Part shown: positions 1 through 64,000 of the stretch, one piece after another
Layout of the letters: the number at the start of each line of letters is the position of its first letter
Position numbering within the stretch: position 1 is the stretch's first letter
Assembly (NCBI GenBank): GCA_036924835.1
Contig: JBAGRR010000001.1
Location: forward strand, 4,603,001-4,667,000
Direction of reading: 5' to 3'
DNA: 64,000 nt
Origin: Nitrobacteraceae bacterium AZCC 1564
GTDB lineage: Bacteria; Pseudomonadota; Alphaproteobacteria; Rhizobiales; Xanthobacteraceae
Position numbers and translations under genes: made by a program
The notes under the pieces: generated by a model
What the model was told of the DNA's origin: nothing
Seen by the model: only the letters and a program-made list of their open reading frames with translations
Databases searched by the model: none

Positions 1-1063
1 GGATGCCGACGCAGGCAAGCGTCTGACGCTTTCTGTCGATCTGATAGAATTTGCTGCGGTAAGCGGCGTCTGGGAACAGTTCGGCGAAGTCACCGCGTGC
101 CCAAGCTGCAGGATCGCCATTGTCATTGATGTCGTCGACCCACCAGCCCGGCACGACCTGTCGGCCGTTCGCGACGCCGCGCTGCCGGATCATCTCGCCA
201 AAGCGGGCGAGGTCGCGTACGCCGACGCAGATGCCGCCGGCGGCGCGCATCGCACCTTCCGAATCGAGCGTGATGTAGGCGTCGGTCTCGGCGCCCAGCG
301 GTGCCCAGAGGTATTCGCCGAGCAGGTCGGAAAGGGCACGGCCTGCCGCGCGCTCATAGACCCAGCCGAGCATGTCGGTGTTGGTCGAGACGTAATGAAA
401 CGTTTCGCCATGCTTCTTGCCGTCCGCCTTCTGCGTGGCGAGAAACGCGCGCAGCGGCATGAAATCCTGTCCCGGCTTGACGACATCCCATCCCACCGCG
501 CGGCGATAGCGTGCCACGTCGCCGTTCGGGTCGTTGTAGTCTTCCGTGAACGAAATGCCGACTGACATGTCGAGCAGGTGGCGGACCGTGCAGGCGCCGT
601 AAACGGACGCTGACACTTCCGGCACGTAATCGGTGACTGGACGGTTCGGATTCAGCAGTCCCTTGTCGGCGAGGATTCCACCAAGTGCGCCGCAGATCGA
701 TTTGCTGACGGAGAACACGATGTGCGGTGTCGTCGCGTCCATGCCTTGCGAATACCATTCAGCAGCGATGCGTCCGCGATGAAGCACCACAAAGCCTTTG
801 GTGTAAGTGTTGCGCAATGCCTCGCGCAGCGTGGTGGGGCCTTGCGCGCCGTCGAACGCTACATGTCCGATCTCGGACGGCGCATATTCCAGCGGCGTGG
901 GATTCCTTGATGCTGCAATATTTGCCGTCGGCAGCAGGCGGCGGACGTTGTGATAACTCCAGCTATTGTAGGGCTGTGTGCGCCAATTTGCGAGCGTGAC
1001 CAGCTTGTCCTGCGCAGGCGGGAATTCGTTCATCAGACTCTTCACGGTCATTGGGGCGTTCAT
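1..1063 (-). CDS. NylB-like serine hydrolase (beta-lactamase class C fold), 3' end outside window
   Basis: The reading frame starts at ATG 1061-1063 and runs leftwards off the window without a stop, giving 354 codons. Residues 118-121 read SVSK, the SxxK nucleophile motif of penicillin-binding-protein/class C beta-lactamase-fold hydrolases, and the context FSVSKSICG resembles 6-aminohexanoate-dimer hydrolase NylB. TEDYNDP (around 173-179) and FHYVSTNTD (222-230, with Tyr224) line up with the Tyr-containing segments of NylB as I recall them. No signal peptide is seen, so a cytoplasmic amide or ester hydrolase is likely; the true substrate cannot be told. No strong ribosome binding site precedes the ATG, and an in-frame ATG at codon 5 is an alternative start. 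It stands alone, with a repeat-rich region upstream. Confidence 0.82.
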   Translation of the reverse strand, partial: MNAPMTVKSLMNEFPPAQDKLVTLANWRTQPYNSWSYHNVRRLLPTANIAASRNPTPLEYAPSEIGHVAFDGAQGPTTLREALRNTYTKGFVVLHRGRIAAEWYSQGMDATTPHIVFSVSKSICGALGGILADKGLLNPNRPVTDYVPEVSASVYGACTVRHLLDMSVGISFTEDYNDPNGDVARYRRAVGWDVVKPGQDFMPLRAFLATQKADGKKHGETFHYVSTNTDMLGWVYERAAGRALSDLLGEYLWAPLGAETDAYITLDSEGAMRAAGGICVGVRDLARFGEMIRQRGVANGRQVVPGWWVDDINDNGDPAAWARGDFAELFPDAAYRSKFYQIDRKRQTLACVGI

Positions 1064-1182
1064 CGTGCTTGCTTGCTCTTTCGTTGAGGCGAGATCTTCA
1101 GTCTGTGAAGTCGTGCATTGAAAAACGTGCGCGCGCATTCTGCCGGTAAATCGGCGCAAGGCAACAGACACTGCACCGCACG

Positions 1183-1255
1183 CTAGTGTCCCGATTCCGA
1201 AGTTCGCACAGGCCTGTGGCTTGCTCGGATGCGAACTTCTGAACCACCACACTAG
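1183..1255. repeat. Hybrid A/B palindromic repeat
   Basis: The left arm is the type A end (CTAGTGTCCCGATTCCGAAG) and the right arm is the type B end (GAACTTCTGAACCACCACAC then TAG). The centre differs from usual A and B copies but resembles the centre of the A-like element at 53093-53169. It looks like a recombined or variant member of the family. Confidence 0.75.
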
Positions 1256-1359
1256 GGCCGGAATGGCAGAGAATCGGACTCGGAAAGCCAAAAACGGCAA
1301 GGGGGTCCGTGAAAAACAATGTGCGAGACTCTCAAGCTGTGCATGGTTCAAATCAGGCC

Positions 1360-1473
1360 ATGACAAACGATGATTCTCGAGAGAGCGAATCGGGCGCGAT
1401 GAACACACTGCTGGTGATGACCCTGACCCTTGCGGCCGCGGTCAATGCCTGGTGCCTGTACATCTATCTCTAG
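1360..1473 (+). CDS. Possible small single-pass membrane peptide (37 aa)
   Basis: The frame from ATG 1360 encodes 37 residues: a polar, acidic N-terminus (MTNDDSRESESG) followed by a hydrophobic stretch of about 20 residues ending WCLYIYL. An internal ATG (codon 14) would give a 24-residue peptide that is almost all membrane segment. The TAG stop at 1471-1473 is part of the CTAG end of the type A repeat that starts at 1470. No convincing ribosome binding site is seen, and GTG codons further upstream are in frame. It could be a real membrane microprotein or chance; the polar-then-hydrophobic layout is the only support. Confidence 0.35.
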   Translation: MTNDDSRESESGAMNTLLVMTLTLAAAVNAWCLYIYL

Positions 1474-1636
1474 TGTCCCGAATCCGAAGTTCGCCTGATA
1501 GTGCAGCGCACTCCATAGCGAACTTCGGATTCGAAAGGACGCTAGTAAATTTATTATTCTAGTGTGGTTCAGGTTCAGAAGTTCGCTTAAAGGACTCGCC
1601 GAGAAAACGAAGCGAACTTCTGAACCACCACACTAG
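1470..1636 (+). repeat. Composite A-B palindromic repeat, forward
   Basis: Type A copy at 1470-1545 (arms around CCGAAGTTCGC / GCGAACTTCGG) and type B copy at 1559-1636 (arms around CAGAAGTTCGC / GCGAACTTCTG), separated by a 13-base AT-rich spacer. Each part can fold into a long hairpin with a loop of about 25 bases, and each begins and ends with CTAG. Confidence 0.9.
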
Positions 1637-1664
1637 TCGCTTTTGGAGCAGAACGCTCCAGACG

Positions 1665-1699
1665 CTAGTGTCCCGAATCCAAAGTCCGCCTCACACTCG
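1665..1699 (+). repeat. Half of a type A repeat
   Basis: Only the left arm of type A is present (CTAGTGTCCCGAATCCAAAG, then TCCGCCTCA). The matching right arm is missing, so this is a truncated copy. Confidence 0.65.
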
Positions 1700-1761
1700 C
1701 GGCCGGGCTCGACATTCCGTCAAGCCCAGCCGCGTATAGTCAACGCCGCGGTACGCGTAGA

Positions 1762-2301
1762 TTATTGGTGGTCAGAATATTTGAACTGAGGCATCGCCTT
1801 CAGTTGCTCCTTGGTACCGGTCATCATCGCATGGTCGGGATACCAGGGGTCCCTGCTGCTATCCTTCGCAGCGGTGGATGACATTCCGCCGCCACCGCCG
1901 GCCGCGCCTGTGGTGCCCGACGAACCAGGGGTCGACGTGCCCGATGACGAAGCCGTACGAATCGGCTCGTCTACAAATTTGAGCTTGTCGAAGCTGACCG
2001 CGATGTCGTGCTGGCCGACGCCGAGGAAGCCACCGACGCCGATAACGACCGCGTTGATCTTGCCGGACTGATCCAACAGGATTTCACTGATGCCGCCAAG
2101 CTTCTCGTTGGACTCGTTATAGACGTTGAGGCCAACGAGCTTGGAGGCGCGCCAGTTGCCCTTCAGGTTTTGCGGCATATTCGTCGATGACGATGAAGCG
2201 CCCGGAGAAGCTGAAGTCGAGGGGCTAGTATCTTGAGCAAGTGCAGCACCACCAATCAGCGCGGTGCCCACCAAAGCCGTCGCCACATATTTCGCAATCA
2301 T
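1762..2301 (-). CDS. Exported PRC-barrel domain protein
   Basis: 179 residues from ATG 2299-2301. A longer frame begins 18 bases upstream, but a strong ribosome binding site (GGAAGGAGGATCTCCG) sits inside that extension and points to the later ATG. Residues 1-23 form a signal peptide (hydrophobic run VATALVGTALIGGAALAQ), followed by a Ser/Thr/Pro-rich linker. Residues about 50-105 (ASKLVGLNVYNESNEKLGGI, then ILLDQSGKINAVVIGVGGFL) are a PRC-barrel fold of the type found in photosynthetic reaction centre subunit H and RimM. A Gly/Ser linker and a short charged tail follow. Such exported PRC-barrel proteins are common in Bradyrhizobium relatives and often appear stress-linked, but the role is unknown. 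Palindromic repeats flank the gene on both sides. Confidence 0.85.
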   Translation of the reverse strand: MIAKYVATALVGTALIGGAALAQDTSPSTSASPGASSSSTNMPQNLKGNWRASKLVGLNVYNESNEKLGGISEILLDQSGKINAVVIGVGGFLGVGQHDIAVSFDKLKFVDEPIRTASSSGTSTPGSSGTTGAAGGGGGMSSTAAKDSSRDPWYPDHAMMTGTKEQLKAMPQFKYSDHQ

Positions 2302-2386
2302 CGGAGATCCTCCTTCCAATATCGCTATTGAAATGAAGAACCCGATGTTGCGGCTTATGTTCCGGGAACTACGGTGGAACGAACTG

Positions 2387-2526
2387 CTAGTGTCCCGACT
2401 CCAAGGTCTGCCTCATCCTGCAGCGCGCTCCGTAGCGGACTTATGATTCTAGTGTGGTTCAGGTTCAGAAGTTCGCAGGAAGGACTCGCAGGAAAAATCG
2501 GGTGAATTTCTGAACCACCACACTAG
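2387..2526 (+). repeat. Composite A-B palindromic repeat, forward, A part degenerate
   Basis: A decayed type A copy at 2387-2437 is followed by a spacer containing TTATGATT and a type B copy at 2449-2526. The order A then B matches the other composite units. It lies between the divergent upstream flank of the PRC-barrel gene and the end of the small gene to the right. Confidence 0.8.
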
Positions 2527-2527
2527 A

Positions 2528-2737
2528 TCAGTTTAGAAAATTGCGTCGTGAGCGGTCGCGAGGAAGCGGAATTTCACCACTTTCGATAGCGGCGTGCAGG
2601 TTCGATAATTCCGTTTCGAGATATTCGTTGGCGGCAAGCAGTGCCTTCAGTGCGCCCCGAATGTCTCCGTCGCATTGAGCGATGACGTCGTCGAGCGCAG
2701 TCTCATAGCGGTCTTCCGGGAAGTTCTGGAAACTCAT
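2528..2737 (-). CDS. Small conserved hypothetical protein (69 aa)
   Basis: 69 residues from ATG 2735-2737, preceded by a GAGGA ribosome binding site 5-6 bases upstream. A longer frame from 2791 is open, but its N-terminus (MKPQFTSTNSTHHKARTT) lacks such a site. The product is acidic and predicted helical (MSFQNFPEDRYETALDDVIA, then ALKALLAANEYLETELSNLH) with a basic tail RDRSRRNFLN. There is no signal peptide or membrane segment. I do not recognise a named family; it resembles short regulatory or adaptor proteins. The stop lies only two bases from a type B repeat. Confidence 0.65.
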   Translation of the reverse strand: MSFQNFPEDRYETALDDVIAQCDGDIRGALKALLAANEYLETELSNLHAAIESGEIPLPRDRSRRNFLN

Positions 2738-3231
2738 GGTCGTCCTCGCTTTGTGATGCGTGGAATTCGTCGACGTAAACTGAGGCTTCAATGGTGACGG
2801 AGCCTTAACGGATCCGTCAGTCGGTCAGTTGTCCTCGTTATTCACAGGTAAAATGATCAAAAGGCCGCGCTCCAACGCTCGGAGACGCACCTCAAGCCTG
2901 AAGCGAACATCCCAGCCGCCTGGAACCCTCTATTTTATGACCTTTCGATGAATCTCCGCTCGTCCTCCGGCTCAAGTTACCCGCTCGAAAGTTGGGTTCC
3001 ATGGGAGGGCGGGTGGATGCTTAGATCGCACCCCCACCGGTTTAGCGGCGGCGCCGCACACAAATGATTGCCGACCAAGTGATTCAATCTTGAACTAACT
3101 AATGGCGTTTCCGGTGCGGAATGTCGCACCAAGCTCTCTTGCAGCTGCCGGTTTCATGCTTGAGGTTTGCGCGGCGTGGGTATTAGATTTTCTCTAGCTC
3201 TGAACGCCCCCCTTTGGACAAGGATGTGGTG
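2738..3231. other. Intergenic region upstream of nap operon
   Basis: About 490 bases without a convincing gene. It must hold the promoter of napEDABC. I looked for an FNR/FixK-type box (TTGAT-N4-ATCAA) and found no good match, so the control element is not identified. Confidence 0.5.
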
Positions 3232-3423
3232 ATGGCTTCGGTCTCGAAGGATTCCGACCTTGGAGAAGCAACGCGCGCGCGCAGCCGGCGCGAAGAGCTG
3301 ATCGTATTTCTCATCATCGCAGCTTTCATCTGGCCCGTTGTCGCCGTTGGCGTCGTCGGCGGATATGGCTTTCTGGTTTGGATGGCTCAACTGGCGTTGG
3401 GGCCGCCGGGCCCTCCGCATTGA
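3232..3423 (+). CDS. napE: NapE, small membrane protein of periplasmic nitrate reductase operon
   Basis: 63 residues. The ATG at 3232 is preceded by AAGGA at suitable spacing; an upstream TTG (3214) is in frame but less likely. After a charged N-terminus (RARSRREEL) comes one transmembrane helix (IVFLIIAAFIWPVVAVGVVG) and the typical NapE ending YGFLVWMAQL...GPPGPPH. NapE is an integral membrane protein found only in nap operons and its biochemical role is not settled. It is the first gene of the operon, 9 bases before napD. Confidence 0.92.
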   Translation: MASVSKDSDLGEATRARSRREELIVFLIIAAFIWPVVAVGVVGGYGFLVWMAQLALGPPGPPH

Positions 3424-3432
3424 GAGGTGGTC

Positions 3433-3741
3433 ATGGATGCGCAGGACATTTCGCGGCGCAAATTCCTGACGGGCGGTGTGCAGTTATCCGACATGGTGCA
3501 CGTCTCCAGCGCCGTTGTCTCGGTGCTTCCGCGCTATCGCGATGCCGTGCTCCAGGCGCTGGCAGCGCTTCCTGAGGTTGAGGTACATCAAAGCAATGCA
3601 TCAAAGATCGTGATTGTGCTCGAGGGGCCAGATAGCGGAGCCCTCGGTGCGCGCCTCGCGGAGATTTCGTCGTGGAGCGGCGTGCTGTCCGCGAATATGG
3701 TTTTCGAACAGACCGAGCGTGCCGCCGACCTCGAGGAGTGA
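3433..3741 (+). CDS. napD: NapD, chaperone for NapA maturation and Tat export
   Basis: 102 residues from ATG 3433, preceded by GAGAGGTGG. An in-frame GTG six bases upstream is an alternative start. The short ferredoxin-like NapD fold is recognisable: VHVSSAVVSVLPRYRDAVLQ near the start, then a central PEVEVHQ and a C-terminal GVLSANMVFEQTE. NapD proteins bind the Tat signal peptide of NapA and delay export until the molybdenum cofactor is inserted. The N-terminal DISRRKFLTGG itself resembles a twin-arginine motif, as in other NapD proteins of this group. It ends three bases before napA, so the two are translationally close. Confidence 0.93.
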   Translation: MDAQDISRRKFLTGGVQLSDMVHVSSAVVSVLPRYRDAVLQALAALPEVEVHQSNASKIVIVLEGPDSGALGARLAEISSWSGVLSANMVFEQTERAADLEE

Positions 3742-3744
3742 CAA

Positions 3745-6240
3745 ATGACCTTGTCTCGCCGTGACGTTCTCAAGGCGCAGGCCGCTGCCGTTGCCGCGGC
3801 CGCCGCAAACATCAGCCTTCCAGCCGCTGCGCAGCCGATCGCGCAGGGCATCGGATCGATCGAGATCAAATGGTCGAAAGCGCCGTGCCGGTTTTGCGGA
3901 ACGGGATGCGGCGTGATGGTGGGCGTGAAGGGTGACAAGGTCGTTGCGACCCACGGCGATACGCTGGCCGAAGTCAATCGTGGGCTGAACTGCATCAAGG
4001 GCTATTTCCTGTCCAAGATCATGTACGGCGACGACCGTCTGACGACGCCGCTGATGCGGAAAAAGAACGGCGTCTATGACAAGAGCGGCGAACTCATACC
4101 CGTGAGTTGGGATGAAGCACTTGGGGTCATGGCCGCGCAGGCCAAGAAGGTGCTCAAGGAGAAGGGGCCGACGGCGCTCGGCATGTTCGGCTCAGGTCAG
4201 TGGACGATTTGGGAAGGCTACGCGGCCACCAAGCTGATGCGCGCGGGCTTCCGCTCCAACAATCTCGACCCCAATGCGCGTCACTGCATGGCTTCGGCCG
4301 CTTATGCGTTCATGCGTACCTTCGGCGCGGATGAGCCGATGGGTTGCTATGACGACTTCGAGGCTGCGGACGCTTTCGTGCTGTGGGGCTCGAACATGGC
4401 GGAGATGCATCCCATCCTCTGGACGCGCTTGACGGACCGCCGCCTCAGCCATCCGCGTGTGAAGGTGGCGGTGCTTTCCACCTTCACCAACCGCAGCTCC
4501 GATCTCGCCGACATTCCGATCGTGTTCAAGCCCGGGACGGATCTCGCGATCCTCAACTACATCGCCAATCACATCATCTCGACGGGCCGCGTGAACCAAG
4601 ACTTCGTCAACAAGCACACCAATTTCGTGAAGGGCGCGGTGGACATCGGCTACGGGCGGCGGCCTGACGATCCGATGGAAACGAAAGCAAAGGGCGCGGC
4701 CAATCCGGGTGCGACGCAGCCCATCGACTTCGACGCTTATGCAAAGTTCGTCAAGGATTACACGCTCGAGAAAGTCTCGGCGCTCTCGGGCGTCGAGCGC
4801 GGCTTCCTGCAGGAGCTGGCTGAACTGTATGCTGATCCGTCGCGTAAGGTGATGTCGCTATGGACCATGGGCTTCAACCAGCACGTTCGCGGCGTCTGGG
4901 CCAATCAGCTTGTCTACAATCTTCATCTGCTGACTGGGAAAATCTCGGAGCCGGGGAATTCACCGTTCTCGCTCACAGGACAGCCTTCTGCGTGCGGCAC
5001 CGCGCGCGAGGTCGGAACGTTTGCGCACAGACTGCCGGCGGATATGACCGTCACCAATCCGGCACACCGCAAGCATGCGGAGGAGATCTGGCGCGTTCCG
5101 TCCGGCTTGATTCCGGAGAAGCCGGGCTATCATGCGGTCGAACAGGACCGCATGCTGCATGATGGAAAGCTCAATTTCTATTGGGTGCAGGTGAACAATA
5201 ACGTTCAAGCTGCGCCCAACACCAGCAACGAGACCTATCCCGGTTATCGGAATCCCGACAATTTCATCGTTGTGTCGGATGTCTATCCGACAGTGACGGC
5301 GATGTCCGCCGACGTCGTTCTGCCGGCCGCCATGTGGGTGGAAAAAGAAGGTGGCTATGGCAACGCCGAGCGCCGGACGCACTTCTGGCATCAACTGGTG
5401 AAGGCGCCAGGCGATGCGCGTTCCGATCTCTGGCAGCTGATGGAATTTTCCAAACGCTTCACCACCGACGAGGTCTGGCCGCAGGACATCCTCGACGCCA
5501 ATCCAAATTATCGCGGCAAGACCCTGTTCGAAGTTCTGTTCCGCAACGGAAACGTTGACCGCTTTCCGCTGAGCCAGACGTCGCCCGACTACGACAACTT
5601 CGAATCCAAGACATTCGGCTTCTATGTGCAGAAGGGATTGTTCGAGGAGTACGCATCGTTCGGGCGCGGTCATGGCCATGACCTGGCACCGTTCGACACC
5701 TATCATGAGGTGCGCGGGCTGCGTTGGCCCGTGGTCGACGGCAAGGAAACGCGCTGGCGTTATCGCGAGGGGTATGACCCCTACGTCAAGCCGGGCAAGG
5801 GGATCGAATTTTACGGCAACCCTGACGGCAAGGCCAAGATCATCGCTGTGCCTTACGAGCCGCCCGCGGAATCTCCGGACAAGGAATACGATATCTGGCT
5901 CGTGACCGGACGCGTGCTCGAGCACTGGCACTCGGGCTCCATGACCATGCGCGTACCGGAGCTCTACAAGGCGTTTCCCGGCGCGCGCTGTTTCATGCAT
6001 CCGGAGGACGCACGCGAGCGCGGCATCAATCAGGGCGCCGAGATCAAGCTGGCATCGCGGCGCGGCGAAATCCGAACCCGCGTCGACATCCGCGGCCGCA
6101 ATCATATGCCGCGCGGCGTTGTATTCGTGCCCTGGTTCGACGCGAGCCAAATCATCAACAAGGCCACAATCGACGCGACGGATCCGATTTCGAAACAGAC
6201 GGATTTCAAGAAATGCGCGGTCAAAATCATTCCGGTGTAA
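3745..6240 (+). CDS. napA: NapA, periplasmic nitrate reductase catalytic subunit
   Basis: 831 residues, normal length for NapA. The N-terminus carries a Tat signal (SRRDVLK at residues 4-10, then an Ala-rich hydrophobic stretch ending AAAQ). Cys48, Cys51, Cys55 and Cys83 match the N-terminal [4Fe-4S] ligands (CRFCGTGC ... LNCIKG). Cys181 in NARHCMASA fits the molybdenum ligand of the bis-MGD cofactor. NapA reduces nitrate to nitrite in the periplasm using electrons from NapC through NapB. The last 28 bases overlap the start of napB, consistent with coupled translation. Confidence 0.98.
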
Positions 6241-6704
6241 CGGTTGCGAGGGCCTTGCTCGGAGCCGCGTTGGGCGGCTCCCTCGTTCTTATGGCGGGCG
6301 CGATCTACGCGCAGGGCTCGCCGAAGACCGTGCCACGGCTGACGGGAGCCAATCCGCCCATGAGCGAGGTGCCAACGCCGCCGCTCGCCCGTCCGATTAC
6401 GGACGACAAGCGCGTTATGCGCAATTACCCCGAGCAGCCGCCAGTCATTCCACATTCGATCGACAACTATCAGCTCACGCTGAAGACCAATCGCTGTCTC
6501 GATTGTCATCGCCGGCAATTCACCGAAGGCTCGGGCGCGCCGATGATCAGCGTGACGCACTTCATGGATCGCGACGGCCAGGTGCTCGCCGACGTGACGC
6601 CTCGCCGGTATTTCTGCACGGAGTGCCACGTACAGCAGACCGATGCGGCGCCGCTGGTACCGAATGATTTCCAGGACATGCTTCGGGTGCGGGAAGCCAA
6701 ATAG
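6213..6704 (+). CDS. napB: NapB, dihaem cytochrome c subunit of periplasmic nitrate reductase
   Basis: 163 residues with an N-terminal signal or anchor segment (about 10-33, ending YAQG). Two haem-binding motifs are present, CLDCH at 95-99 and CTECH at 135-139, with histidines elsewhere (His81, His116) available as second axial ligands. NapB passes electrons from NapC to NapA in the periplasm. The gene starts inside the 3' end of napA in another frame, as is seen in other nap operons. Confidence 0.96.
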
Positions 6705-6737
6705 CGAGCGGCTGAAAGTAAGCAGGCGAGGGGCGGT

Positions 6738-7421
6738 ATGATAGCCAGACTGAAGTCGTTACTGCTGTGGTTCTGGCACATTGCGAGCCGGCCCAGCGCA
6801 TATTTCAGTCTGGGATTTCTCACACTCGGCGGCTTTATCTGCGGTGTTCTGTTCTGGGGCGCCTTTAACACGGCGCTCGAAATCACCAATACCGAGAAGT
6901 TCTGCACGTCCTGTCACGAAATGCACGACAACGTCTTTCAGGAATTGCAGCACACCGTTCATTTCTCCAATCGCTCGGGCGTACGCGCCTCATGTCCGGA
7001 TTGCCACGTTCCCCATGACTGGACGGACAAGATCGCGCGCAAGATGCAGGCTTCAAAAGAAGTCTGGGGCAAAATCTTCGGCACGATTTCCACGCGACAG
7101 AAGTTCCTCGACAAGCGCCTTGAGCTTGCCAAGCACGAATGGGCGCGGCTGAAGGCGAACGACTCGCTGGAATGCCGGAATTGCCATTCCGCGATCGCGA
7201 TGGATTTCACCAAGCAGACAAACCGCGCCGCGGAAATTCACACGCGCTATCTGCTCTCGGGCCAGCGCACCTGCATCGACTGCCACAAGGGCATCGCGCA
7301 CGAATTGCCGGACATGACGGGCGTCGAGCCGGGGTGGAGCGCGCCGCCGGAGCTCCGGCAGAGTTTTCACGATCCGGACATCAAGTCGCTGCAGGAGTTT
7401 CTCGCATCGACCAAGCTGTAG
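6738..7421 (+). CDS. napC: NapC, membrane-anchored tetrahaem quinol dehydrogenase
   Basis: 227 residues of the NapC/NirT family. One N-terminal transmembrane helix (about 20-43) anchors the protein, followed by four CxxCH haem motifs at 56-60, 86-90, 146-150 and 179-183. NapC oxidises quinol and passes electrons to NapB and NapA. It is the last gene of napEDABC. There is no napF, napG or napH here, so electron input is the simple NapC route. The start ATG 6738 follows GGGGCGGT. No clear terminator is seen after the stop. Confidence 0.96.
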
Positions 7422-7460
7422 TCCGCGCGTCGTCATCCGCCTGCCGCGAGGTCTATACGA

Positions 7461-7489
7461 TGAGGCGAATTTTGGATTCGGGACACTAG
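7461..7489 (-). repeat. Half of a type A repeat
   Basis: The sequence TGAGGCGAATTTTGGATTCG followed by GGACACTAG equals one end of inverted type A copies such as 43034-43109. The other arm is missing. Confidence 0.75.
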
Positions 7490-7670
7490 AATCAGCACCA
7501 CCAGGGTTCCCAGAAGCCACGCGATCATGGCATGTCTCCATTCGTCAACCCCATTTATTTGATGCCCGAGGGAACGTAAGCGGTTCATCGAGTTCCGGAA
7601 AATCGAAGTTCCCAAAGTGGCAAGACGGGTCTTGTCCCGAGGCGTCGGCGCTGATAGCTGTTCGCCGTGC

Positions 7671-7745
7671 GCCGGTTTAGCTCAGCGGTAGAGCAGCGGT
7701 TTTGTAAACCGAAGGTCGGGAGTTCAATCCTCTCAACCGGCACCA
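7671..7745 (+). tRNA. tRNA-Thr (anticodon TGT)
   Basis: The acceptor stem GCCGGTT (7671-7677) pairs with AACCGGC (7735-7741), followed by the discriminator A and an encoded CCA (7743-7745). The D arm is GCTC...GAGC, the anticodon stem-loop is CGGTT-TTGTAAA-CCG with anticodon TGT, and the T arm contains GTTCAATCC. It reads codon ACA. Confidence 0.96.
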
Positions 7746-7876
7746 ACACGACATCCAGCGAAAATCTGAGCACGGACCGTTCTTTAGGCTATAGCGCTCG
7801 ACTGAAGTTATTCCACGTCAAGAGCTTTTCCGGTCCCCCGGCAAGAATTGAGGCAAAAGGCGACGTGGCGCCAGCG

Positions 7877-8743
7877 ATGAGATCGGATTCAACCAAAATC
7901 CGGGCGGTCTTAGGAATTGACGCTGCATGGACCCTGACACGACCAAGCGGCGTCGCGTTAGCGTGTGAATCACCTAATGGCTGGGGTCTAGTCGCGGTCG
8001 CGTCTTCTTATCAGCGTTTCTTAGCCCTGGCCGATGCAACGATCGAACCCGAGAAGCATCCGCTGGGATCGTCTCCAGATGCGCGATCTCTCCTGGCGGC
8101 GGCATCCACACTTTGCGGGCGCGCTGTCGATGTGGTCGCGATTGACATGCCGCTCGCTCAATCATCGATCGTTGGGCGCCGGATCTCCGATAATGCAGTT
8201 TCCCAAGCTTACGGTGGGCGCAAATGTGGGACACACACACCTAGTGCCTTGCGACCCGGTCCAATCAGCGCCGCCTTAAAGCAAGACTTCGAGCGGGCCG
8301 GTTATCCGCTCCTAACTGTCGGAGCAGCGACACGGGGCGTTATCGAAGTCTATCCCCACCCTGCACTCGTTGAATTGGCAGTGGCCAAAGAGCGATTGAC
8401 GTACAAAGCCGCCAAAATCAGCGCCTATTGGCCGAGCCTGTCTCCTGTTGAGCGACGTAAAAACTTGTACGCGCAATGGCATCAAATTGCGGTGCTGCTC
8501 GAGCGCCAAATTGCCGGGATTGAAGCTGCTCTGCCGCCGTTAGCGCCCGATGCGGGTGGTCGCGAAATTAAAGGGTACGAAGACGCCTTGGACGCGATCG
8601 TCTGCGCATGGGTTGGCATCTGCGCGCTGGAAGGGCGAGCAACGCCCTTTGGAGACCAGGATTCAGCTATCTGGATTCCAAATGCGCATGGTGCCGCAAC
8701 TTTCGGCGACGCCGTCGAGCAGTCTTCGATTGATGCGATTTGA
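7877..8743 (+). CDS. DUF429 family protein (predicted nuclease-like fold)
   Basis: 288 residues from ATG 7877. The open frame extends upstream through the tRNA-Thr, so the start must lie after it; ATG 7877 or GTG 7865 are the realistic choices. The N-terminal IRAVLGIDAAW and the later VVAIDMPLAQ (with Asp) are typical of DUF429, described as RNase H-like. The C-terminal KGYEDALDAIVCAWVG adds a further conserved acidic segment. No signal peptide. Codon use is less GC-rich than in the nap genes, and the gene lies directly downstream of a tRNA, which together hint at acquisition by transfer. The function is not established. Confidence 0.75.
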   Translation: MRSDSTKIRAVLGIDAAWTLTRPSGVALACESPNGWGLVAVASSYQRFLALADATIEPEKHPLGSSPDARSLLAAASTLCGRAVDVVAIDMPLAQSSIVGRRISDNAVSQAYGGRKCGTHTPSALRPGPISAALKQDFERAGYPLLTVGAATRGVIEVYPHPALVELAVAKERLTYKAAKISAYWPSLSPVERRKNLYAQWHQIAVLLERQIAGIEAALPPLAPDAGGREIKGYEDALDAIVCAWVGICALEGRATPFGDQDSAIWIPNAHGAATFGDAVEQSSIDAI

Positions 8744-8936
8744 TTTCCTGCAGCCGGCGTCTGTTGCGTGCAAACCAGCCGTTAACCTCAACTTTCCAAA
8801 AGCTTAGCGCAATTCTTAAACGTTGAACGTCTGCCAAGGCCTGCGCATTAGCCTTACTGGATGAATAGGGCCCGCCTTTAACCCCTGCCGCGAATGGCTG
8901 GATTAGGGTTGGCCGTCATTTGAAAGGCTGCCTGTA

Positions 8937-9386
8937 ATGCGCGTTACGATGACTTTGGCGATTTTGCTCGGAACGCTGGCCTCGGCGATGGCCGACAGCG
9001 GTCCGCTCGTCGTGATTCCCGGACGGCCGGGCGTCCCCGTGATGATCAATGGCCGCGATGCGTCCTATGGCGTCGTCGAATACGAATGGGGTCTCGCGCA
9101 TCACTTCAAGCCGGCGACCATCGTCTATGGCGGTTGGGATGAGTACATCCCGCCGGAAGTTGGACATTATTATCCGAGCGCGGGCCGGACACCGGGTTAT
9201 GGCCGGCTGGAGATCGAGCCGCCCGCCAATCGCCGCCTGCCGCAGCCGGCTGAGAGCTATCACCGGTCGTGGTCGGCGCAATCGCCGCAGCCCGCGCAGC
9301 AGAATATTCCGTATGATCCGCCGCCGGTGATTGTCGCGCCGGAGATCCGTGGTCGTCCGGGCGGGTTTCAGCAGTTCCGAAATTAA
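8937..9386 (+). CDS. Exported hypothetical protein
   Basis: 149 residues with a clear signal peptide (MRVTMTLAILLGTLASAMAD, cleavage after AMA). The mature part begins SGPLVVIPGRPGVPVMINGR, then a Tyr/Trp-bearing segment (GVVEYEWG) and a Pro- and Gln-rich C-terminal half. It has no cysteines after the signal peptide. It is 40 bases upstream of another secreted protein gene on the same strand and may share its transcript. Proteins of this type occur in Bradyrhizobium relatives, but I know no function. Confidence 0.75.
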   Translation: MRVTMTLAILLGTLASAMADSGPLVVIPGRPGVPVMINGRDASYGVVEYEWGLAHHFKPATIVYGGWDEYIPPEVGHYYPSAGRTPGYGRLEIEPPANRRLPQPAESYHRSWSAQSPQPAQQNIPYDPPPVIVAPEIRGRPGGFQQFRN

Positions 9387-9426
9387 ACATCGCTGATCAA
9401 CAGCGAGTTTCAAACAGGAGAGTGTA

Positions 9427-10077
9427 ATGCGTCAGAAGATTGCGGGGTTGGTCGCAGGCGTGGTCCTGGCGGCGGGGGCCGCGCCCGTCCAGGCCTGTAC
9501 AGCGCTCGATCCGTGCGGCAGCTATGGCTATTACGCCTATGGCGCGGGATGCGGCAATGGTTGGGGGTGCGGCACCGGCTACGATTATGGAGCCGGATAT
9601 GATTACGATGGCTATGGCTACACCGTGCGTGAGCGTCTGCCGGATCCGACGGCGGGTTTTTCCTATCAGAGCCCGCAATACTACTACGTCAATCAGGGGC
9701 CGACCTACACCGGTCCGGGCAACTACGCTCCGTTCCCGACCTATCAGGAACGCGCAGTAAGCGGCTGGCCGGCTTACGATCGTCCTTATTATTACGGTTA
9801 CAACGGCGGACCTTACGCCAACGCAAGCCATCATTACTATAACGGTGCGCCGGGCGTCAGCGGACCCTTGGTCCGCACCTATCACTGGGGCCGCCGGCAT
9901 TACGCGCACCGCCACTATCGTCCGCATCGCGCGCCGAAGTCCTACTACGCGACGCGTTCCGGCGTCCGTTCCGGACATCCTGCACGGCGTGGCTATCCGC
10001 ACTTCAGGCAGGTGCCCGGCGACAGCCTGGCGCGCGGCGCGAACGTGCCGATGAAGCCGCACACTTACAAGTTCTGA
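9427..10077 (+). CDS. Secreted Gly/Tyr-rich protein
   Basis: 216 residues. An AGGAG ribosome binding site lies 8 bases before ATG 9427. The signal peptide (MRQKIAGLVAGVVLAAGAAP, ending VQA) is followed by a low-complexity mature part rich in Gly, Tyr and Asp (YDYGAGYDYDGYGY) and four early cysteines, then a basic His/Arg/Tyr-rich tail (YHWGRRHYAHRHYRPHRAPK). The composition suggests a surface or periplasmic structural protein; no domain is recognised. The stop codon sits inside the first unit of a 13-base tandem repeat. Confidence 0.78.
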   Translation: MRQKIAGLVAGVVLAAGAAPVQACTALDPCGSYGYYAYGAGCGNGWGCGTGYDYGAGYDYDGYGYTVRERLPDPTAGFSYQSPQYYYVNQGPTYTGPGNYAPFPTYQERAVSGWPAYDRPYYYGYNGGPYANASHHYYNGAPGVSGPLVRTYHWGRRHYAHRHYRPHRAPKSYYATRSGVRSGHPARRGYPHFRQVPGDSLARGANVPMKPHTYKF

Positions 10078-10119
10078 TTGCAAGTTCTGATTGCAAGTTC
10101 TGATCGCAAGTTCTGATCG
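10068..10119 (+). repeat. 13-base tandem repeat, four copies
   Basis: CAAGTTCTGATTG occurs twice, followed by two copies of CAAGTTCTGATCG, without gaps. The first copy includes the last codons and TGA stop of the secreted Tyr-rich protein, so the repeat grew across the end of the gene. Confidence 0.95.
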
Positions 10120-10139
10120 TCCGCGATCAACAAACGAAC

Positions 10140-10176
10140 AACGCCCGCTCGCAAGTCGAAGCGGGCGTTATCTTTT
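10140..10176 (+). terminator. Rho-independent terminator between convergent genes
   Basis: A 10-bp stem AACGCCCGCT / AGCGGGCGTT (10140-10149 with 10160-10169), a 10-base loop and ATCTTTT after it. It serves the rightward gene best; it may also help end rlmB from the other side. Confidence 0.8.
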
Positions 10177-10190
10177 GTGTCGAACGGAGA

Positions 10191-11030
10191 TTAGCTCATC
10201 AGGCCGAGGCGCGTGCTGCCGATGTAAAGCGCAAGCGCAGCGGCGTTCGAGACGTTGAGGCTCTTGATCGCGCCGGGCATGTCCATGCGCGCGACCACCT
10301 TACAGGTCTGACGCGTCAATTGGCGCAGGCCCTTGCCTTCGGCACCTAACACCAGCGCCAGCGGCGCCTGCAGTGCGACGGCTGCGAGATTTTCAGTGCC
10401 TTCGCTGTCGAGGCCCACAGTCATGAAGCCGAGGTCGTTCATTTCGTTCAGCGCGCGCGCCAGATTCTGCACGGTGACGATGGGAACCAATTCGAGCGCG
10501 CCGGAGGCGGACTTCGCCAGCACGCCGGTAGCTTCCGGGCTGTGTCGCGCCGTGGTGACGATCGCCTTCACGTCGAAGGCCGCGGCTGAACGCAAGATCG
10601 CGCCGACGTTGTGCGGATCGGTGATCTGATCGAGCATGAGCACGATGCCCTCGCGCGCGAGGGTGTCGAGGCCGGGCGAGGGCAGGGCGTCCGTCTCCGC
10701 CAGCAGGCCCTGATGGACGGCATCCGGGCTCAGGCGGCGGTCGATGTCGTTGGGCCGGACGATCTCAGGCGTCACGCGGGTATCGATGTTCTCTTCGGCG
10801 AGCCGCCGGGCGGCGTTCTCGGTGAGGAACAATTTCCGGATTCGGCGTGCCGGGTTCGCCAGCGCAGCCGTGACCGTGTGCCAGCCATAAAGAATGACCG
10901 GGCCATCGGGCTTGTCGTCGCGGTCGCGCGAGGCTGGCCGGCCGCCGGGGCCGCTGTTCTTGCCGCGGTCCCTGCCGCGGCCTTGCGGATTTGCGCCCCG
11001 AAAGCGCGGTTTTCGCGTGGAATCGCTCAT
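10191..11030 (-). CDS. rlmB: 23S rRNA (guanosine-2'-O-)-methyltransferase RlmB, SpoU/TrmH family
   Basis: 279 residues. After a basic, disordered N-terminus (1-42) comes the substrate-binding domain (VILYGWHTVTAALANPARRI, then residues to about 120), then the SPOUT methyltransferase domain with its three motifs: LDQITDPHNVGAILRSAAAF (133-152), LVLGAEGKGLR (227-237) and IKSLNVSNAAALALY (255-269). This is the RlmB arrangement; the enzyme methylates G2251 of 23S rRNA in Escherichia coli. Other TrmH-family sites cannot be fully excluded. The gene diverges from tRNA-Tyr. Confidence 0.92.
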   Translation of the reverse strand: MSDSTRKPRFRGANPQGRGRDRGKNSGPGGRPASRDRDDKPDGPVILYGWHTVTAALANPARRIRKLFLTENAARRLAEENIDTRVTPEIVRPNDIDRRLSPDAVHQGLLAETDALPSPGLDTLAREGIVLMLDQITDPHNVGAILRSAAAFDVKAIVTTARHSPEATGVLAKSASGALELVPIVTVQNLARALNEMNDLGFMTVGLDSEGTENLAAVALQAPLALVLGAEGKGLRQLTRQTCKVVARMDMPGAIKSLNVSNAAALALYIGSTRLGLMS

Positions 11031-11247
11031 GCCGCGCTTGTCTCACGCGCCTGGAATAATGGCAATTTCCGGCTTGGAGCCGGGCGTGAAAATGCCGTCA
11101 TAATTGTCCTCGCCTTGGTTGACTTTACCCCACCGCTTCGCCCATAAACGCGCCAACCGGGTGCCCGACTTCGGGCTCGCTTTTTACCGTCATCCATGGC
11201 CGTCCAGCCGCCCTGTTCGGGTGCGTGACGGGCCGACGACGTTAAGC

Positions 11248-11333
11248 GGGGGAGTGTCCCGAGTGGCAAAGGGAGCTGACTGTAAATCAGCCGCCGTATG
11301 GCTTCGAAGGTTCGAGTCCTTCTTCCCCCACCA
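11248..11333 (+). tRNA. tRNA-Tyr (anticodon GTA)
   Basis: The acceptor strand GGGGGAG (11248-11254) pairs with TTCCCCC (11323-11329), then discriminator A and CCA (11331-11333). The anticodon stem-loop CTGACTGTAAATCAG carries GTA. A long variable arm, typical of class II tRNA-Tyr in bacteria, precedes the T arm GAAGGTTCGAGTCCTTC. Confidence 0.95.
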
Positions 11334-11340
11334 TCTTGAA

Positions 11341-11376
11341 AACGCTCGCGGAATTGAATTTCCGCGGGCGTTTTTT
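11341..11376 (+). terminator. Rho-independent terminator of tRNA-Tyr
   Basis: A 13-bp stem (11341-11353 with 11360-11372, one G-T pair), a 6-base loop TTGAAT, and six T at 11371-11376. Confidence 0.92.
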
Positions 11377-11471
11377 ATTGCTCGCGTCTGACATCATCTG
11401 ATCCAGGAACAGTTGCCCATCCGATCCGTTGCCAACTTGGTACTAACGGAGATGGGGCCACAAGGATTGTC

Positions 11472-11733
11472 ATGAAGATCGCAGCAGCAGCTCTCGCGCT
11501 CACGCTCGCGTGGATGGCGCATGCTTTCGCCGATGAGCTTGGCCCTGACTGGATGCCGCGCGACCAGGTTCGGCAAAAATCTGTTGGAAGCGGGTTACAG
11601 CAAAATCACCCAACTCGAAGCCGACGATGGCCATTGGGAAGGCGAGGGTGTGAAGGGCGGCAAGCGGGTGGAATTTCACCTCGATCCCAACTCGGGCGCC
11701 ATTCTCGTTGAAAAGCCGAAGCGTGCGAAGTAG
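11472..11733 (+). pseudogene. PepSY-domain exported protein, broken by a frameshift
   Basis: The first frame gives a signal peptide and mature start (MKIAAAALALTLAWMAHAFA, then DELGPDWMPRDQVRQ). The second half of a PepSY domain continues in the +1 frame (NLLEAGYSKITQLEADDGHW, then EGEGVKGGKRVEFHLDPNSG). Deleting one A from the five-A run at 11575-11579 restores a single 86-residue reading frame ending VEKPKRAK. PepSY proteins of this size are small periplasmic proteins, often described as peptidase-inhibitor-like. The break could be a true inactivating insertion or a homopolymer sequencing error. Confidence 0.75.
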
Positions 11734-12495
11734 CGAGGCGGTTCGAGCCGAACACGCTTTCAATGTATAATGTCTTATGAGTGGAGATACTCATTCTCGG
11801 CGGCACCGATGCAGTGCCTTGAGCCGGTGCAGAACGGACTCCCTCTTCTTTCGCCGGCGTCTTCAGCAAGTCTCGCACTGCGGAATTTGAAGCAGTGCTG
11901 CCGCGCAATCTGGTGTGGCGGTTCAGAAGTTCGCTCTATCTTCCTCGCGAGTCCTTCCGGCGAACTTTTGAACCTAAACCACAGTGTCCGCTCGAATCCA
12001 AAGTTCGCTACGGAGCGCACTGCCCATGAGGGCGAACTTTGGATTCGGGACACTGGTTGAGTTGTGAACGGGACATTCGCGTCCGGCAACCACCTGTTCA
12101 ACATGGTTAACAATTCGTCACCAAGTTGTAATGCGCGGCCTCTATATCGTGGAACCAAGCGACGGATGTGCGTCTCAACAGGCGCCCGTGCGTTTTAGGG
12201 GGCGCGCCTGCGCCATTGATTGAAAGCTGTTCGGCTATCTTCATCCCGGATGTGTCGGGTGAGATATCTGACTGGAGTTTGACGACGATGATGACGACGG
12301 CGGATCCGTTTTCTCACCGACACCATACGATGCAATCTGAAACCGTGCCGGGCACGCCGCCGGTTCATTCAATTCACTAATCTGCGGATTTCTCGTTGCC
12401 CGGCTGTTTGATCGGGCAGCGCCTCACCACAGCAACGCTCATCGCTTCACTTTTGAAGCCACCCTTTTGCACGCCTGATTTTCTGGAGAATTTCC
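11734..12495. other. Intergenic region before the first adhesin
   Basis: It contains the inverted composite repeat 11911-12055 and about 440 bases of leader to the large exoprotein. A TATAAT is present near 11765. I see no convincing gene; short open frames here have no coding signs. Confidence 0.5.
11911..12055 (-). repeat. Composite B-A palindromic repeat, inverted
   Basis: Type B (11911-11986) and type A (11983-12055), both in reverse orientation, join with almost no spacer. The terminal CTAG has changed to CAGTG/CACTGG, showing decay at the ends. Arms AAGTTCGCT / GGCGAACTTT remain clear. Confidence 0.85.
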
Positions 12496-15400
12496 ATGGC
12501 CAACACCAATCTCACCGCCGGGTCGATTGCATTCACCGGCTACAACGGCAGCGGCAACGACAATCTTTCTTTTGTCGTCTTGACCGACATCGCGAGCGGT
12601 ACGGTCATCAATTTTACTGACAATGATTGGAATGGATCGAAGTTTGCGTCCGGCAGCGATGCTGAAAGCATCTTCAGTTGGACCGCAACGAGCGACGTTG
12701 CCGCTGGCACCGTCATTGACATCAACAATCTTAAAGATCCGACTCCCGGACCATCGACGAATGTGGGCTCGGTCACATGGGTCAACACGAGCAATACTGG
12801 TCTTAAGGATACGAATGAGACTGTTTATGCCTACGTCGGCTCTGCGTCTTCGCCGACCTTTCTTGCAGCAATTGCGAACAACGGCTTTTCAAAGAATGGC
12901 GTTCTGACCAACACCGGTCTCGAGATTGGCACAACCGCTATTGATATTAGTGGTAGCGGCGCGACCGCCAAGTCGGGCTACAATGGTGCGCGCAGCGGTG
13001 AGGCAAATTTCGCCGACTATCTGAACGACATCAATAATAAGGCGAACTGGATTACAACCGCCTCCGTTCCGTTCAACACGGCGCAATTTACCGTCGCGGC
13101 GCCTGCAGCCCAGACCATTTCGTTCTCGCCGTCGAATGTTTCCGTGAATGAAGGCGACAACGGCACGAAGGCTCTCACCTTCACTGTCACGCGCAGTGGT
13201 GATACGACAGGCGCGATCTCGTTCTCCGGCAGCTTCGACAAGGGCTCAACGAACGCCGCCGATTTCGGCGGTACGCTGCCGGCTTCGACGTTCTCCGGCA
13301 CCATCGCAGCGGGCGCGACCTCGGCCACCATCACCATCACGATCTCTGGCGACGCGACGCCTGAGCAGTCCGAATCCTTCACGTTGACGCTCACGTCCGC
13401 CAGCAATCCGAGCGCAACCGTGACGATCGGTACTGCATCCGCCACCGGCACGATCGCGAATGACGACGGTGGCACCGTTGTGTCCAGCAACACGTCGTCG
13501 TTCATAATTGCGAATAATGACCATGTCACGATCCTAAGCAACGTGACCGTATCCGGTTCGACCGCTGTCACATGGACCGGCGGCGGCACAGCGCCGGGGG
13601 CCATTCTCGACAATTTCGGCACCATCTCGGGAAGCACCCGCGGGATTTCCACCAGCGGCTCCAGCGGCGGAAATCTGACGATCGACAACGAAGCCGGCGC
13701 GACCATTCAGGCCACCAAGGATGCCATCAAGATTTCGAATCTTGGAGGAAGCGCCGTTGGAACGCTGACGATCATCAACGACGGAACGATCAAGTCGACC
13801 GGTACAGGCGACAACGCCGGCCAGGCGCTCGACCTCGACGATGTCTCGTCCTCCAACGCTCACACGATCATCACCAATAATGCGTCGGGTGTGATTCAGG
13901 CGGCCGATGCCGATGCCATCCGCGGTGGTACCAACGCTACGATCAACAACTATGGTCAGATTATCAGCCACAACGGCAGCAGCGCTTCGGACGGCAATGA
14001 CGCCATCGATTTCCAGGCGCGATCGGGCGGCGTCGTAAACAATTATGAGGGTGGTTTGATTGATGGCGCGCGCCACGGCATCACCGGTGACGCACCGATC
14101 ACGGTCAACAACAATGGCACGATCACCGGAGAAAACGGCTCCGGCATCAACCTGGATTCGGCCGCAGACACCACCACTGTTGTCATTAACTCCGCGAAGG
14201 GAACGATTGTTGGCCATGCCGTGGCGGGGGGCGATGCCGATGGCGTCGATGTCGACGGCCTGGTGAACATCGACAATTTCGGAACCATTAAGGCGGTTGG
14301 GTTGACCACTGACGGTCTGAACGAGGCCCTCGCAATCGGCGGCGGCACGGTCCACAACGAAGCAGGTGGTCTGATCGTCAGCGACCAGCGTGCCATTACT
14401 GTCGACAACAGCGACGACGGTAATGCCTTTGGCGCAACGACCATTGTCAACGAAGGTACGATTCAGGGCGGCAACGGCGAGGCGATTTCGATCACCGGCA
14501 CTTTCGGTGATACGATCACCAACAAGGGCACGATCATCGGTGGCGTGTTCACCGACGGCGGCAACGATACGTTCAATGCCTACACCGGCTCTACAACCTC
14601 TGGCCTGATCGATCTCGGCGACGGCAACGACACCGTGCACTTGGGTGGTGCGGGTGCCGGTGCATTCGGCAAGACTGCCAATGTCGAGACGCTGGATGTT
14701 GACGCTGGCTTGTGGACGGTGGACGGCACCGGCAACTACGACGCGATCAACATCGCGCAGGGTGCAATCCTCACCAGCCAGATTTCGGTCGAGCACGGCA
14801 TGGCCATCACGGTGGCCGGCTCACTGACCGTTGCGGATGACCGCGCCATCAACGGTGAGCTCGATGACGGTTCGACTTTGACCGTCGATGTGCAGCAAGG
14901 CGGCCTCATCACCGCCGGTGACGATGCGATCCGGATCAAGGGCAACTTCGCGAACGGCACCGTTGCCATCACCAATGCCGGCACCATCGCGGCCACCGGC
15001 GGCCAGGCCATCGACCTGACCGACGTGACCGCGACGAGCACCGCGATCAGCATCACCAACAGCGGCACGATCACGGCGAGCGACGCCGACGCGGTTCGCG
15101 GCGGCGGCAACACCACCATCGACAACACCGGTGTCATCACGTCGGTCTCCACCGGGGATGACCTCAACGACGCCATCGACTTCCAAGATGACGGCGACGG
15201 CACGGTCCGCAACCACGCCGGCGGCAGCATCATCGGCGCCCACCACGGCATCACCGGGGCGCAGGGCATCACCGTCATCAACGACGCGGGCGCCACGATC
15301 ATTGGCCAGAGCGGCAGCGCGGTGAACATCGACAACGCCGACGGTGAGGCGAACAAGGTGACCGTGACCAACCACGGCACCCTGCTCGGCATGGCCAATG

Positions 15401-18400
15401 CGAGCCAAGACGACAGCGACGGCGATGCGGTCGATGTCGACGGCCTGCTGCAGCTGGACAACTACGGCCAGATCCGCGGTCTGGGCGCCACCGGCACCCA
15501 CGACGGCGGTGCCAACGTCTCGGAAGGCGTGGCGGCCGGTGGCGGCGCCATCAACAACTATGCCGGTGCGACGATCTACGGCTACGGCCGTGCGATCCAG
15601 ATCGACGACTCCACCAACGGCGGGGCGCTGGCTGCGACCACGATCTATAATGAAGGCACCATCCAGGGAGACGGCCACGGTCCGGAGAACTTCGAGCCGG
15701 GTTCGGATGCCGGCATCACCCTCGACGGCCGCGAGGCGATCAACATCCTCGGCACCTTCGCCGACCGCATCACCAACACGGCCACGGGCCAGATCATCGG
15801 CGGCATCTTCACTGATGGCGGCAACGATAGCATCAACAATGATGGCACCATCACCGCGCTCAATGGCAATGCCGTCTCGATGGGCGATGGCGACGACTTC
15901 CTGCGCGTTGGCGGCACCATCACCGGCAATGTTGACATGGGGGCCGGCAACGATGAAGTGATCACCACTTCCACCGGTCATATTCTCGGGATGGCTTCCT
16001 TCGGCGAGGGTAACGATAAGCTCAACAACTCCGGTGAGATCAAGGCCGGTGCTGGCGCCGTGGCCATCGACATGGGCGCGGGCGATGACTGGATCAACTT
16101 GTATCTCGGCACCACGGTGCAGGGCACGATCGCGCTCGGAGCCGGCAACGACTTCGTGGCCTCGACGGCGAATGGGGGCTTTGTCATCGATGCCGGCGAT
16201 GGTGACGACCAGATCTACATGTCGTCGTCGGTTGTTGGTGGCGACGATGTCATCACCGGCGGTGCCGGTAACGACACGATCTACGGCGGCCTTGGCAACG
16301 ACAAGCTCGACGGCGGCGAAGGCAACGATACGCTGAGCGGCGAGGACGGCAATGACATCCTCGATGGCGGCGACGGCGACGACACGCTGATCGCAGGAGC
16401 CGGCGATACGGTTCTCGGCGGCGCGGGCAACGACGTGATCAATGTGACCACCGAGAAGGGCAGCCCGGCTTCGATCAACGGCGGCGACGGTATCGACACG
16501 GTCAATCTGCAGGGCACCGGCACCGGCGCTTTTGGAACCACGACCAACGTTGAAAACCTCAAGGTCCAGAGTGGCACTTGGACGATTGCGGGAAGCCAGA
16601 ATTACAAGGCCATCGACGTTGCCGGTGGCGCCATGATCGCCGCCACGGTGACCCTGGTTGCCGGCGAGACCCTGACGGTCGAGCAGGGCGGTACGGTTCA
16701 GGGGGCGAAGAACGCGATTGTCGTCAGCGGCGGAACGACGGCGACCACCGTCACCAATGACGGCACCATCAATGTGACCGCGACGCCCGGTACCAAAGCT
16801 GATGCGATTTCAATCAGCAGCGGCACGGTGACCATCCACAACACTGCGCACGGCGTGATTGAAGGGGCGCGTCATGCCATCACCGGTCCGGGCGCCATTA
16901 CCGTCATTAACGATGCGGGTGGCCTGATCGTCGGCCATAACGGCTCGGCGGTGAACATGGATAACGACGCTGATCCAGCCCATGCGGCCAACATCACCAA
17001 CTACGGCACGATGCTAGGCGACTCGGCCAACATCAGCGACAGCGACGGCGATGCCATTGATGTCGACGGACTGGCCAATATTAACAATTACGGCTCGATC
17101 CGCGGGGAAGGCCATAACGGCTATCATGACGGCGAGGCCAACGTCTCCGAAGGCATCGCGATCGGCGGCGGTGTGATCAACAACTACGCCGGTGGCATGA
17201 TCTATGGTTACGGCCGCGCCATCGAGATCGACAACAGCAGCAATGGAGATGCCCTGGGGGCAACCACCATCACCAATGAAGGCACCATCCAGGGTGACGG
17301 CAATGGCCCGACCGGTGTCTCGGCTGCAGACGCGGCGGCGATGCAGGCGAGGATCGATGGCCGCGAGGCGATCGATATCCTCGGTACCTTCGCTGACACC
17401 ATTACCAACAAGGGCGCCATCATCGGCGGTGTCTTCACCGATGGCGGCAATGACAAGCTGACCAACAGCGGCACGATGACGGCGCTGAAGGACATGGCCA
17501 TCGACATGGGCGCTGGCGACGACTCGGTAACGAACCAGGGCACTGGAACGATCACTGGTAGCGTCGCCATGGGCGAGGGCAATGATAGCCTCAGCAATGA
17601 CGGCACAATCACCGTGACCCACGGTAACGCCGTGTCGATGGGTGACGGCGATGACTTCATGGTCACCCGCAACATCATCACTGGCAATGTGGACATGGGT
17701 GCCGGCAACGATGAGCTGATTACCACTGCCCAAAACCACATCTTCGGGACAGTCTCCTTCGGCGACGGCAACGACAAGTTCAACAGCTCCGGGGAGGTCA
17801 AGGCCGGCAGTGCCGATGCGGTGGCCATCGACATGGGCGCGGGTGACGACTGGATCAACCTGTATCTGGGCACGACGGTGCAGGGCACGATCCAGCTCGG
17901 GACCGGCAACGATTTCTTGGCCTCGACCGCAGGTGGTGGCTATGTCGTTGATGGTGGCGATGGTGACGACCAGATCTACATGTCAGGGTCGACTGTTGGC
18001 GGCGACGATGTCATCACCGGCGGTGCCGGCAACGACACGCTCGATGGTGGTATGGGCAACGACAAGGTCGATGGCGGCGACGGTAACGATACGCTGTTCG
18101 GCGGCGACGACAACGACACGCTGATCGGCGGAACGGGATCGGATCTCTACTACTACTGGTCCGGAGACGGCAACGACACCATCGTGGAAGGTGCCGGCAA
18201 CGCGGGTGACTTCGATACGCTGAGTCTCGGCGACTTCAATATTAGCGACGTGACGCTGGCGCGGAACGGCGATGACCTCGAAATCACCATGAAGGATGGC
18301 AGCAAGATTGTCGTATCTGATCAGTTCGCCGATGGCGGTGTCGAAAACATCGTGCTCAAGGATGGTCAGATTGATCGTGACGGCATCGTCGATGCGACCA

Positions 18401-19632
18401 ATCGCGCACCGACGGTCCAGCCGGCGCAAGTGACGGTCGATGAAGACAAGACCATCTTCGGCGTGATCTCCGCCACGGATCAGGATGGGGATAAGCTCAC
18501 CTACACGCTGGTGAACAACGGCGCTCAGCATCACGGTTCATTCGTCCTCCTTAAGGATGGTACGTGGACCTATACGCCGGACCAGGACTACAACGGCCAC
18601 GACAGCTTCGTTGTCGCGGTCAGCGATGGTCACACCACGGTGGAGACGACAATCGATGTGACCATCAATCCGGTCAACGATGCGCCGATCGCCGTGGCTG
18701 ATGCTGGTCGGGTCGGCGAACACGACACGGCGACGTTCGATCTCGTCGGCAACGACAAAGACGTGGAGGACGGTCACCCGAGCCTTGTGGGCTTCAGCAT
18801 CAATGGTGTGGACGGCATCGATCTGAGCAAGGATGCCGCTGCCGCGGCCTTCCACATCGTGGATGGCAAGCTGCAGTTCGATGGCGGCGATATCTTCGGC
18901 GCACTCAACGACGGAGAACATGCCACCGTCAGCATCACCTACACCGCTGAGGACAGCAACGGCGCCCAGACGACTGGCGAGTTCGTGCTCACCGTCGATG
19001 GCGTGACGGACATGCATCCGATCAACGGCACCGACAAGGCGGATGTCCTGTTCGATACCGCGGGTGACGATCACATCACCGGCGGTGATGGAGCCGACGT
19101 GATCTTCACGACTTCCGGTTCGGATCTTGTCGATGCAGGCAGCGGAAACGACTCCGTGATGGCCCTGACCGGAAATGCAACGGTCAACGGCGGTGACGGC
19201 AATGACACCATTGTTGGTGGCTCCGGCAACACGGTGCTCAACGGCGACGCCGGCAACGACACGATCACCGGCGGTTCCGGAAATGAGATCCTGAACGGCG
19301 GTGCCGGCAACGACACGCTGATCTCCAACGGTGGAAACGACATCCTTATCGGTAGGCAGGGCAATGATCTGCTCATCGGCGGAACGGGCAGCGATACGTT
19401 CGTCTTCAAGCCGGGAGATGGTCGAGACACGGTGGCCAACTTCAAGGCGGATGGACCGGTTCACGATGTGATCGAGGTCGACTCGCACGCCTTCGCGAAC
19501 TTCGACGCGCTGATGGCCGCCGTCCACGACACGGCTTCCGGGGCTCAGCTCCAGTATGCCGATGGGGCGACGTTGACCCTGAGCGGGGTCACCAAGGCTC
19601 ACCTCACTGTGGATGATTTCCACTTCGCCTGA
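12496..19632 (+). CDS. Large beta-helix/RTX exoprotein (type I secretion substrate), 2378 aa
   Basis: GGAG precedes ATG 12496. Residues 1-205 form an N-terminal beta-rich domain (AGSIAFTGYNGSGNDNLSFV, with TDNDWNGS) seen in secreted proteins of this group. Residues about 212-322 are a Calx-beta domain (VSVNEGD ... IANDDG). Two long stretches of beta-helix-type repeats (NNGTI/NEGTI/NYG units, about 330-1240 and 1320-1830) alternate with RTX calcium-binding nonapeptides (GGAGNDTIYGGLGND, about 1255-1290, and again near 1839-1880). A cadherin-like domain (VTVDEDKTIFGVI, near 1975) precedes C-terminal RTX repeats (about 2190-2300) and a final type I export signal region. There is no N-terminal Sec signal. 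An ABC/HlyD pair lies directly downstream. It is probably an adhesin or S-layer-like surface protein; which is not decided by the sequence. Confidence 0.9.
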   Translation: MANTNLTAGSIAFTGYNGSGNDNLSFVVLTDIASGTVINFTDNDWNGSKFASGSDAESIFSWTATSDVAAGTVIDINNLKDPTPGPSTNVGSVTWVNTSNTGLKDTNETVYAYVGSASSPTFLAAIANNGFSKNGVLTNTGLEIGTTAIDISGSGATAKSGYNGARSGEANFADYLNDINNKANWITTASVPFNTAQFTVAAPAAQTISFSPSNVSVNEGDNGTKALTFTVTRSGDTTGAISFSGSFDKGSTNAADFGGTLPASTFSGTIAAGATSATITITISGDATPEQSESFTLTLTSASNPSATVTIGTASATGTIANDDGGTVVSSNTSSFIIANNDHVTILSNVTVSGSTAVTWTGGGTAPGAILDNFGTISGSTRGISTSGSSGGNLTIDNEAGATIQATKDAIKISNLGGSAVGTLTIINDGTIKSTGTGDNAGQALDLDDVSSSNAHTIITNNASGVIQAADADAIRGGTNATINNYGQIISHNGSSASDGNDAIDFQARSGGVVNNYEGGLIDGARHGITGDAPITVNNNGTITGENGSGINLDSAADTTTVVINSAKGTIVGHAVAGGDADGVDVDGLVNIDNFGTIKAVGLTTDGLNEALAIGGGTVHNEAGGLIVSDQRAITVDNSDDGNAFGATTIVNEGTIQGGNGEAISITGTFGDTITNKGTIIGGVFTDGGNDTFNAYTGSTTSGLIDLGDGNDTVHLGGAGAGAFGKTANVETLDVDAGLWTVDGTGNYDAINIAQGAILTSQISVEHGMAITVAGSLTVADDRAINGELDDGSTLTVDVQQGGLITAGDDAIRIKGNFANGTVAITNAGTIAATGGQAIDLTDVTATSTAISITNSGTITASDADAVRGGGNTTIDNTGVITSVSTGDDLNDAIDFQDDGDGTVRNHAGGSIIGAHHGITGAQGITVINDAGATIIGQSGSAVNIDNADGEANKVTVTNHGTLLGMANASQDDSDGDAVDVDGLLQLDNYGQIRGLGATGTHDGGANVSEGVAAGGGAINNYAGATIYGYGRAIQIDDSTNGGALAATTIYNEGTIQGDGHGPENFEPGSDAGITLDGREAINILGTFADRITNTATGQIIGGIFTDGGNDSINNDGTITALNGNAVSMGDGDDFLRVGGTITGNVDMGAGNDEVITTSTGHILGMASFGEGNDKLNNSGEIKAGAGAVAIDMGAGDDWINLYLGTTVQGTIALGAGNDFVASTANGGFVIDAGDGDDQIYMSSSVVGGDDVITGGAGNDTIYGGLGNDKLDGGEGNDTLSGEDGNDILDGGDGDDTLIAGAGDTVLGGAGNDVINVTTEKGSPASINGGDGIDTVNLQGTGTGAFGTTTNVENLKVQSGTWTIAGSQNYKAIDVAGGAMIAATVTLVAGETLTVEQGGTVQGAKNAIVVSGGTTATTVTNDGTINVTATPGTKADAISISSGTVTIHNTAHGVIEGARHAITGPGAITVINDAGGLIVGHNGSAVNMDNDADPAHAANITNYGTMLGDSANISDSDGDAIDVDGLANINNYGSIRGEGHNGYHDGEANVSEGIAIGGGVINNYAGGMIYGYGRAIEIDNSSNGDALGATTITNEGTIQGDGNGPTGVSAADAAAMQARIDGREAIDILGTFADTITNKGAIIGGVFTDGGNDKLTNSGTMTALKDMAIDMGAGDDSVTNQGTGTITGSVAMGEGNDSLSNDGTITVTHGNAVSMGDGDDFMVTRNIITGNVDMGAGNDELITTAQNHIFGTVSFGDGNDKFNSSGEVKAGSADAVAIDMGAGDDWINLYLGTTVQGTIQLGTGNDFLASTAGGGYVVDGGDGDDQIYMSGSTVGGDDVITGGAGNDTLDGGMGNDKVDGGDGNDTLFGGDDNDTLIGGTGSDLYYYWSGDGNDTIVEGAGNAGDFDTLSLGDFNISDVTLARNGDDLEITMKDGSKIVVSDQFADGGVENIVLKDGQIDRDGIVDATNRAPTVQPAQVTVDEDKTIFGVISATDQDGDKLTYTLVNNGAQHHGSFVLLKDGTWTYTPDQDYNGHDSFVVAVSDGHTTVETTIDVTINPVNDAPIAVADAGRVGEHDTATFDLVGNDKDVEDGHPSLVGFSINGVDGIDLSKDAAAAAFHIVDGKLQFDGGDIFGALNDGEHATVSITYTAEDSNGAQTTGEFVLTVDGVTDMHPINGTDKADVLFDTAGDDHITGGDGADVIFTTSGSDLVDAGSGNDSVMALTGNATVNGGDGNDTIVGGSGNTVLNGDAGNDTITGGSGNEILNGGAGNDTLISNGGNDILIGRQGNDLLIGGTGSDTFVFKPGDGRDTVANFKADGPVHDVIEVDSHAFANFDALMAAVHDTASGAQLQYADGATLTLSGVTKAHLTVDDFHFA

Positions 19633-19657
19633 GGATAGCCGCAATGATGTGTGGAAA

Positions 19658-19687
19658 CGAGGCGCCGAAGGGCGCCTCGATTTTCTT
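19658..19687 (+). terminator. Terminator of the beta-helix/RTX exoprotein gene
   Basis: Stem CGAGGCGCC / GGCGCCTCG (19658-19666 with 19671-19679), loop GAAG, followed by ATTTTCTTT. Confidence 0.85.
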
Positions 19688-19721
19688 TGTCAGAGGACTG
19701 TTACAATTCTGATTTATGTCA

Positions 19722-19886
19722 CTAGTGTCCCGAATCCGAAGTTCGCCTCATAGTGCGGCGCACCTCGTAGCGAACTTCGGATTCGAAAGGACACTAGAAA
19801 CTTACGATTCTAGTGTGGTTGAGGTTCAGAAGTTCGCTTGAAGGACTCGCGGAGAAAATGAAGCGAACTTCTGAAGCACCACACTT
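19722..19886 (+). repeat. Composite A-B palindromic repeat, forward
   Basis: Type A at 19722-19797 and type B at 19810-19886, separated by AAACTTACGATT. Apart from a few changes (CACTTG at the right end) it matches the unit at 1470-1636. It separates the exoprotein gene from its transporter genes. Confidence 0.9.
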
Positions 19887-19984
19887 GGCCATCGGCATGA
19901 GTTCTCGTGCCATTGCGTTTATTGAGTCTCGCCCGGCGTGCTGCGTGTGCAATGTCGTCAGGCCCTTTTGTGTGTGGCCACGCC

Positions 19985-21760
19985 ATGGTTTCTCGAAGTA
20001 CGTCTGATCTGTCTGCGCGTGGCTCTTCGGCTCCTTCCGCGAAATCGGAACTAGGGCGGGCTCTGTCCGCATGCCGCAGTGCGTTTATTACGTTCGGTTT
20101 GTTCAGCGCGATCCTCAATATCCTGGCGTTGACCGGCTCGTTGTTCATGCTCGAAGTGTATGATCGCGTCCTGCCGAGCCGGAGCGTACCTACCCTCGTG
20201 GGCCTTCTGTCCCTTGTCGTTGTGCTCTACCTGTTCCAGGGCATGCTCGATGCCATCCGCGGACGGCTGCTCAGCCGCATCGCAATGCGCCTCGATGCGA
20301 TGCTAACCGAGCGTGTTTATCGTCTGGTCGTGCGATTGCCGCTGCAGGCGCCGTCTGGCGGTGAGGGCATCCAGCCTGTCCGCGATCTCGATACGATCCG
20401 CAGCTATCTGTCGGGCCGCGGGCCGACAGCCTTGTTCGATATCCCGTGGCTGCCGTTCTATCTCGTCATCTGTTTCGCTTTCCACGTCTGGATTGGCGTG
20501 ACTGTTCTGGCCGGCGCGATCATTCTGGTTGCGTTGACCCTGCTCACTGACACGTATTCTAAAAACAGCGTTCGCGAAGCCACTCAGGCTGGGAGCGAGC
20601 GTTCGCGTCTTGCGGAATTGAGCCGCCGGAACGCCGAGGTGATCACAGCGCTTGGCATGACGGATCGCCTGCATCAACGCTGGCAGTCCATGAATCGCAA
20701 CTATGTCGTGAGACAGTTGAAGGCCAGCGATGTCACCGATGGCCTCGGCGCGATCAGCCGTGTCTTCCGCATGCTGCTGCAGTCCGTTGTCCTTGCCGTC
20801 GGCGCCTACCTGGTTATCAACCAGCAGGCGACGGCCGGCATCATCATTGCATCGTCCATTCTTTCGGCGCGTGCGCTGGCGCCGGTCGATCTCGCGATCT
20901 CCCAATGGAAGAACCTAGTCGCCGCACGTCAGGCGCGGCTGCGCCTCGAAAAATTGTTCAACACGCTGCCCGCTCATCCCGAGCCGACGCCGCTTCCGGC
21001 TCCATCGAGCACCTTCTCCGTTGAAAGCGTTACGGTGACGCCTCCACAGTCGCAGCGGGCGATCTTGCAGGACATCACCTTCATGCTGAAAAGCGGAAGT
21101 GGTCTTGGCGTCATCGGCCCGAGCGCGTCGGGCAAGTCGTCCCTGGTCCGTGCTCTCATCGGCGTGTGGCCGGCCGCGCGCGGTAGTGTACGGCTCGATG
21201 CCGCAGCACTCGATCAGTGGTCTCCCGAGAGCCGCGGGCGTTACATCGGCTTCTTGCCGCAAAGCGTCGAACTGATCGAAGGCACGGTCAGCGAGAACAT
21301 CGCGCGCTTCGATCCACAGGCGGATTCTGCCGCTGTTGTCAGCGCGGCGAAGGCTGCGGGCGTTCACGAACTGATCGTGCGCCTGCCGCAGGGATACGAC
21401 ACGCCCGTAGGTGAACAGGGCCGTAATTTGTCAGGTGGGCAACAGCAACGTATCGCGCTTGCGCGCGCGCTTTATGGTGACCCGTTCCTGCTCGTGCTCG
21501 ATGAGCCGAATTCAAACCTGGATTCCGAGGGCGATGAGGCCTTGACGCAGGCTATCCTCGGCGTTCGTGCACGGGGCGGCATCGTTGTCGTCGTCGCACA
21601 TCGTCCCAGCGCGCTTGCAGGTGTCGATCACGTGCTGGCGCTGAATAACGGCCGCCAGCAGGCCTTCGGTCCGAAGGATGAGGTGCTATCGCAGATCTTG
21701 CGGCCCCATCCGGCTCCAATGCCGGGCAAGGTGGTGGCAGTTGCAGGAGGACAGCGATGA
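19985..21760 (+). CDS. Type I secretion ABC transporter, PrsD/AprD family
   Basis: 591 residues if ATG 19985 is used; in-frame ATGs at 19907 and 19952 would add 26 or 11 residues of untypical sequence, and none has a clear ribosome binding site. Membrane helices fill the first half (for example ITFGLFSAILNILALTGSLF, and LVGLLSLVVVLYLFQGM). The ATPase domain shows Walker A GPSASGKSS (near residue 378), signature LSGGQQQR (near 482), Walker B LLVLDEP (near 501) and the switch histidine in VVAHRPS (near 538). PrsD/AprD transporters export RTX proteins with C-terminal signals. The next gene overlaps by 4 bases and is the matching adaptor. The neighbouring 2378-residue protein is the likely substrate. 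There is no C39-like N-terminal domain. Confidence 0.92.
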   Translation: MVSRSTSDLSARGSSAPSAKSELGRALSACRSAFITFGLFSAILNILALTGSLFMLEVYDRVLPSRSVPTLVGLLSLVVVLYLFQGMLDAIRGRLLSRIAMRLDAMLTERVYRLVVRLPLQAPSGGEGIQPVRDLDTIRSYLSGRGPTALFDIPWLPFYLVICFAFHVWIGVTVLAGAIILVALTLLTDTYSKNSVREATQAGSERSRLAELSRRNAEVITALGMTDRLHQRWQSMNRNYVVRQLKASDVTDGLGAISRVFRMLLQSVVLAVGAYLVINQQATAGIIIASSILSARALAPVDLAISQWKNLVAARQARLRLEKLFNTLPAHPEPTPLPAPSSTFSVESVTVTPPQSQRAILQDITFMLKSGSGLGVIGPSASGKSSLVRALIGVWPAARGSVRLDAAALDQWSPESRGRYIGFLPQSVELIEGTVSENIARFDPQADSAAVVSAAKAAGVHELIVRLPQGYDTPVGEQGRNLSGGQQQRIALARALYGDPFLLVLDEPNSNLDSEGDEALTQAILGVRARGGIVVVVAHRPSALAGVDHVLALNNGRQQAFGPKDEVLSQILRPHPAPMPGKVVAVAGGQR

Positions 21761-23076
21761 CGTCCACAACGGTTAGGGCTGAATTCGATCCCGTCCGCTC
21801 GATCCGTTGGCACACGCTGGTGGGTGCCATCGGATTGCTATTGGTTGTTGGTGGTCTCGGTGGCTGGGCAGCGACCACGGATATTTCCGGTGCGCTGATC
21901 GCTCCGGGCTCGATCGTCGTCGATTCCAGCGTCAAGAAAGTCCAGCATCCGACCGGCGGCGTGGTCGGGGCGCTCAATGTCCGCAATGGCGACTATGTCC
22001 ATGCCGGCGACGTTCTGGTGCGCCTCGACGAGACGACGCTGCGCGCTAATCTCAGCATTGTCGTGAACGGACTGAACGAACTGTATGCGCGTGCAGCGCG
22101 GCTCGAAAGCGAGCGCGATGGTCTCGATCAAGTCCGAATGCCTGCTGAATTCGAGGGCCGGGAAACCGATCCTTACGTCATGAAGGTGATGGAAGGCGAG
22201 CGGCGGCTGTTCGAGATGCGCCGCACAGCGCGGGCAGGCCAGAAGGAGCAGCTTCAGGAGCGCATCGTTCAGCTCAACGAAGAGGTCAAAGGCCTCGAGG
22301 CGCAGCAGGCGTCGAAGGGGCAGGAGATCGACCTCATTCAGCGTGAGCTCTCCGGCGTGTCCGAGCTGTGGGACAAGAAGCTGATCCAGCTCACGCGCTT
22401 GACGGCGCTGGAACGGGAGGCTGCCAGGCTCGGCGGCGAACGCGCACAGTTGATCGCATCCATCGCGCAGTCGCGCGGAAAGGTCGCTGAAATCAATCTG
22501 CAGATCCTCCAGATCGATCAGACTCTCGCCAGCGATGTCGCCAAGGAGCTTCGCGAGGTCGATGCGAAGGTCGGCGAATTCAGCGAACGCAAGGTTGCGG
22601 CGGAAGACCAGCTAAAGCGGATCGATATCCGCGCGCCACAGGACGGGACGGTTCACGAGCTCACAGTTCATACTGTTGGTGGCGTGGTTGGTCCCGGTGA
22701 GCAGATGATGCTCATTGTGCCGGCGCACGACCTTCTTGCTGTGGAGGCCAAGGTCGCGCCGCAGGATATCGATCAACTGGTCCTGGGACAGACGGCGTCA
22801 TTGCGCTTTTCCGCCTTCAATGCGCGGACCACGCCGCAGATCGACGGGATCGTCAATCGCATATCCGCCGACACAACCACCGACCAGCGGACAGGGCAAT
22901 CCTACTACACGGTTCGCATCGGCATTCCGCCTTCTGAGCTCTCGCGCCTGGGCGACATAAAGATCGTTCCCGGCATGGTCGTGGAGTCGTTCATCAAGAC
23001 CAGCGACAGGACGGTGCTGTCCTATCTCGTCAAGCCGCTCGCCGATCAGATCACGCGCGCGTTCAGGGAGAGGTGA
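21757..23076 (+). CDS. HlyD-family membrane fusion protein, PrsE/AprE type
   Basis: 439 residues starting inside the ATGA overlap with the ABC transporter gene. One N-terminal membrane helix (about 20-40, TLVGAIGLLLVVGGLGGWAA) is followed by a lipoyl/barrel-sandwich half (VKKVQHPTGGVVGALNVRNG), a long coiled coil (about 95-290), the second lipoyl half (IRAPQDGTVHELTVHTVGGV) and a beta-barrel domain. It links the inner-membrane ABC exporter to a TolC-like outer-membrane channel. No TolC gene is in this cluster; the one at 46833-48392 could serve both systems. Confidence 0.93.
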   Translation: MTSTTVRAEFDPVRSIRWHTLVGAIGLLLVVGGLGGWAATTDISGALIAPGSIVVDSSVKKVQHPTGGVVGALNVRNGDYVHAGDVLVRLDETTLRANLSIVVNGLNELYARAARLESERDGLDQVRMPAEFEGRETDPYVMKVMEGERRLFEMRRTARAGQKEQLQERIVQLNEEVKGLEAQQASKGQEIDLIQRELSGVSELWDKKLIQLTRLTALEREAARLGGERAQLIASIAQSRGKVAEINLQILQIDQTLASDVAKELREVDAKVGEFSERKVAAEDQLKRIDIRAPQDGTVHELTVHTVGGVVGPGEQMMLIVPAHDLLAVEAKVAPQDIDQLVLGQTASLRFSAFNARTTPQIDGIVNRISADTTTDQRTGQSYYTVRIGIPPSELSRLGDIKIVPGMVVESFIKTSDRTVLSYLVKPLADQITRAFRER

Positions 23077-23209
23077 GGCCGCTGCATGCGATGCGGCGTC
23101 ACTCCTGAACCGCGTTGGGATGTTTGCGATAGCACCCTGACATAGCGCTTGCCGGGGAGCTTGGTGTTTGGCACGCTTTGGGGATTGTGCAATCAATTTC
23201 GAGGCAGGC

Positions 23210-23461
23210 ATGACCAAGCCGATTTTCAAGACCCTAGCGGCGATTGCGTTTGTTGCGGCCGTTGTCGGCTCCAGCGACGCGATGGCTTTCGGTGAAGAGC
23301 CATACTGGCCGGGCATCGGCCGCGAACCGGCGATCGAATCGGGCTGCTGGCGCTGGAATTGGCAGCAGCATGCCTGGTACGAGCACTGCCCGGTTTACGT
23401 TGAGCCAAAGGCCTACATGTATCCGCGCTCGTCGCGCGTGGTGTTGCGCTCCCGCGGATAA
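23210..23461 (+). CDS. Small exported hypothetical protein
   Basis: 83 residues from ATG 23210, with GAGGCAGGC just upstream; the frame is open to 23168 but without start support. The signal peptide is MTKPIFKTLAAIAFVAAVVG then SSDAMA. The mature part is short, aromatic and has two cysteines (ESGCWRWNWQQHAWYEHCPV), which may form a disulfide. No known family recognised. Confidence 0.65.
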   Translation: MTKPIFKTLAAIAFVAAVVGSSDAMAFGEEPYWPGIGREPAIESGCWRWNWQQHAWYEHCPVYVEPKAYMYPRSSRVVLRSRG

Positions 23462-23645
23462 GCCGCCTTCGCATCTTCCCGATGAGCCGCCCGGGGATAG
23501 CCCTATGGCCCACATCTGATTCGTGCGGCACTGGGGCCGGCGAGACAGGCTGCGGGCGAGGGGACTCTCAACGAGCGCACATCTCGCGAGAGCATACCCG
23601 GGGGCGAAATAGAATAGTTGGGGATGAGTCAAAATGACCCGCCGG

Positions 23646-23811
23646 CTAGTGTGGTGGTTCAGAAGTTCGCTTCGTTTTTTCGGCATATCCTCCAAGCGAA
23701 CTTCTGAACCTAAACCACACTAGAATCATTGACGGCTAGTGTCCTTTCGAATCCGAAGTTCGCTACGAGATGCGCTGCATAATGAGGCGAACTTCGGATT
23801 CAGGACACTAG
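23646..23811 (-). repeat. Composite B-A palindromic repeat, inverted
   Basis: Type B at 23646-23723 and type A at 23736-23811 in reverse orientation, with spacer AATCATTGACGG. The spacer is the reverse-complement relative of the TNATGATT spacer in forward copies, so the A-spacer-B unit is conserved as a whole. Confidence 0.92.
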
Positions 23812-23849
23812 CGCGTCATTTGCATTTCTCAATAGCGTGGGAGCGTCGC

Positions 23850-24233
23850 TCAGGATCGCTGAACGGCGCAGGCGACCGAGCTGTTGTTGCCGAAATTGAC
23901 CGAGGCGTTTTCGCGCCAGCCGTCGATCCAGAAGCCCTTGCCGGCATAGCGATATCCGACGCCCATCGGCACGAGTCGCACGTAAATGGACCGGCGCGGG
24001 CCGGTGTGGACTGACGCTGTGACGAGCTCACCCGCGACGCTCACGGCAATCGGGCAGATGGGATATTCACGGCCATTTTCACAGGCCAGGACGATATCGG
24101 AGCAGCCTCTCGCGCTGGCTCCCGGGGGCACCATCAGCCCCAGGTCAGCAGCCCCAGCCGTTAACGTGCTGACCGCGAGCGTTGCCACTGACACAGCGGA
24201 AGCCTTGAAAACATTCAAAAATCTGGCGCGCAT
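23850..24233 (-). CDS. Exported hypothetical protein (127 aa)
   Basis: 127 residues. The signal peptide (about 1-29, FKASAVSVATLAVSTLTAGA then A) precedes a mature domain with four cysteines (GCSDIVLACENG, YPICPIAV and a C-terminal VACAVQRS) and a beta-rich centre (YVRLVPMGVGYRYAGKGFWI). Proteins of this kind occur in Bradyrhizobium relatives; no function is known to me. It is divergent from the giant adhesin gene, sharing a 250-base intergenic region. Confidence 0.7.
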   Translation of the reverse strand: MRARFLNVFKASAVSVATLAVSTLTAGAADLGLMVPPGASARGCSDIVLACENGREYPICPIAVSVAGELVTASVHTGPRRSIYVRLVPMGVGYRYAGKGFWIDGWRENASVNFGNNSSVACAVQRS

Positions 24234-24436
24234 ACGGCCCCCGAAAAACTAAAAAATCAATTCCGTTAACCAACCAAGAGTCGCCAGCCGGGTCAATGCC
24301 CGCTGGACCCCCGAATCAAAGGAATGCCGACCGTGGCGATTTAACCACAGTGGAAAGACATCCTTCGTTCACCATACCGGTTCCTTGACCTGCAACCTAT
24401 TGATAAGGAAAAATCATTGTTAAGAAGCCGTTAAGG

Positions 24437-24461
24437 ACCCCGTTCGGGGTTTATTCTTTTT
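24437..24461 (+). promoter_or_regulatory. Possible attenuator hairpin in giant adhesin leader
   Basis: ACCCC-GTTC-GGGGT (24437-24450) forms a short hairpin followed by TTATTCTTTTT, about 24 bases before the ATG of the giant gene. It has the shape of a small Rho-independent terminator placed between promoter and gene, but the stem is only 5 bp. Confidence 0.35.
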
Positions 24462-24484
24462 GAATTTTTATTTGAGGCATTGGT

Positions 24485-27400
24485 ATGAACGGACCTTTCC
24501 AGGTTGCGCAGGCGAATATTGCGACTCAAACCTCGGGCAAACCTCCAGCACGCATCGTCAAAGTTACAAAGCCGTTCGGCGAGCAATCAGTGGTCGTGCC
24601 GCTGAGCTACGACGGAAGCGTCAAAGCTGATCTCTCATCCATCGCCGGCGAGAACATCACGCTGGTGCACATCGGCGAGAAGCTCATCATCCTGTTCGAC
24701 AACAAGTCGACGGTCACGCTCGAGCCCTTCTTCGACTCAAATGGCGCGCCGCTGAATGGAATCACGGTCGAGGTTTCGCCGGGCCGCGATCTGACCGGCA
24801 CCGAATTCGCCGCGCTCTTTCCCGTCACTGAAGACCGTTCGATCCTGCCGGCAGCAGGCGACGGCAATGGCCCCGGCGCGCAGGCTTCGGGTGCGAACTT
24901 CACCAGCGTCAATGTTGATCCGCTCGCTGCGCCCAATCCGATCGATTTGCTCGGTCAGGAAGATCTGCCGACGTTCGCCATCAACACGATTCTGCGGCAG
25001 AACGACTTCATCAACGGCATTCCGTCCGCCGGGCTAACGGGCGTCATCGCGCTGGACGAAGATGAACTTCCAGGTGTGTTCGGCAATCCGAACGGACCGG
25101 GCGATATCGATGCTCCACACACCTTCAGTGGCACGCTGACGCACGATTTCGGTTTGGATCTCGCCGGCGACATCACTTTCGCTGCGATGAACGGCGTGCA
25201 ACAGGTGATCAACGGCATCACCGTGACTTTTACCTGGAATGACGCGACTCACACGCTGACCGCGAACGACGGCAGCGGTGATGTGTTCGAGGTCGTCATC
25301 ACCAATCCGGCGACCGGCGCCTACACCGTGACGCTGCTCGGTCCGCTGCATCACCACGCTGATGGGTTGGCCGACAACGCTGAAACAAGTGACATCTTCA
25401 ACCTCACCTATACGGTGACGGATTCCAATGGCACCACGGCGAATGGAACGCTGGCGCTCGAAATCAACGACGATACGCCGGTTGCGCACGATAGCGCGCC
25501 GACCGACACCACGGTTGTCATTGGCGAAGGCGAGGGACAGGAAGGCGGAAACGGCGAAGTCGTCACGCATTATGCGACGATCGATGACGAAGCCCAGTCT
25601 GGCAACACTGGCGATGACACCAACGGCGACGATGCCGGTGAATCCTCATCCGTTTCGGGCAAGCTCGACATTGCACCAGGCGCCGACGGCCTCAAGGCCG
25701 TTGCGTTCACGGGCCTCGATGGGCAGCCGCATGTGACGGTGACCGCTGATGACGGTTCGCATCCGACACTTCAGGTGATCTTCGTCGATCCGCAGACCGG
25801 CATCGGTACGCCGGAGAACGTCACGCTTGTCTGGCAGGCCGACGGCAATGGCGGCGGCACGCTGATCGGTGTCAGCGATCACTTCTCGGCCAACAATCCG
25901 GCGTTCACGCTGACCGTGGATTCCCAGGGCAACTACACGTTCGACGTCCATGCGCCGTTCGCGCAGCCGCTGACGACCGACGGCTCCGAAGGCAGCTCCC
26001 AGATCGGCTGGGAAGACAACATCCACGTCCAGTTCACCTACACGGCGACGGATGGCGACGGTGACAAGTCGTCCGCGACGCTGACCTTCGACATCGATGA
26101 CGATACGCCGACTGTCGTCGTCACCACCGATGAGCGGGGTGAAGGACAAGAGGGCAAATCGCTGCTCGTGTCGCTCGACGAATCGATCGGCGGCGACCGC
26201 GGTTCGCTGCAATCGCCGACTGACGGCGCGAGCGACGACACTGGCAACACGCAACCTGATCCGACCGGTACCAATCCGATCGGCAGAATGGAAACTGCAG
26301 CGGGCGAGGGTGAAAACGCTGGTGGCCTTCAGTCGCTGTTTAATGTCATTAAGAGCCCTGGCGCAGATGGCGAGAAGTCGACGACCTATAGCTACACGTT
26401 CAGCCTGACTGGCACCGGTAATGGCGGTGAAGGCGAAGGACAAAATACCGGCGTTGAGACTAGTCTCAAAGCAACGGGCTACGAAAACGGCACCATTTAT
26501 CTGTTCCAGGAAGACGCCACGCACATCGTCGGCCGCGTCGGCGGCGAAAATGGCGATATCGCCATCCGCATCACGCTGACGGATGCGAACGATCTGTCCG
26601 GTGGCCAGCTTGTGGTCGAGCAGTATCTTGCGATCGACCACGGCGAGGACGGCAACGACTTCGATACGACGAAATTGCTTGAACTGGTCGGCGAAGGCGC
26701 AAGCCTCGGCGTGACGCTGACGACCACCGTCACCGATGGTGATGGCGACCAGGCGACGGCTTCCGCCACGTACACTTTGGCTGACGGCCAGTCCTCGACC
26801 ATTGGCTTCCAGGATGACGGCCCGGCGCCGCTGGCGATCTCGGCAGCAAACGGTGCGGCCAACGGCCTGTTCTTCGAGGGCTTCGCGCCGAACAACGATC
26901 AGTGGGGCGCCGGCAGCGGCATCAACACCAGTGGCACTGCCGGGGCATGGCACATTGCGGCTTCGTCTCATGACGGTGCGTCGAACGTACAGCTCGAGCG
27001 CGTGGGTGACGGATACCGCGGTGCGGACAGCCCGACCGACGGCGTCATGGTCGACATGGAAGCGACCCCCGGCAACCTGAAGCTGACGCAGGACATCGGC
27101 GGCCTCACTGAGGGTAGCGTCTATCACCTGACGTTCGAGATCGGTGCGGCAAATGACGCGGCAGCCGGCAGCGCGAAGCTTGCCGTGTTCTGGAACGGCG
27201 TTCAGGTCGGCGAATACACGCCGAACTCGGGCGTGATGCAGACCATCTCGATCGATGTCACCGCGGGCAATGGCAACAACCAGCTAACCTTTGAGGAAAT
27301 CGGCACGTCCGGCGACAACACCGGCACCTTCCTCGCCAACGTCAAGCTTGCCGATGCCATCATCATCGACGAGACGAGCGGCAATGATCCTGGCAGCAAT

Positions 27401-30400
27401 GACACGGATTCCGCCGCGGTCGCTGCGCTGTTCGCGTCCGTGGCCGATACCGGCATCGATCCCAATATGGATCACCCGCAATATGCGCAAGGACAGCATC
27501 CGGTCATCGTGCTCGGCACGCCGGACTACGGCACCGATGGTCCTGCCGCTACGAATCCGATTCAAGTTGGGCTGGCCGTCTCGTCCGCAGGCGTGGATTC
27601 CGGCCTGACAACGACTGAAGGCCAACACATCTATCTGTTCGTTGAGAACGGCCTCATCGTCGGCCGTTTCGACGCTGATGGCGACGCCAATCACACGCCG
27701 GAGACCGCGGCCTTTGCGCTGAGCATCGACCAGAGCGGCAACCTGTCGATCGCGCAGTACGTATCGCTGCATCAGCCCGATACGGGCAGCCACGATGAAG
27801 GCGTTTACCTGAATCCCGGCACTGTGCTCGCGACCGTCACGCTGACTGACGGCGACGGCGATCACACCACGAGCAGCGCGGATATTTCGAGCGCTATCCG
27901 CTTCGAGGATGACGGTCCGTCGATCGATGCTGCTCAGAACAGCTCGCTGCGCGACTGGACGTTGGATGAAGATGTTCTGCCAACCGGCAATGACGCGTTC
28001 GACAATCCAGCAGACACCAATGATTACACCGCGATCAACGGCAAGCCGCTCGGCGTCAACTGGGGCGCGGACGGCGCGAAGGCGCTGACCTTCGCTGCGA
28101 CGGATGATCAGCATCCGACCATCGTGGTCACCGACAAGAACGGCGCACCGGTTACGGACGGCCTGTCATCGGGCGGCGTTGCGCTGACCTACGAGATCAC
28201 AACGAATCCCGACGGCGGCCAGACGCTGACCGCCTACAAGGGCGGCGATCATTCAAAGGTGATCTTCACGCTGACACTCGACCCGGATGCGGGCTCATCG
28301 GGCACGTTCTCCTTCGAACTGAAGGGGCCGCTCGACCATCCGACGGGCGATGGCGAGAACACCCTCAATCTGAATTTTGGTTTCACCGCAACGGACGGCG
28401 ATAACGATACAGCTTCGTCATCGGTCACGATCCGCATCACCGATGACGTTCCGGTGGTGGCCTCGAACGGAACCAACTACATCACCAATGGTGACTTCCA
28501 GGCCGGAAACTGGAGTGCACCGGCCTGGTGGGGATCCGCTGCCACCAATGTGCCCGGCTGGTCGATCTCGGGCGATCCGAGCCTGCCGCCGCAGAACGGC
28601 ATCCAGTTCGAGCGCCCGTTGGATGGTTACCTCGGGCTGCACTCGTCCACCCATGACGGCATGATCGACATGGGCGGCTCGCCCGGCAATTACGATCTGA
28701 CCCAGCAGATCGGTGCGAACGGGACGCCTCATCTCGTCAACGGCCAGCAATACGTGCTCGAACTCGAAGTCGGCGCGCCGTTCCCGTCCACTGCGAAGAT
28801 GGAAGTGTGGTGGAACAACACTCTCATCGGCGTCATCGACACCAACGTGTCGAGCGGCCAGATGGAGAAGTTTGCCTTCATCGTCACCGGTAGCGGCAAT
28901 CCGGCGACTGACCAGTTGACGTTCAAGGAAGTCGGCGAGGGCACTGCGCCTATCAATGGCACTGTGAACGGTCAGCCTCTGCAGGGCGAAAGCTACCACG
29001 GCACCTACATTGCGAACGTGAAGATGTTCGCGCTGAACGGCGTCGTCGATGAAGACGCGCTGAACAACGCTCATGCCCACGGCATCGGCGATTCACAGCC
29101 CGGTGACGGGCCAGATGGCAATGCCGTCGCTGGTAACGTGACCATTGGCGGCACGCTTGGCGTAAAGTGGGGCTCCGACGAGACCGACGTCGATGATGTC
29201 AACGGGATTCAGGACGGTGCCGGCAGCACGCTGACTGGCCGCAGCCTGACCTTCACCGACGCGAATGTCACTGTGTTCGGCGTCAACACGCTGACCTCCA
29301 ATGGCGACGCGGTCAGCTTCGCGCGCATCGGCAACAACACCAAACTGGTTGGCTTCGTCGACAACGATCACAACGGCACCTACAGCAACGGTGACCGTCT
29401 CGTGTTCGACGTGACGCTGTCGGACGACGGTTCGGGTTCGTTCAAGTTCACGCTGCACGACAACCTCGACCATGCACCCGGCGCATCCGAGAATGACATC
29501 GCGCTGCAGTTCAATTTCACCGCGACGGATTCCGATGGCGACAGCGCCAAGGGAACCTTTGCTGTCGGCGTCGACGACGACCTGCCGGTGTTGGTCAACG
29601 GCGGCGAGGTCTCGGTCTCGGTCAACGAGAACGATATCCTGACCCCGTGGTCGGTCGGGACCAGTCCAAACATTTTCGACGGCAGCACAGAGCTTTTCAC
29701 CGGAGCGGCCAAGGTCACCGGCACGCTCGCTGCTGCTGTTAAATTTGGTGCTGACGGCGCTGGCCATGGCGGCTTTGCCTTTGCCGATAAGGCAACCGTC
29801 ATTGCCTACATGGAAAGCCTGCACCTGTTCTCCAAGGAGACGGCGCTTCCAGAGAACGGCAAGGAGCTGACCTATGATCTGGTCGGCAACGTTCTGATCG
29901 CGACGGAGCCCGGCCCAGACGGCAATATCGTCTTCACGCTGACGCTGAATTCGAACGGCTCGTTCGAATTCCGTCTGTTCGACGAACTCGTCCATGTGGC
30001 GGGTGACGGTACGAACACGGATCTGCGGTCCGGCGATTCAAGCTCGATCTCAGGCATCGAGTTCGGCCATATCATCGTTGCCACCGATGGCGATGGCGAC
30101 TCCGTCACGCTGGGCGATAACTTCGAGATCAAGATTGTCGACGACGTTCCGCAAGTGTCGATTTCAAGGACACTGCTCGGCGCCGTGCAGCACGACGAAA
30201 CGCCTGGTGTCGATCTTGTTTTCGATAGCGATACCAACAGTGCAGCGGTGAAAGCACTCTTCACTGGCGTCGTGAATCCGGGCGACGATCTCAACGTGGA
30301 TGGATCGGGAGCCATCGGCTACGCGCACAGCTCGCTTCCGCTCGTCAACGTCGGGGTGAATTATGGGGCCGACACGCCGGCCCTATCGCAGACCCTGTCG

Positions 30401-33400
30401 CTTCAACTGATCGACGGGAATACCGGCAAGCCGGCAGCCGAAGGCTTCCAGCGCGATTCCGGTCTGTTCACGACGGAGCACCAGAAGATCATCCTTTCGA
30501 AAGAAGGCGATCTGATCGTTGGCCGTGTTGATGCCGATGGGAACGGACACGTTGATCAGAACGACGTCGCCGCATTCGCGATCCACATCGGGCAGGATGG
30601 CGACGTCAGCATCGTGCAATATCTGTCGCTGCAGCATCCCAATACGTCGTCCAGCGATGAGAACGTGGACCTGAACGGCTTGATCGCCGCGCAAGTCAGC
30701 GTCACGGATTCCGATGGCGATACTGCAACGGATTTCGTCAACATCGGCGACAAGATCCGTTTCGGTGACGATGGCCCGCAGGCTGTCAATGATAGCCAGA
30801 AGACCGTCACGGAGGGCGCGTCTGCGATCGGCGGAAACGTCATGACCAATGACGACGCCAGCGCCGACGGGGCGACGGTGACGATGGTTCGTGTCGATGG
30901 ACACAACTATTCCGTTCCGCAGGATGGTTCGGCAACGACCGTGACGACATCGCTCGGTGTCTATACGTTCGACAACCATGGCAACTGGACGTTCACACCG
31001 AATGGCAATCTGAACAATGCCAACGGGGTCGACGCGTCGTTCACCTATACATTGACTGATGGCGACGGCGATGCCGACACTGCGAAGCAGACCATCAAGG
31101 TCAACGATGGCGCGAATCCAACTGTCAGCAGCAACATCACCATCACGCTGGATGAAGAGGCGCTTGGCAATGCCAACGCCACAGGGACGAATCCGTCCAG
31201 CACGGCCGAGCAGGACAGCAGCCATACGCTGACCTTCACGTCGGGCTCGGACAACATCAAGTCGATCGCGTTTGCTGCCGGAACGAATGGCATCACCGTC
31301 AACGTGGACGGCATCAACGGTGCCGATATCGTCTGGACGCGCGTCGACGGTACGCACCTGATCGGAAAAATCGGCGGGGTCGATGCGATCAGCGTCGAAC
31401 TTACTCTCCCGGGTCTGCCGATTCTCGCTGGCGGTCACACCGGAGACGTAACCGTCACTGCGACGCTGCTCGACAATTTCCCGCATCCAAAGGGGGGTGG
31501 CGAAAACACGATCACGCTCAGCGGAATCAAGGTCGTTGCCACCGATACGGATAACGACACCGTCACCGGAAACGTCAACGTCACCATCAACGATGACGTG
31601 CCGGCGGCCACGGCGGAAGCCTCGCAGAATGTTGTGGAAGGCGGGTTGGCGCAGGGCCAGCTGGACTTCGTGGGCGGTGCGGACGGCGCGACCGTCACGC
31701 ACATCGGCAACGTGAAGCTGATCTTCGGGAATGACGGCTTCTCGCAGTCTGTCGACATTGGAGCCGGCACCATCAAGGTGAAGTCGGATGGATCCTATGT
31801 GTTCACCGCGGATGCTTCGGTGAACAACACCAATGGCGACGTGCCGGTCCATACAACCTTCACTGTGACCGATCGCGACGGCGATACGTCCACGGCGAAC
31901 ATCGATTTTGCCGTGACCGACACCGGAATCGCGAGCGTCTCGGCCTCCAACGCAGCCGCGGACGAAGACGATATTCCGGTGATCGGCAATAACAATGATC
32001 CGGCCGCAGGCGACGACGTCACCAGTGCGTCCGGCCATATCTCCTACACGCTCGGCGCCGACGCCGTGAAATCGGTCGAACTGTCCGCCAACACGACGGG
32101 CCTGATCAAGCTCGATGGCACCCCCATCCACACGGCATGGGATCAGCAGACGCATACGCTGATCGGCTACGGCACCGACATCAACGACATCGTGTTCAAG
32201 ATCGTCGTCACGGATGTGAACAACACTGGCGCGAACTATGAGGTCACGCTGGTTCAGCCGATCCTGCATCCGGATTACACCGATCCATCGAACCCTGCTT
32301 CGACCTCCTACGAGGACAACAAAGGCTTCACCGTCACCGTCACGGTGACGGATGCCGACGACAGCCAGAACACGGCGACCTTTACCGTCAGCATCGACGA
32401 CGACAGCCCGGTCATTCTGTCGCCGGAGGATGGCTCAACCAGCGAGGTGAATATCGCCGCGGCCACGGCTGTCGCGCATGGTTCGCTGGGCATTCACTTC
32501 GGCGCGGACGGTCCGGCCGCGCCTGCGGCCCCGTCGAGCGGCGGCACACCGCGCACCATCAACTTTGACGATGCCCATAACGGTACGCTGCCCGGCAATC
32601 AGTACACTCACGACGGCTTTACCTTCCATACCAACCAGGGCATCGCAAACGCGACCGGGACCGCCGGCCAGATGTATGGCACCGTGATTACGGTTGCGGA
32701 CAATGGCGGCCAGCCGTTTACGATCACTCAGATGGATTTGGGCCTGTACGGCACAAGCACCGGCGCTCCGGCCGATAACGTGCGCCTGACCGGCGTCGAT
32801 GCGAACACCGGCGAGACAATCGTCGTGATCTTCAACGTCGGTACGACGATCAGCCTTGGCGGTGCGGGAACCACATTCCATGCAGCCGGCACTGATTTCG
32901 AAGGTGTTTCGCTGTCCTCGCTTACGATCGAGCCTGTGCTCGGTTGGCAGGGCAACTATATCTTCAATGGCTCGGTCGTCGTCGATAACGTCGTATTCAG
33001 CAGCGGCAGCGCGCCGCTGACTCATGGCGCCGTGTCCTTCGCCGATCTCACGACAGCGATCAACAACGTCACGATCGTGGACAGCGATCATCATGCCGTT
33101 GCACCTGCATCGCTGACCTCGCATGGCGAGACGATCCACTACGCGTTGCTCGATTCCATGACGCTGGTGGGCTACACGGGCGACACGGCCCCGACCGCGA
33201 TCGACGGCACGAACGTCGTATTCTCGGTCGTGCTGTCGCAGGATGCCAACCATCCGAACGGTGCCTATGACTTCACGCTGCGGCAGCCGCTGGACGATCT
33301 TCCGTCAGGTGTCTCGGACCTGAACTTCACCTTCGACTTCACCGCCAAGGATGGCGACGGCGACGCGGTCAATGGCCACTTCTCCATCGATGTGAAGGAC

Positions 33401-36400
33401 GATGTGCCAACGATTGTGCACGATGCCGTGGTCGGCGGCGCTGTCGATGAAGATGCGTTGACTGTCGCCTCCATCGGGAATGCCGATGATCAGCGCTCTG
33501 GTGAAACCGCGGGAATTGGTTCCGCTTCCGCGACAGTGTCCGGCGAGGCAAATTCGCTGAACGCGCTTGTTCATTTCGGCGCGGATGGTCCCGGCGTCAT
33601 TCAGCTCGCATCGCAGGCCGATGCAAAGAGCTGGATTGTTGGCCTCGATCTGTGGTCACAGGGTCACAAGATCGACAACGTGATGATTTCCGGTCACACC
33701 CTCACGGCTCTTGCTGACGACGGGCGTAGTGTGTTCTCGCTCCTCATCAATGATGATGGATCGTGGAAATTCACGCTGATTGATCAAATCGATCATCCGG
33801 TGACGAACGATCCGGAAACGCCTCTGGAAGAAAAGGCGTTCGAAGACACGATCTCGCTCGATCTCAGCGGCCTGCTGGTCGCGACCGACGGCGATGGCGA
33901 TCCCACGCCGCTCGCAGGGGCGAATTTCGAGATTACGGTTCGTGACGATATTCCGTATTTTGATGCCGTTGCGCCTGTGACCGTGACGGATGTTGGCGAA
34001 CTTGTCACGGGAACATCCGGCTTCCATGTCGGGGCGGACGAGCCGGGACAGCTCAGTGTCACGGCCCCCGAGATTGACGGCGTGAGCGTAACGAGCTCGA
34101 CCGATGATGACGGCGTCATCACGGTGACGGGAACGTTCTCGGACAGCGGCAAGGTCTATTATGTGCTGTCGGTGAATCCGGACGGCACATATCAATTTGA
34201 AATCGAGAATTTGCCGTCGGTAGAAAAGCCGGTCGCGGAAGTCGATCTCAGCGCTGGATTTGGACCTATCCCGTCAAAGGATTTCGGCGCCTTCACGATC
34301 AGCGCCAATAACGGTCATAACATCAATGGATCGGGCGGAGGTGTTGGCGTCGATAATGCCAACTCTGACGGTAGCGAGGGTCTGACGATCAAGTTCGACC
34401 ATCAAATGACGGTGGCGGACCTCGGCCTCAAGTTTATGGGCAATGAGGATATTACGCTGCAGTGGAAAGCATATAGCAGCACTGACCCCTCGCATTTCGA
34501 AACCGGCACGAAGACGTTCCATGCCCATGCGGACGGGAGCCTGACAGTCGATATCGTCGATCACGATGGCGGGACGACCAATATTCCGAATTTTGATACG
34601 CTTGAGATCACAGGTGTTACAGGAAAGGTTAAAATCTCTTCGGTTGGCGGAACGGAGATCGTTGAAGACCAGCATCCGACTTCGTTCGACTTCGGCCTGA
34701 CCGGAACGGACAAGGACGGCGACGCGGCTTCGGGGGCGATTCATATCAATTACCAGCCGGACCTTCTGCCATCCGTGACCGCGCCTCCGATCTCGGTGGA
34801 CGAAAAGGGCCTTCCGCCGCACGGTGCCGGGCTGCCTGCCGGCAGCGGCGAGATGGCCAACGGCAACGCAAACGACAACAGCGATCAAAGCGAAAGGCAT
34901 TCGGGAACGATCACGATCGAGCCCGGTGACGGGCCATCGGTCGTGACGATCAACGGGGTGACCGTCTTGGCTGCCGGTCAGGATATCAGTGGCACCTATG
35001 GCACGCTGCACATCGACAGCGTGACGCCGACATCGATCAGCTACACTTACACGCTGACCAAGAATGGGTCGGGCGATGCCGCGCACGATGACTTCGCCAT
35101 CAAGGTAACGGATTCCGATGGCGACCCGGCGACGACGACGCTCTCAATCAGTATCGTGGACGACGTGCCAGCGGCCACAGCTGAGGGCCTGCAAACCGTC
35201 GCGGAAGGCGCGTCTATTCAAGGCAAGTTGGATTTCGTGGCCGGAGCCGACGGCGCCACCGTCACGCACATCAACGGTGTGGAACTGCACTTCGGCCAAG
35301 GCAATGGCTACTCGCAGTCGGTCGACATCGGAGCCGGCACCATCAAGGTGAAGGCGGATGGATCCTATATCTTCACTGCGGGCGCCTCCGTGGACAACAC
35401 CCACGGCGACGTGCCGGTCCATGCAACCTTTACTGTGACCGATGGTGACGACGACACGTCGACGGCAGACGTCGATTTTGCCGTGACCGACGCGAACGTT
35501 CCGGAGGGCGGCACATCCAAGGCCACGGTGGACGACGATGGTCTGACCGGCGGTAATGGGGAAAGCACGGTAGGTGACGCCAGCGACAGCAATGCCGATG
35601 GCGACAACAATGAAGCGACGTTTGCGGGAACGCTCGCGGGCGCTACGGGCGCTGATGTCCCGGGTACGTTCGACTTCGCCAGCCTCGATGGAGCACAGGG
35701 CACTGTCGGCCAGGAGTCTGTGAAGTACAGCTGGGCTGGCAACACGCTGACTGCGATGGTGTCCGGTGGCGACCGCAATGGCACGCCACTGTTCTCGGTG
35801 GAGGTGGATCCGACAACCGGCGCCTATCAAGTGACGCTGCTGCACAATATTCTGCACAGTGCAGGCGATAACGCAGAAGCCGGCGACATCACCGTGAGCT
35901 TGCCTTACACGATCACGGACAGCGACGGTTCGCATACCACTGGCACGTTGCAAATTACGTTCGACGATGATGCGCCGACGGCTCATGCCGGCAACGCGGT
36001 GTCCATCGACGAAACAGCCGGCGTCATGATCGGCGACAACCTGCTGTCGGGCGACAGCAATGGCGTCGGCAAGGATGCGTTGGGTGCGGACGGCGCGACC
36101 GTGACGCACGTCAAACTGCCGGGCTCCAGCCAGTTCGAAGAGATCTCGACCTGGGCCTCGGATGGCCATGGCGGCCACACCAAGGATGTGGCTGGTGTCG
36201 GCGTGTATACGTTCAATGCCGATGGTTCGTGGACATTCGATCCGCACAGCAATGCCTCGAATGCGAATATCGATGGCTCGTTCAGCTATCGCATCACTGA
36301 CGGCGATGGTGATACGTCGGAGGCGACGCAGACTGTCACGGTTGTCAACACGAACTCGCTGCCGACCGCGGGCGAGGCGACCGCCAGCATCGACGACGAC

Positions 36401-39400
36401 GGCCTGCAGCACGGTAACCCCGGTGACGCGGACAATGGCGACGTCGCCCTTCCATCTCCGGAGAATGTCGCGAACGGTACGTTGCCGCACGACTATCAGG
36501 CGGACGGCAAGGCCAGCTCCGATCCGATCGGCTTCGCGCCGATGGACGGTCAGCATGGAACGGTCGGCACGGAGAGCGTGACCTATCATTGGGATGCGAC
36601 TAGCAATACGCTTACCGCAACGTCCGACGCGGGCCGCGGTGACATCTTCAAGATCGTGGTTGACGACACGACCAACGACGGCATCGACAACGGAACTGAC
36701 AGCGGAAACGGCAACTATCAGCTTACCCTGCTTCAGCCGGTCATGCATGACGACGGTGACGGCGAGAACAATGCCACTGTCGAGCTGACCTACCAGGTGA
36801 AGGACTCATCCGACGACACGGCTGAGGGTAAACTGACGGTCACGTTCAACGACGACACACCGGTGGCGCATGATCAGACGGCTAGCGTGACGGAGGGCAG
36901 CACGCCAACGCTGAACGCCATTCTGGTCATCGATCTGTCGGCGAGCATGAATGACAGCTCCGGTGTCCAGGGGCTGACGCGCCTCGAGCTGATGCAGCAG
37001 GCTGTTGCGAACTACCTGAACAGCTCGGGCGTGCACTTCAACGAGATCGTGATCTATACCTTCAATGATGGCGCCCATTACGAAGGCACGTTCACCAACG
37101 TGCAGGACGCCATCAACAAGGTGAACAGCTACGACTCGAACGATCTTGTCGCCGCGACCGAATACGATTCGACGGCCGAGGACGTGCGCGAGCACTTTGA
37201 GGACAACGTTCACCTCACAGAAGCGGACCAGACCCATCTGCTGTTCCTCAGCGACGGTGACCCGACCGGAGGCTCTGCGCTCAACACACAAACGGAGCAG
37301 AACAACTGGCGTGACTTCCTCAATGACGCCGGTGTCGACAAGGTCTTTGCGGTCGGCTTCGGTGGCATTGACGACACGAGCTTCCTGAACCCGATGGCGC
37401 CTCGACCGGGCGACGAAGCGATTGCGGTTGAGAACCCCGATCAGCTCGCGGCGACCCTGGAAGGATCTCTGCCGAGTTCAATCTCCGGAAATGTTCTGTT
37501 CGGACAGGATGGCGTTGCCGGCGGAGGCGACGATGTCTCCTTCGGCGCGGACGGTGGCCACATCCATTCGATCAAGGTCGGCGACGTCACTTATACTTAC
37601 CATCCGGAGACTGGCGACATCACGGCCAGCGACGGACATAATCCAGTGCAGAATACGCCGGAGCTGACGGTGACCACGGCGCTCGGTGGTGCGCTTGAGT
37701 TCAACTTCCAGACCGGTGCGTGGGAATACAGCGCTCCGCCCAATGGCGTCAGCCAAACGACTAACGAGAACTTCGACTACGTAATCGTCGACGGTGACGG
37801 CGACACCGCCGACGCCACGTTGACCGTCACCGTGGTCGATGTGCCCAACCAGCCGCCAGTGCTGCACCTGAACGAGCCTGGCGAGAGCGGAAATGTCTCC
37901 GACAATTTCTCGTCGTCCGGATATGGCGGCGGCTCGGGCTGGAGCGGATCATGGGTTGAAAGCAGCGACGGCGGCGGCAGCAACGGTGGCGCATCGAGCG
38001 GTGACATCCGCCTCAGCGGCAGCGGCAGCAACGGGCGTCTTCGCTTTGGCGATGACAACGATAACAATGATGGTTCTGCCGGCGGCGCGACGATCACGCG
38101 TGATGTCGATCTGACCAATGCAGTCTCGGCCAAGCTGACCTTTAGTGTCGTTCAAGACGACGCTAATACTGGAGAAGACCTTATTATCGAGGCCTGGAAC
38201 GGCACGACATGGCAGGAAATCGGCCGAGTGCTCGGAAGCGCCAGCAATGGCACAACGAACTTCGATATCGATCTCACCGCAGCGCAGATGGGGCCCGACT
38301 CCAGCATCCGCTTCCGTATGGAGACGGGACTCGAGGAGGACGAATTCTATTACATCGACAACGTGAACGTCGCGTACACGACCGTCACGCCGTCTGTGGA
38401 TCACGTTGCGAGCTTCACCGAGAATGGCGACGCGATCTCGATCGCTCCGGCAGGACCGACGATCACCGATACCGACGACACCGTCATGGAATCGGCGAAG
38501 ATCGTTCTGACCAACGCCAAGGCCGGTGATGTTCTCGCGGTCGGCGGCTTGCCCGCCGGAATTGGCTATACCATCGACACTTCGGTGGCCGGCCAGATCA
38601 CAGTGAACCTGTCGGGCAATGCATCGCTCGCCAGCTATCAGGCGGCGATCAAGGCCGTGACCTACCAAAACACGTCAGATAATCCGGGATCGGATGATCG
38701 CGTGATCCATGTGACGGTCACGGACGATCACGGCAACGCCTCCAACGTTGCGACCACGACCGTTCACGTGACGCCAATCAACGATGCACCGACGACGAAC
38801 GATGTGTCGGTGTCCGCGAACGAAGGCGTGAGCTCGATTGCCATCTCTCTGACCGGCGGTGATGTCGACGGGACGGTCAGCTCGTTCAAGATCACCGGAC
38901 TGCCATCGGGAGGCACGCTCTACAGCGATGCAGCCCTCACGCAGGTGATCGCAAACGGCGATACGGTTTCGGCCTCGGGTAACTCGGCGACCGTCTACTT
39001 CAAGCCGGCGTCGGACGATGCAAACGGCACAATGACGTTCAAGTATGCCGCCGTCGATAACGACGGCACAGCAGATGGCTCACCGGCGACGGCGACCATC
39101 AACATCACGCCGGTGAACGATGCGCCGGAGGGGGCCGACAAGACGTTCGCTCTGTCCATTGGCGGCAGCAAGACGTTTACGGCGAGTGATTTCGGCTTCT
39201 CGGACACGCACGACAGTCCGGCGAATGCGCCGAAGTCGGTGATCATCACGACCCTGCCGGGTGAGGGCAGGCTGACGCTCAACGGCATTGCCGTCACCGC
39301 CGGTCAGGAAATTACCGCCGACAAGATCGGAGGTCTCAAGTTTACGGCGATTGGAAGTGAGGTCGGCGAGAACTACGCGTCGTTCACATTCCAGGTGAGG

Positions 39401-40774
39401 GATAACGGCGGTACCGCCAATGGCGGCGTCGACACCGACCAGACGCCGAACACCATCACGTTCGACATCCCTACACCGCCGGTCATTTGGGCGCCGAGCG
39501 ATTTCAACTTCGCGCCGGCTTCAACCAATAACTCGGACATGTTCACGAAGTTGAACCTGCTCAAGTTCTCGGATGCTGGCTCGACCGGGCCTGTCACAGT
39601 GAAGTTGGAAACAGACGACGGTGCAGCCCGCTTCCTCGCAACAAGCAGTTCGGACGTCACCGTGTCTGGCAACAACACGACATCGATGACGCTGACGGGG
39701 ACCCTTGCGGCGATAAATGCCTTCATCGCCGACAATCACCTCACTTACGATCTGAACAACAGCTCGGGGGACGAGATCACCGTTACGATCACCGACAGTC
39801 GCGGAGCGACCGATACCGCAACGATCGATATCAACGACAACTACATCGGTGGTGGTAACGGCCAAAACCTTCCGTCCGCGGACACCTTCAATATCCATCA
39901 AGCACTGATTGATCTCGGTGGCGGCAGCGACTCCATCACGACAGGCTGGAATCATCTCGCGACCGATCCAACGACTTATCGTGGTGGAGAAAGCGGCGGC
40001 AACGATACGATACGTGTGGTGTTCACTGGCGATCAGCTGAATGAAATTCTCAACAACGTCACCCAGCGTGACGATCTTCGGGACTTCCTCAGCAATCCAG
40101 ACGCCCACGATCTCGATCTGAGTAGCTCGTCGTGGCACGCCAAGGTGGAGCAGTTTGAGGTCGCTAACCTCGGTCTCGCAACGCCGCATCCGACCGGAAG
40201 TCAGGATAACTATCTCGATCTCGCCACCTGGAAGGCGCTTCCGGCGGCCGTTGGAAGCGGTACGAGTGGTGCGGACCTCATGGTCGGCACGGCAGCTGGT
40301 CAGACGCTGGACGGCCTTGATGGCAACGATGTGCTTGCTGCGTATCACGGCGGCGCCAACACGCTAAACGGCGGTGGAGGTAAAGATCTTCTCCTCGGTG
40401 GCGATGGTGATGACGTGCTGAATGGTGGTCAGGGCAATGACACCCTTTCCGGCGGCAAGGGTGCTGACATGTTCAGGATCGACGCCGTTGGTACCTCTCA
40501 TCAGGATACGATCGTCGACTACGACTTCACCCAGGGCGACAAGCTCGATCTCTCTGCCTTGCTGGATAGTGCTTTCGACCCCGGCGACAACATCAATTCC
40601 TTCGTTAAGGTGCAGGTCTCAGGTGATGATCTGCTCGTCAGAGTGAATGCGTCAGGCAATGGCAACTTCACTGATGCGCAGAATGCCTTCTTGCTTGTCG
40701 GTGCCCACACGAGTGGTGGTGGCGATCCCATCAAGCTCTACTTTGATGGCCACGATCACGTGGTGACCGGCTAA
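24485..40774 (+). CDS. Giant LapA-like adhesin (5429 aa), type I secretion substrate
   Basis: GAGG precedes ATG 24485. Residues about 20-120 form an N-terminal beta domain (SVVVPLSYDGSVKADLSSIA) ending at Pro122-Ala-Ala-Gly125, a fit to the di-alanine site cut by LapG proteases. Most of the protein is a tandem array of VCBS/T1SS-143-type beta domains, each with a DGDGD-type Asp-rich segment. Jelly-roll-like, possibly sugar-binding modules interrupt it (about 795-960, 1330-1520, 2690-2840, 3255-3395 and 4470-4635). A vWA domain (about 4144-4333) shows the DLSAS metal site (Asp4150) and Asp4257 in SDGD. The C-terminus has RTX repeats (GGDGDDVLNGGQGNDTLSGG) and a type I export signal domain (GADMFRI ... 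DYDFTQGDKLDLS). There is no Sec signal. A LapG-type protease and a LapBCE-type exporter lie just downstream. Codon usage matches the neighbours. Confidence 0.92.
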   Translation: MNGPFQVAQANIATQTSGKPPARIVKVTKPFGEQSVVVPLSYDGSVKADLSSIAGENITLVHIGEKLIILFDNKSTVTLEPFFDSNGAPLNGITVEVSPGRDLTGTEFAALFPVTEDRSILPAAGDGNGPGAQASGANFTSVNVDPLAAPNPIDLLGQEDLPTFAINTILRQNDFINGIPSAGLTGVIALDEDELPGVFGNPNGPGDIDAPHTFSGTLTHDFGLDLAGDITFAAMNGVQQVINGITVTFTWNDATHTLTANDGSGDVFEVVITNPATGAYTVTLLGPLHHHADGLADNAETSDIFNLTYTVTDSNGTTANGTLALEINDDTPVAHDSAPTDTTVVIGEGEGQEGGNGEVVTHYATIDDEAQSGNTGDDTNGDDAGESSSVSGKLDIAPGADGLKAVAFTGLDGQPHVTVTADDGSHPTLQVIFVDPQTGIGTPENVTLVWQADGNGGGTLIGVSDHFSANNPAFTLTVDSQGNYTFDVHAPFAQPLTTDGSEGSSQIGWEDNIHVQFTYTATDGDGDKSSATLTFDIDDDTPTVVVTTDERGEGQEGKSLLVSLDESIGGDRGSLQSPTDGASDDTGNTQPDPTGTNPIGRMETAAGEGENAGGLQSLFNVIKSPGADGEKSTTYSYTFSLTGTGNGGEGEGQNTGVETSLKATGYENGTIYLFQEDATHIVGRVGGENGDIAIRITLTDANDLSGGQLVVEQYLAIDHGEDGNDFDTTKLLELVGEGASLGVTLTTTVTDGDGDQATASATYTLADGQSSTIGFQDDGPAPLAISAANGAANGLFFEGFAPNNDQWGAGSGINTSGTAGAWHIAASSHDGASNVQLERVGDGYRGADSPTDGVMVDMEATPGNLKLTQDIGGLTEGSVYHLTFEIGAANDAAAGSAKLAVFWNGVQVGEYTPNSGVMQTISIDVTAGNGNNQLTFEEIGTSGDNTGTFLANVKLADAIIIDETSGNDPGSNDTDSAAVAALFASVADTGIDPNMDHPQYAQGQHPVIVLGTPDYGTDGPAATNPIQVGLAVSSAGVDSGLTTTEGQHIYLFVENGLIVGRFDADGDANHTPETAAFALSIDQSGNLSIAQYVSLHQPDTGSHDEGVYLNPGTVLATVTLTDGDGDHTTSSADISSAIRFEDDGPSIDAAQNSSLRDWTLDEDVLPTGNDAFDNPADTNDYTAINGKPLGVNWGADGAKALTFAATDDQHPTIVVTDKNGAPVTDGLSSGGVALTYEITTNPDGGQTLTAYKGGDHSKVIFTLTLDPDAGSSGTFSFELKGPLDHPTGDGENTLNLNFGFTATDGDNDTASSSVTIRITDDVPVVASNGTNYITNGDFQAGNWSAPAWWGSAATNVPGWSISGDPSLPPQNGIQFERPLDGYLGLHSSTHDGMIDMGGSPGNYDLTQQIGANGTPHLVNGQQYVLELEVGAPFPSTAKMEVWWNNTLIGVIDTNVSSGQMEKFAFIVTGSGNPATDQLTFKEVGEGTAPINGTVNGQPLQGESYHGTYIANVKMFALNGVVDEDALNNAHAHGIGDSQPGDGPDGNAVAGNVTIGGTLGVKWGSDETDVDDVNGIQDGAGSTLTGRSLTFTDANVTVFGVNTLTSNGDAVSFARIGNNTKLVGFVDNDHNGTYSNGDRLVFDVTLSDDGSGSFKFTLHDNLDHAPGASENDIALQFNFTATDSDGDSAKGTFAVGVDDDLPVLVNGGEVSVSVNENDILTPWSVGTSPNIFDGSTELFTGAAKVTGTLAAAVKFGADGAGHGGFAFADKATVIAYMESLHLFSKETALPENGKELTYDLVGNVLIATEPGPDGNIVFTLTLNSNGSFEFRLFDELVHVAGDGTNTDLRSGDSSSISGIEFGHIIVATDGDGDSVTLGDNFEIKIVDDVPQVSISRTLLGAVQHDETPGVDLVFDSDTNSAAVKALFTGVVNPGDDLNVDGSGAIGYAHSSLPLVNVGVNYGADTPALSQTLSLQLIDGNTGKPAAEGFQRDSGLFTTEHQKIILSKEGDLIVGRVDADGNGHVDQNDVAAFAIHIGQDGDVSIVQYLSLQHPNTSSSDENVDLNGLIAAQVSVTDSDGDTATDFVNIGDKIRFGDDGPQAVNDSQKTVTEGASAIGGNVMTNDDASADGATVTMVRVDGHNYSVPQDGSATTVTTSLGVYTFDNHGNWTFTPNGNLNNANGVDASFTYTLTDGDGDADTAKQTIKVNDGANPTVSSNITITLDEEALGNANATGTNPSSTAEQDSSHTLTFTSGSDNIKSIAFAAGTNGITVNVDGINGADIVWTRVDGTHLIGKIGGVDAISVELTLPGLPILAGGHTGDVTVTATLLDNFPHPKGGGENTITLSGIKVVATDTDNDTVTGNVNVTINDDVPAATAEASQNVVEGGLAQGQLDFVGGADGATVTHIGNVKLIFGNDGFSQSVDIGAGTIKVKSDGSYVFTADASVNNTNGDVPVHTTFTVTDRDGDTSTANIDFAVTDTGIASVSASNAAADEDDIPVIGNNNDPAAGDDVTSASGHISYTLGADAVKSVELSANTTGLIKLDGTPIHTAWDQQTHTLIGYGTDINDIVFKIVVTDVNNTGANYEVTLVQPILHPDYTDPSNPASTSYEDNKGFTVTVTVTDADDSQNTATFTVSIDDDSPVILSPEDGSTSEVNIAAATAVAHGSLGIHFGADGPAAPAAPSSGGTPRTINFDDAHNGTLPGNQYTHDGFTFHTNQGIANATGTAGQMYGTVITVADNGGQPFTITQMDLGLYGTSTGAPADNVRLTGVDANTGETIVVIFNVGTTISLGGAGTTFHAAGTDFEGVSLSSLTIEPVLGWQGNYIFNGSVVVDNVVFSSGSAPLTHGAVSFADLTTAINNVTIVDSDHHAVAPASLTSHGETIHYALLDSMTLVGYTGDTAPTAIDGTNVVFSVVLSQDANHPNGAYDFTLRQPLDDLPSGVSDLNFTFDFTAKDGDGDAVNGHFSIDVKDDVPTIVHDAVVGGAVDEDALTVASIGNADDQRSGETAGIGSASATVSGEANSLNALVHFGADGPGVIQLASQADAKSWIVGLDLWSQGHKIDNVMISGHTLTALADDGRSVFSLLINDDGSWKFTLIDQIDHPVTNDPETPLEEKAFEDTISLDLSGLLVATDGDGDPTPLAGANFEITVRDDIPYFDAVAPVTVTDVGELVTGTSGFHVGADEPGQLSVTAPEIDGVSVTSSTDDDGVITVTGTFSDSGKVYYVLSVNPDGTYQFEIENLPSVEKPVAEVDLSAGFGPIPSKDFGAFTISANNGHNINGSGGGVGVDNANSDGSEGLTIKFDHQMTVADLGLKFMGNEDITLQWKAYSSTDPSHFETGTKTFHAHADGSLTVDIVDHDGGTTNIPNFDTLEITGVTGKVKISSVGGTEIVEDQHPTSFDFGLTGTDKDGDAASGAIHINYQPDLLPSVTAPPISVDEKGLPPHGAGLPAGSGEMANGNANDNSDQSERHSGTITIEPGDGPSVVTINGVTVLAAGQDISGTYGTLHIDSVTPTSISYTYTLTKNGSGDAAHDDFAIKVTDSDGDPATTTLSISIVDDVPAATAEGLQTVAEGASIQGKLDFVAGADGATVTHINGVELHFGQGNGYSQSVDIGAGTIKVKADGSYIFTAGASVDNTHGDVPVHATFTVTDGDDDTSTADVDFAVTDANVPEGGTSKATVDDDGLTGGNGESTVGDASDSNADGDNNEATFAGTLAGATGADVPGTFDFASLDGAQGTVGQESVKYSWAGNTLTAMVSGGDRNGTPLFSVEVDPTTGAYQVTLLHNILHSAGDNAEAGDITVSLPYTITDSDGSHTTGTLQITFDDDAPTAHAGNAVSIDETAGVMIGDNLLSGDSNGVGKDALGADGATVTHVKLPGSSQFEEISTWASDGHGGHTKDVAGVGVYTFNADGSWTFDPHSNASNANIDGSFSYRITDGDGDTSEATQTVTVVNTNSLPTAGEATASIDDDGLQHGNPGDADNGDVALPSPENVANGTLPHDYQADGKASSDPIGFAPMDGQHGTVGTESVTYHWDATSNTLTATSDAGRGDIFKIVVDDTTNDGIDNGTDSGNGNYQLTLLQPVMHDDGDGENNATVELTYQVKDSSDDTAEGKLTVTFNDDTPVAHDQTASVTEGSTPTLNAILVIDLSASMNDSSGVQGLTRLELMQQAVANYLNSSGVHFNEIVIYTFNDGAHYEGTFTNVQDAINKVNSYDSNDLVAATEYDSTAEDVREHFEDNVHLTEADQTHLLFLSDGDPTGGSALNTQTEQNNWRDFLNDAGVDKVFAVGFGGIDDTSFLNPMAPRPGDEAIAVENPDQLAATLEGSLPSSISGNVLFGQDGVAGGGDDVSFGADGGHIHSIKVGDVTYTYHPETGDITASDGHNPVQNTPELTVTTALGGALEFNFQTGAWEYSAPPNGVSQTTNENFDYVIVDGDGDTADATLTVTVVDVPNQPPVLHLNEPGESGNVSDNFSSSGYGGGSGWSGSWVESSDGGGSNGGASSGDIRLSGSGSNGRLRFGDDNDNNDGSAGGATITRDVDLTNAVSAKLTFSVVQDDANTGEDLIIEAWNGTTWQEIGRVLGSASNGTTNFDIDLTAAQMGPDSSIRFRMETGLEEDEFYYIDNVNVAYTTVTPSVDHVASFTENGDAISIAPAGPTITDTDDTVMESAKIVLTNAKAGDVLAVGGLPAGIGYTIDTSVAGQITVNLSGNASLASYQAAIKAVTYQNTSDNPGSDDRVIHVTVTDDHGNASNVATTTVHVTPINDAPTTNDVSVSANEGVSSIAISLTGGDVDGTVSSFKITGLPSGGTLYSDAALTQVIANGDTVSASGNSATVYFKPASDDANGTMTFKYAAVDNDGTADGSPATATINITPVNDAPEGADKTFALSIGGSKTFTASDFGFSDTHDSPANAPKSVIITTLPGEGRLTLNGIAVTAGQEITADKIGGLKFTAIGSEVGENYASFTFQVRDNGGTANGGVDTDQTPNTITFDIPTPPVIWAPSDFNFAPASTNNSDMFTKLNLLKFSDAGSTGPVTVKLETDDGAARFLATSSSDVTVSGNNTTSMTLTGTLAAINAFIADNHLTYDLNNSSGDEITVTITDSRGATDTATIDINDNYIGGGNGQNLPSADTFNIHQALIDLGGGSDSITTGWNHLATDPTTYRGGESGGNDTIRVVFTGDQLNEILNNVTQRDDLRDFLSNPDAHDLDLSSSSWHAKVEQFEVANLGLATPHPTGSQDNYLDLATWKALPAAVGSGTSGADLMVGTAAGQTLDGLDGNDVLAAYHGGANTLNGGGGKDLLLGGDGDDVLNGGQGNDTLSGGKGADMFRIDAVGTSHQDTIVDYDFTQGDKLDLSALLDSAFDPGDNINSFVKVQVSGDDLLVRVNASGNGNFTDAQNAFLLVGAHTSGGGDPIKLYFDGHDHVVTG

Positions 40775-40795
40775 AGCCGGAAGACACCAATATCA

Positions 40796-40832
40796 AAAGC
40801 CCGCCGGATCGTCTCCGGCGGGCTTTGTCTTT
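40796..40832 (+). terminator. Terminator of the giant adhesin gene
   Basis: A 13-bp stem AAAGCCCGCCGGA / TCCGGCGGGCTTT (40796-40808 with 40814-40826), a 5-base loop, then TGTCTTT. It lies between convergent genes. Confidence 0.88.
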
Positions 40833-40905
40833 AAGGCGTGGTCAAACCGCAAACCCGGCCGCCGCGGATTCCGGCACAGCTGCCTTTGAACGCGTATTTA
40901 CGTGA

Positions 40906-41364
40906 TCAGATGTCCCGCCATGGCGATCCGCTGACGAGGATCTTGATGCGCTGCGTTTCAGCGCGGCCCTTCGGATATCTCACTTCGATCGTCACTACGT
41001 CCACACCCATAAAATCCGGTTTGGAGCGATAGAACGCCACAAAGCCGGGCACTTCCAGTGCAAGGCAGTGTTTGTAGTTTGTGCCGGTGACCCGTCCGCG
41101 CTTGATACTCACTGCTCCGCTCATAGGCTTGTCGACCAGGCGAAGCGCGGGCAGAGGGCCCGACGTGCAATCCGGCTCGATGTTGATGTAGACTCCGATG
41201 CGGATGTCTTTCCCAGGCCGTCCCTTGGCAATGCGTTCTACAACCTGCTGGGCGACGGCACCGGTGCTGATGCCTGCAAGCAGCATGCAAACTGTCAGGC
41301 AGCGTGCGGCAAACGTGATCCATGCGCGTCGCGGCCGTGCAGAAAGCTGACCCGTCGCTGCCAT
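40906..41364 (-). CDS. Exported hypothetical protein beside giant adhesin
   Basis: 152 residues from ATG 41362-41364, which has GGAGGCCGCGCG just upstream. The frame stays open to 41499, but those residues are atypical. An N-terminal signal peptide (TFAARCLTVCMLLAGISTGA, then VAQ) leads into a beta-rich domain (RIGVYINIEPDCTSGPLPAL ... GVDVVTIEVRYPKGRAETQR). The IEPDC...PALRLVDKP and HCLALEVPGF segments suggest an Ig-like periplasmic fold with two cysteines. I do not recognise the family. It is convergent with the adhesin and upstream in orientation of the LapG-like gene, so a link to adhesin handling is possible but only by position. Confidence 0.7.
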   Translation of the reverse strand: MAATGQLSARPRRAWITFAARCLTVCMLLAGISTGAVAQQVVERIAKGRPGKDIRIGVYINIEPDCTSGPLPALRLVDKPMSGAVSIKRGRVTGTNYKHCLALEVPGFVAFYRSKPDFMGVDVVTIEVRYPKGRAETQRIKILVSGSPWRDI

Positions 41365-41592
41365 CGCGCGGCCTCCTCTATGACTTAGAGTTTTGACGCG
41401 TTTTCTTGACGCGAACCGGTCGCCACTTCGCTCGAAAACGCTCCAGATCAATGACTTCAAAAAAATGCGTGGTCGTAAGATCGAATTGAAACATAGCACG
41501 GCGTGGCGCGCCTGACATCAGGACAGCGTCGCGCGCTTCTGCGACCTGGGGTCGGCTATCGAGGATAGGCGACGCAAAAGGAAAAGAGCCTG

Positions 41593-41616
41593 CTGTGGTG
41601 GTTCAGAAGTTCGCGC
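41593..41616 (-). repeat. Half of a type B repeat
   Basis: CTGTGGTGGTTCAGAAGTTC then GCGC equals one end of an inverted type B copy. It abuts the stop codon of the LapG-like gene at 41617-41619. Confidence 0.75.
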
Positions 41617-42702
41617 TTACATGAGCACCGGCAGCGATGACGCGCCGGAGCTCAGGCTGACAGTATTCTCCGGGGTGGCGAATTCGGTGTTCTCGATGCC
41701 GGCAGACTGTAGGGATACAGCACTTGCATCGGCGCCGACGCTGTTCGCCGCAGGTGCAACCGCCTTGCTATCGTCCTGTGTCCGCTGGCCCAGGTAGGGC
41801 GAAGCAAACATGTTCACGCCGCTCTGGTCGAGTTCGACCAATGGCGTGAAATGCTGCAATTCGCTGTCCATCGAGAGTGCAGCATAACGGTTGTCGAGCA
41901 CTGTCCAAACGCCATCGAGCCGCACCGCAAGCACGGCATGGTCTTCACGCACGGCGCGATCGCGCACCAGGAGCACACGCAGATCTTGTTCGGCAACGCC
42001 GGCTTCACGCAGCAGCACATACTTGGCAATCGCGTAATCTTCGCAATCGCCACGGCCGCTGCCGAGCGAGGCCAGCGGCGAGGACCAGACGTCGATCGCG
42101 GCATGTTGAACGAGATCGCGCGTATAGCGGATCGCGGTGTTGATCAGCCGGTTAGCGGCTTCAACGCGCGCTTTGCCTTCGCGGCCGCGCACGTCATCCA
42201 CCATCAAGGTAAATCGTCGCGCGGCTTCGCTGCATGTGGCGTTATCGTTCTTGCAGTTCGCAGCTTCGCGCAGGTCCGCTGCGATGTCGCCCTGCACAGA
42301 GCGCCATTTCCGCCACAGCACGCCTTCGGGCGCGCGGAACGTGAACAGGCCGAACGGCTCGTTCGTTGTGGTGGGACGCTCCACGGTGATCGCATCGCCC
42401 GGCGCATCAGACACGACATCGTCGCTGGTGATGGAAGCGAGACGAACCGTCGGCATCGGCGGCGTCTTGCCGTCGAGCTTGGCCAGAACGCTGTTGATCG
42501 AAAAGAATTTTGCGCCGTTCGTCTGCGCACGCACGGGTTCGGGCGCAAGCGGCACCATCATTGACGGCGTGATCAGATCGTCAAAGATGTATTTCCTCGG
42601 CTTGGCCTTTGCCGCAGCCTCGGTCGGCATCGCGCTACCCGCGATCAATGTGAGGCACGCAATTGCCCCGATGACGCAAAGCGCCCGTGAAACAAACGAC
42701 AT
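41617..42702 (-). CDS. LapG-type periplasmic cysteine protease (BTLCP family)
   Basis: 361 residues. The signal peptide spans about 1-30 (FVSRALCVIGAIACLTLIAG, then SAMPTEA). A long linker of low similarity precedes the transglutaminase-like cysteine protease core (about 125-300). Cys220 in GRGDCEDYA, His255 in VREDHAVLAV and Asp270 in WTVLDN form the expected triad. The pattern KWRSVQGDI and SPLASLGSGRGDCEDYAIAK is typical of the family. LapG proteases act in the periplasm, cutting the N-terminus of a LapA-type adhesin after a di-alanine and so releasing it from the cell surface; LapD holds LapG back when c-di-GMP is high. The adjacent 5429-residue adhesin has a fitting PAAG site. The C-terminal 60 residues look disordered. 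It is larger than Pseudomonas LapG because of the N- and C-terminal extensions. Confidence 0.9.
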   Translation of the reverse strand: MSFVSRALCVIGAIACLTLIAGSAMPTEAAAKAKPRKYIFDDLITPSMMVPLAPEPVRAQTNGAKFFSINSVLAKLDGKTPPMPTVRLASITSDDVVSDAPGDAITVERPTTTNEPFGLFTFRAPEGVLWRKWRSVQGDIAADLREAANCKNDNATCSEAARRFTLMVDDVRGREGKARVEAANRLINTAIRYTRDLVQHAAIDVWSSPLASLGSGRGDCEDYAIAKYVLLREAGVAEQDLRVLLVRDRAVREDHAVLAVRLDGVWTVLDNRYAALSMDSELQHFTPLVELDQSGVNMFASPYLGQRTQDDSKAVAPAANSVGADASAVSLQSAGIENTEFATPENTVSLSSGASSLPVLM

Positions 42703-43105
42703 AATAAACGCCCCTGTATCCCGGGTCTGTCGGTCGGCCTCGGGGCCGATCCCGTCCCGTGTGATGGGGCGATCATGGGCGAGCGGAACTCAAACGGCGT
42801 TAAACGGCGTTCACTTGTGCGGCTATATTGCGTGGCACGGAAAAGCGCACCACAACAAAATGCGTCGCGATTGAGCCAAATTATTTCCTACGGCGTAACG
42901 GCGTGTTAACGCTGATGAAACGTGAAGAACTCGACGAGAGCCTCTAGTGTGGTGGTTCAGAAGTTCGCTTCATTTTCTCCACGAGTCCTTCAAGCGAACT
43001 TCTGAACCTGAACCACACTAGAATCATAGGTTGCTAGTGTCCTTTCGAATCCGAAGTTCGCTACGGGGTGTACTGCATTATGAGGCGAACTTCGGATTCG
43101 GGACG
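42703..43105. other. Intergenic region with inverted composite repeat
   Basis: The first 240 bases are the upstream region of the LapG-like gene; no clear -35/-10 pair was identified. The rest is the B-A composite repeat. Confidence 0.5.
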
Positions 43106-43109
43106 CTAG
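42943..43109 (-). repeat. Composite B-A palindromic repeat, inverted
   Basis: Type B at 42943-43021 and type A at 43034-43109, reverse orientation, spacer AATCATAGGTTG. The right terminal CTAG provides the TAG stop codon of the HlyD-family gene that ends at 43106. Confidence 0.92.
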
Positions 43110-44449
43110 CGCTCGCGCAGCGCTTCCTCGCGCAGCATGCGGGCGGGCTTCACGAGATAGTCGAGCACGGATTTTGATCCGGTGAGGACTTCGACCGTGG
43201 TGACCATGCCCGGAATGATCGGCAGCGGATGTTCGCTGGTGCCGAGGTGGTTCTTGTCGGTGCGCACGATGACCCGGTAGAACGCTTCGCTTTTCTCGCC
43301 GCCGCCGCTGCGCTCCGGCTTGTCATCGACGATGGCGTCGGCGCTGATGCGCTCGACCTTGCCCTTGAGCGAGCCGTAGACCGAAGAATCGTAAGCCGTC
43401 ACCTTGACGACAGCATCTTGCCCTGCGCGGATGAATGCGATGTCCTGTGGCTTGATGCGGCCTTCGACCAGCAGCGTGTCGTCGAGGGGCACGATGTCCA
43501 TCACGTTCGCGCCGGGCTGCACCACCGCGCCGATGGTCGTCACGTTCAATTTGTTGACGATGCCGTGCACTGGCGAACGCAGGTCGGTACGGAACACGCG
43601 GTCTTTCGCGGCCTTGATGTTTTCGTCGAGCACGGCGAGGTCACCACGGGACTTCGCGAGATCCTCGTCGGCCTGGGCGCGAAGCGTGGTCTTTGCGTTC
43701 TCCAGCCGCGACTGCGCCTCCTGGATCGCGGCCTCGGCCTTAGCCTTCGAGGCCTTGATCACTTCGATCTGTCCGCGCATTTCGCTGGCCTGACGGTCGA
43801 CACGCAGCATCTCGATTTCAGGCACGACCTTCTGCTGATACAGATTGCGCGTGAGATCGACCTCGCGCTGCAAGAGTTTCAGCGTCTCGGTAAGCTTCAC
43901 TTCGGTCGCGCTGTATTCATCGTATTCGCGGCGGCGCTGGGTTTCCTGCTGCGCGACGACGTCGATGTCCTGCGCAAGCTTGCGCGCGCGCGCTTCATAC
44001 AGGCTCTTCTCTGCGGCAACAGCCTTGGGCGCCGCCTTTTCGAGTTCGGCAGGGAACACGAGTTTGTCTTTGCCCGCGGCTTCGGTTTCGAGACGGACCA
44101 CGCGCGCCGCTGTGGCCGCGCGCCGTTCCCGGATTTCGCCGAACTCGGACGCGAATTTGGTGTCCTCGATCCGCATCAGGGTCTGGCCCTGGTTCACGAT
44201 GGCGCCTTCCTCCACCAGGATTGCGCCGACGATGCCGCCTTCAAGCGATTGCACCACTTGGATCTGGCGCGTGGGAATGACGCGTCCGTTGCCGCGCTTC
44301 ACTTCATCGAGCACGGCGAAATGCGCCCAGATCAGTCCGACGAGAAACAGCGCCAGCGTGCAGATCAGGATGAGCCGCGAGGTGCGAGGCGTGCGCAGCT
44401 CGACCGCCGCGCGGATATCGTTGGCGAAGGCGAAATCAGACTGCTGCAT
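43106..44449 (-). CDS. HlyD-family membrane fusion protein, LapC type
   Basis: 447 residues. One membrane helix (about 25-47, LILICTLALFLVGLIWAHFA) follows a short cytoplasmic part. Then come the first lipoyl half (QIQVVQSLEGGIVGAILVEE), a long coiled coil (about 105-295), the second lipoyl half (LRSPVHGIVNKLNVTTIGAV) and a barrel domain. It should bridge the LapB-type ABC protein and the TolC-like channel for adhesin export. It overlaps the upstream ABC gene by 14 bases. The stop codon TAG comes from the terminal CTAG of the flanking repeat, so the natural end may once have been elsewhere; the C-terminus LREEALRER is nonetheless close to what the family shows. Confidence 0.93.
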   Translation of the reverse strand: MQQSDFAFANDIRAAVELRTPRTSRLILICTLALFLVGLIWAHFAVLDEVKRGNGRVIPTRQIQVVQSLEGGIVGAILVEEGAIVNQGQTLMRIEDTKFASEFGEIRERRAATAARVVRLETEAAGKDKLVFPAELEKAAPKAVAAEKSLYEARARKLAQDIDVVAQQETQRRREYDEYSATEVKLTETLKLLQREVDLTRNLYQQKVVPEIEMLRVDRQASEMRGQIEVIKASKAKAEAAIQEAQSRLENAKTTLRAQADEDLAKSRGDLAVLDENIKAAKDRVFRTDLRSPVHGIVNKLNVTTIGAVVQPGANVMDIVPLDDTLLVEGRIKPQDIAFIRAGQDAVVKVTAYDSSVYGSLKGKVERISADAIVDDKPERSGGGEKSEAFYRVIVRTDKNHLGTSEHPLPIIPGMVTTVEVLTGSKSVLDYLVKPARMLREEALRER

Positions 44450-46661
44450 TGGTCTTCACAGCCGGAGTTTCGAACTTGACGGGCTCATTCCGCTTCGCGC
44501 CAGCCTGCAGCGACGCCAGAATGGCTTCGCGCGGACCGTCGGCCACCAGCTTGCCTTTCTCGAAAACGAGAATGCGGTTGACCAGCGAGAGCAGGGACGG
44601 GCGGTGCGTGGACACGATGATGGTCATGTCCGATTTCGCGAGACCCTTCAGCCGCTCGAGGAATTCGGTTTCGCTGCGCACGTCGAAATGTGCGGTGGGC
44701 TCATCCATGAACATGATCTTCGGCTTGCGGATCATTGCGCGCGCAAGGCCGATGGCCTGCTTCTGACCGCCGGAGAGACTGCGGCCGCCTTCGGCCACGG
44801 GCATATCGTAGCCCAGCGGATGGCCAGCGATGAATTGCTCCACGCCGGAGAGCCTTGCGGCCTCGATAACCTCTTCATCGGTGGCTGAAGGTTTGCCGAG
44901 CGTGATGTTGTCGCGCAGCTTGCCGAAGAAAAGGTCGGTGTCCTGCATGACGAAGCCGATCCCCGCGCGCAGGTCGGCAGGGTCGTACTGCCGCGCGTCG
45001 ATGCCGTCGATGGCGATGCCGCCTTCCGTGGGGTCATAGAAGCCGGTCAGCAGCCGGCCCACTGTGGTTTTGCCCGAGCCGACGCGGCCGATGATCGCCA
45101 CGCGTTCACCCGGCGAGATCGTGAACGACACGCTGTCGAGCGCTTTTTCTTTAGAGTTGGGATAGCTGAAGCTGACCTTGTCGAAGGTGATCGCGCCACG
45201 CTCGATCTTGCGCGAGACGTAGGAGCGCCCCGGCGGCCGCTCGCGTTCGAGCGTCATCAGCCGGTCGATCGAACGCAGCGCGCTGACGGTCTGCGTCGCG
45301 CGCGTGATGACGGACGCAAGGCTGGAGATCGGCGCCAGTACGCGGCCGGACAGCATGTTGGCGGCGATCAACGAACCCATGGTGATCTTGCCGTCGAGGA
45401 TCAGGAACACGCCGATCACCACCAGCAGCATGCTGGTGATCTGCTGTGCGGAGCTGGTGATGGTGAGCGCCAGCGATGACCAGAAATGCACGTCCTCGCC
45501 GGAGCGTGCGGTGGCGGCGACCGAGCGTTCCCACGCCGTCTGCATGCGCGATTCCGCGCCCGTCGCGCGGACGGTTTCGATGCCGGAGAGCGATTCAATC
45601 AGGACACCGTGGCGAGCGGACGATTCCGCCTGCAGCCGCTTCATGGCGTTTTCCAGCGGTCGCTGCAGCAGGAAGCCGGTGCCGATCACGATCGGCAGCA
45701 TCATCAGCGGGATCCAGGCTAAAGGTCCTGCGATGATGAATAGCACCGCGATGAAGATCATCGCGAAGAACAGGTCGGTGGCTGCAATCACGGTGCCCGA
45801 GGTGAAGAACTCGCGCACGGAATCGAAGTCCCGCATCTGGTTGGCGAGAATGCCGACCGAAGTCGGCCGGTTCGCCATTTTTACCGCGAGGATGTGTTCG
45901 AAGATGTCGGCGGCGAGCACCACGTCGATCTTCTTGCCGGTGAGATCGACAATGCGGCTGCGCACGACGCGGATGATGAAATCGAAGATGATGGCGAGGC
46001 CAAGTCCGATGGCGAGCGCGACGAGAGATGGGATCGCGCCGTTGGGCACGACACGGTCGTAGACGTTCATCGTGAACAGCGGCGCCGCCAGCGCGAGCAT
46101 GTTGACGAGAAGCGCGGCCAGCGCGACGTGGGTGTAATTCGAGCCGAAGCGGCGCACCACGGACCAGAACCAGTGGGTGCGCGGCAGGTCGCCGGAGGCA
46201 ACAGTGCGCGGATCGGCGGTGGCAACAGGTTTGACGAGGAAGAAGTAGCCTGAGTAACGCGCAGCGAGCTCTGCAAGCGGCACGCTTCGCGGCGCCTGCG
46301 GACTGGCAGGATCGACGACTTGCGCAAGCTGCGTCATCTCGTCGAGCTTCCTGAAGATCAGCGGCACGCCATCCTTCATCACCAGCAGCGCGGGCAGCAC
46401 CAGTGCGGGAATGTCGGCAAGCGCACGCTTGGCGGGAGCGATTTCAAGTCCGGCACGCAGGCCGGCGCGTTCGACGAGCGATGCAGTGAGGCGGCCGTCG
46501 ATGATCGGCAGCCCGGCGATCAAAGCTTCGCGGCTGATGGCACGGCCATGATGAGCAGCAAGATAGATCAGCGCATCAGCGAGCGGATCACGCTGATGAT
46601 CGATGCGCTCGCGTGCATCGGTTGTTGAACCGTCACGATATGTAGCCGTACTGAAATTCAC
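44436..46661 (-). CDS. Type I secretion ABC exporter, LapB type with C39-like domain
   Basis: 741 residues. Residues about 25-150 are a C39-peptidase-like domain without the catalytic cysteine (DALIYLAAHHGRAISREALI), as in HlyB/LapB-type exporters of large adhesins. Six membrane helices lie between about 175 and 440. The ATPase domain has Walker A IGRVGSGKTT (near 523), signature LSGGQKQ (near 625), Walker B IMFMDEPT (near 648) and the switch histidine in VSTHRPS. The degenerate C39-like domain is thought to bind unfolded RTX substrate. Together with the HlyD gene it overlaps and the TolC gene upstream it makes a full type I exporter; the giant adhesin 2 kb away is the likely cargo. Confidence 0.94.
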   Translation of the reverse strand: MNFSTATYRDGSTTDARERIDHQRDPLADALIYLAAHHGRAISREALIAGLPIIDGRLTASLVERAGLRAGLEIAPAKRALADIPALVLPALLVMKDGVPLIFRKLDEMTQLAQVVDPASPQAPRSVPLAELAARYSGYFFLVKPVATADPRTVASGDLPRTHWFWSVVRRFGSNYTHVALAALLVNMLALAAPLFTMNVYDRVVPNGAIPSLVALAIGLGLAIIFDFIIRVVRSRIVDLTGKKIDVVLAADIFEHILAVKMANRPTSVGILANQMRDFDSVREFFTSGTVIAATDLFFAMIFIAVLFIIAGPLAWIPLMMLPIVIGTGFLLQRPLENAMKRLQAESSARHGVLIESLSGIETVRATGAESRMQTAWERSVAATARSGEDVHFWSSLALTITSSAQQITSMLLVVIGVFLILDGKITMGSLIAANMLSGRVLAPISSLASVITRATQTVSALRSIDRLMTLERERPPGRSYVSRKIERGAITFDKVSFSYPNSKEKALDSVSFTISPGERVAIIGRVGSGKTTVGRLLTGFYDPTEGGIAIDGIDARQYDPADLRAGIGFVMQDTDLFFGKLRDNITLGKPSATDEEVIEAARLSGVEQFIAGHPLGYDMPVAEGGRSLSGGQKQAIGLARAMIRKPKIMFMDEPTAHFDVRSETEFLERLKGLAKSDMTIIVSTHRPSLLSLVNRILVFEKGKLVADGPREAILASLQAGAKRNEPVKFETPAVKTNAAV

Positions 46662-46791
46662 TGGGGCACGCCCTAGCCAACAATTTTACTCAAATACACA
46701 CATAGCGCAGCGCAATGAGCCGCAGCATGAAACCGTTTGGTAATACTAATGTGGATCGCGGAACCGCAACAAAAGCGGCTCCGCGTCATGT

Positions 46792-46814
46792 GCCGCGCCG
46801 ACTGCCGGCGCGGC
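46792..46814 (-). terminator. Possible hairpin after the TolC-like gene
   Basis: GCCGCGCCG / CGGCGCGGC with a short loop lies 19 bases beyond the stop of the TolC-like gene. It is very GC-rich but has no T-run on the minus strand, so its role as a terminator is weakly supported. Confidence 0.3.
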
Positions 46815-46832
46815 TATTAAGGTAAATGCGTG

Positions 46833-48392
46833 TCAGCGGGTCGCGGAAGCTTGGGCTTTCGAGACCGACCACTTCTTCGTGTTTGCAAACCACCCGTTGA
46901 CGTCATTCACGCTGTTCCAGCGTTCATCGAATGCATTGCCGTTGCCGGCATAGTTCAAAGCGGGGACTGGCTCCGCGCGCACAGGGACAGGCAGCGGCTC
47001 CGGCCCCGAAACGGGCGTGTGCAGGATGATCGGCGGCAGCTTGGTCGGAATGAGACCGAACGGCACCTCGGCGAGCGGCTCGGCATCAGCCGGAGGAGGC
47101 GCCTTCACATACTGAATCAATCCGCCCATCGCCGCGAGCAACTGATAGTCGGCGAACACTGCGACGTTCTGGGTCGAGACTAGCGACACCAGAGCGTTGA
47201 ACAATTGGTTCTGAGCGTTTAGCAGGTCCACCAGCGAGCGCTGACCGAGTTCGTATTCCTTCTGATAGGACACGATGACCTTGCGGTCCGACGTGATCTG
47301 CCGGTTCAGCGCCGTGATGCGATCCGCGGTCAGGGTACGGGCAGCCCAGGCACTGTCGATCGATTGCACCGCGTCGCGCTGCAGGCGCGCATGCCTCATG
47401 GTTTCTTCGACATAGCGCTCGGCCATTTCCGAGCGTTTCCAGGTGTCCTGTCCGCCGCGGAAGATGTCCCAGCTCACGACGACCTTGCCGGCGACATCGT
47501 CGCGCTTGCCGACATAACCGTTGGAGTCGATGCCGGACGCGGCACGGCCTTCGAGATAAACGTTGGGGACGAATGCGCCCGACGTGCTCTTGAAGGCATA
47601 CTTCGCCGCGCGGGCATCCGAATCCGCAGCCTGGATGGTGGGATTGAACCTCAGCGCGATCGCGAGCGATTCGTCCTTGGTCTTCGGCAATCCGGGCAGA
47701 CGGTTGGGCTGGCGAAGATTGAACGGCTCGAGGCCGACGGCCCTGCGATACTTGGCGCGGGCCTCATCCAAGTTCTGGCGGAAACCGGCAAGGGTGGCGA
47801 TCGCGTTTTCGACGCGCTCACGGGTCTGCTCGAGATCGCCTTCACCGGCACGGCCGCCATTGAAGCGGGCCTGAACGTTGGCGAACAGGTTTTGGTGAAC
47901 CCGCACATTGTCTTCGGCGATAACGATGAGGCGCTGGTAGCGCACCACGTCGACATACGCTTCGGCGGCGTCCAGCGCGAGCAGCTCGGTGCGCTCGTGG
48001 ACACGCGCGGCAGCGGCGTTCACGCGCGCGGACTGTCGCCAGATTTCGTTGATGGATGCGAAGCCGTCGAACACGAGCTGGCGTGCGACGATGGAGACTT
48101 CCCGCCCATTGCGCCAGTCACCGTTTCCCAGCGGAGCGGGCACCACCTGCTGGTTGAATCGTTCAGGGCCGGTGCGGGCTTCGAGCCGGACCTGAGGCAA
48201 AAGCGTGCCCTGCTGCTGCCGCAATTCGGACTCGGTTGCGCGGCGGTTCGCGGCCGCTTCACCTACGCCAGGGTTCGTCTTGATGGCCTGTTGGAGGGCG
48301 TCGTTGATTGAAAAGGCCGTCTGACTGAATGCATTCTCAGGATTGAAACAGGCGAGAAGCAAAGCCGGGATGGCGTAGGCCAATGTTCGCAT
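46833..48392 (-). CDS. TolC-family outer-membrane channel (LapE-like)
   Basis: 519 residues from ATG 48390-48392; a GTG 27 bases upstream is in frame. The signal peptide is MRTLAYAIPALLLACFNPEN then AFSQ. Two OEP repeats are visible: INDALQQAIKTNPGVGEAAA ... RYQRLIVIAEDNVRVHQNLF, and the second half ending in YELGQRSLVDLLNAQNQLFN. Long helices alternate with porin-strand segments, the TolC trimer pattern. It gives the outer-membrane exit for type I secretion. A Pro-rich C-terminal extension (about 440-519) is unusual and may be periplasmic. A 171-base gap separates it from the ABC gene, so the three may be one operon. Confidence 0.93.
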   Translation of the reverse strand: MRTLAYAIPALLLACFNPENAFSQTAFSINDALQQAIKTNPGVGEAAANRRATESELRQQQGTLLPQVRLEARTGPERFNQQVVPAPLGNGDWRNGREVSIVARQLVFDGFASINEIWRQSARVNAAAARVHERTELLALDAAEAYVDVVRYQRLIVIAEDNVRVHQNLFANVQARFNGGRAGEGDLEQTRERVENAIATLAGFRQNLDEARAKYRRAVGLEPFNLRQPNRLPGLPKTKDESLAIALRFNPTIQAADSDARAAKYAFKSTSGAFVPNVYLEGRAASGIDSNGYVGKRDDVAGKVVVSWDIFRGGQDTWKRSEMAERYVEETMRHARLQRDAVQSIDSAWAARTLTADRITALNRQITSDRKVIVSYQKEYELGQRSLVDLLNAQNQLFNALVSLVSTQNVAVFADYQLLAAMGGLIQYVKAPPPADAEPLAEVPFGLIPTKLPPIILHTPVSGPEPLPVPVRAEPVPALNYAGNGNAFDERWNSVNDVNGWFANTKKWSVSKAQASATR

Positions 48393-48803
48393 TTGATAAA
48401 AGTCCCAACCGAAAAGCACTTAATAATTCAGTAACGATCGGGCTTGAGTAGCAGACCTCGCAACTTAGTGAAATGGTGGCTTTTTCGAGTCTTTCGAAAT
48501 GTGGCGCTTGAGCCACATTTTCGACCCGATTGGGTTAACGCTCAGGCCGAAAAAGGTATTTTATTACCGCAATTGCTTCGCCTCGCTGCAGCACGCATCA
48601 GTTGTCGCGGTATGGGGCATCACCTGCCGGGAACGGAGTTTGCGCTGAGTGAGAATGGGGCGGCGGCCGCATTGGAACCTTGGAGAACCAGCCGAATCGG
48701 AGCGGGCTTTTGGAAAGCAAAGGCCCGCTCTCCGAGGGCGGAAAAGCGGGCGGGTTGGCGGCTTGGACTGGTGACTCAGGACCTTGGGTTGGCGACTGAG
48801 TGT
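48393..48803. other. Intergenic region
   Basis: About 410 bases without a convincing gene. The right part holds a hairpin serving the DUF3551 gene; the left part must hold the TolC-gene promoter. Open frames crossing it have no ribosome binding site or recognisable product. Confidence 0.5.
48712..48751 (-). terminator. Probable terminator of the DUF3551 gene
   Basis: Read on the minus strand, GCCCGCT (48751-48745) pairs with AGCGGGC (48729-48723), followed by CTTTGCTTTCC. Another GCCCGCT lies just beyond, allowing an alternative hairpin. Confidence 0.5.
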
Positions 48804-49100
48804 TCAGTAATGAGGCCGGCGCTTCTTCTTTTTCACGGGCGGCGGCTGATCGTCGTAGCCATAGCCATATTGGCCATATCCCTGCTGCTGGAAGGCGACA
48901 ATCGGATTGAGCTGGCAATACGCGCGCCGGCCGGAGGCGCTCGCCATGCACTGCGCATAGCTGTCATAATAACAGGTGCCGGGCCCGGCCTCGAAGGCTT
49001 CGACCAGACAATAAGGATAAACCCTGGCTGCCTCTGCCGGGGATGAAGTGAACGCATAAGCGCCCGCCACCGCTATCAGAGCCCAAATTGCATTGCGCAT
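48804..49100 (-). CDS. DUF3551 family exported protein
   Basis: 98 residues; CCGGAGAATTCG precedes ATG 49098-49100. Signal peptide MRNAIWALIAVAGAYAFTSS ending AEA. The mature part shows the DUF3551 pattern of paired cysteines (YPYCLVEAFEAGPGTCYYDS, then QCMASASGRRAYCQLNP) and a basic, Tyr/Gly/Pro-rich tail (KKKKRRPHY). DUF3551 proteins are small exported proteins abundant in Bradyrhizobium and relatives; their role is unknown. Confidence 0.88.
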   Translation of the reverse strand: MRNAIWALIAVAGAYAFTSSPAEAARVYPYCLVEAFEAGPGTCYYDSYAQCMASASGRRAYCQLNPIVAFQQQGYGQYGYGYDDQPPPVKKKKRRPHY

Positions 49101-49233
49101 CGAATTCTCCGGGATTGACGTAAAAGCTGAAACCCCACCATCCGAAAGTTAGTTCCGGAAGGTTGAACACTATCCGGTTATTGTATCGTTAGTATTGAGA
49201 CCGGTGGGCGGCCATGCTAGTGGTCCCCGCGTC

Positions 49234-49307
49234 GCGGGTGTAGCTCAATGGTAGAGCAGCAGCCTTCCAAGCTGAATACGAGGGTTCGATTCCCTTCACC
49301 CGCTCCA
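49234..49307 (+). tRNA. tRNA-Gly (anticodon TCC)
   Basis: The acceptor strand GCGGGTG (49234-49240) pairs with CACCCGC (49297-49303) with discriminator T and encoded CCA (49305-49307). The anticodon loop CTTCCAA carries TCC. The T arm is GAGGGTTCGATTCCCTT. Its 3' half is repeated in degenerate form at 53404-53450. Confidence 0.96.
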
Positions 49308-49362
49308 AACTTTTCAATGGTTGCTCTAGCCAGAGGTAACTGGCTCAGAACCTCGTGGTTGA

Positions 49363-49665
49363 TCAGCGCTTGCGCACGAACTCAGTGCGCAAGACCAGGC
49401 CTTTGATCGCATCGTGGCGGCAGTCGATTTCTTCCGGGTTGTCTGTGAGCCGGATCGACTTGATAACCGTTCCCTGCTTGAGGGTCTGGCCGGCGCCCTT
49501 AACCTTGAGGTCCTTGATCAGGATGACGGAGTCTCCGTCTGCGAGAACGTTGCCGGATGCATCGCGAACCTCAGCGGCCCTGGCTTTCTCCGCAGCGATT
49601 TCGGACGCGGGCCGCCACTCGCCGGTTGCCTCATCATAGACGTAGTCGTCGTTCTGGTCGTTCAT
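49363..49665 (-). CDS. PhnA/YjdM-domain protein without zinc ribbon
   Basis: 100 residues from ATG 49663-49665, with AGGA at good spacing; the ATG two codons earlier has AGG directly against it. Residues about 35-100 match the PhnA (YjdM) C-terminal domain: VRDASGNVLADGDSVILIKD, then LKVKGAGQTLKQGTVIKSIR and IDCRHDAIKGLVLRTEFVRK. The N-terminal zinc ribbon of Escherichia coli YjdM is absent; an acidic DEATGEWRPASEIAAEKARA takes its place. Despite the historic name no role in phosphonate use is shown. It is convergent with tRNA-Gly. Confidence 0.85.
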   Translation of the reverse strand: MNDQNDDYVYDEATGEWRPASEIAAEKARAAEVRDASGNVLADGDSVILIKDLKVKGAGQTLKQGTVIKSIRLTDNPEEIDCRHDAIKGLVLRTEFVRKR

Positions 49666-49997
49666 ATCCATCCTGCATTGTGTCTCGTTACGCTGTGATC
49701 CATGCTTCGTACTGGCAGCGTGTCGTACTGGCGGCGGCAGCGTGGCAGCCGAAGAGACCCTCTATCTCGGATGCGGCGCCGAAGCAAACTTCAGCCGGTT
49801 CCAGATAGCGCGGTAAGGAAGAAGATGTCATGAACATAGGTCGCTGCTTCACGGCCGGTGGACAGTGCCTCGAGAAATGAGACATTAGACGCGACTTGTC
49901 AGACGGCGACTTGTCGCGAATGTCGGTATCGGTGGTTGCGCCTTTCACAACGAAGAAAACTCGCGGCGCGACGCCTTGGGCAGTGGGGGAGCTTGGC

Positions 49998-50534
49998 ATG
50001 GTTCGGTTCGCGCTCGCAGGATTTGCGATGCTGGCGCTCGCGGGCGCGGCCGCGGCGGAAGAAGACAACGGCCCCGCGCTGGTCGATCTCTTCGCCAAGA
50101 CCTGCGCACTACGGCCGGCATTGCCGAGCGAAATAGAACGCATCGCGTCAGGGGTGGGGTTCGTCAGTGAGGGCAGCGCGATCTCGGCTGCAATGGAGAG
50201 CAGGCCCCAGATCGACATTCTTTATTCGGCAAGATTGACGAAGCGGGGCGAGAAAGTCAGCTTGACCGCCTATTTCGCCGGTCCCGTCGATGCCCCGACC
50301 GTGTCGTGCGGGCTGAACACCATCGGTGTGTCAGCCGAAGCTCTGCCGGGTCTAATCGAGACATCATTGAATGCCCACGACCGAACCGAGAAGACCCCCG
50401 CCGACAACAAGCGACTTCGGGCGAGCTGGCGTGTAGGCGCGGCGGAGGGCGGCGACACACTTGAAGTGTCAGCGTGGCGGGATTCGCCGCGGCGGGCCTC
50501 GATTTCGTTCATGTATCGCAGCCGCAAGCAGTGA
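49998..50534 (+). CDS. Exported hypothetical protein (178 aa)
   Basis: 178 residues from ATG 49998, with GGGGGAG 6 bases upstream. The open frame extends to 49896 but this region looks like leader. Signal peptide MVRFALAGFAMLALAGAAAA. The mature part has two cysteines (AKTCALRPALPSEIERIASG and VSCGLNTIGVSAEALPGLIE), an alpha/beta pattern and a C-terminal ASWRVGAAEGGDTLEVSAWR. Related proteins occur in Bradyrhizobium relatives; function unknown. Confidence 0.7.
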   Translation: MVRFALAGFAMLALAGAAAAEEDNGPALVDLFAKTCALRPALPSEIERIASGVGFVSEGSAISAAMESRPQIDILYSARLTKRGEKVSLTAYFAGPVDAPTVSCGLNTIGVSAEALPGLIETSLNAHDRTEKTPADNKRLRASWRVGAAEGGDTLEVSAWRDSPRRASISFMYRSRKQ

Positions 50535-50690
50535 AAGAGTTCGGCGCAGAAGAAGGAGAAGGCGTTTGCTTCGCGCGTCTTATGTTGGCCGCGCGGGTAC
50601 GGCCGGCAGCCCGAGCCTGTCGGCGCCGCCCGCGATCGGTTTGACGGTCCTCACGCCATCACATCGAGCGGCGGAGGGATACGACTTCTC

Positions 50691-51467
50691 TTAGTCACTG
50701 GCTTCAGGCTCAGTTGTGTAGGGAGGATCGGCCTTGAAGGAGCGAGGCCAGGGCACCAGCATTGCGACCTGCTCGCGGTATTGTCGATACCGATCGCCAA
50801 ATCGCGCAATCAAGTCGCGCTCCTCCAAGCTGGTGCCAATGAAAATGTAGGCCGTGGTGACGACTGCAAACAGAAGATGCCCAAGCGTCATTGTTGGAGT
50901 TGACCAGAACGCGATGATGAAGCCGAGATAGAGCGGATGGCGCACTAGTCTGTACAAAAATGGAGTCTTGAAACCAGTGCCATCGACAGGGTCGACCGTG
51001 GAATTTGCGAATACCTGTTGCACGCCGAATAGCTCAAAGTGGTCGATCTGAAAGGTGGAGAACAGCACGAGCAGCCAACCGAACATTGAGACGACTGACA
51101 GGGCGGTCGCGGCGGTCGGATCCAAAACCTCCCAGATTGTCGCGGGAATGGGCCGCCATTGCCAAAGCAGCAAGAGCACGGCCAGAGTGGCGAGAAGGAC
51201 ATACACACTTCGCTCGATTTCATTTGGAATGAACCGAGTCCACCACTGCTTGAATGTCCCGCGGGCCATCACGCTGTGCTGCAGAGCGAAGACCGACAAG
51301 AGCAGTAGATCGATGACCATCGCCGGTATGACTGGCCCTACGGGTCCCGAGTCGATGGTTTTCGGCACGACTGCGTCTGAGACGAAAGGGATCATGTAGA
51401 GAAACGTGGCTAGGAAGATTGCATAGGTGATCAGACCGAAACAGACTGAAGCAATTCGTCGGGCCAT
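50691..51467 (-). CDS. Membrane methyltransferase of NnrU/MddA type
   Basis: 258 residues from ATG 51465-51467, preceded by AAAGGAGCAACA. Six or more hydrophobic segments are present (SVCFGLITYAIFLATFLYMI near the start). FALQHSVMARGTFKQWWTRF, then ERSVYVLLATLAVLLLLWQW and the C-terminal LVRHPLYLGFIIAFWSTPTM and GTSLEERDLIARFGDRYRQY are the hallmarks of NnrU-like and isoprenylcysteine-methyltransferase-like enzymes. The first block resembles methanethiol S-methyltransferase MddA, which makes dimethylsulfide, as described for Bradyrhizobium; an NnrU-type role is the alternative. RHP and EER fit the cofactor-binding C-terminus. Confidence 0.8.
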   Translation of the reverse strand: MARRIASVCFGLITYAIFLATFLYMIPFVSDAVVPKTIDSGPVGPVIPAMVIDLLLLSVFALQHSVMARGTFKQWWTRFIPNEIERSVYVLLATLAVLLLLWQWRPIPATIWEVLDPTAATALSVVSMFGWLLVLFSTFQIDHFELFGVQQVFANSTVDPVDGTGFKTPFLYRLVRHPLYLGFIIAFWSTPTMTLGHLLFAVVTTAYIFIGTSLEERDLIARFGDRYRQYREQVAMLVPWPRSFKADPPYTTEPEASD

Positions 51468-51665
51468 TGTTGCTCCTTTTAGAGAGGAAAATGTTCGATC
51501 ATCTGGCGCCACTCCCGAGGGCAACCGTTCTGCGCGAGGCCGGTTGCACCAAGAGGCTATGCACCAGGACCCGGCGCAGCAGAATTGGGCGGGGGTGTTA
51601 CGGAAAAATTGCCCAGCTAAAGAATCGCGTTACAGCTGTCACGGACGTCGCGTTTGAGACGCCAA

Positions 51666-51741
51666 CTAGTGGTCCGATTCTAACGTTCGCATCCCGTCTC
51701 GGCGGGCACTCGTACGAACGTTAGAATCGAAAGACCACTAG
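51666..51741. repeat. Type C palindromic repeat
   Basis: Ends CTAGTGGTC / GACCACTAG with arms CGATTCTAACGTTCG / CGAACGTTAGAATCG and a loop of about 22 bases. Same outline as types A and B but with a different core. Confidence 0.85.
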
Positions 51742-51753
51742 CAAATATAAGAT

Positions 51754-51834
51754 TTGAGTGGAGCTTTTGGATTTAACGTTCGCATCACGAATTCGCGGCA
51801 AGCAGGGCTGCGAACGTCAAATCCGCTCCACTAG
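51754..51834. repeat. Type D palindromic repeat
   Basis: Ends TGAGTGGAGC / GCTCCACTAG, arms GGATTTAACGTTCGCA / GCGAACGTCAAATCC. It follows type C after 12 AT-rich bases, copying the A-spacer-B layout. Confidence 0.82.
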
Positions 51835-52053
51835 ATCGAGACGACTCATCAGGGCGAAGAAATACGCCGCAAGCTTTCGCAGCCGTTCGCTCGTCCTGCG
51901 CGTTGGCTCTACTTGTCTGAAGCTGTCGTCTGAATTTTTGAATAGGGGTGTCTTCCGGATCCTCAAAAGTCAGCAAGACTGCGAAGGGAAGGACCAAAAG
52001 CGGACGTCACGCGATATCCACGCGCACACCACCTTTCGTCGGCTCCACGGACG

Positions 52054-52129
52054 CCAGTGTCTTCTCGAATCCAAAGTTCGCAACAGAGCGCGCTGCACCA
52101 TGAGGCGAACTTTGGATTCGGGACACTGG
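52054..52129 (-). repeat. Single type A repeat, inverted
   Basis: Ends CCAGTGTC / GACACTGG (changed from CTAG), arms CGAATCCAAAGTTCGC / GCGAACTTTGGATTCG. No B copy is attached. Confidence 0.85.
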
Positions 52130-52160
52130 CCTCTTTGGCAAACGATCAGGAGCCGACACG

Positions 52161-52895
52161 CTAATTCGTGTAAAAGGTGTTGAGAATGGAGATGCGAGGC
52201 TGATCAGTCTTGATCGGCGGGCGGCCGTGCCAGCTCATCTTTGTCAGCGAGTGATAAGCTTTCAGGACCACGAACGCATATCCGACATTGGGCAGGAAGG
52301 GGATGATTTTCACAGGCTCGAGGCAATAGGACCCAACGTGAAGCAGGCCTTTGAGGGAAGCGCGGTAAAGCGTCGTGCCGAGAGCTTCCTGGCTGCTGTC
52401 GGCCGGGCAATAGAGCTGCATCGTCACGACCTTTTTGCGCGTGTCCGGATGCGGCTTGATCTGGTAGCCGTCCTTGTCCCAATAGACTACTGGCTTCGCG
52501 ACGAGTGTCAGATCATCGGCGCGAGGCACCTTGTCGCCGCGCGCACGAATTTCAAGTCCGTCATGCAGTCTGTTCCGGATCGCCCGCTCGACCTCCTGCG
52601 AGGTCAACATGGTCGAGGCCGCAGCCCACATGGGTCGCAGGGTCGGATCGATCTTCTCTATATTCTCGCCATAGAGGCGCAGCGTCAGACGCGTGCCCGC
52701 GCCGACAATCGGATCGTATCCGTCAGTGGGAACGCCCCGTATGAGATCCCGGTAAAAATCTGCGGGAAAGAAATTGCGGAAGACAATATGGGGAAAGGGA
52801 AAAGAGAAATGATCGGCGGCCTCAATGCTGGCAACCGCATGCGCGGTGAGTTCGTCGACCAGATCAGGAGGCGCAGTCTCCGCAAGTGCCACCAT
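52161..52895 (-). CDS. 2OG-Fe(II) oxygenase-like protein
   Basis: 244 residues, starting ATG 52893-52895. The N-terminal half is helical with FSFPFPHIVFRNFFPADFYR. The C-terminal half shows a possible metal-binding set: His and Asp in KPHPDTRKKVVTMQLYCPAD (HxD), a distal His in KMSWHGRPP and an Arg shortly after for 2-oxoglutarate. The layout (YCP...G..L......FLPNVGYAFVVLKAYHSLTKMSWH) is that of bacterial 2OG-Fe(II) oxygenases found near polysaccharide or glycosylation genes, though no such gene is next to it. No signal peptide. Substrate unknown. Confidence 0.72.
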   Translation of the reverse strand: MVALAETAPPDLVDELTAHAVASIEAADHFSFPFPHIVFRNFFPADFYRDLIRGVPTDGYDPIVGAGTRLTLRLYGENIEKIDPTLRPMWAAASTMLTSQEVERAIRNRLHDGLEIRARGDKVPRADDLTLVAKPVVYWDKDGYQIKPHPDTRKKVVTMQLYCPADSSQEALGTTLYRASLKGLLHVGSYCLEPVKIIPFLPNVGYAFVVLKAYHSLTKMSWHGRPPIKTDQPRISILNTFYTN

Positions 52896-53092
52896 TACGA
52901 CACCTCAGAACACGCTTAAGACGCCGCCAATCGGCGTCTTTGGATCAGCCTAACAATCGGATCAGCATCAACAATTGGAGCAGTATTGACAATTCTCAAG
53001 CTGAACGCAAGCGGTCCGCTTTCGGCCGACAGCGATCGAGGACCTCGCGATAGGGGGAGTTGAGCTAACTTGCTTCACTTCCGCCAATGCGG

Positions 53093-53169
53093 TCTATGTC
53101 CCGAATCCGAAGTTCGCACCAGGCTTCCGGATTGCTCGGATGCGAACTCCGGAATCAAAGAGACACTAG
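53093..53169 (+). repeat. Type A-like repeat with variant centre
   Basis: Left arm GTCCCGAATCCGAAGTTCGC, right arm GCGAACTCCGGAATC then AAAGAGACACTAG. The centre (AGGCTTCCGGATTGCTCGGA) resembles that of the hybrid repeat at 1183-1255. Confidence 0.82.
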
Positions 53170-53182
53170 CAAGCCCATGATT

Positions 53183-53256
53183 CTAGTGCCGCGGATTTGA
53201 AGTTCTTCATCGAGCTTGCGGCTTCACTCTGAAGAATTTCAAATCCTCGGCACTAG
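53183..53256. repeat. Type E palindromic repeat
   Basis: Ends CTAGTGCCG / CGGCACTAG, arms GGATTTGAAGTTCTTC / GAAGAATTTCAAATCC. It replaces the AB spacer region in an A-E-B row and overlaps the CTAG of the following type B copy. Confidence 0.8.
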
Positions 53257-53330
53257 TGTGGTTTCGGTTCAGAAGTTCGCTTGAAGGACTCGCGGGAAAA
53301 CGGGAGCGAACTTCTGAACCACCACACTGG
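53253..53330 (+). repeat. Type B repeat
   Basis: Left end CTAGTGTGGTTTCGGTTCAG, right end CGAACTTCTGAACCACCACA then CTGG. It shares its first four bases with the type E element. Confidence 0.88.
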
Positions 53331-53403
53331 CTGCTTGTTCTAAAAAGTTGAAATCATGAGCGTAAGTGATGCTCGGTGATCTTCGCTGATGGTGCTGAAT
53401 TTT

Positions 53404-53450
53404 GCCTTCCAAGCAGAATACGAGGGGTCGAGTTTCTTCACCCGCTCTAA
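53404..53450 (+). repeat. Degenerate copy of tRNA-Gly 3' half (possible attachment site remnant)
   Basis: This 47-base stretch matches 49262-49308 (anticodon loop to CCA end of tRNA-Gly) with about seven differences. Intact blocks include GCCTTCCAAGC, GAATACGAGGG and TTCACCCGCTC. The 5' half of a tRNA is absent. Such 3' tRNA copies are left by integrases that use tRNA genes as target. Confidence 0.8.
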
Positions 53451-53597
53451 ATTCAAGGCACCTGCTATCGCTGGGCTTTTGACGCTTCGTTCTCCACAAA
53501 AAAGACAAGTCGTCGGCTTTCGTGAGGTCATTGCGCAATCCGCGCTCGCAGCGTCGGACCACTGACTTCGACGAGGTACTGGAATGGAGAAACCGAT

Positions 53598-54431
53598 ATG
53601 AATCGCACATGGCTGGTCACGGGGAGTTCGCGTGGCTTTGGGCGCGCCTTGGCTGAAGCCATCCTTGCTAGCGGCGACCGGCTCGTGGCCACCGCGCGTG
53701 ATCCCGCGCACGTGGCCGATCTGGTCGATCGTTATGGCGATCAGGTCCGCACGGCGCCGCTCGACGTGACCAATCCAGAGGCTGCAGATCGCGCCGTCTG
53801 TATGGCCATCACAGAATTCGGCGGTCTGGATGTGCTGGTGAACAATGCGGGCTATGGCGACGTCGGATCGGTTGAGGATACCGATCTTGCGTCATTCCGG
53901 CGGCAGATTGAGACGAACCTGTTCGGCACGATCATCATGACGAAGGCCGCGATCTCGCATATGCGCGAGCGGCGGTCCGGACACATCGTCCAGTTCTCAT
54001 CGGTGGGTGGACGCGTCGGTGCGCCGGGCAGGGCGGCGTATTCGGCAGCCAAGTGGGGCGTCGAGGGCTTTTCCGAGGTGCTTGCCAAAGAGATGGCGCT
54101 CATTGGCGTGAAAGTGACGATCATTGAGCCGGGCGGTTTTCGCACCGATTTCGCCGGCTCATCGACGAATCTTAGCGAGGGACGGCCGGAGTATGATGCA
54201 GTCGTGGGCGCGGCGGCGCGCATGCAACGTGATTATAACGGCAAACAACCAGGTGACCCTCGCAAGGGCGCCGAGGTCGTCGTGAAGATCGTTCGTGACG
54301 AATTGCCGGTTTTTCGCATCGCGCTAGGCTCCGATGCATTGGGCGCGATCGAGCGAACGGATCGGGCGCGTCTGGAAGAACTCGATCGCTGGCGCACGTT
54401 GAGCCAGTCGACGGATTATGCGGCGGGGTGA
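53598..54431 (+). CDS. SDR family NAD(P)-dependent oxidoreductase
   Basis: 277 residues, normal length for classical SDRs. TGSSRGFGRALAEA (8-21) is the glycine-rich cofactor site; ATARDP follows as the typical NADP-preferring Arg after beta 2. NNAG, the catalytic Ser (QFSSVGG) and the YSAAK pair (Tyr-x3-Lys) are present. It resembles oxidoreductases annotated as SDR with unknown substrate; the C-terminal extension (about 240-277) is as usual for this subgroup. It starts 13 bases after GGAATGGAGAAACC, which has a GGAG ribosome binding site. No operon partner is clear. Confidence 0.93.
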   Translation: MNRTWLVTGSSRGFGRALAEAILASGDRLVATARDPAHVADLVDRYGDQVRTAPLDVTNPEAADRAVCMAITEFGGLDVLVNNAGYGDVGSVEDTDLASFRRQIETNLFGTIIMTKAAISHMRERRSGHIVQFSSVGGRVGAPGRAAYSAAKWGVEGFSEVLAKEMALIGVKVTIIEPGGFRTDFAGSSTNLSEGRPEYDAVVGAAARMQRDYNGKQPGDPRKGAEVVVKIVRDELPVFRIALGSDALGAIERTDRARLEELDRWRTLSQSTDYAAG

Positions 54432-54529
54432 TGGCTGGGACGTTCTTCCGCAGCCTTCCGGAAGCAAATTGAACCGAGAACTTTGTCTATGCGACACATG
54501 CGCAATGTCTCATGGTAATGGAGTGTATT

Positions 54530-54712
54530 GTGAGCAGCACATGGCCCAAACTCATGCTGATGAGTGCCGTGACCGCGGCTTGGCTTGTTTATGACATCGC
54601 GACTGCGACCGAGGCGCCGGGGCCTGCCGTTGCCTATATGCAATACGCTTTCCTCGCGATGGCCGTGGTTGGATTTTTCGGGTCCTTGCTGAACTACGTA
54701 GCAGAGAAGTGA
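54530..54712 (+). CDS. Small two-helix membrane protein (60 aa)
   Basis: 60 residues from GTG 54530, which has GGAG 7 bases upstream; ATGs at 54512 and 54518 are in frame but lack this. Two hydrophobic segments (LMLMSAVTAAWLVYDIATA and MQYAFLAMAVVGFFGSLLNY) are linked by TEAPGPAVAY. No family recognised. It ends 50 bases before the convergent ppc gene. Confidence 0.65.
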   Translation: MSSTWPKLMLMSAVTAAWLVYDIATATEAPGPAVAYMQYAFLAMAVVGFFGSLLNYVAEK

Positions 54713-54762
54713 ACGCTGTTTGCGCATGTTGCGTCTTGATGCACTACGACGGCCTGCTGTCA

Positions 54763-57567
54763 CTATCCGCTGTTCCGCAATCCCGCGGAGATGCCGTTGA
54801 TCGTGAGCTGAATGCCGCGCAACACTTGCTCGTCAGGGCCGTGTGCACGGTGTGCCTGCAGCAGCTCGACCTGAACGTGATTGAGCGGGTCGAGATAAGG
54901 GAAGCGGTTGCGGATGGAGCGCTCCAGCAACGGGTTGCCTTGCAACAGACGATCATGTCCCATGATCGTCAACAGCATCTCGATGCAATCGTGCCATTCC
55001 GCGCGGATGCGTTCGAAGATGGCGGCGCGCAGCTTCTCGTCCGGAACGAGATCCGCATAGCGCGAGGCGATGGCGATGCTGCTCTTGGAGAGAACCATAT
55101 CCATGTTCGACAGCAGCGTCTGGAAGAACGGCCACTCGCGGTAAAGCTCCCGCAGAAACGCCATGCCTTTGTCGGGATGCCTGTCGATCCACGCCTTGAC
55201 GGCGTTGCCAAAGCCGAACCAGCCCGGCAGCATCAGGCGGCATTGCGCCCAACTGAACACCCAGGGGATTGCGCGCAAATCTTCGATCTTGCGCGTCTTG
55301 GTGCGCGACGCCGGGCGGCTGCCGATGTTCAGTGTCGAAATCTCGCTAATGACCGTGGACGCCCAGAAGTAGTCCTCAAAGCCATCGGTTTCATAAACCA
55401 GATTGCGATAGGCGGCATAGGCAAGGTTAGAAAGCTCCTCCATCGCGGCGATGTAGTCCGCGCGCGGCGCAGGATGCTTCGGCTGCAGCAGGCTTGCTTC
55501 CAATGTTGCGGCCGCCAGAATTTCCAGATTGTGGCGCCCAACCTCGGCGTTTGAATACTTACTTGAAATGATTTCGCCTTGTTCGGTGATGCGAATTTGC
55601 CCATTCACCGCGCCGCCCGGCTGGGCGAGGATCGCGTCGTAGCTCGGGCCGCCGCCACGGCCGACCGAACCGCCGCGCCCGTGGAACAAACGCAGCCGCA
55701 CGCCGTGCCGCTCGAACACCTCGACGAGATTGATCTCGGCTTTGTAGAGCTCCCAGCCGGAGGTGACGAAGCCGCCGTCTTTGTTGCTGTCCGAATAGCC
55801 GAGCATCACCTCTTGAATGCCGCCACGGCTGTCGATGAGGCGTCTGTATTCGGGAAGCGAAAACAGCTTGTCCATGATCGCGCCGCAGTTGCGCAGGTCA
55901 TCGATGGTCTCGAACAGTGGCACGATGTTGAGGCGGCTGCCGCCATCGGCCGCGACGAGGCCGGTTTCTTTTAGCAGCACGGCGATTTCGAGCAGGTCGG
56001 ACACGCCTTTGGTCATCGATACGATGCATTGGCGAATGACATCGCTCCCGAATACGGCATGCGCGTCCGCCGCGGTTTTCAGTACGGCTAACTCTTTTGT
56101 GGTCTCTTCGCCGTAGGTGACGAAAGGCGAGGCGAGTGGGCGGCCGGTGCATAACTCTTGCGTCAGCAACGCAATGCGCGCGTCTTCGGACAGGTCGCGA
56201 TAGCGCGTTCCAGGCGCGACGGCTTCGAACAACTCAGCGACGGTGCGTTCGTGCACGGCAGAATTCTGCCGCATATCGAGCGAGGCGAGATGAAAGCCGA
56301 AGCAATCCACGGCCCGGCGCAGATGCCGCAGCCGGCCCCGCGCGATCACAAGGGAGTTGTTGGCGACGAGCGAGGCATGTAGTGCATCCAGATCACGCTG
56401 GAGTTCCGATGGCCCGGTATAAGGTGCGGCCTCGCCAACCGGCGGCCGGTTGATCTCGATGCCGATCGCGCGTGCGGTTGCAGCCAGCCTTGCATAGATG
56501 CCGGAGACCGCGAGACGATAGGGTTCTCCTCTGCGGTGGGGCGATGGATCCGGGGACCTCGCTGCAAGCTCCATGACCTCAGGCGATGCGCCAGCGAGGT
56601 GCGCGGCAAGCGACAGTTCCGAGCCGAGTGCATGCAGCTCGTCGAAGTAAAAGCTGAAGATGCGCGAGCTCTGCATGTGCAGGGTGTCGCGCATGACTTC
56701 CGCTGTAACGAACGGATTGCCGTCGCGATCGCCGCCAATCCAGCTTCCCATTCGCAAGAACGTGGCGAGCCCCGGCGCGTCCTTCGTTCCCGCCTCAGTG
56801 TCATCCGCGAGATGATCTTCCAGCGCGCAGTGAAGACGCGGCACCTCGCGCAGGAAGGTGTAGTCGTAAAACGAGAGCCCGTTGGCGACCTCGTCGAGCA
56901 CGGTCAGCTTGGTTCGGCGCAGCAGATTGGTCTGCCATATCGTCACGACCGCGCGCCGCAACTGCTCGTCGCTCGCTGCGATCTCATTCGCTGTCATCTG
57001 GGTGCGCTCGCGCATGTCGAGCACAGAGGCGATCTCCATCTCCCGATCGATGGTGCTCTTGCGGCGGACTTCCGTGGGGTGTGCGGTCAGAACCGGGCTG
57101 ACAAGGGCCTCGACGAAGAAGGATCGCAACTCATCCTTGCCGACACCGGCTTGCTTTGCGCGCGCCAGTGCACAGGCGAGTGTTCCGGAATCCGGTGTCG
57201 CGCCTGCCATTGCGAGCGTGCGGCGCTGCCGGATGTTGTTTTGATCTTCCGCAATGTTGGCAAGATGCGAAAAATAGCTGAACGCGCGCACGATGCGCAC
57301 GGTCTCAGAAATCGACATGCCGTCGAGAATGCTCTCGAGTTCCTGTCGTGCCTGCTTGTCGTCATCGCGATGGAAGCGAATGGACGTTTGCCGGATGCGC
57401 TCGACGAGGTCGAACACCTCAGGCCCTTCCTGTTCGCGCACAGTATCGCCGAGGATGCGCCCGAGCCGGCGGATATCCGCCCTCAGCAGCGCGTCGTCAC
57501 GGGTGAGTGAGGCTTCGCCATCATCGAGCCTGGCGTTGTAAACCTTGGAAGACGTTTCGGGGGACAT
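54763..57567 (-). CDS. ppc: Phosphoenolpyruvate carboxylase
   Basis: 934 residues, normal length. Catalytic signatures are all visible: [10 protein letters not shown] (His163), the [10 protein letters not shown] motif, [19 protein letters not shown] (Gly-rich loop), the QGEIISSKY motif and NIGSRPASR. It carboxylates PEP with bicarbonate to oxaloacetate, refilling the TCA cycle. The C-terminus ends GLRNSG, close to the conserved R-N-T-G of the family. It is monocistronic. Confidence 0.98.
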
Positions 57568-57729
57568 GAGCCATCCGCTTGCGCGGTTCCGACTGAAGAG
57601 TGACCGGTACGTCTATTCAGTCGCAATTTGCGCGTGAGTGCAAGCGCGGTCATCCCTATGGCGTGATAGAAATATCCGATGAAGTGGGCGAGATCATCGC
57701 GTTGCTGATCGCGAGATCAAGGCAGCGCT

Positions 57730-58407
57730 CTATGTGGAGTCCGCTTTGCCGTCTCTCGCAATCCGGCACCCATCGAGAAACAACGCGACGCATCGGCGGA
57801 TGCGCGCTTCGATCTGCGGACGCGATGGCAACGGCACGCCGCCGAAGATCGCGGCACGCTGCGGTTCAGCAATCGCCATGCCGATCAGCATGCCGGCGGT
57901 TTCCTCGACATCGGTGAGCTTGATCAGCCCGCGGCTCTGCTGCACGCGCAGCCAGTCGATGAGGGCGGCGGCAGTTTGCTTGATGCCGTTCCTGTAGAAC
58001 ACGCCCGCCACGTCCGACGACGCGCCGGTCTCCTGCAGCACCATGCGTTGGAGCGACACGACTTCTTCGGCAAGAGCGAGATCGGCAACAGCCATCAATG
58101 CCGCATAGAGCGCGTCATCGATGCTCGCGCGATCCGTGGCGTGCAGGTGGACCTCGGACAGGAAGCGGCTGAGCCGGTCCGTCACCATGCCTTCGAACAG
58201 CGCGGCCTTGTTGGGGATAAGGCGGTACAGCGTCTTGGTGGAAACACCCGCCCGGCGGGCGACCGCCTCGATGCTGGTCGCTGCATAGCCATTGTCGGCA
58301 AATTCCCGGCGCGCCGCATCAAAGATCACGTGACGTGTTTCGTCGTCGGGCCTGACCTGGGGCCGGCCTCGGCAGCGTCTTTCGGCGGTGGGTTCGTTCT
58401 GAGCCAT
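57730..58407 (-). CDS. TetR family transcriptional regulator
   Basis: 225 residues. The N-terminal helix-turn-helix (HVIFDAARREFADNGYAATS, then IEAVARRAGVSTKTLYRLIP and NKAALFEGMV) is typical of TetR proteins; the C-terminal ligand domain (about 80-225) resembles TetR_C_7/AefR-type. It diverges from an EmrAB-type efflux pair with a 111-base gap containing a perfect palindrome over the promoter, so it probably represses the pump and itself. The ligand is unknown. Confidence 0.92.
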   Translation of the reverse strand: MAQNEPTAERRCRGRPQVRPDDETRHVIFDAARREFADNGYAATSIEAVARRAGVSTKTLYRLIPNKAALFEGMVTDRLSRFLSEVHLHATDRASIDDALYAALMAVADLALAEEVVSLQRMVLQETGASSDVAGVFYRNGIKQTAAALIDWLRVQQSRGLIKLTDVEETAGMLIGMAIAEPQRAAIFGGVPLPSRPQIEARIRRCVALFLDGCRIARDGKADST

Positions 58408-58433
58408 GCTTTTCGATAATGCCAGTCATCTGG

Positions 58434-58461
58434 TTGACAGTGTCAAGATAGGCGCTATTTT
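58434..58461 (+). promoter_or_regulatory. Promoter with overlapping TetR-operator palindrome
   Basis: TTGACAGTGTCAA (58434-58446) is a perfect 13-base palindrome. Its first six bases are a consensus -35, and TATTTT (58456-58461) sits 16 bases further as -10. A regulator bound here would block the efflux operon promoter. Confidence 0.65.
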
Positions 58462-58518
58462 GGAAAATATCAAGTTTCCTAATTCGGGGGCCGGTATTTT
58501 GGCCCAGGAGCAGACGTC

Positions 58519-59742
58519 ATGACCGTCCATTCCACAGCATTTGAGATCGAACAACCGGTTCCCGTCAGTGAACCCGTCAAGGATGCGCCGCCGCCGGCTT
58601 TCGGCCGGGAGGGCAAGGCTGGCGCGGGCAAAGCTGAAAAGGCCGCTCCTACCGAGGGAAAGAAGGTCGGGCTCCGAAAGACTTTATTAATCGGGGCGGC
58701 GCTGGTCGCTCTGACAGGTGCGGCCTACTACGGCTGGAACTACTGGACCGTCGGGCAATATCTGGTGTCCACCGACGACGCCTATGTGAAGGCCGAAAAC
58801 ACGACCATCGCACCGAAGGTCTCCGGCTATCTCAGTGCCGTGCTGGTCGGTGATAACGAGCAGGTCAAGGCGGGCCAGGTATTGGCGCGGATTGATAATC
58901 GCGATTACGACGTGGCGCTTGATCAAGCCAAGGCAGATGTCGATGCGGCGAAGGCTGCGCTGACGAGCAAGCAGGCACAGCTTGATGTGCAGCAGGCGGT
59001 GGTCAACGCCGCGAAAGCGACGCTCGATGTCGATAAAGCCACCCTCACATTCGCCGCGCAGGAGAACAAGCGCTACACGGATCTTGCCAACACCGGTTTC
59101 GGCAGCGTGCAGAATGCGCAGCAGGCGCAGTCCCGCATCGCCAGCGCGCAGGCGACTGTCGAGCGCGATACCGCGAACCTCGTCTCGGCGCAGAAGCAGA
59201 TCGATCTGCTCAAGGCGGAAATCACACAGGCAACCGCAGCCGTTGCACGCGCCACCGCCCTGCAGCACCAGGCCGAGCTCAACGTTGGCTACACGGCGAT
59301 CGTGTCGCCGATTAACGGCGTCGTCGGCAACCGCACGCTGCGTGTCGGTCAGTATGTGCAGGCGGGCACGCAGTTGATGTCGGTGGTGCCGGTGGCAAGC
59401 GCTTATATCGTCGCGAACTTCAAGGAAACGCAGCTCACGGACGTGCGCAAGGGGCAGGCCGTCGACATCGAAGTCGACATGTTCCCGGGGCGGGTCGTCC
59501 ATGGTCACGTGGACAGCATCGCGCCCGCCAGCGGCCAAGAGTTCGCACTGCTGCCGCCGGACAACGCGACCGGTAACTTCACCAAGGTCGTGCAGCGTAT
59601 TCCGGTGAAGATCGTGCTCGACGGCAACAACGCCAATGTCGAACTGCGTCCGGGCATGTCGGTGATCCCGACCATCGAAACGCGCTCGGCGCCGCGCACC
59701 GTCGAGGCGAGCGCAACAGCGTCGAGGACTGCGGTTCATTGA
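58519..59742 (+). CDS. HlyD/EmrA-family efflux adaptor
   Basis: 407 residues; CAGGAG precedes ATG 58519. A long N-terminal cytoplasmic part (1-52, basic and Ala-rich) leads to one membrane helix (LLIGAALVALTGAAYYGWNY). STDDAYVKAENTTIAPKVSG is the EmrA-type lipoyl start; a coiled coil (about 130-250) and YTAIVSPINGVVGNRTLRVG (second lipoyl half) follow. It works with the MFS pump directly downstream to move drugs or toxic compounds across the envelope. Confidence 0.93.
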   Translation: MTVHSTAFEIEQPVPVSEPVKDAPPPAFGREGKAGAGKAEKAAPTEGKKVGLRKTLLIGAALVALTGAAYYGWNYWTVGQYLVSTDDAYVKAENTTIAPKVSGYLSAVLVGDNEQVKAGQVLARIDNRDYDVALDQAKADVDAAKAALTSKQAQLDVQQAVVNAAKATLDVDKATLTFAAQENKRYTDLANTGFGSVQNAQQAQSRIASAQATVERDTANLVSAQKQIDLLKAEITQATAAVARATALQHQAELNVGYTAIVSPINGVVGNRTLRVGQYVQAGTQLMSVVPVASAYIVANFKETQLTDVRKGQAVDIEVDMFPGRVVHGHVDSIAPASGQEFALLPPDNATGNFTKVVQRIPVKIVLDGNNANVELRPGMSVIPTIETRSAPRTVEASATASRTAVH

Positions 59743-59752
59743 GGATCGTGTC

Positions 59753-61363
59753 ATGTCGGATACCACGCTCTCATTTCCCTCGGCGCCGGCCCCGGCCGCG
59801 CCTGCGGTGATTGATCCCAACCGCGCAAGCGTTACCACTTGGATCGCCGTTCTCGCCGCGATGATCGGTTCGTTCATGGCGATCCTGAACATCCAGATCA
59901 CCAACGCCTCGCTGCTCAACATCGAAGGCGGCATCGGCACCGGCGTCGACAATGGTTCCTGGATCTCGACGTCGTACTTGATCGGCGAGATCGTGGTGAT
60001 CCCGCTGACTGATTACCTCAGCCGCGTTTTCTCCTTCCGCCGCTACATGCTGGCAAGCGCAGCGTTCTTCGCGATCTTTTCGGTCGCCTGCGCCTTCGCG
60101 CACGACCTGCCGACGATGATCGTGATGCGCGGTTTGCAGGGCTTTGCCGGTGGCGTCTTGATTCCGATGGCATTCACGCTGGTGTTGACCAAGCTGCCGA
60201 AGCCGCAGCAACCCGTGGGGCTTGCGATCTTTGCGCTTTCCGTCACTTTCGCGCCGGCTATTGGTCCCACCATCGGCGGTTATCTCACCGAGAATTACGG
60301 CTGGCAGACCATCTTCTTCGTCAATGTCGGGCCGACCATCGTCATGGTCACCGCGCTTTATTTCACGCTAGAGCGCAAGCCGATGCAGCTCGGCCTGCTG
60401 CGAGAAGGCGACTGGGCCGGCATCGTTACTATGGCGATCGGGTTGTCTGCACTGCAGACCGTGCTGGAAGAGGGCAACAAGGACGATTGGTTCTCGTCGC
60501 CGTTCATCGTGCGGCTGGCGTTGATCGCGCTGGTCAGCCTCTCATTGTTCATCTGGATCGAACTCACCGTCGAGAAGCCGCTGATCCGCCTGCGGTTGTT
60601 GAAGGGCCGCAATTTCGGCTTCGGCACCATTGCGATGACAACGCTCGGCTTCGCGCTGTTCGGCTCGGTCTATATCCTGCCGGCTTATCTCGGTCAGGCG
60701 CAGGGCTACAATGCCGAGCAGATCGGCTCTGTGCTCGCCTGGACCGGACTGCCGCAGCTTCTCCTCATCCCGCTGGTGCCGAAGCTGATGCAGCGCTTCG
60801 ACACGCGCACCATCGCGTTCACCGGGCTGATGATCTTTGCCTATAGCTGCTTCATGAACACGACGATGTCGCCGGATTATTCCGGCGATCAGCTCTGGAT
60901 TCCCAATATCGTGCGCGCCATCGGCCAGGCGATGGTGCTGACGCCGCTGACATCGGTGACGACGGGCGATATCGCGCCGCAGGACGTCGCTGCAGCCTCC
61001 GGCATCAGCAACATGTTCCGCAATCTCGGCGGTGCCATCGGCACGGCCGTGCTTGCCACCGTGATCACCAAGCGGGAGCAGTTTCACTCCAACATCATTG
61101 GTCAGTCGGTGAATCTGGGGCGCGAGGAGGTGCGCACCCGGATCGCCGAGATGACCAACTACTTCATGGCCCACGGCGTTCCGGACCCGGCCGCCGCGCA
61201 TCAGCAGGCCATCGTCTCGCTTGGAAAGGCCGTGAAGCGCCAGGCTCTGGTGATGGGATTTAGCGATACCTTCGCGGTGATCGGCTTCGTGCTGGTTCTT
61301 GCCGCCATCGCGGTGATGTTCACGCGTAAGGTCAAGCCCGGCGGCGGAGGAGGGGCGCACTAA
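59753..61363 (+). CDS. EmrB/QacA-type MFS efflux pump (DHA2)
   Basis: 536 residues, 14 expected membrane helices. The first helix (TTWIAVLAAMIGSFMAILNI then QITNASL) and the motif C-like segment (FALSVTFAPAIGPTIGGYLT) fit the DHA2 group. It starts 10 bases after its adaptor and ends 15 bases from the convergent CGNR regulator gene. Substrates cannot be told. Confidence 0.94.
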   Translation: MSDTTLSFPSAPAPAAPAVIDPNRASVTTWIAVLAAMIGSFMAILNIQITNASLLNIEGGIGTGVDNGSWISTSYLIGEIVVIPLTDYLSRVFSFRRYMLASAAFFAIFSVACAFAHDLPTMIVMRGLQGFAGGVLIPMAFTLVLTKLPKPQQPVGLAIFALSVTFAPAIGPTIGGYLTENYGWQTIFFVNVGPTIVMVTALYFTLERKPMQLGLLREGDWAGIVTMAIGLSALQTVLEEGNKDDWFSSPFIVRLALIALVSLSLFIWIELTVEKPLIRLRLLKGRNFGFGTIAMTTLGFALFGSVYILPAYLGQAQGYNAEQIGSVLAWTGLPQLLLIPLVPKLMQRFDTRTIAFTGLMIFAYSCFMNTTMSPDYSGDQLWIPNIVRAIGQAMVLTPLTSVTTGDIAPQDVAAASGISNMFRNLGGAIGTAVLATVITKREQFHSNIIGQSVNLGREEVRTRIAEMTNYFMAHGVPDPAAAHQQAIVSLGKAVKRQALVMGFSDTFAVIGFVLVLAAIAVMFTRKVKPGGGGGAH

Positions 61364-61378
61364 TATGCCCCCGGGCGT

Positions 61379-62020
61379 TTATCGAGATGCCCGTCGCTGT
61401 GCGCTTTTCATCCGCTCGCGGTGAGCACTTTGCTTCGCGCGGTTGCCGCAGATCCCCATACTGCACCATCGTCGCGCGCGGCCACGGGTGTGATCGGCAA
61501 ACATCAGCGTGCAGGCATGTCCTTCACACGCTTTCACATGGGTGAAGTCTTCGTCGCAGACGAACTTTGCGAGCTGTTCGCCGATTGGCAGCAACAATGA
61601 CTCCGCTGAGCGCCAGCGTCGCGCTTCGCGTAACTCAAGAGCTGTGCCGTTCGTATCGGATCGTTTCACGATCTGACTAAAGCGTTCATCGCGTTCGAGC
61701 AGGCGGGTGAGGGGGCCGAGCTCCTGCAGAGCTTTTGCCGCCAGGGGTTTCCCCTTGTGGTCTCTGACGAACGTCCTGAACCATTCACGCAACGAACGCG
61801 CCTGCGCGGCGACACTGTCGAGTTCGCCGGGCAGCGCTTGGTCGCGGAAGGTCTCGAGCACATCCTGCGGCACAAGCTCAGCCTGCTGCAGCCAGTCTAC
61901 AAAACCATCACCGTCCCGGATCCAGTCGACCGGCGTATCGACGGGCATTGCGACCGAATTCAGAAAATCGAGTGCTACGGCATCGGCGATGAAAATCGCG
62001 GGTGGCCGGTGATGGTTCAT
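61379..62020 (-). CDS. CGNR zinc-finger regulator with ABATE domain
   Basis: 213 residues from ATG 62018-62020, with GAGAGG at 5 bases; an ATG at 62038 lacks such a site. Residues about 8-140 form the ABATE domain (IFIADAVALDFLNSVAMPVD...WLQQA). The C-terminus is the CGNR zinc finger: C-x4-C in CEGHAC, then HTRGRARRWCSMGICGNRAK with the second C-x4-C and the naming motif. Such proteins are predicted transcription regulators, often beside the gene they control. Here that is the divergent alpha/beta hydrolase. Confidence 0.9.
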   Translation of the reverse strand: MNHHRPPAIFIADAVALDFLNSVAMPVDTPVDWIRDGDGFVDWLQQAELVPQDVLETFRDQALPGELDSVAAQARSLREWFRTFVRDHKGKPLAAKALQELGPLTRLLERDERFSQIVKRSDTNGTALELREARRWRSAESLLLPIGEQLAKFVCDEDFTHVKACEGHACTLMFADHTRGRARRWCSMGICGNRAKQSAHRERMKSAQRRASR

Positions 62021-62058
62021 CCAACCCTCTCCCAACATGAAATTTCCCCTTTGCCATA

Positions 62059-62134
62059 AGTAACCACCTAAGTGGCGCTTGACAAGTTATCTACACCGGG
62101 AGTAACCATCAAATCTCGATTAAAGAGGTTACCA
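62059..62134 (+). promoter_or_regulatory. Repeated GTAACCA elements in divergent promoter region
   Basis: AGTAACCA occurs at 62059-62066 and 62101-62108, and GGTTACCA at 62127-62134. A TTGACA lies between the first two. These may be binding sites for the CGNR regulator; the spacing of 42 and 26 bases is uneven. Confidence 0.45.
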
Positions 62135-62175
62135 CATAGTGTAGCGCCGAGCCGGGTTGGTCCAGGGAGACGAAG

Positions 62176-62889
62176 ATGTCCGGGAAAGATGTGACGGTGG
62201 TATTCGTCCATGGGGCGTGGGCCGACGGGTCGAGCTGGAGCAAGGTGATTGGCTTGCTCGCGAGCAGCGGTATCAAATCGGTCGCGGCGCCGTTGCCATT
62301 GACCTCGCTGGCTGACGATGCGGCAGCGCTCGATCGCTCTTTGGAGCGCGTGAAAGGCGCGATCGTTCTCGTTGGTCACTCCTATGCGGGTGCGGTGATC
62401 GCCGCGACGGGAAGTGAAAAGGTGCAAGCGCTGGTCTATGTCGCGGCGTTGGCGCCCGCCGAGAGCGAGACTGTTGCAGATGTTTTCTATCGCGCTGCGC
62501 CGCATCCCGCTGCGCCCGCACTTGCACCGGACTCACACGGTCTGATCTGGCTTCCGGACCATGGTTTCGCCACGGCCTTCGCCCAGCATGCTAGCGCCGA
62601 TGAAGCGACATGGCTCGCCGCTGTGCAGAGGCCGATTTCTGTCGCCTGTATCGGCACCAAGGCCCCGCGGCCTCTCTGGATGGATCGCCCGAGCTGGTTC
62701 CTCGTCGCTGAAGAAGACCGGATGATCAATCCCGACACGCAGCGCTTCATGGCTGCGCGCATGAAAGCGAAAGTGGTATCGTACCCGTGCGATCACACGC
62801 CGAGCGTGACTGCACCGCAGGCGGTTGCTGACCTCGTGATGGAGGCTGTGCGCAGCGTTGCGGCCAGCTTAGCCAACGGGAGGGTTTGA
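62176..62889 (+). CDS. Alpha/beta hydrolase
   Basis: 237 residues; GGAGACGA precedes the ATG. FVHGAWADGSSW (oxyanion HG), GHSYAG (nucleophile Ser), EEDRMI (Asp) and DHTPSV (His) give a full triad. It resembles the short hydrolases related to plant-type esterases such as salicylate or hydroxynitrile enzymes. The stop overlaps the start of the next gene by one base, so they form an operon. Confidence 0.9.
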   Translation: MSGKDVTVVFVHGAWADGSSWSKVIGLLASSGIKSVAAPLPLTSLADDAAALDRSLERVKGAIVLVGHSYAGAVIAATGSEKVQALVYVAALAPAESETVADVFYRAAPHPAAPALAPDSHGLIWLPDHGFATAFAQHASADEATWLAAVQRPISVACIGTKAPRPLWMDRPSWFLVAEEDRMINPDTQRFMAARMKAKVVSYPCDHTPSVTAPQAVADLVMEAVRSVAASLANGRV

Positions 62890-63497
62890 TGCAGGAAGCC
62901 CGGAAAACAACCGCGGAGCGCTTAGGCGCTTTTTCTGATGCCGTGATCGCAGTGATCATCACCATCATGGTTCTGGAATTGAAGGCGCCGGAAGAGTCGG
63001 CGACATTTTCCGCTCTGCTGCCGCTATGGCCGACCGCCGTCAGTTACGCGATCAGTTATCTCTTCATCGCGATCATCTGGCTCAATCACCACTACCTGCT
63101 GCGCTTCGTCAAGCACGTCACGCCCGCTTTGATCTGGGTGAATTTCGTACATCTCTTCTTTGTTTCGCTGGTGCCATTTACGACCGCCTGGATTGCGCGG
63201 ACGCATCTGGCGTCGGCCCCGGTCGCGCTCTATGCCGGAATCTTCGTGTGCATCGATCTCGCTTACCGCGTGTTCGAGCGACAGGCATTCGATCAGGCTG
63301 ATGCCTCCGAACTTTCAGAGCACGTTCGGCACATCGCGCGCCGGCGGTCGTTGATCACCGTGCTCATCTTCGCCGCTGCCGTGGTGTGCGCCATCGTAAC
63401 GCCGTGGCTCGGCTTCGCTTTGGTTTGCTGCGCGCTGTTCTCATACCTCGCGCCCGAACTGCGCATCCTTCACTTCGCTCGCAGACCCCAAGCCTGA
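62889..63497 (+). CDS. TMEM175 family membrane protein (putative potassium channel)
   Basis: 202 residues from ATG 62889. TTAERLGAFSDAVIAVIITI then MVLELKAP is the TMEM175 signature (R..AFSD....I..T..VLE). Six hydrophobic segments follow, including AVSYAISYLFIAIIWLNHHY. Bacterial TMEM175 proteins form potassium channels. It is coupled by a one-base overlap to the hydrolase gene. Confidence 0.88.
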   Translation: MQEARKTTAERLGAFSDAVIAVIITIMVLELKAPEESATFSALLPLWPTAVSYAISYLFIAIIWLNHHYLLRFVKHVTPALIWVNFVHLFFVSLVPFTTAWIARTHLASAPVALYAGIFVCIDLAYRVFERQAFDQADASELSEHVRHIARRRSLITVLIFAAAVVCAIVTPWLGFALVCCALFSYLAPELRILHFARRPQA

Positions 63498-63590
63498 ACG
63501 GCGCGACAGCGCGTCCACACAGGAGGACATGCGTCTCGCCTCAATAACCTCTTTGAATGTAAATTGTCGGTTATCAAAAGGAGTTAAGCT

Positions 63591-64000
63591 ATGACGGCCA
63601 TCACCTACCGCTCTGTTAATGTCGACGGCGTGAAGATCTTCTATCGCCAGGCAGGCAATCCCGAAAAGCCGGCGCTGCTGCTGCTGCACGGCTTCCCGAG
63701 TGCGAGCCACATGTTTCGGGATTTGATCCCGCTGCTTGCCGATCGCTTTCATCTTGTCGCGCCTGATTTGCCGGGGTTCGGCCAATCGGACATGCCGGCC
63801 CCGAAGACTTTCGCTTACACGTTCGACCACATCGCCCATGTCATCGGCCGTTTCACCGAGGTGATCGGACTCGAGCGGTTCGCGATCTACGTGTTTGACT
63901 ACGGCGCACCGACAGGCTTCCGCATCGCCATGGATCATCCGGAACGCATCACCGGCATCATCTCGCAGAACGGCAACGCTTATGAAGAAGGCCTGAGCGA
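63591..64000 (+). CDS. Alpha/beta hydrolase, dehalogenase-like, 3' end outside window
   Basis: 136 codons before the window ends. AAAAGGAGTTAAGCT precedes ATG 63591. [20 protein letters not shown] and [10 protein letters not shown] are typical of the epoxide hydrolase/haloalkane dehalogenase branch, and [13 protein letters not shown] places Asp at the nucleophile position (where Ser stands in esterases). The rest of the triad lies beyond the edge. Confidence 0.88.

Follow-up and report, generated by a model that had tools for sequence, protein, structure and literature searches.

The locus described here raises the question of whether a giant adhesin and the protease encoded beside it form a LapA/LapG-type release system, and of how such a protease could be gated. 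In the best-known cases, LapG-type release is the output of the c-di-GMP receptor LapD. In the window, i.e. the whole stretch of 64,000 nucleotides that was analysed, the plus-strand open reading frame at 24485-40774 encodes an adhesin of 5429 residues, consisting of an N-terminal module, DUF5801/cadherin/Big repeats, a marginal vWA domain, and C-terminal RTX repeats with a type I secretion target domain. The RTX nonapeptide repeats and the T1SS_VCA0849 target domain (40349-40711, plus strand) were matched by their profiles, while the vWA domain (VWA_2, 36920-37258, plus strand) scored 27.3 bits against a cut-off of 27. This agrees with the RTX/vWA adhesin of the same length in the preliminary description. 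A LapA-type secretion set is present as well, all over cut-off and on the minus strand: a HlyD-family adaptor (type_I_hlyD, 43106-44449), an LssB-type ABC transporter (TIGR03375, 916.6 bits against 693.1, 44436-46661) and a TolC-family outer-membrane channel (type_I_sec_TolC, 46833-48419). A second adhesin at 12496-19632 was rejected as a part of the system, its N-terminus being different from the module.

The candidate cleavage site, P122-A-A-G125, occupies bases 24848-24859, exactly as previously placed, and fits the [T/A/P]AAG consensus. It closes the conserved segment EFAALFPVTEDRSILPAAG (residues 107-125; 24803-24859, plus strand), with Ala123-Ala124 (24851-24856, plus strand) as the proposed scissile pair, and is followed by a Gly/Ala-rich linker and SGANF (residues 135-139; 24887-24901, plus strand). 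The motif in one sequence is weak evidence, because [TAP]AA[GV] occurs seven times in the whole adhesin and fell within residues 90-140 in 1.8% of trials with a shuffled N-terminus. Among the relatives, Ala-Ala is conserved in 77 of 79 distinct modules, and the site is therefore far beyond chance. (The 80 named loci stand outside this tally, and the broken module of G733 was left out.) [T/P]AAG is kept in 70/79 modules, and a group of seven carries PAAD instead of PAAG, while conservation at the linker positions 126-134 is 13-53%. Ala-Ala is missing only from genomes G032 (PA-D) and G096 (PATG). D117 and F139 are found in 79/79.

The distance from the N-terminus is also LapA-like, as had been claimed: a pattern search found the site in 23 of 26 canonical loci, starting at residues 105-124 (Met chosen by script) compared with 122 here. 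In one canonical locus (L243) the aligned site is SAAG at 108 rather than the pattern-search match. On visual inspection, a Gly-rich linker that terminates in Phe comes after most of the canonical sites too, as in the SGANF region. The published consensus also has a DP, which the host adhesin lacks, D117 having no Pro after it; DP is present at 18/23 canonical sites and absent at 5/23. In V. cholerae FrhA, a PAAG site is described as cut by LapG and PRRG as uncut (PMC6890996). Overall, this conservation, together with the co-occurrence, linkage and single site loss described next, strongly supports PAAG as the candidate release site, and with it adhesin release as the reading.

The module and the type-1 BTLCP protease travel together. 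Across 391 family genomes, the module was found in 73 and the protease in 75: both in 72, module only in 1, protease only in 3 and neither in 315, although the shared ancestry of these genomes means that a Fisher p-value overstates their independence. When a single module copy is counted for each genome, the two genes are no more than 30 kb apart in all 55 pairs that share a contig, and 17 further pairs are split over contigs. The named loci belong to Bradyrhizobium, Afipia, Tardiphaga and relatives. A second module copy with PAAG in genome G108 lies about 0.7 Mb from the only type-1 protease there. The sole module genome without the protease is G096, whose site reads PATG and which has ABC and HlyD relatives beyond its adhesin; this site loss is a single case. 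Co-occurrence, linkage, Ala-Ala conservation and the PATG of the protease-less genome together argue for a LapG-type release system, and the predicted cleavage of the adhesin by the neighbouring BTLCP is well supported.

The protease itself (361 residues; 41617-42702, minus strand) matches Pfam PF06035 (Peptidase_C93) at 59 bits against a cut-off of 27, and its hydrophobic N-terminus is signal-peptide-like by eye. The BTLCP triad named in the preliminary description is borne out. Cys220 (42043-42045) within GDCEDY, with its acidic neighbours Asp219 and Glu221, His255 (41938-41940) and Asp270 (41893-41895), all within 41893-42051 on the minus strand, are invariant in 17 aligned linked proteases, the host's included. 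All three triad residues align with the solved chain 4u65_E, and Cys and His with 4fgo_A; we take both chains to be LapG proteins. The score against the LapG equivalog NF045674 was 72.5 bits, below its cut-off of 320.

Two extra parts of the protease are conserved. In the N-terminal extension AKFFSINSVLAKLD (residues 64-77; 42472-42513, minus strand), F67, I69, V72 and L73 are invariant in the 17 aligned proteases; the extension was not evident in five type-2 paralogues. The C-terminal tail carries Pro317-Ala-Ala (41746-41754, minus strand), similar to the adhesin site, and ends in LPVLM (41620-41634, minus strand). Such a tail PAA occurs in 48 of 72 proteins, commonly 13 residues behind a conserved PY, and PA[AS] in 9 of 16 genera. 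Among distinct tails PAA was counted in 44 of 68, where shuffling gave a mean of 10.4 and never more than 22. LPLLM or LPLLL ends 26/68 distinct tails, and 59/68 have a Pro-plus-hydrophobic end. One of the 73 distinct proteases (L401, with GDCEEY) fell outside the search pattern and was left out. Tails of HvyA-like proteins contained PAA in 2/30, but their shortness makes them a weak control: those inspected have about 22 residues, against a mean of 48. A separate BTLCP gene matching PF06035 at 223-237 bits, HvyA-like by score and length only, is present in 32/32 module genomes.

The N-terminal domain before the site had been suspected to be distinct, and profile comparison with LapA retention modules indeed yielded nothing usable. 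The retention module NF033682 did not match adhesin residues 1-500 (profile search, E 0.001); the host genome overall has two matches below cut-off (best E 5e-5), given without positions. HHalign of the module against 23 canonical LapA modules (three of the 26 loci had no readable module and were left out) gave a probability of 1.9 and a score of 19.8 over 18 columns, barely exceeding the best of 60 column shuffles (18.6), and homology to LapA retention modules is thus unsupported. The conserved module core (residues 49-85; 24629-24739, plus strand) instead aligned with the BapA prefix-like domain BapA_N at a probability of 57.6 and a score of 35.2, with 60 column shuffles reaching at most 19.5. 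Pfam BapA_N (PF22783) matched weakly in 4/31 module family members (best 4.8e-4), the host module not being among them. The module is therefore probably a lineage-specific, distantly BapA-prefix-like domain. It should be pointed out that the five BapA_N proteins inspected differ in passing into a hydrophobic, Gly/Ala-rich stretch with no PAAG-type site by eye.

LapD is not encoded in the 64-kb window, as the preliminary description had stated. That description had also proposed a genome search for a LapD-like partner, and had named the lack of one as half of what would speak against the system. No LapD was found in the host genome by family search, where the only LapD_MoxY_N match sits in a histidine kinase, or by a Pfam scan of the open reading frames of all 15 EAL matches, none of which has HAMP or LapD_MoxY_N. 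In 32 module genomes, no LapD match scored above 32 bits, and the frames concerned carry a kinase signature but no EAL signature, compared with 78-163 bits in 25/25 canonical-module genomes as control; the weak LapD_MoxY_N match is over the curated cut-off in 13/32. The EAL signature was absent from the six frames of the window and of 23 module neighbourhoods (one flank, 13-19 kb), using a pattern that finds 13/15 known EAL loci. In these 23 neighbourhoods among 30 loci, compared on one flank of 13-19 kb per relative with a simple ORF caller that hid some genes behind antisense frames, none of the window's genes recurred generally beyond adhesin, BTLCP, HlyD, ABC and TolC. Within these flanks, a conserved neighbour gene as the missing regulator was hence rejected; for the 197-residue open reading frame that separates adhesin and protease, a relative was found in 1/23.

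Thus the LapA/LapG-type system proposed for this locus is strongly supported with regard to adhesin release and its exact candidate site. It does not stand as LapA/LapG in the full sense, because the protease scores 72.5 against 320 bits and no LapD-type partner was found in the genome. As a whole mechanism, we put LapA/LapG-like release with a lineage-specific module and without a LapD-family receptor at a probability of roughly 0.8. By homology and linkage, the adhesin would be exported through the adjacent LssB-type ABC/HlyD/TolC system, and its N-terminal module would stay in the periplasm as a plug that holds it. The neighbouring BTLCP would then cut between Ala123 and Ala124, directly after the module, and the cut adhesin would slide from the channel and be released, as suggested by the conservation of the site, by the co-occurrence and linkage of module and protease, and by the catalytic residues. 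The switch of the protease could lie in a non-homologous receptor, in protease expression or in the protease's own extensions.

It might be argued that the PAAG segment is kept because the module needs it to fold or to be secreted, and that the BTLCP has another target. D117 and F139 are as conserved as Ala-Ala, G032 retains the protease despite its PA-D, and HvyA acts on capsulation, its target being no known adhesin in the available part of the report (PMC4241560). We nevertheless regard this as highly improbable, for the only module genome that lacks the protease has a changed site, PAAG fits the published LapG consensus exactly, and module and protease are almost completely linked.

Given adhesin cleavage, the alternatives differ in how the protease is held. 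A c-di-GMP receptor non-homologous to LapD, DvhD-like and encoded off the cluster, is a tentative suggestion to which we give somewhat less than an even chance. Desulfovibrio DvhD, described as dCache plus HD-GYP, provides a precedent (PMC13090378), and two of the 15 EAL matches in the host genome seem to carry periplasmic sensors: L137, a dCache-PAS-GGDEF-EAL protein, and L141, in which two hydrophobic helices around about 175 residues precede PAS-GGDEF-EAL. However, neither is linked to the adhesin cluster, and the lack of an EAL signature in the window and in the flanks of the 23 module neighbourhoods also speaks against it. An ungated protease that is active whenever made, so that the adhesin is processed and shed and control lies at the level of expression as for Caulobacter HvyA, appears unlikely. 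It would accord with the LapD-negative searches of the host and the 32 module genomes and with the presence of HvyA in one cell-cycle phase only, as described (PMC4241560), but the conserved protease extensions suggest regulation or docking. Very unlikely, though of interest, is a self-regulating protease whose tail PAA, followed by an LPLLM-type end, would be a decoy of the adhesin site and whose N-terminal FFxINxVLA would be a second control element, the two together replacing LapD; if true, this would be a receptor-free switch of adhesin release.

Compared with LapA-LapG-LapD of Pseudomonas fluorescens, the candidate release system shares the giant RTX adhesin, LssB-type secretion, the BTLCP protease and a di-alanine site after the N-terminal domain at about residue 105-124. 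It differs in its module, in a protease that scores under the LapG equivalog cut-off and has additional N- and C-terminal parts, and in having no LapD that we could find. DvhA-DvhG-DvhD of Desulfovibrio vulgaris is likewise described with a LapG-type protease, a [T/A/P]AAG site and, in the available part of the report, no LapD; DvhD shows that a LapD-type receptor is replaceable (PMC13090378). The gene for DvhD is part of the Dvh operon, in contrast to the host cluster with no linked receptor. HvyA is similarly an alphaproteobacterial periplasmic BTLCP, its control being described there by abundance and not by LapD, but it restrains capsulation (PMC4241560). The different anchor domain, with no LapD detected, raises the matter of gating a periplasmic protease without LapD. 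The host is a relative of nitrogen-fixing soil bacteria, and the system may bear on plant-symbiont attachment. Analogous systems outside Desulfovibrio may exist and await identification, according to the authors of that study (PMC13090378), and the adhesin/BTLCP pair is a concrete candidate for one, with a named site.

As the preliminary description had proposed, a gene for a 5429-aa adhesin (24485-40774, plus strand) lies next to a gene for a BTLCP protease (41617-42702, minus strand), and both reading frames were confirmed. A complete type I secretion set, consisting of HlyD, LssB-type ABC and TolC genes, occupies 43106-48419 on the minus strand. The adhesin contains DUF5801 and cadherin-like repeats, RTX repeats and a T1SS target domain, together with a marginal vWA match (27.3 bits against a cut-off of 27). 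The source genome is 5.99 Mb on one contig, with a completeness of 99.99%. We interpret the locus as a LapG-type adhesin-release system, with cleavage predicted at a probability of about 0.8. Between the adhesin and the protease, a 197-aa ORF (40906-41499) gave no Pfam or NCBIfam match; its relative with 52.6% identity was observed in one of 23 module neighbourhoods (L106), where it also adjoins the cluster. At 12496-23076, a second RTX/cadherin protein, of 2378 aa, is accompanied by ABC and HlyD genes of its own. It does not resemble the module at its N-terminus, and its weak BapA_N match is internal; its transporter genes are related to those adjoining a second BTLCP type.

In this single protein, the candidate site Pro122-Ala-Ala-Gly125 is hardly more than chance. 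The pattern [TAP]AA[GV] occurs seven times in the 5429 residues, and it fell at positions 90-140 in 1.8% of trials when the first 200 residues were shuffled. The site goes beyond chance because it is conserved in relatives. The loci examined gave 96 profile matches to the N-terminal module, 79 of them distinct, with PAAG in 69, TAAG in 1, PAAD in 7, PA-D in 1 and PATG in 1. Asp117 and Phe139 were kept in 79/79 and Ala123 in all, followed by Ala124 (97%) and Gly125 (90%), and the linker positions 126-134 were conserved at just 13-53%. The seven PAAD modules (L345, L347, L348, L349, L355, L037 and L360) all belong to genomes of group g25, apparently Bradyrhizobium; the change right after the Ala-Ala pair is group-wide. 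The published consensus comprises a targeting helix, a DP motif and [T/A/P]AAG, with the cut falling between the two alanines (PMC13090378); in V. cholerae FrhA, LapG is reported to cut a PAAG site and not PRRG (PMC6890996). The earlier view that PAAG fits the LapG-substrate rule is borne out by [T/P]AAG in 70 of the 79 distinct modules. A pattern search located a site in 23 of 26 canonical retention_LapA loci, with its start 105-124 residues from the script-chosen Met, and the start at 122 here agrees with the anticipated LapA-like distance. DP precedes 18 of these 23 sites and the linkers past them are, by eye, mostly Gly-rich with a terminal Phe; the adhesin has D117 but no DP, and its linker ends in SGANF.

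The module and the protease also occur together. In a first sample of 149 family genomes, the module was present in 32, all with some BTLCP. In 28 of them a BTLCP was at most 25 kb away from the adhesin reading frame; of the remaining four, three had no BTLCP on the adhesin's contig and G096 had a distant one only. A profile (A2) built from 17 linked proteases was then run on the BTLCPs of 391 family genomes, and its scores split them into type 1, at least 321 bits (75 genomes), and others, at most 285 bits. With the module profile matching 73 genomes of the same draw, 72 had both, one the module only (G096), three the protease only (G090, G845 and G827, of which G827 shows one internal stop) and 315 neither (Fisher p = 7e-74, ignoring shared ancestry). 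When a single module copy was counted for each genome, all 55 same-contig pairs were within 30 kb, and 17 pairs were split between contigs. Several genomes carry extra copies. In G108, roughly 0.7 Mb separates the second copy, which has PAAG, from the sole type-1 protease of that genome, and therefore an adjoining protease is not universal among module copies. In a same-genus genome (G733:C1:259649-261433), the module, included in the 73, is broken by two stops within the first match, and the type-1 protease frame is open. Among 289 genomes sampled class-wide, the module profile matched the window's own genome only, and the best-scoring named module loci were mainly from Afipia and unclassified Hyphomicrobiales, which makes an Afipia-like relative of Bradyrhizobium the likely source. 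G096 keeps the module with a PATG site but has no type-1 protease; beyond its adhesin are relatives of HlyD (65.4% identity) and of the ABC protein (58.7%, truncated where the retrieved sequence ends). This single case is a natural protease loss with an altered site, in the direction expected, while G032 is a counter-case, with PA-D and a type-1 protease still present.

The LapA retention-module model NF033682 gave no match to adhesin residues 1-500 at E 0.001, and the search of the whole genome gave two matches below cut-off, their positions not listed. Against 23 canonical modules, the module profile scored 19.8 over 18 columns (probability 1.9); the highest score among 60 column shuffles was a little lower, at 18.6. 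Thus the suspected difference from the Pseudomonas retention module held. Against five BapA_N domains the score was 35.2 over 81 columns, compared with at most 19.5 for 60 shuffles and 13.2 for the reversed profile, and Pfam BapA_N matched 4 of 31 module members (best 4.8e-4), the window protein not among them. We therefore regard the anchor as a probable diverged form of the BapA-prefix-type domain that bears a LapG-type site.

In alignments with two solved chains, which we take to be LapG structures, the protease Cys220, His255 and Asp270 all have counterparts in 4u65_E, and the Cys and His also in 4fgo_A. The acidic residues on either side of Cys220 are invariant in 17 aligned proteases. 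In DvhG, mutating the corresponding acidic pair, described as calcium-binding, is reported to have abolished activity (PMC13090378). Type-1 proteases have an N-terminal segment ARFFTINxVLAKxD (60/73 by strict pattern) and a C-terminal tail. The tail contains PAA in 48/72 proteins, against a mean of 10.5 and a maximum of 21 after shuffling; for distinct tails the count is 44 of 68 (mean 10.4, maximum 22). Among the distinct tails, PA plus a variable residue stands 13 residues past a conserved PY in 44, and 59 have a Pro-plus-hydrophobic end. PA[AS] occurs in 9/16 genera; HvyA-like tails have PAA in 2/30, but are shorter. Because it resembles the adhesin site, the tail PAA could, speculatively, be a decoy or self-processing site.

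No EAL signature was found in six frames of the window, in line with the reported absence of LapD there, or of 23 module neighbourhoods, with a pattern recovering 13/15 known EAL loci. The genome-wide search for a LapD-like partner was likewise negative: the single LapD_MoxY_N match (30.4 bits) is within a HAMP-HisKA_3-HATPase kinase, and for every one of the 15 EAL matches a Pfam scan of the ORF detected neither HAMP nor LapD_MoxY_N. Of the 73 module genomes, 32 were tested and 14 had a LapD_MoxY_N match of at most 32 bits, 13 exceeding the curated cut-off of 25; at all 17 such loci the longest frame was kinase G-box-like, none with an EAL signature. As a control, 25 of 30 genomes with an over-cut-off canonical module were tested, and all 25 gave best matches scoring 78-163 bits; the frames, 638-904 aa long, are presumably GGDEF-EAL LapD proteins. 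A published statement on Bradyrhizobium proteins counts against the LapD-free reading if the same proteins are meant.

The source genome has two further BTLCP kinds. In G000:C1:308000-322000, a second type (5879-6718 of that stretch) adjoins a large FecR-domain RTX protein (7258-11931) and a different ABC transporter; similar pairs occur at four other loci (L129-L132). Their FecR region reached an HHalign probability of 91.5 to LapA retention modules, without a shuffle control, yet only one of the five proteins shows [TAP]AA[GV] within the N-terminal 700 residues, the motif standing at position 19. Such pairs are possibly a second, LapA-module-like release system. The third BTLCP (G000:C1:1207687-1208163) is more typical (230.6 bits to PF06035), is of a high-scoring kind present in all 32 module genomes and is a possible HvyA counterpart.

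In a literature search largely without subscription papers, no report of the site, the module or the LapD-free arrangement in alphaproteobacteria was among the matches listed. The putative system differs from known LapG-type release because of its anchor, its missing LapD and its extended protease.
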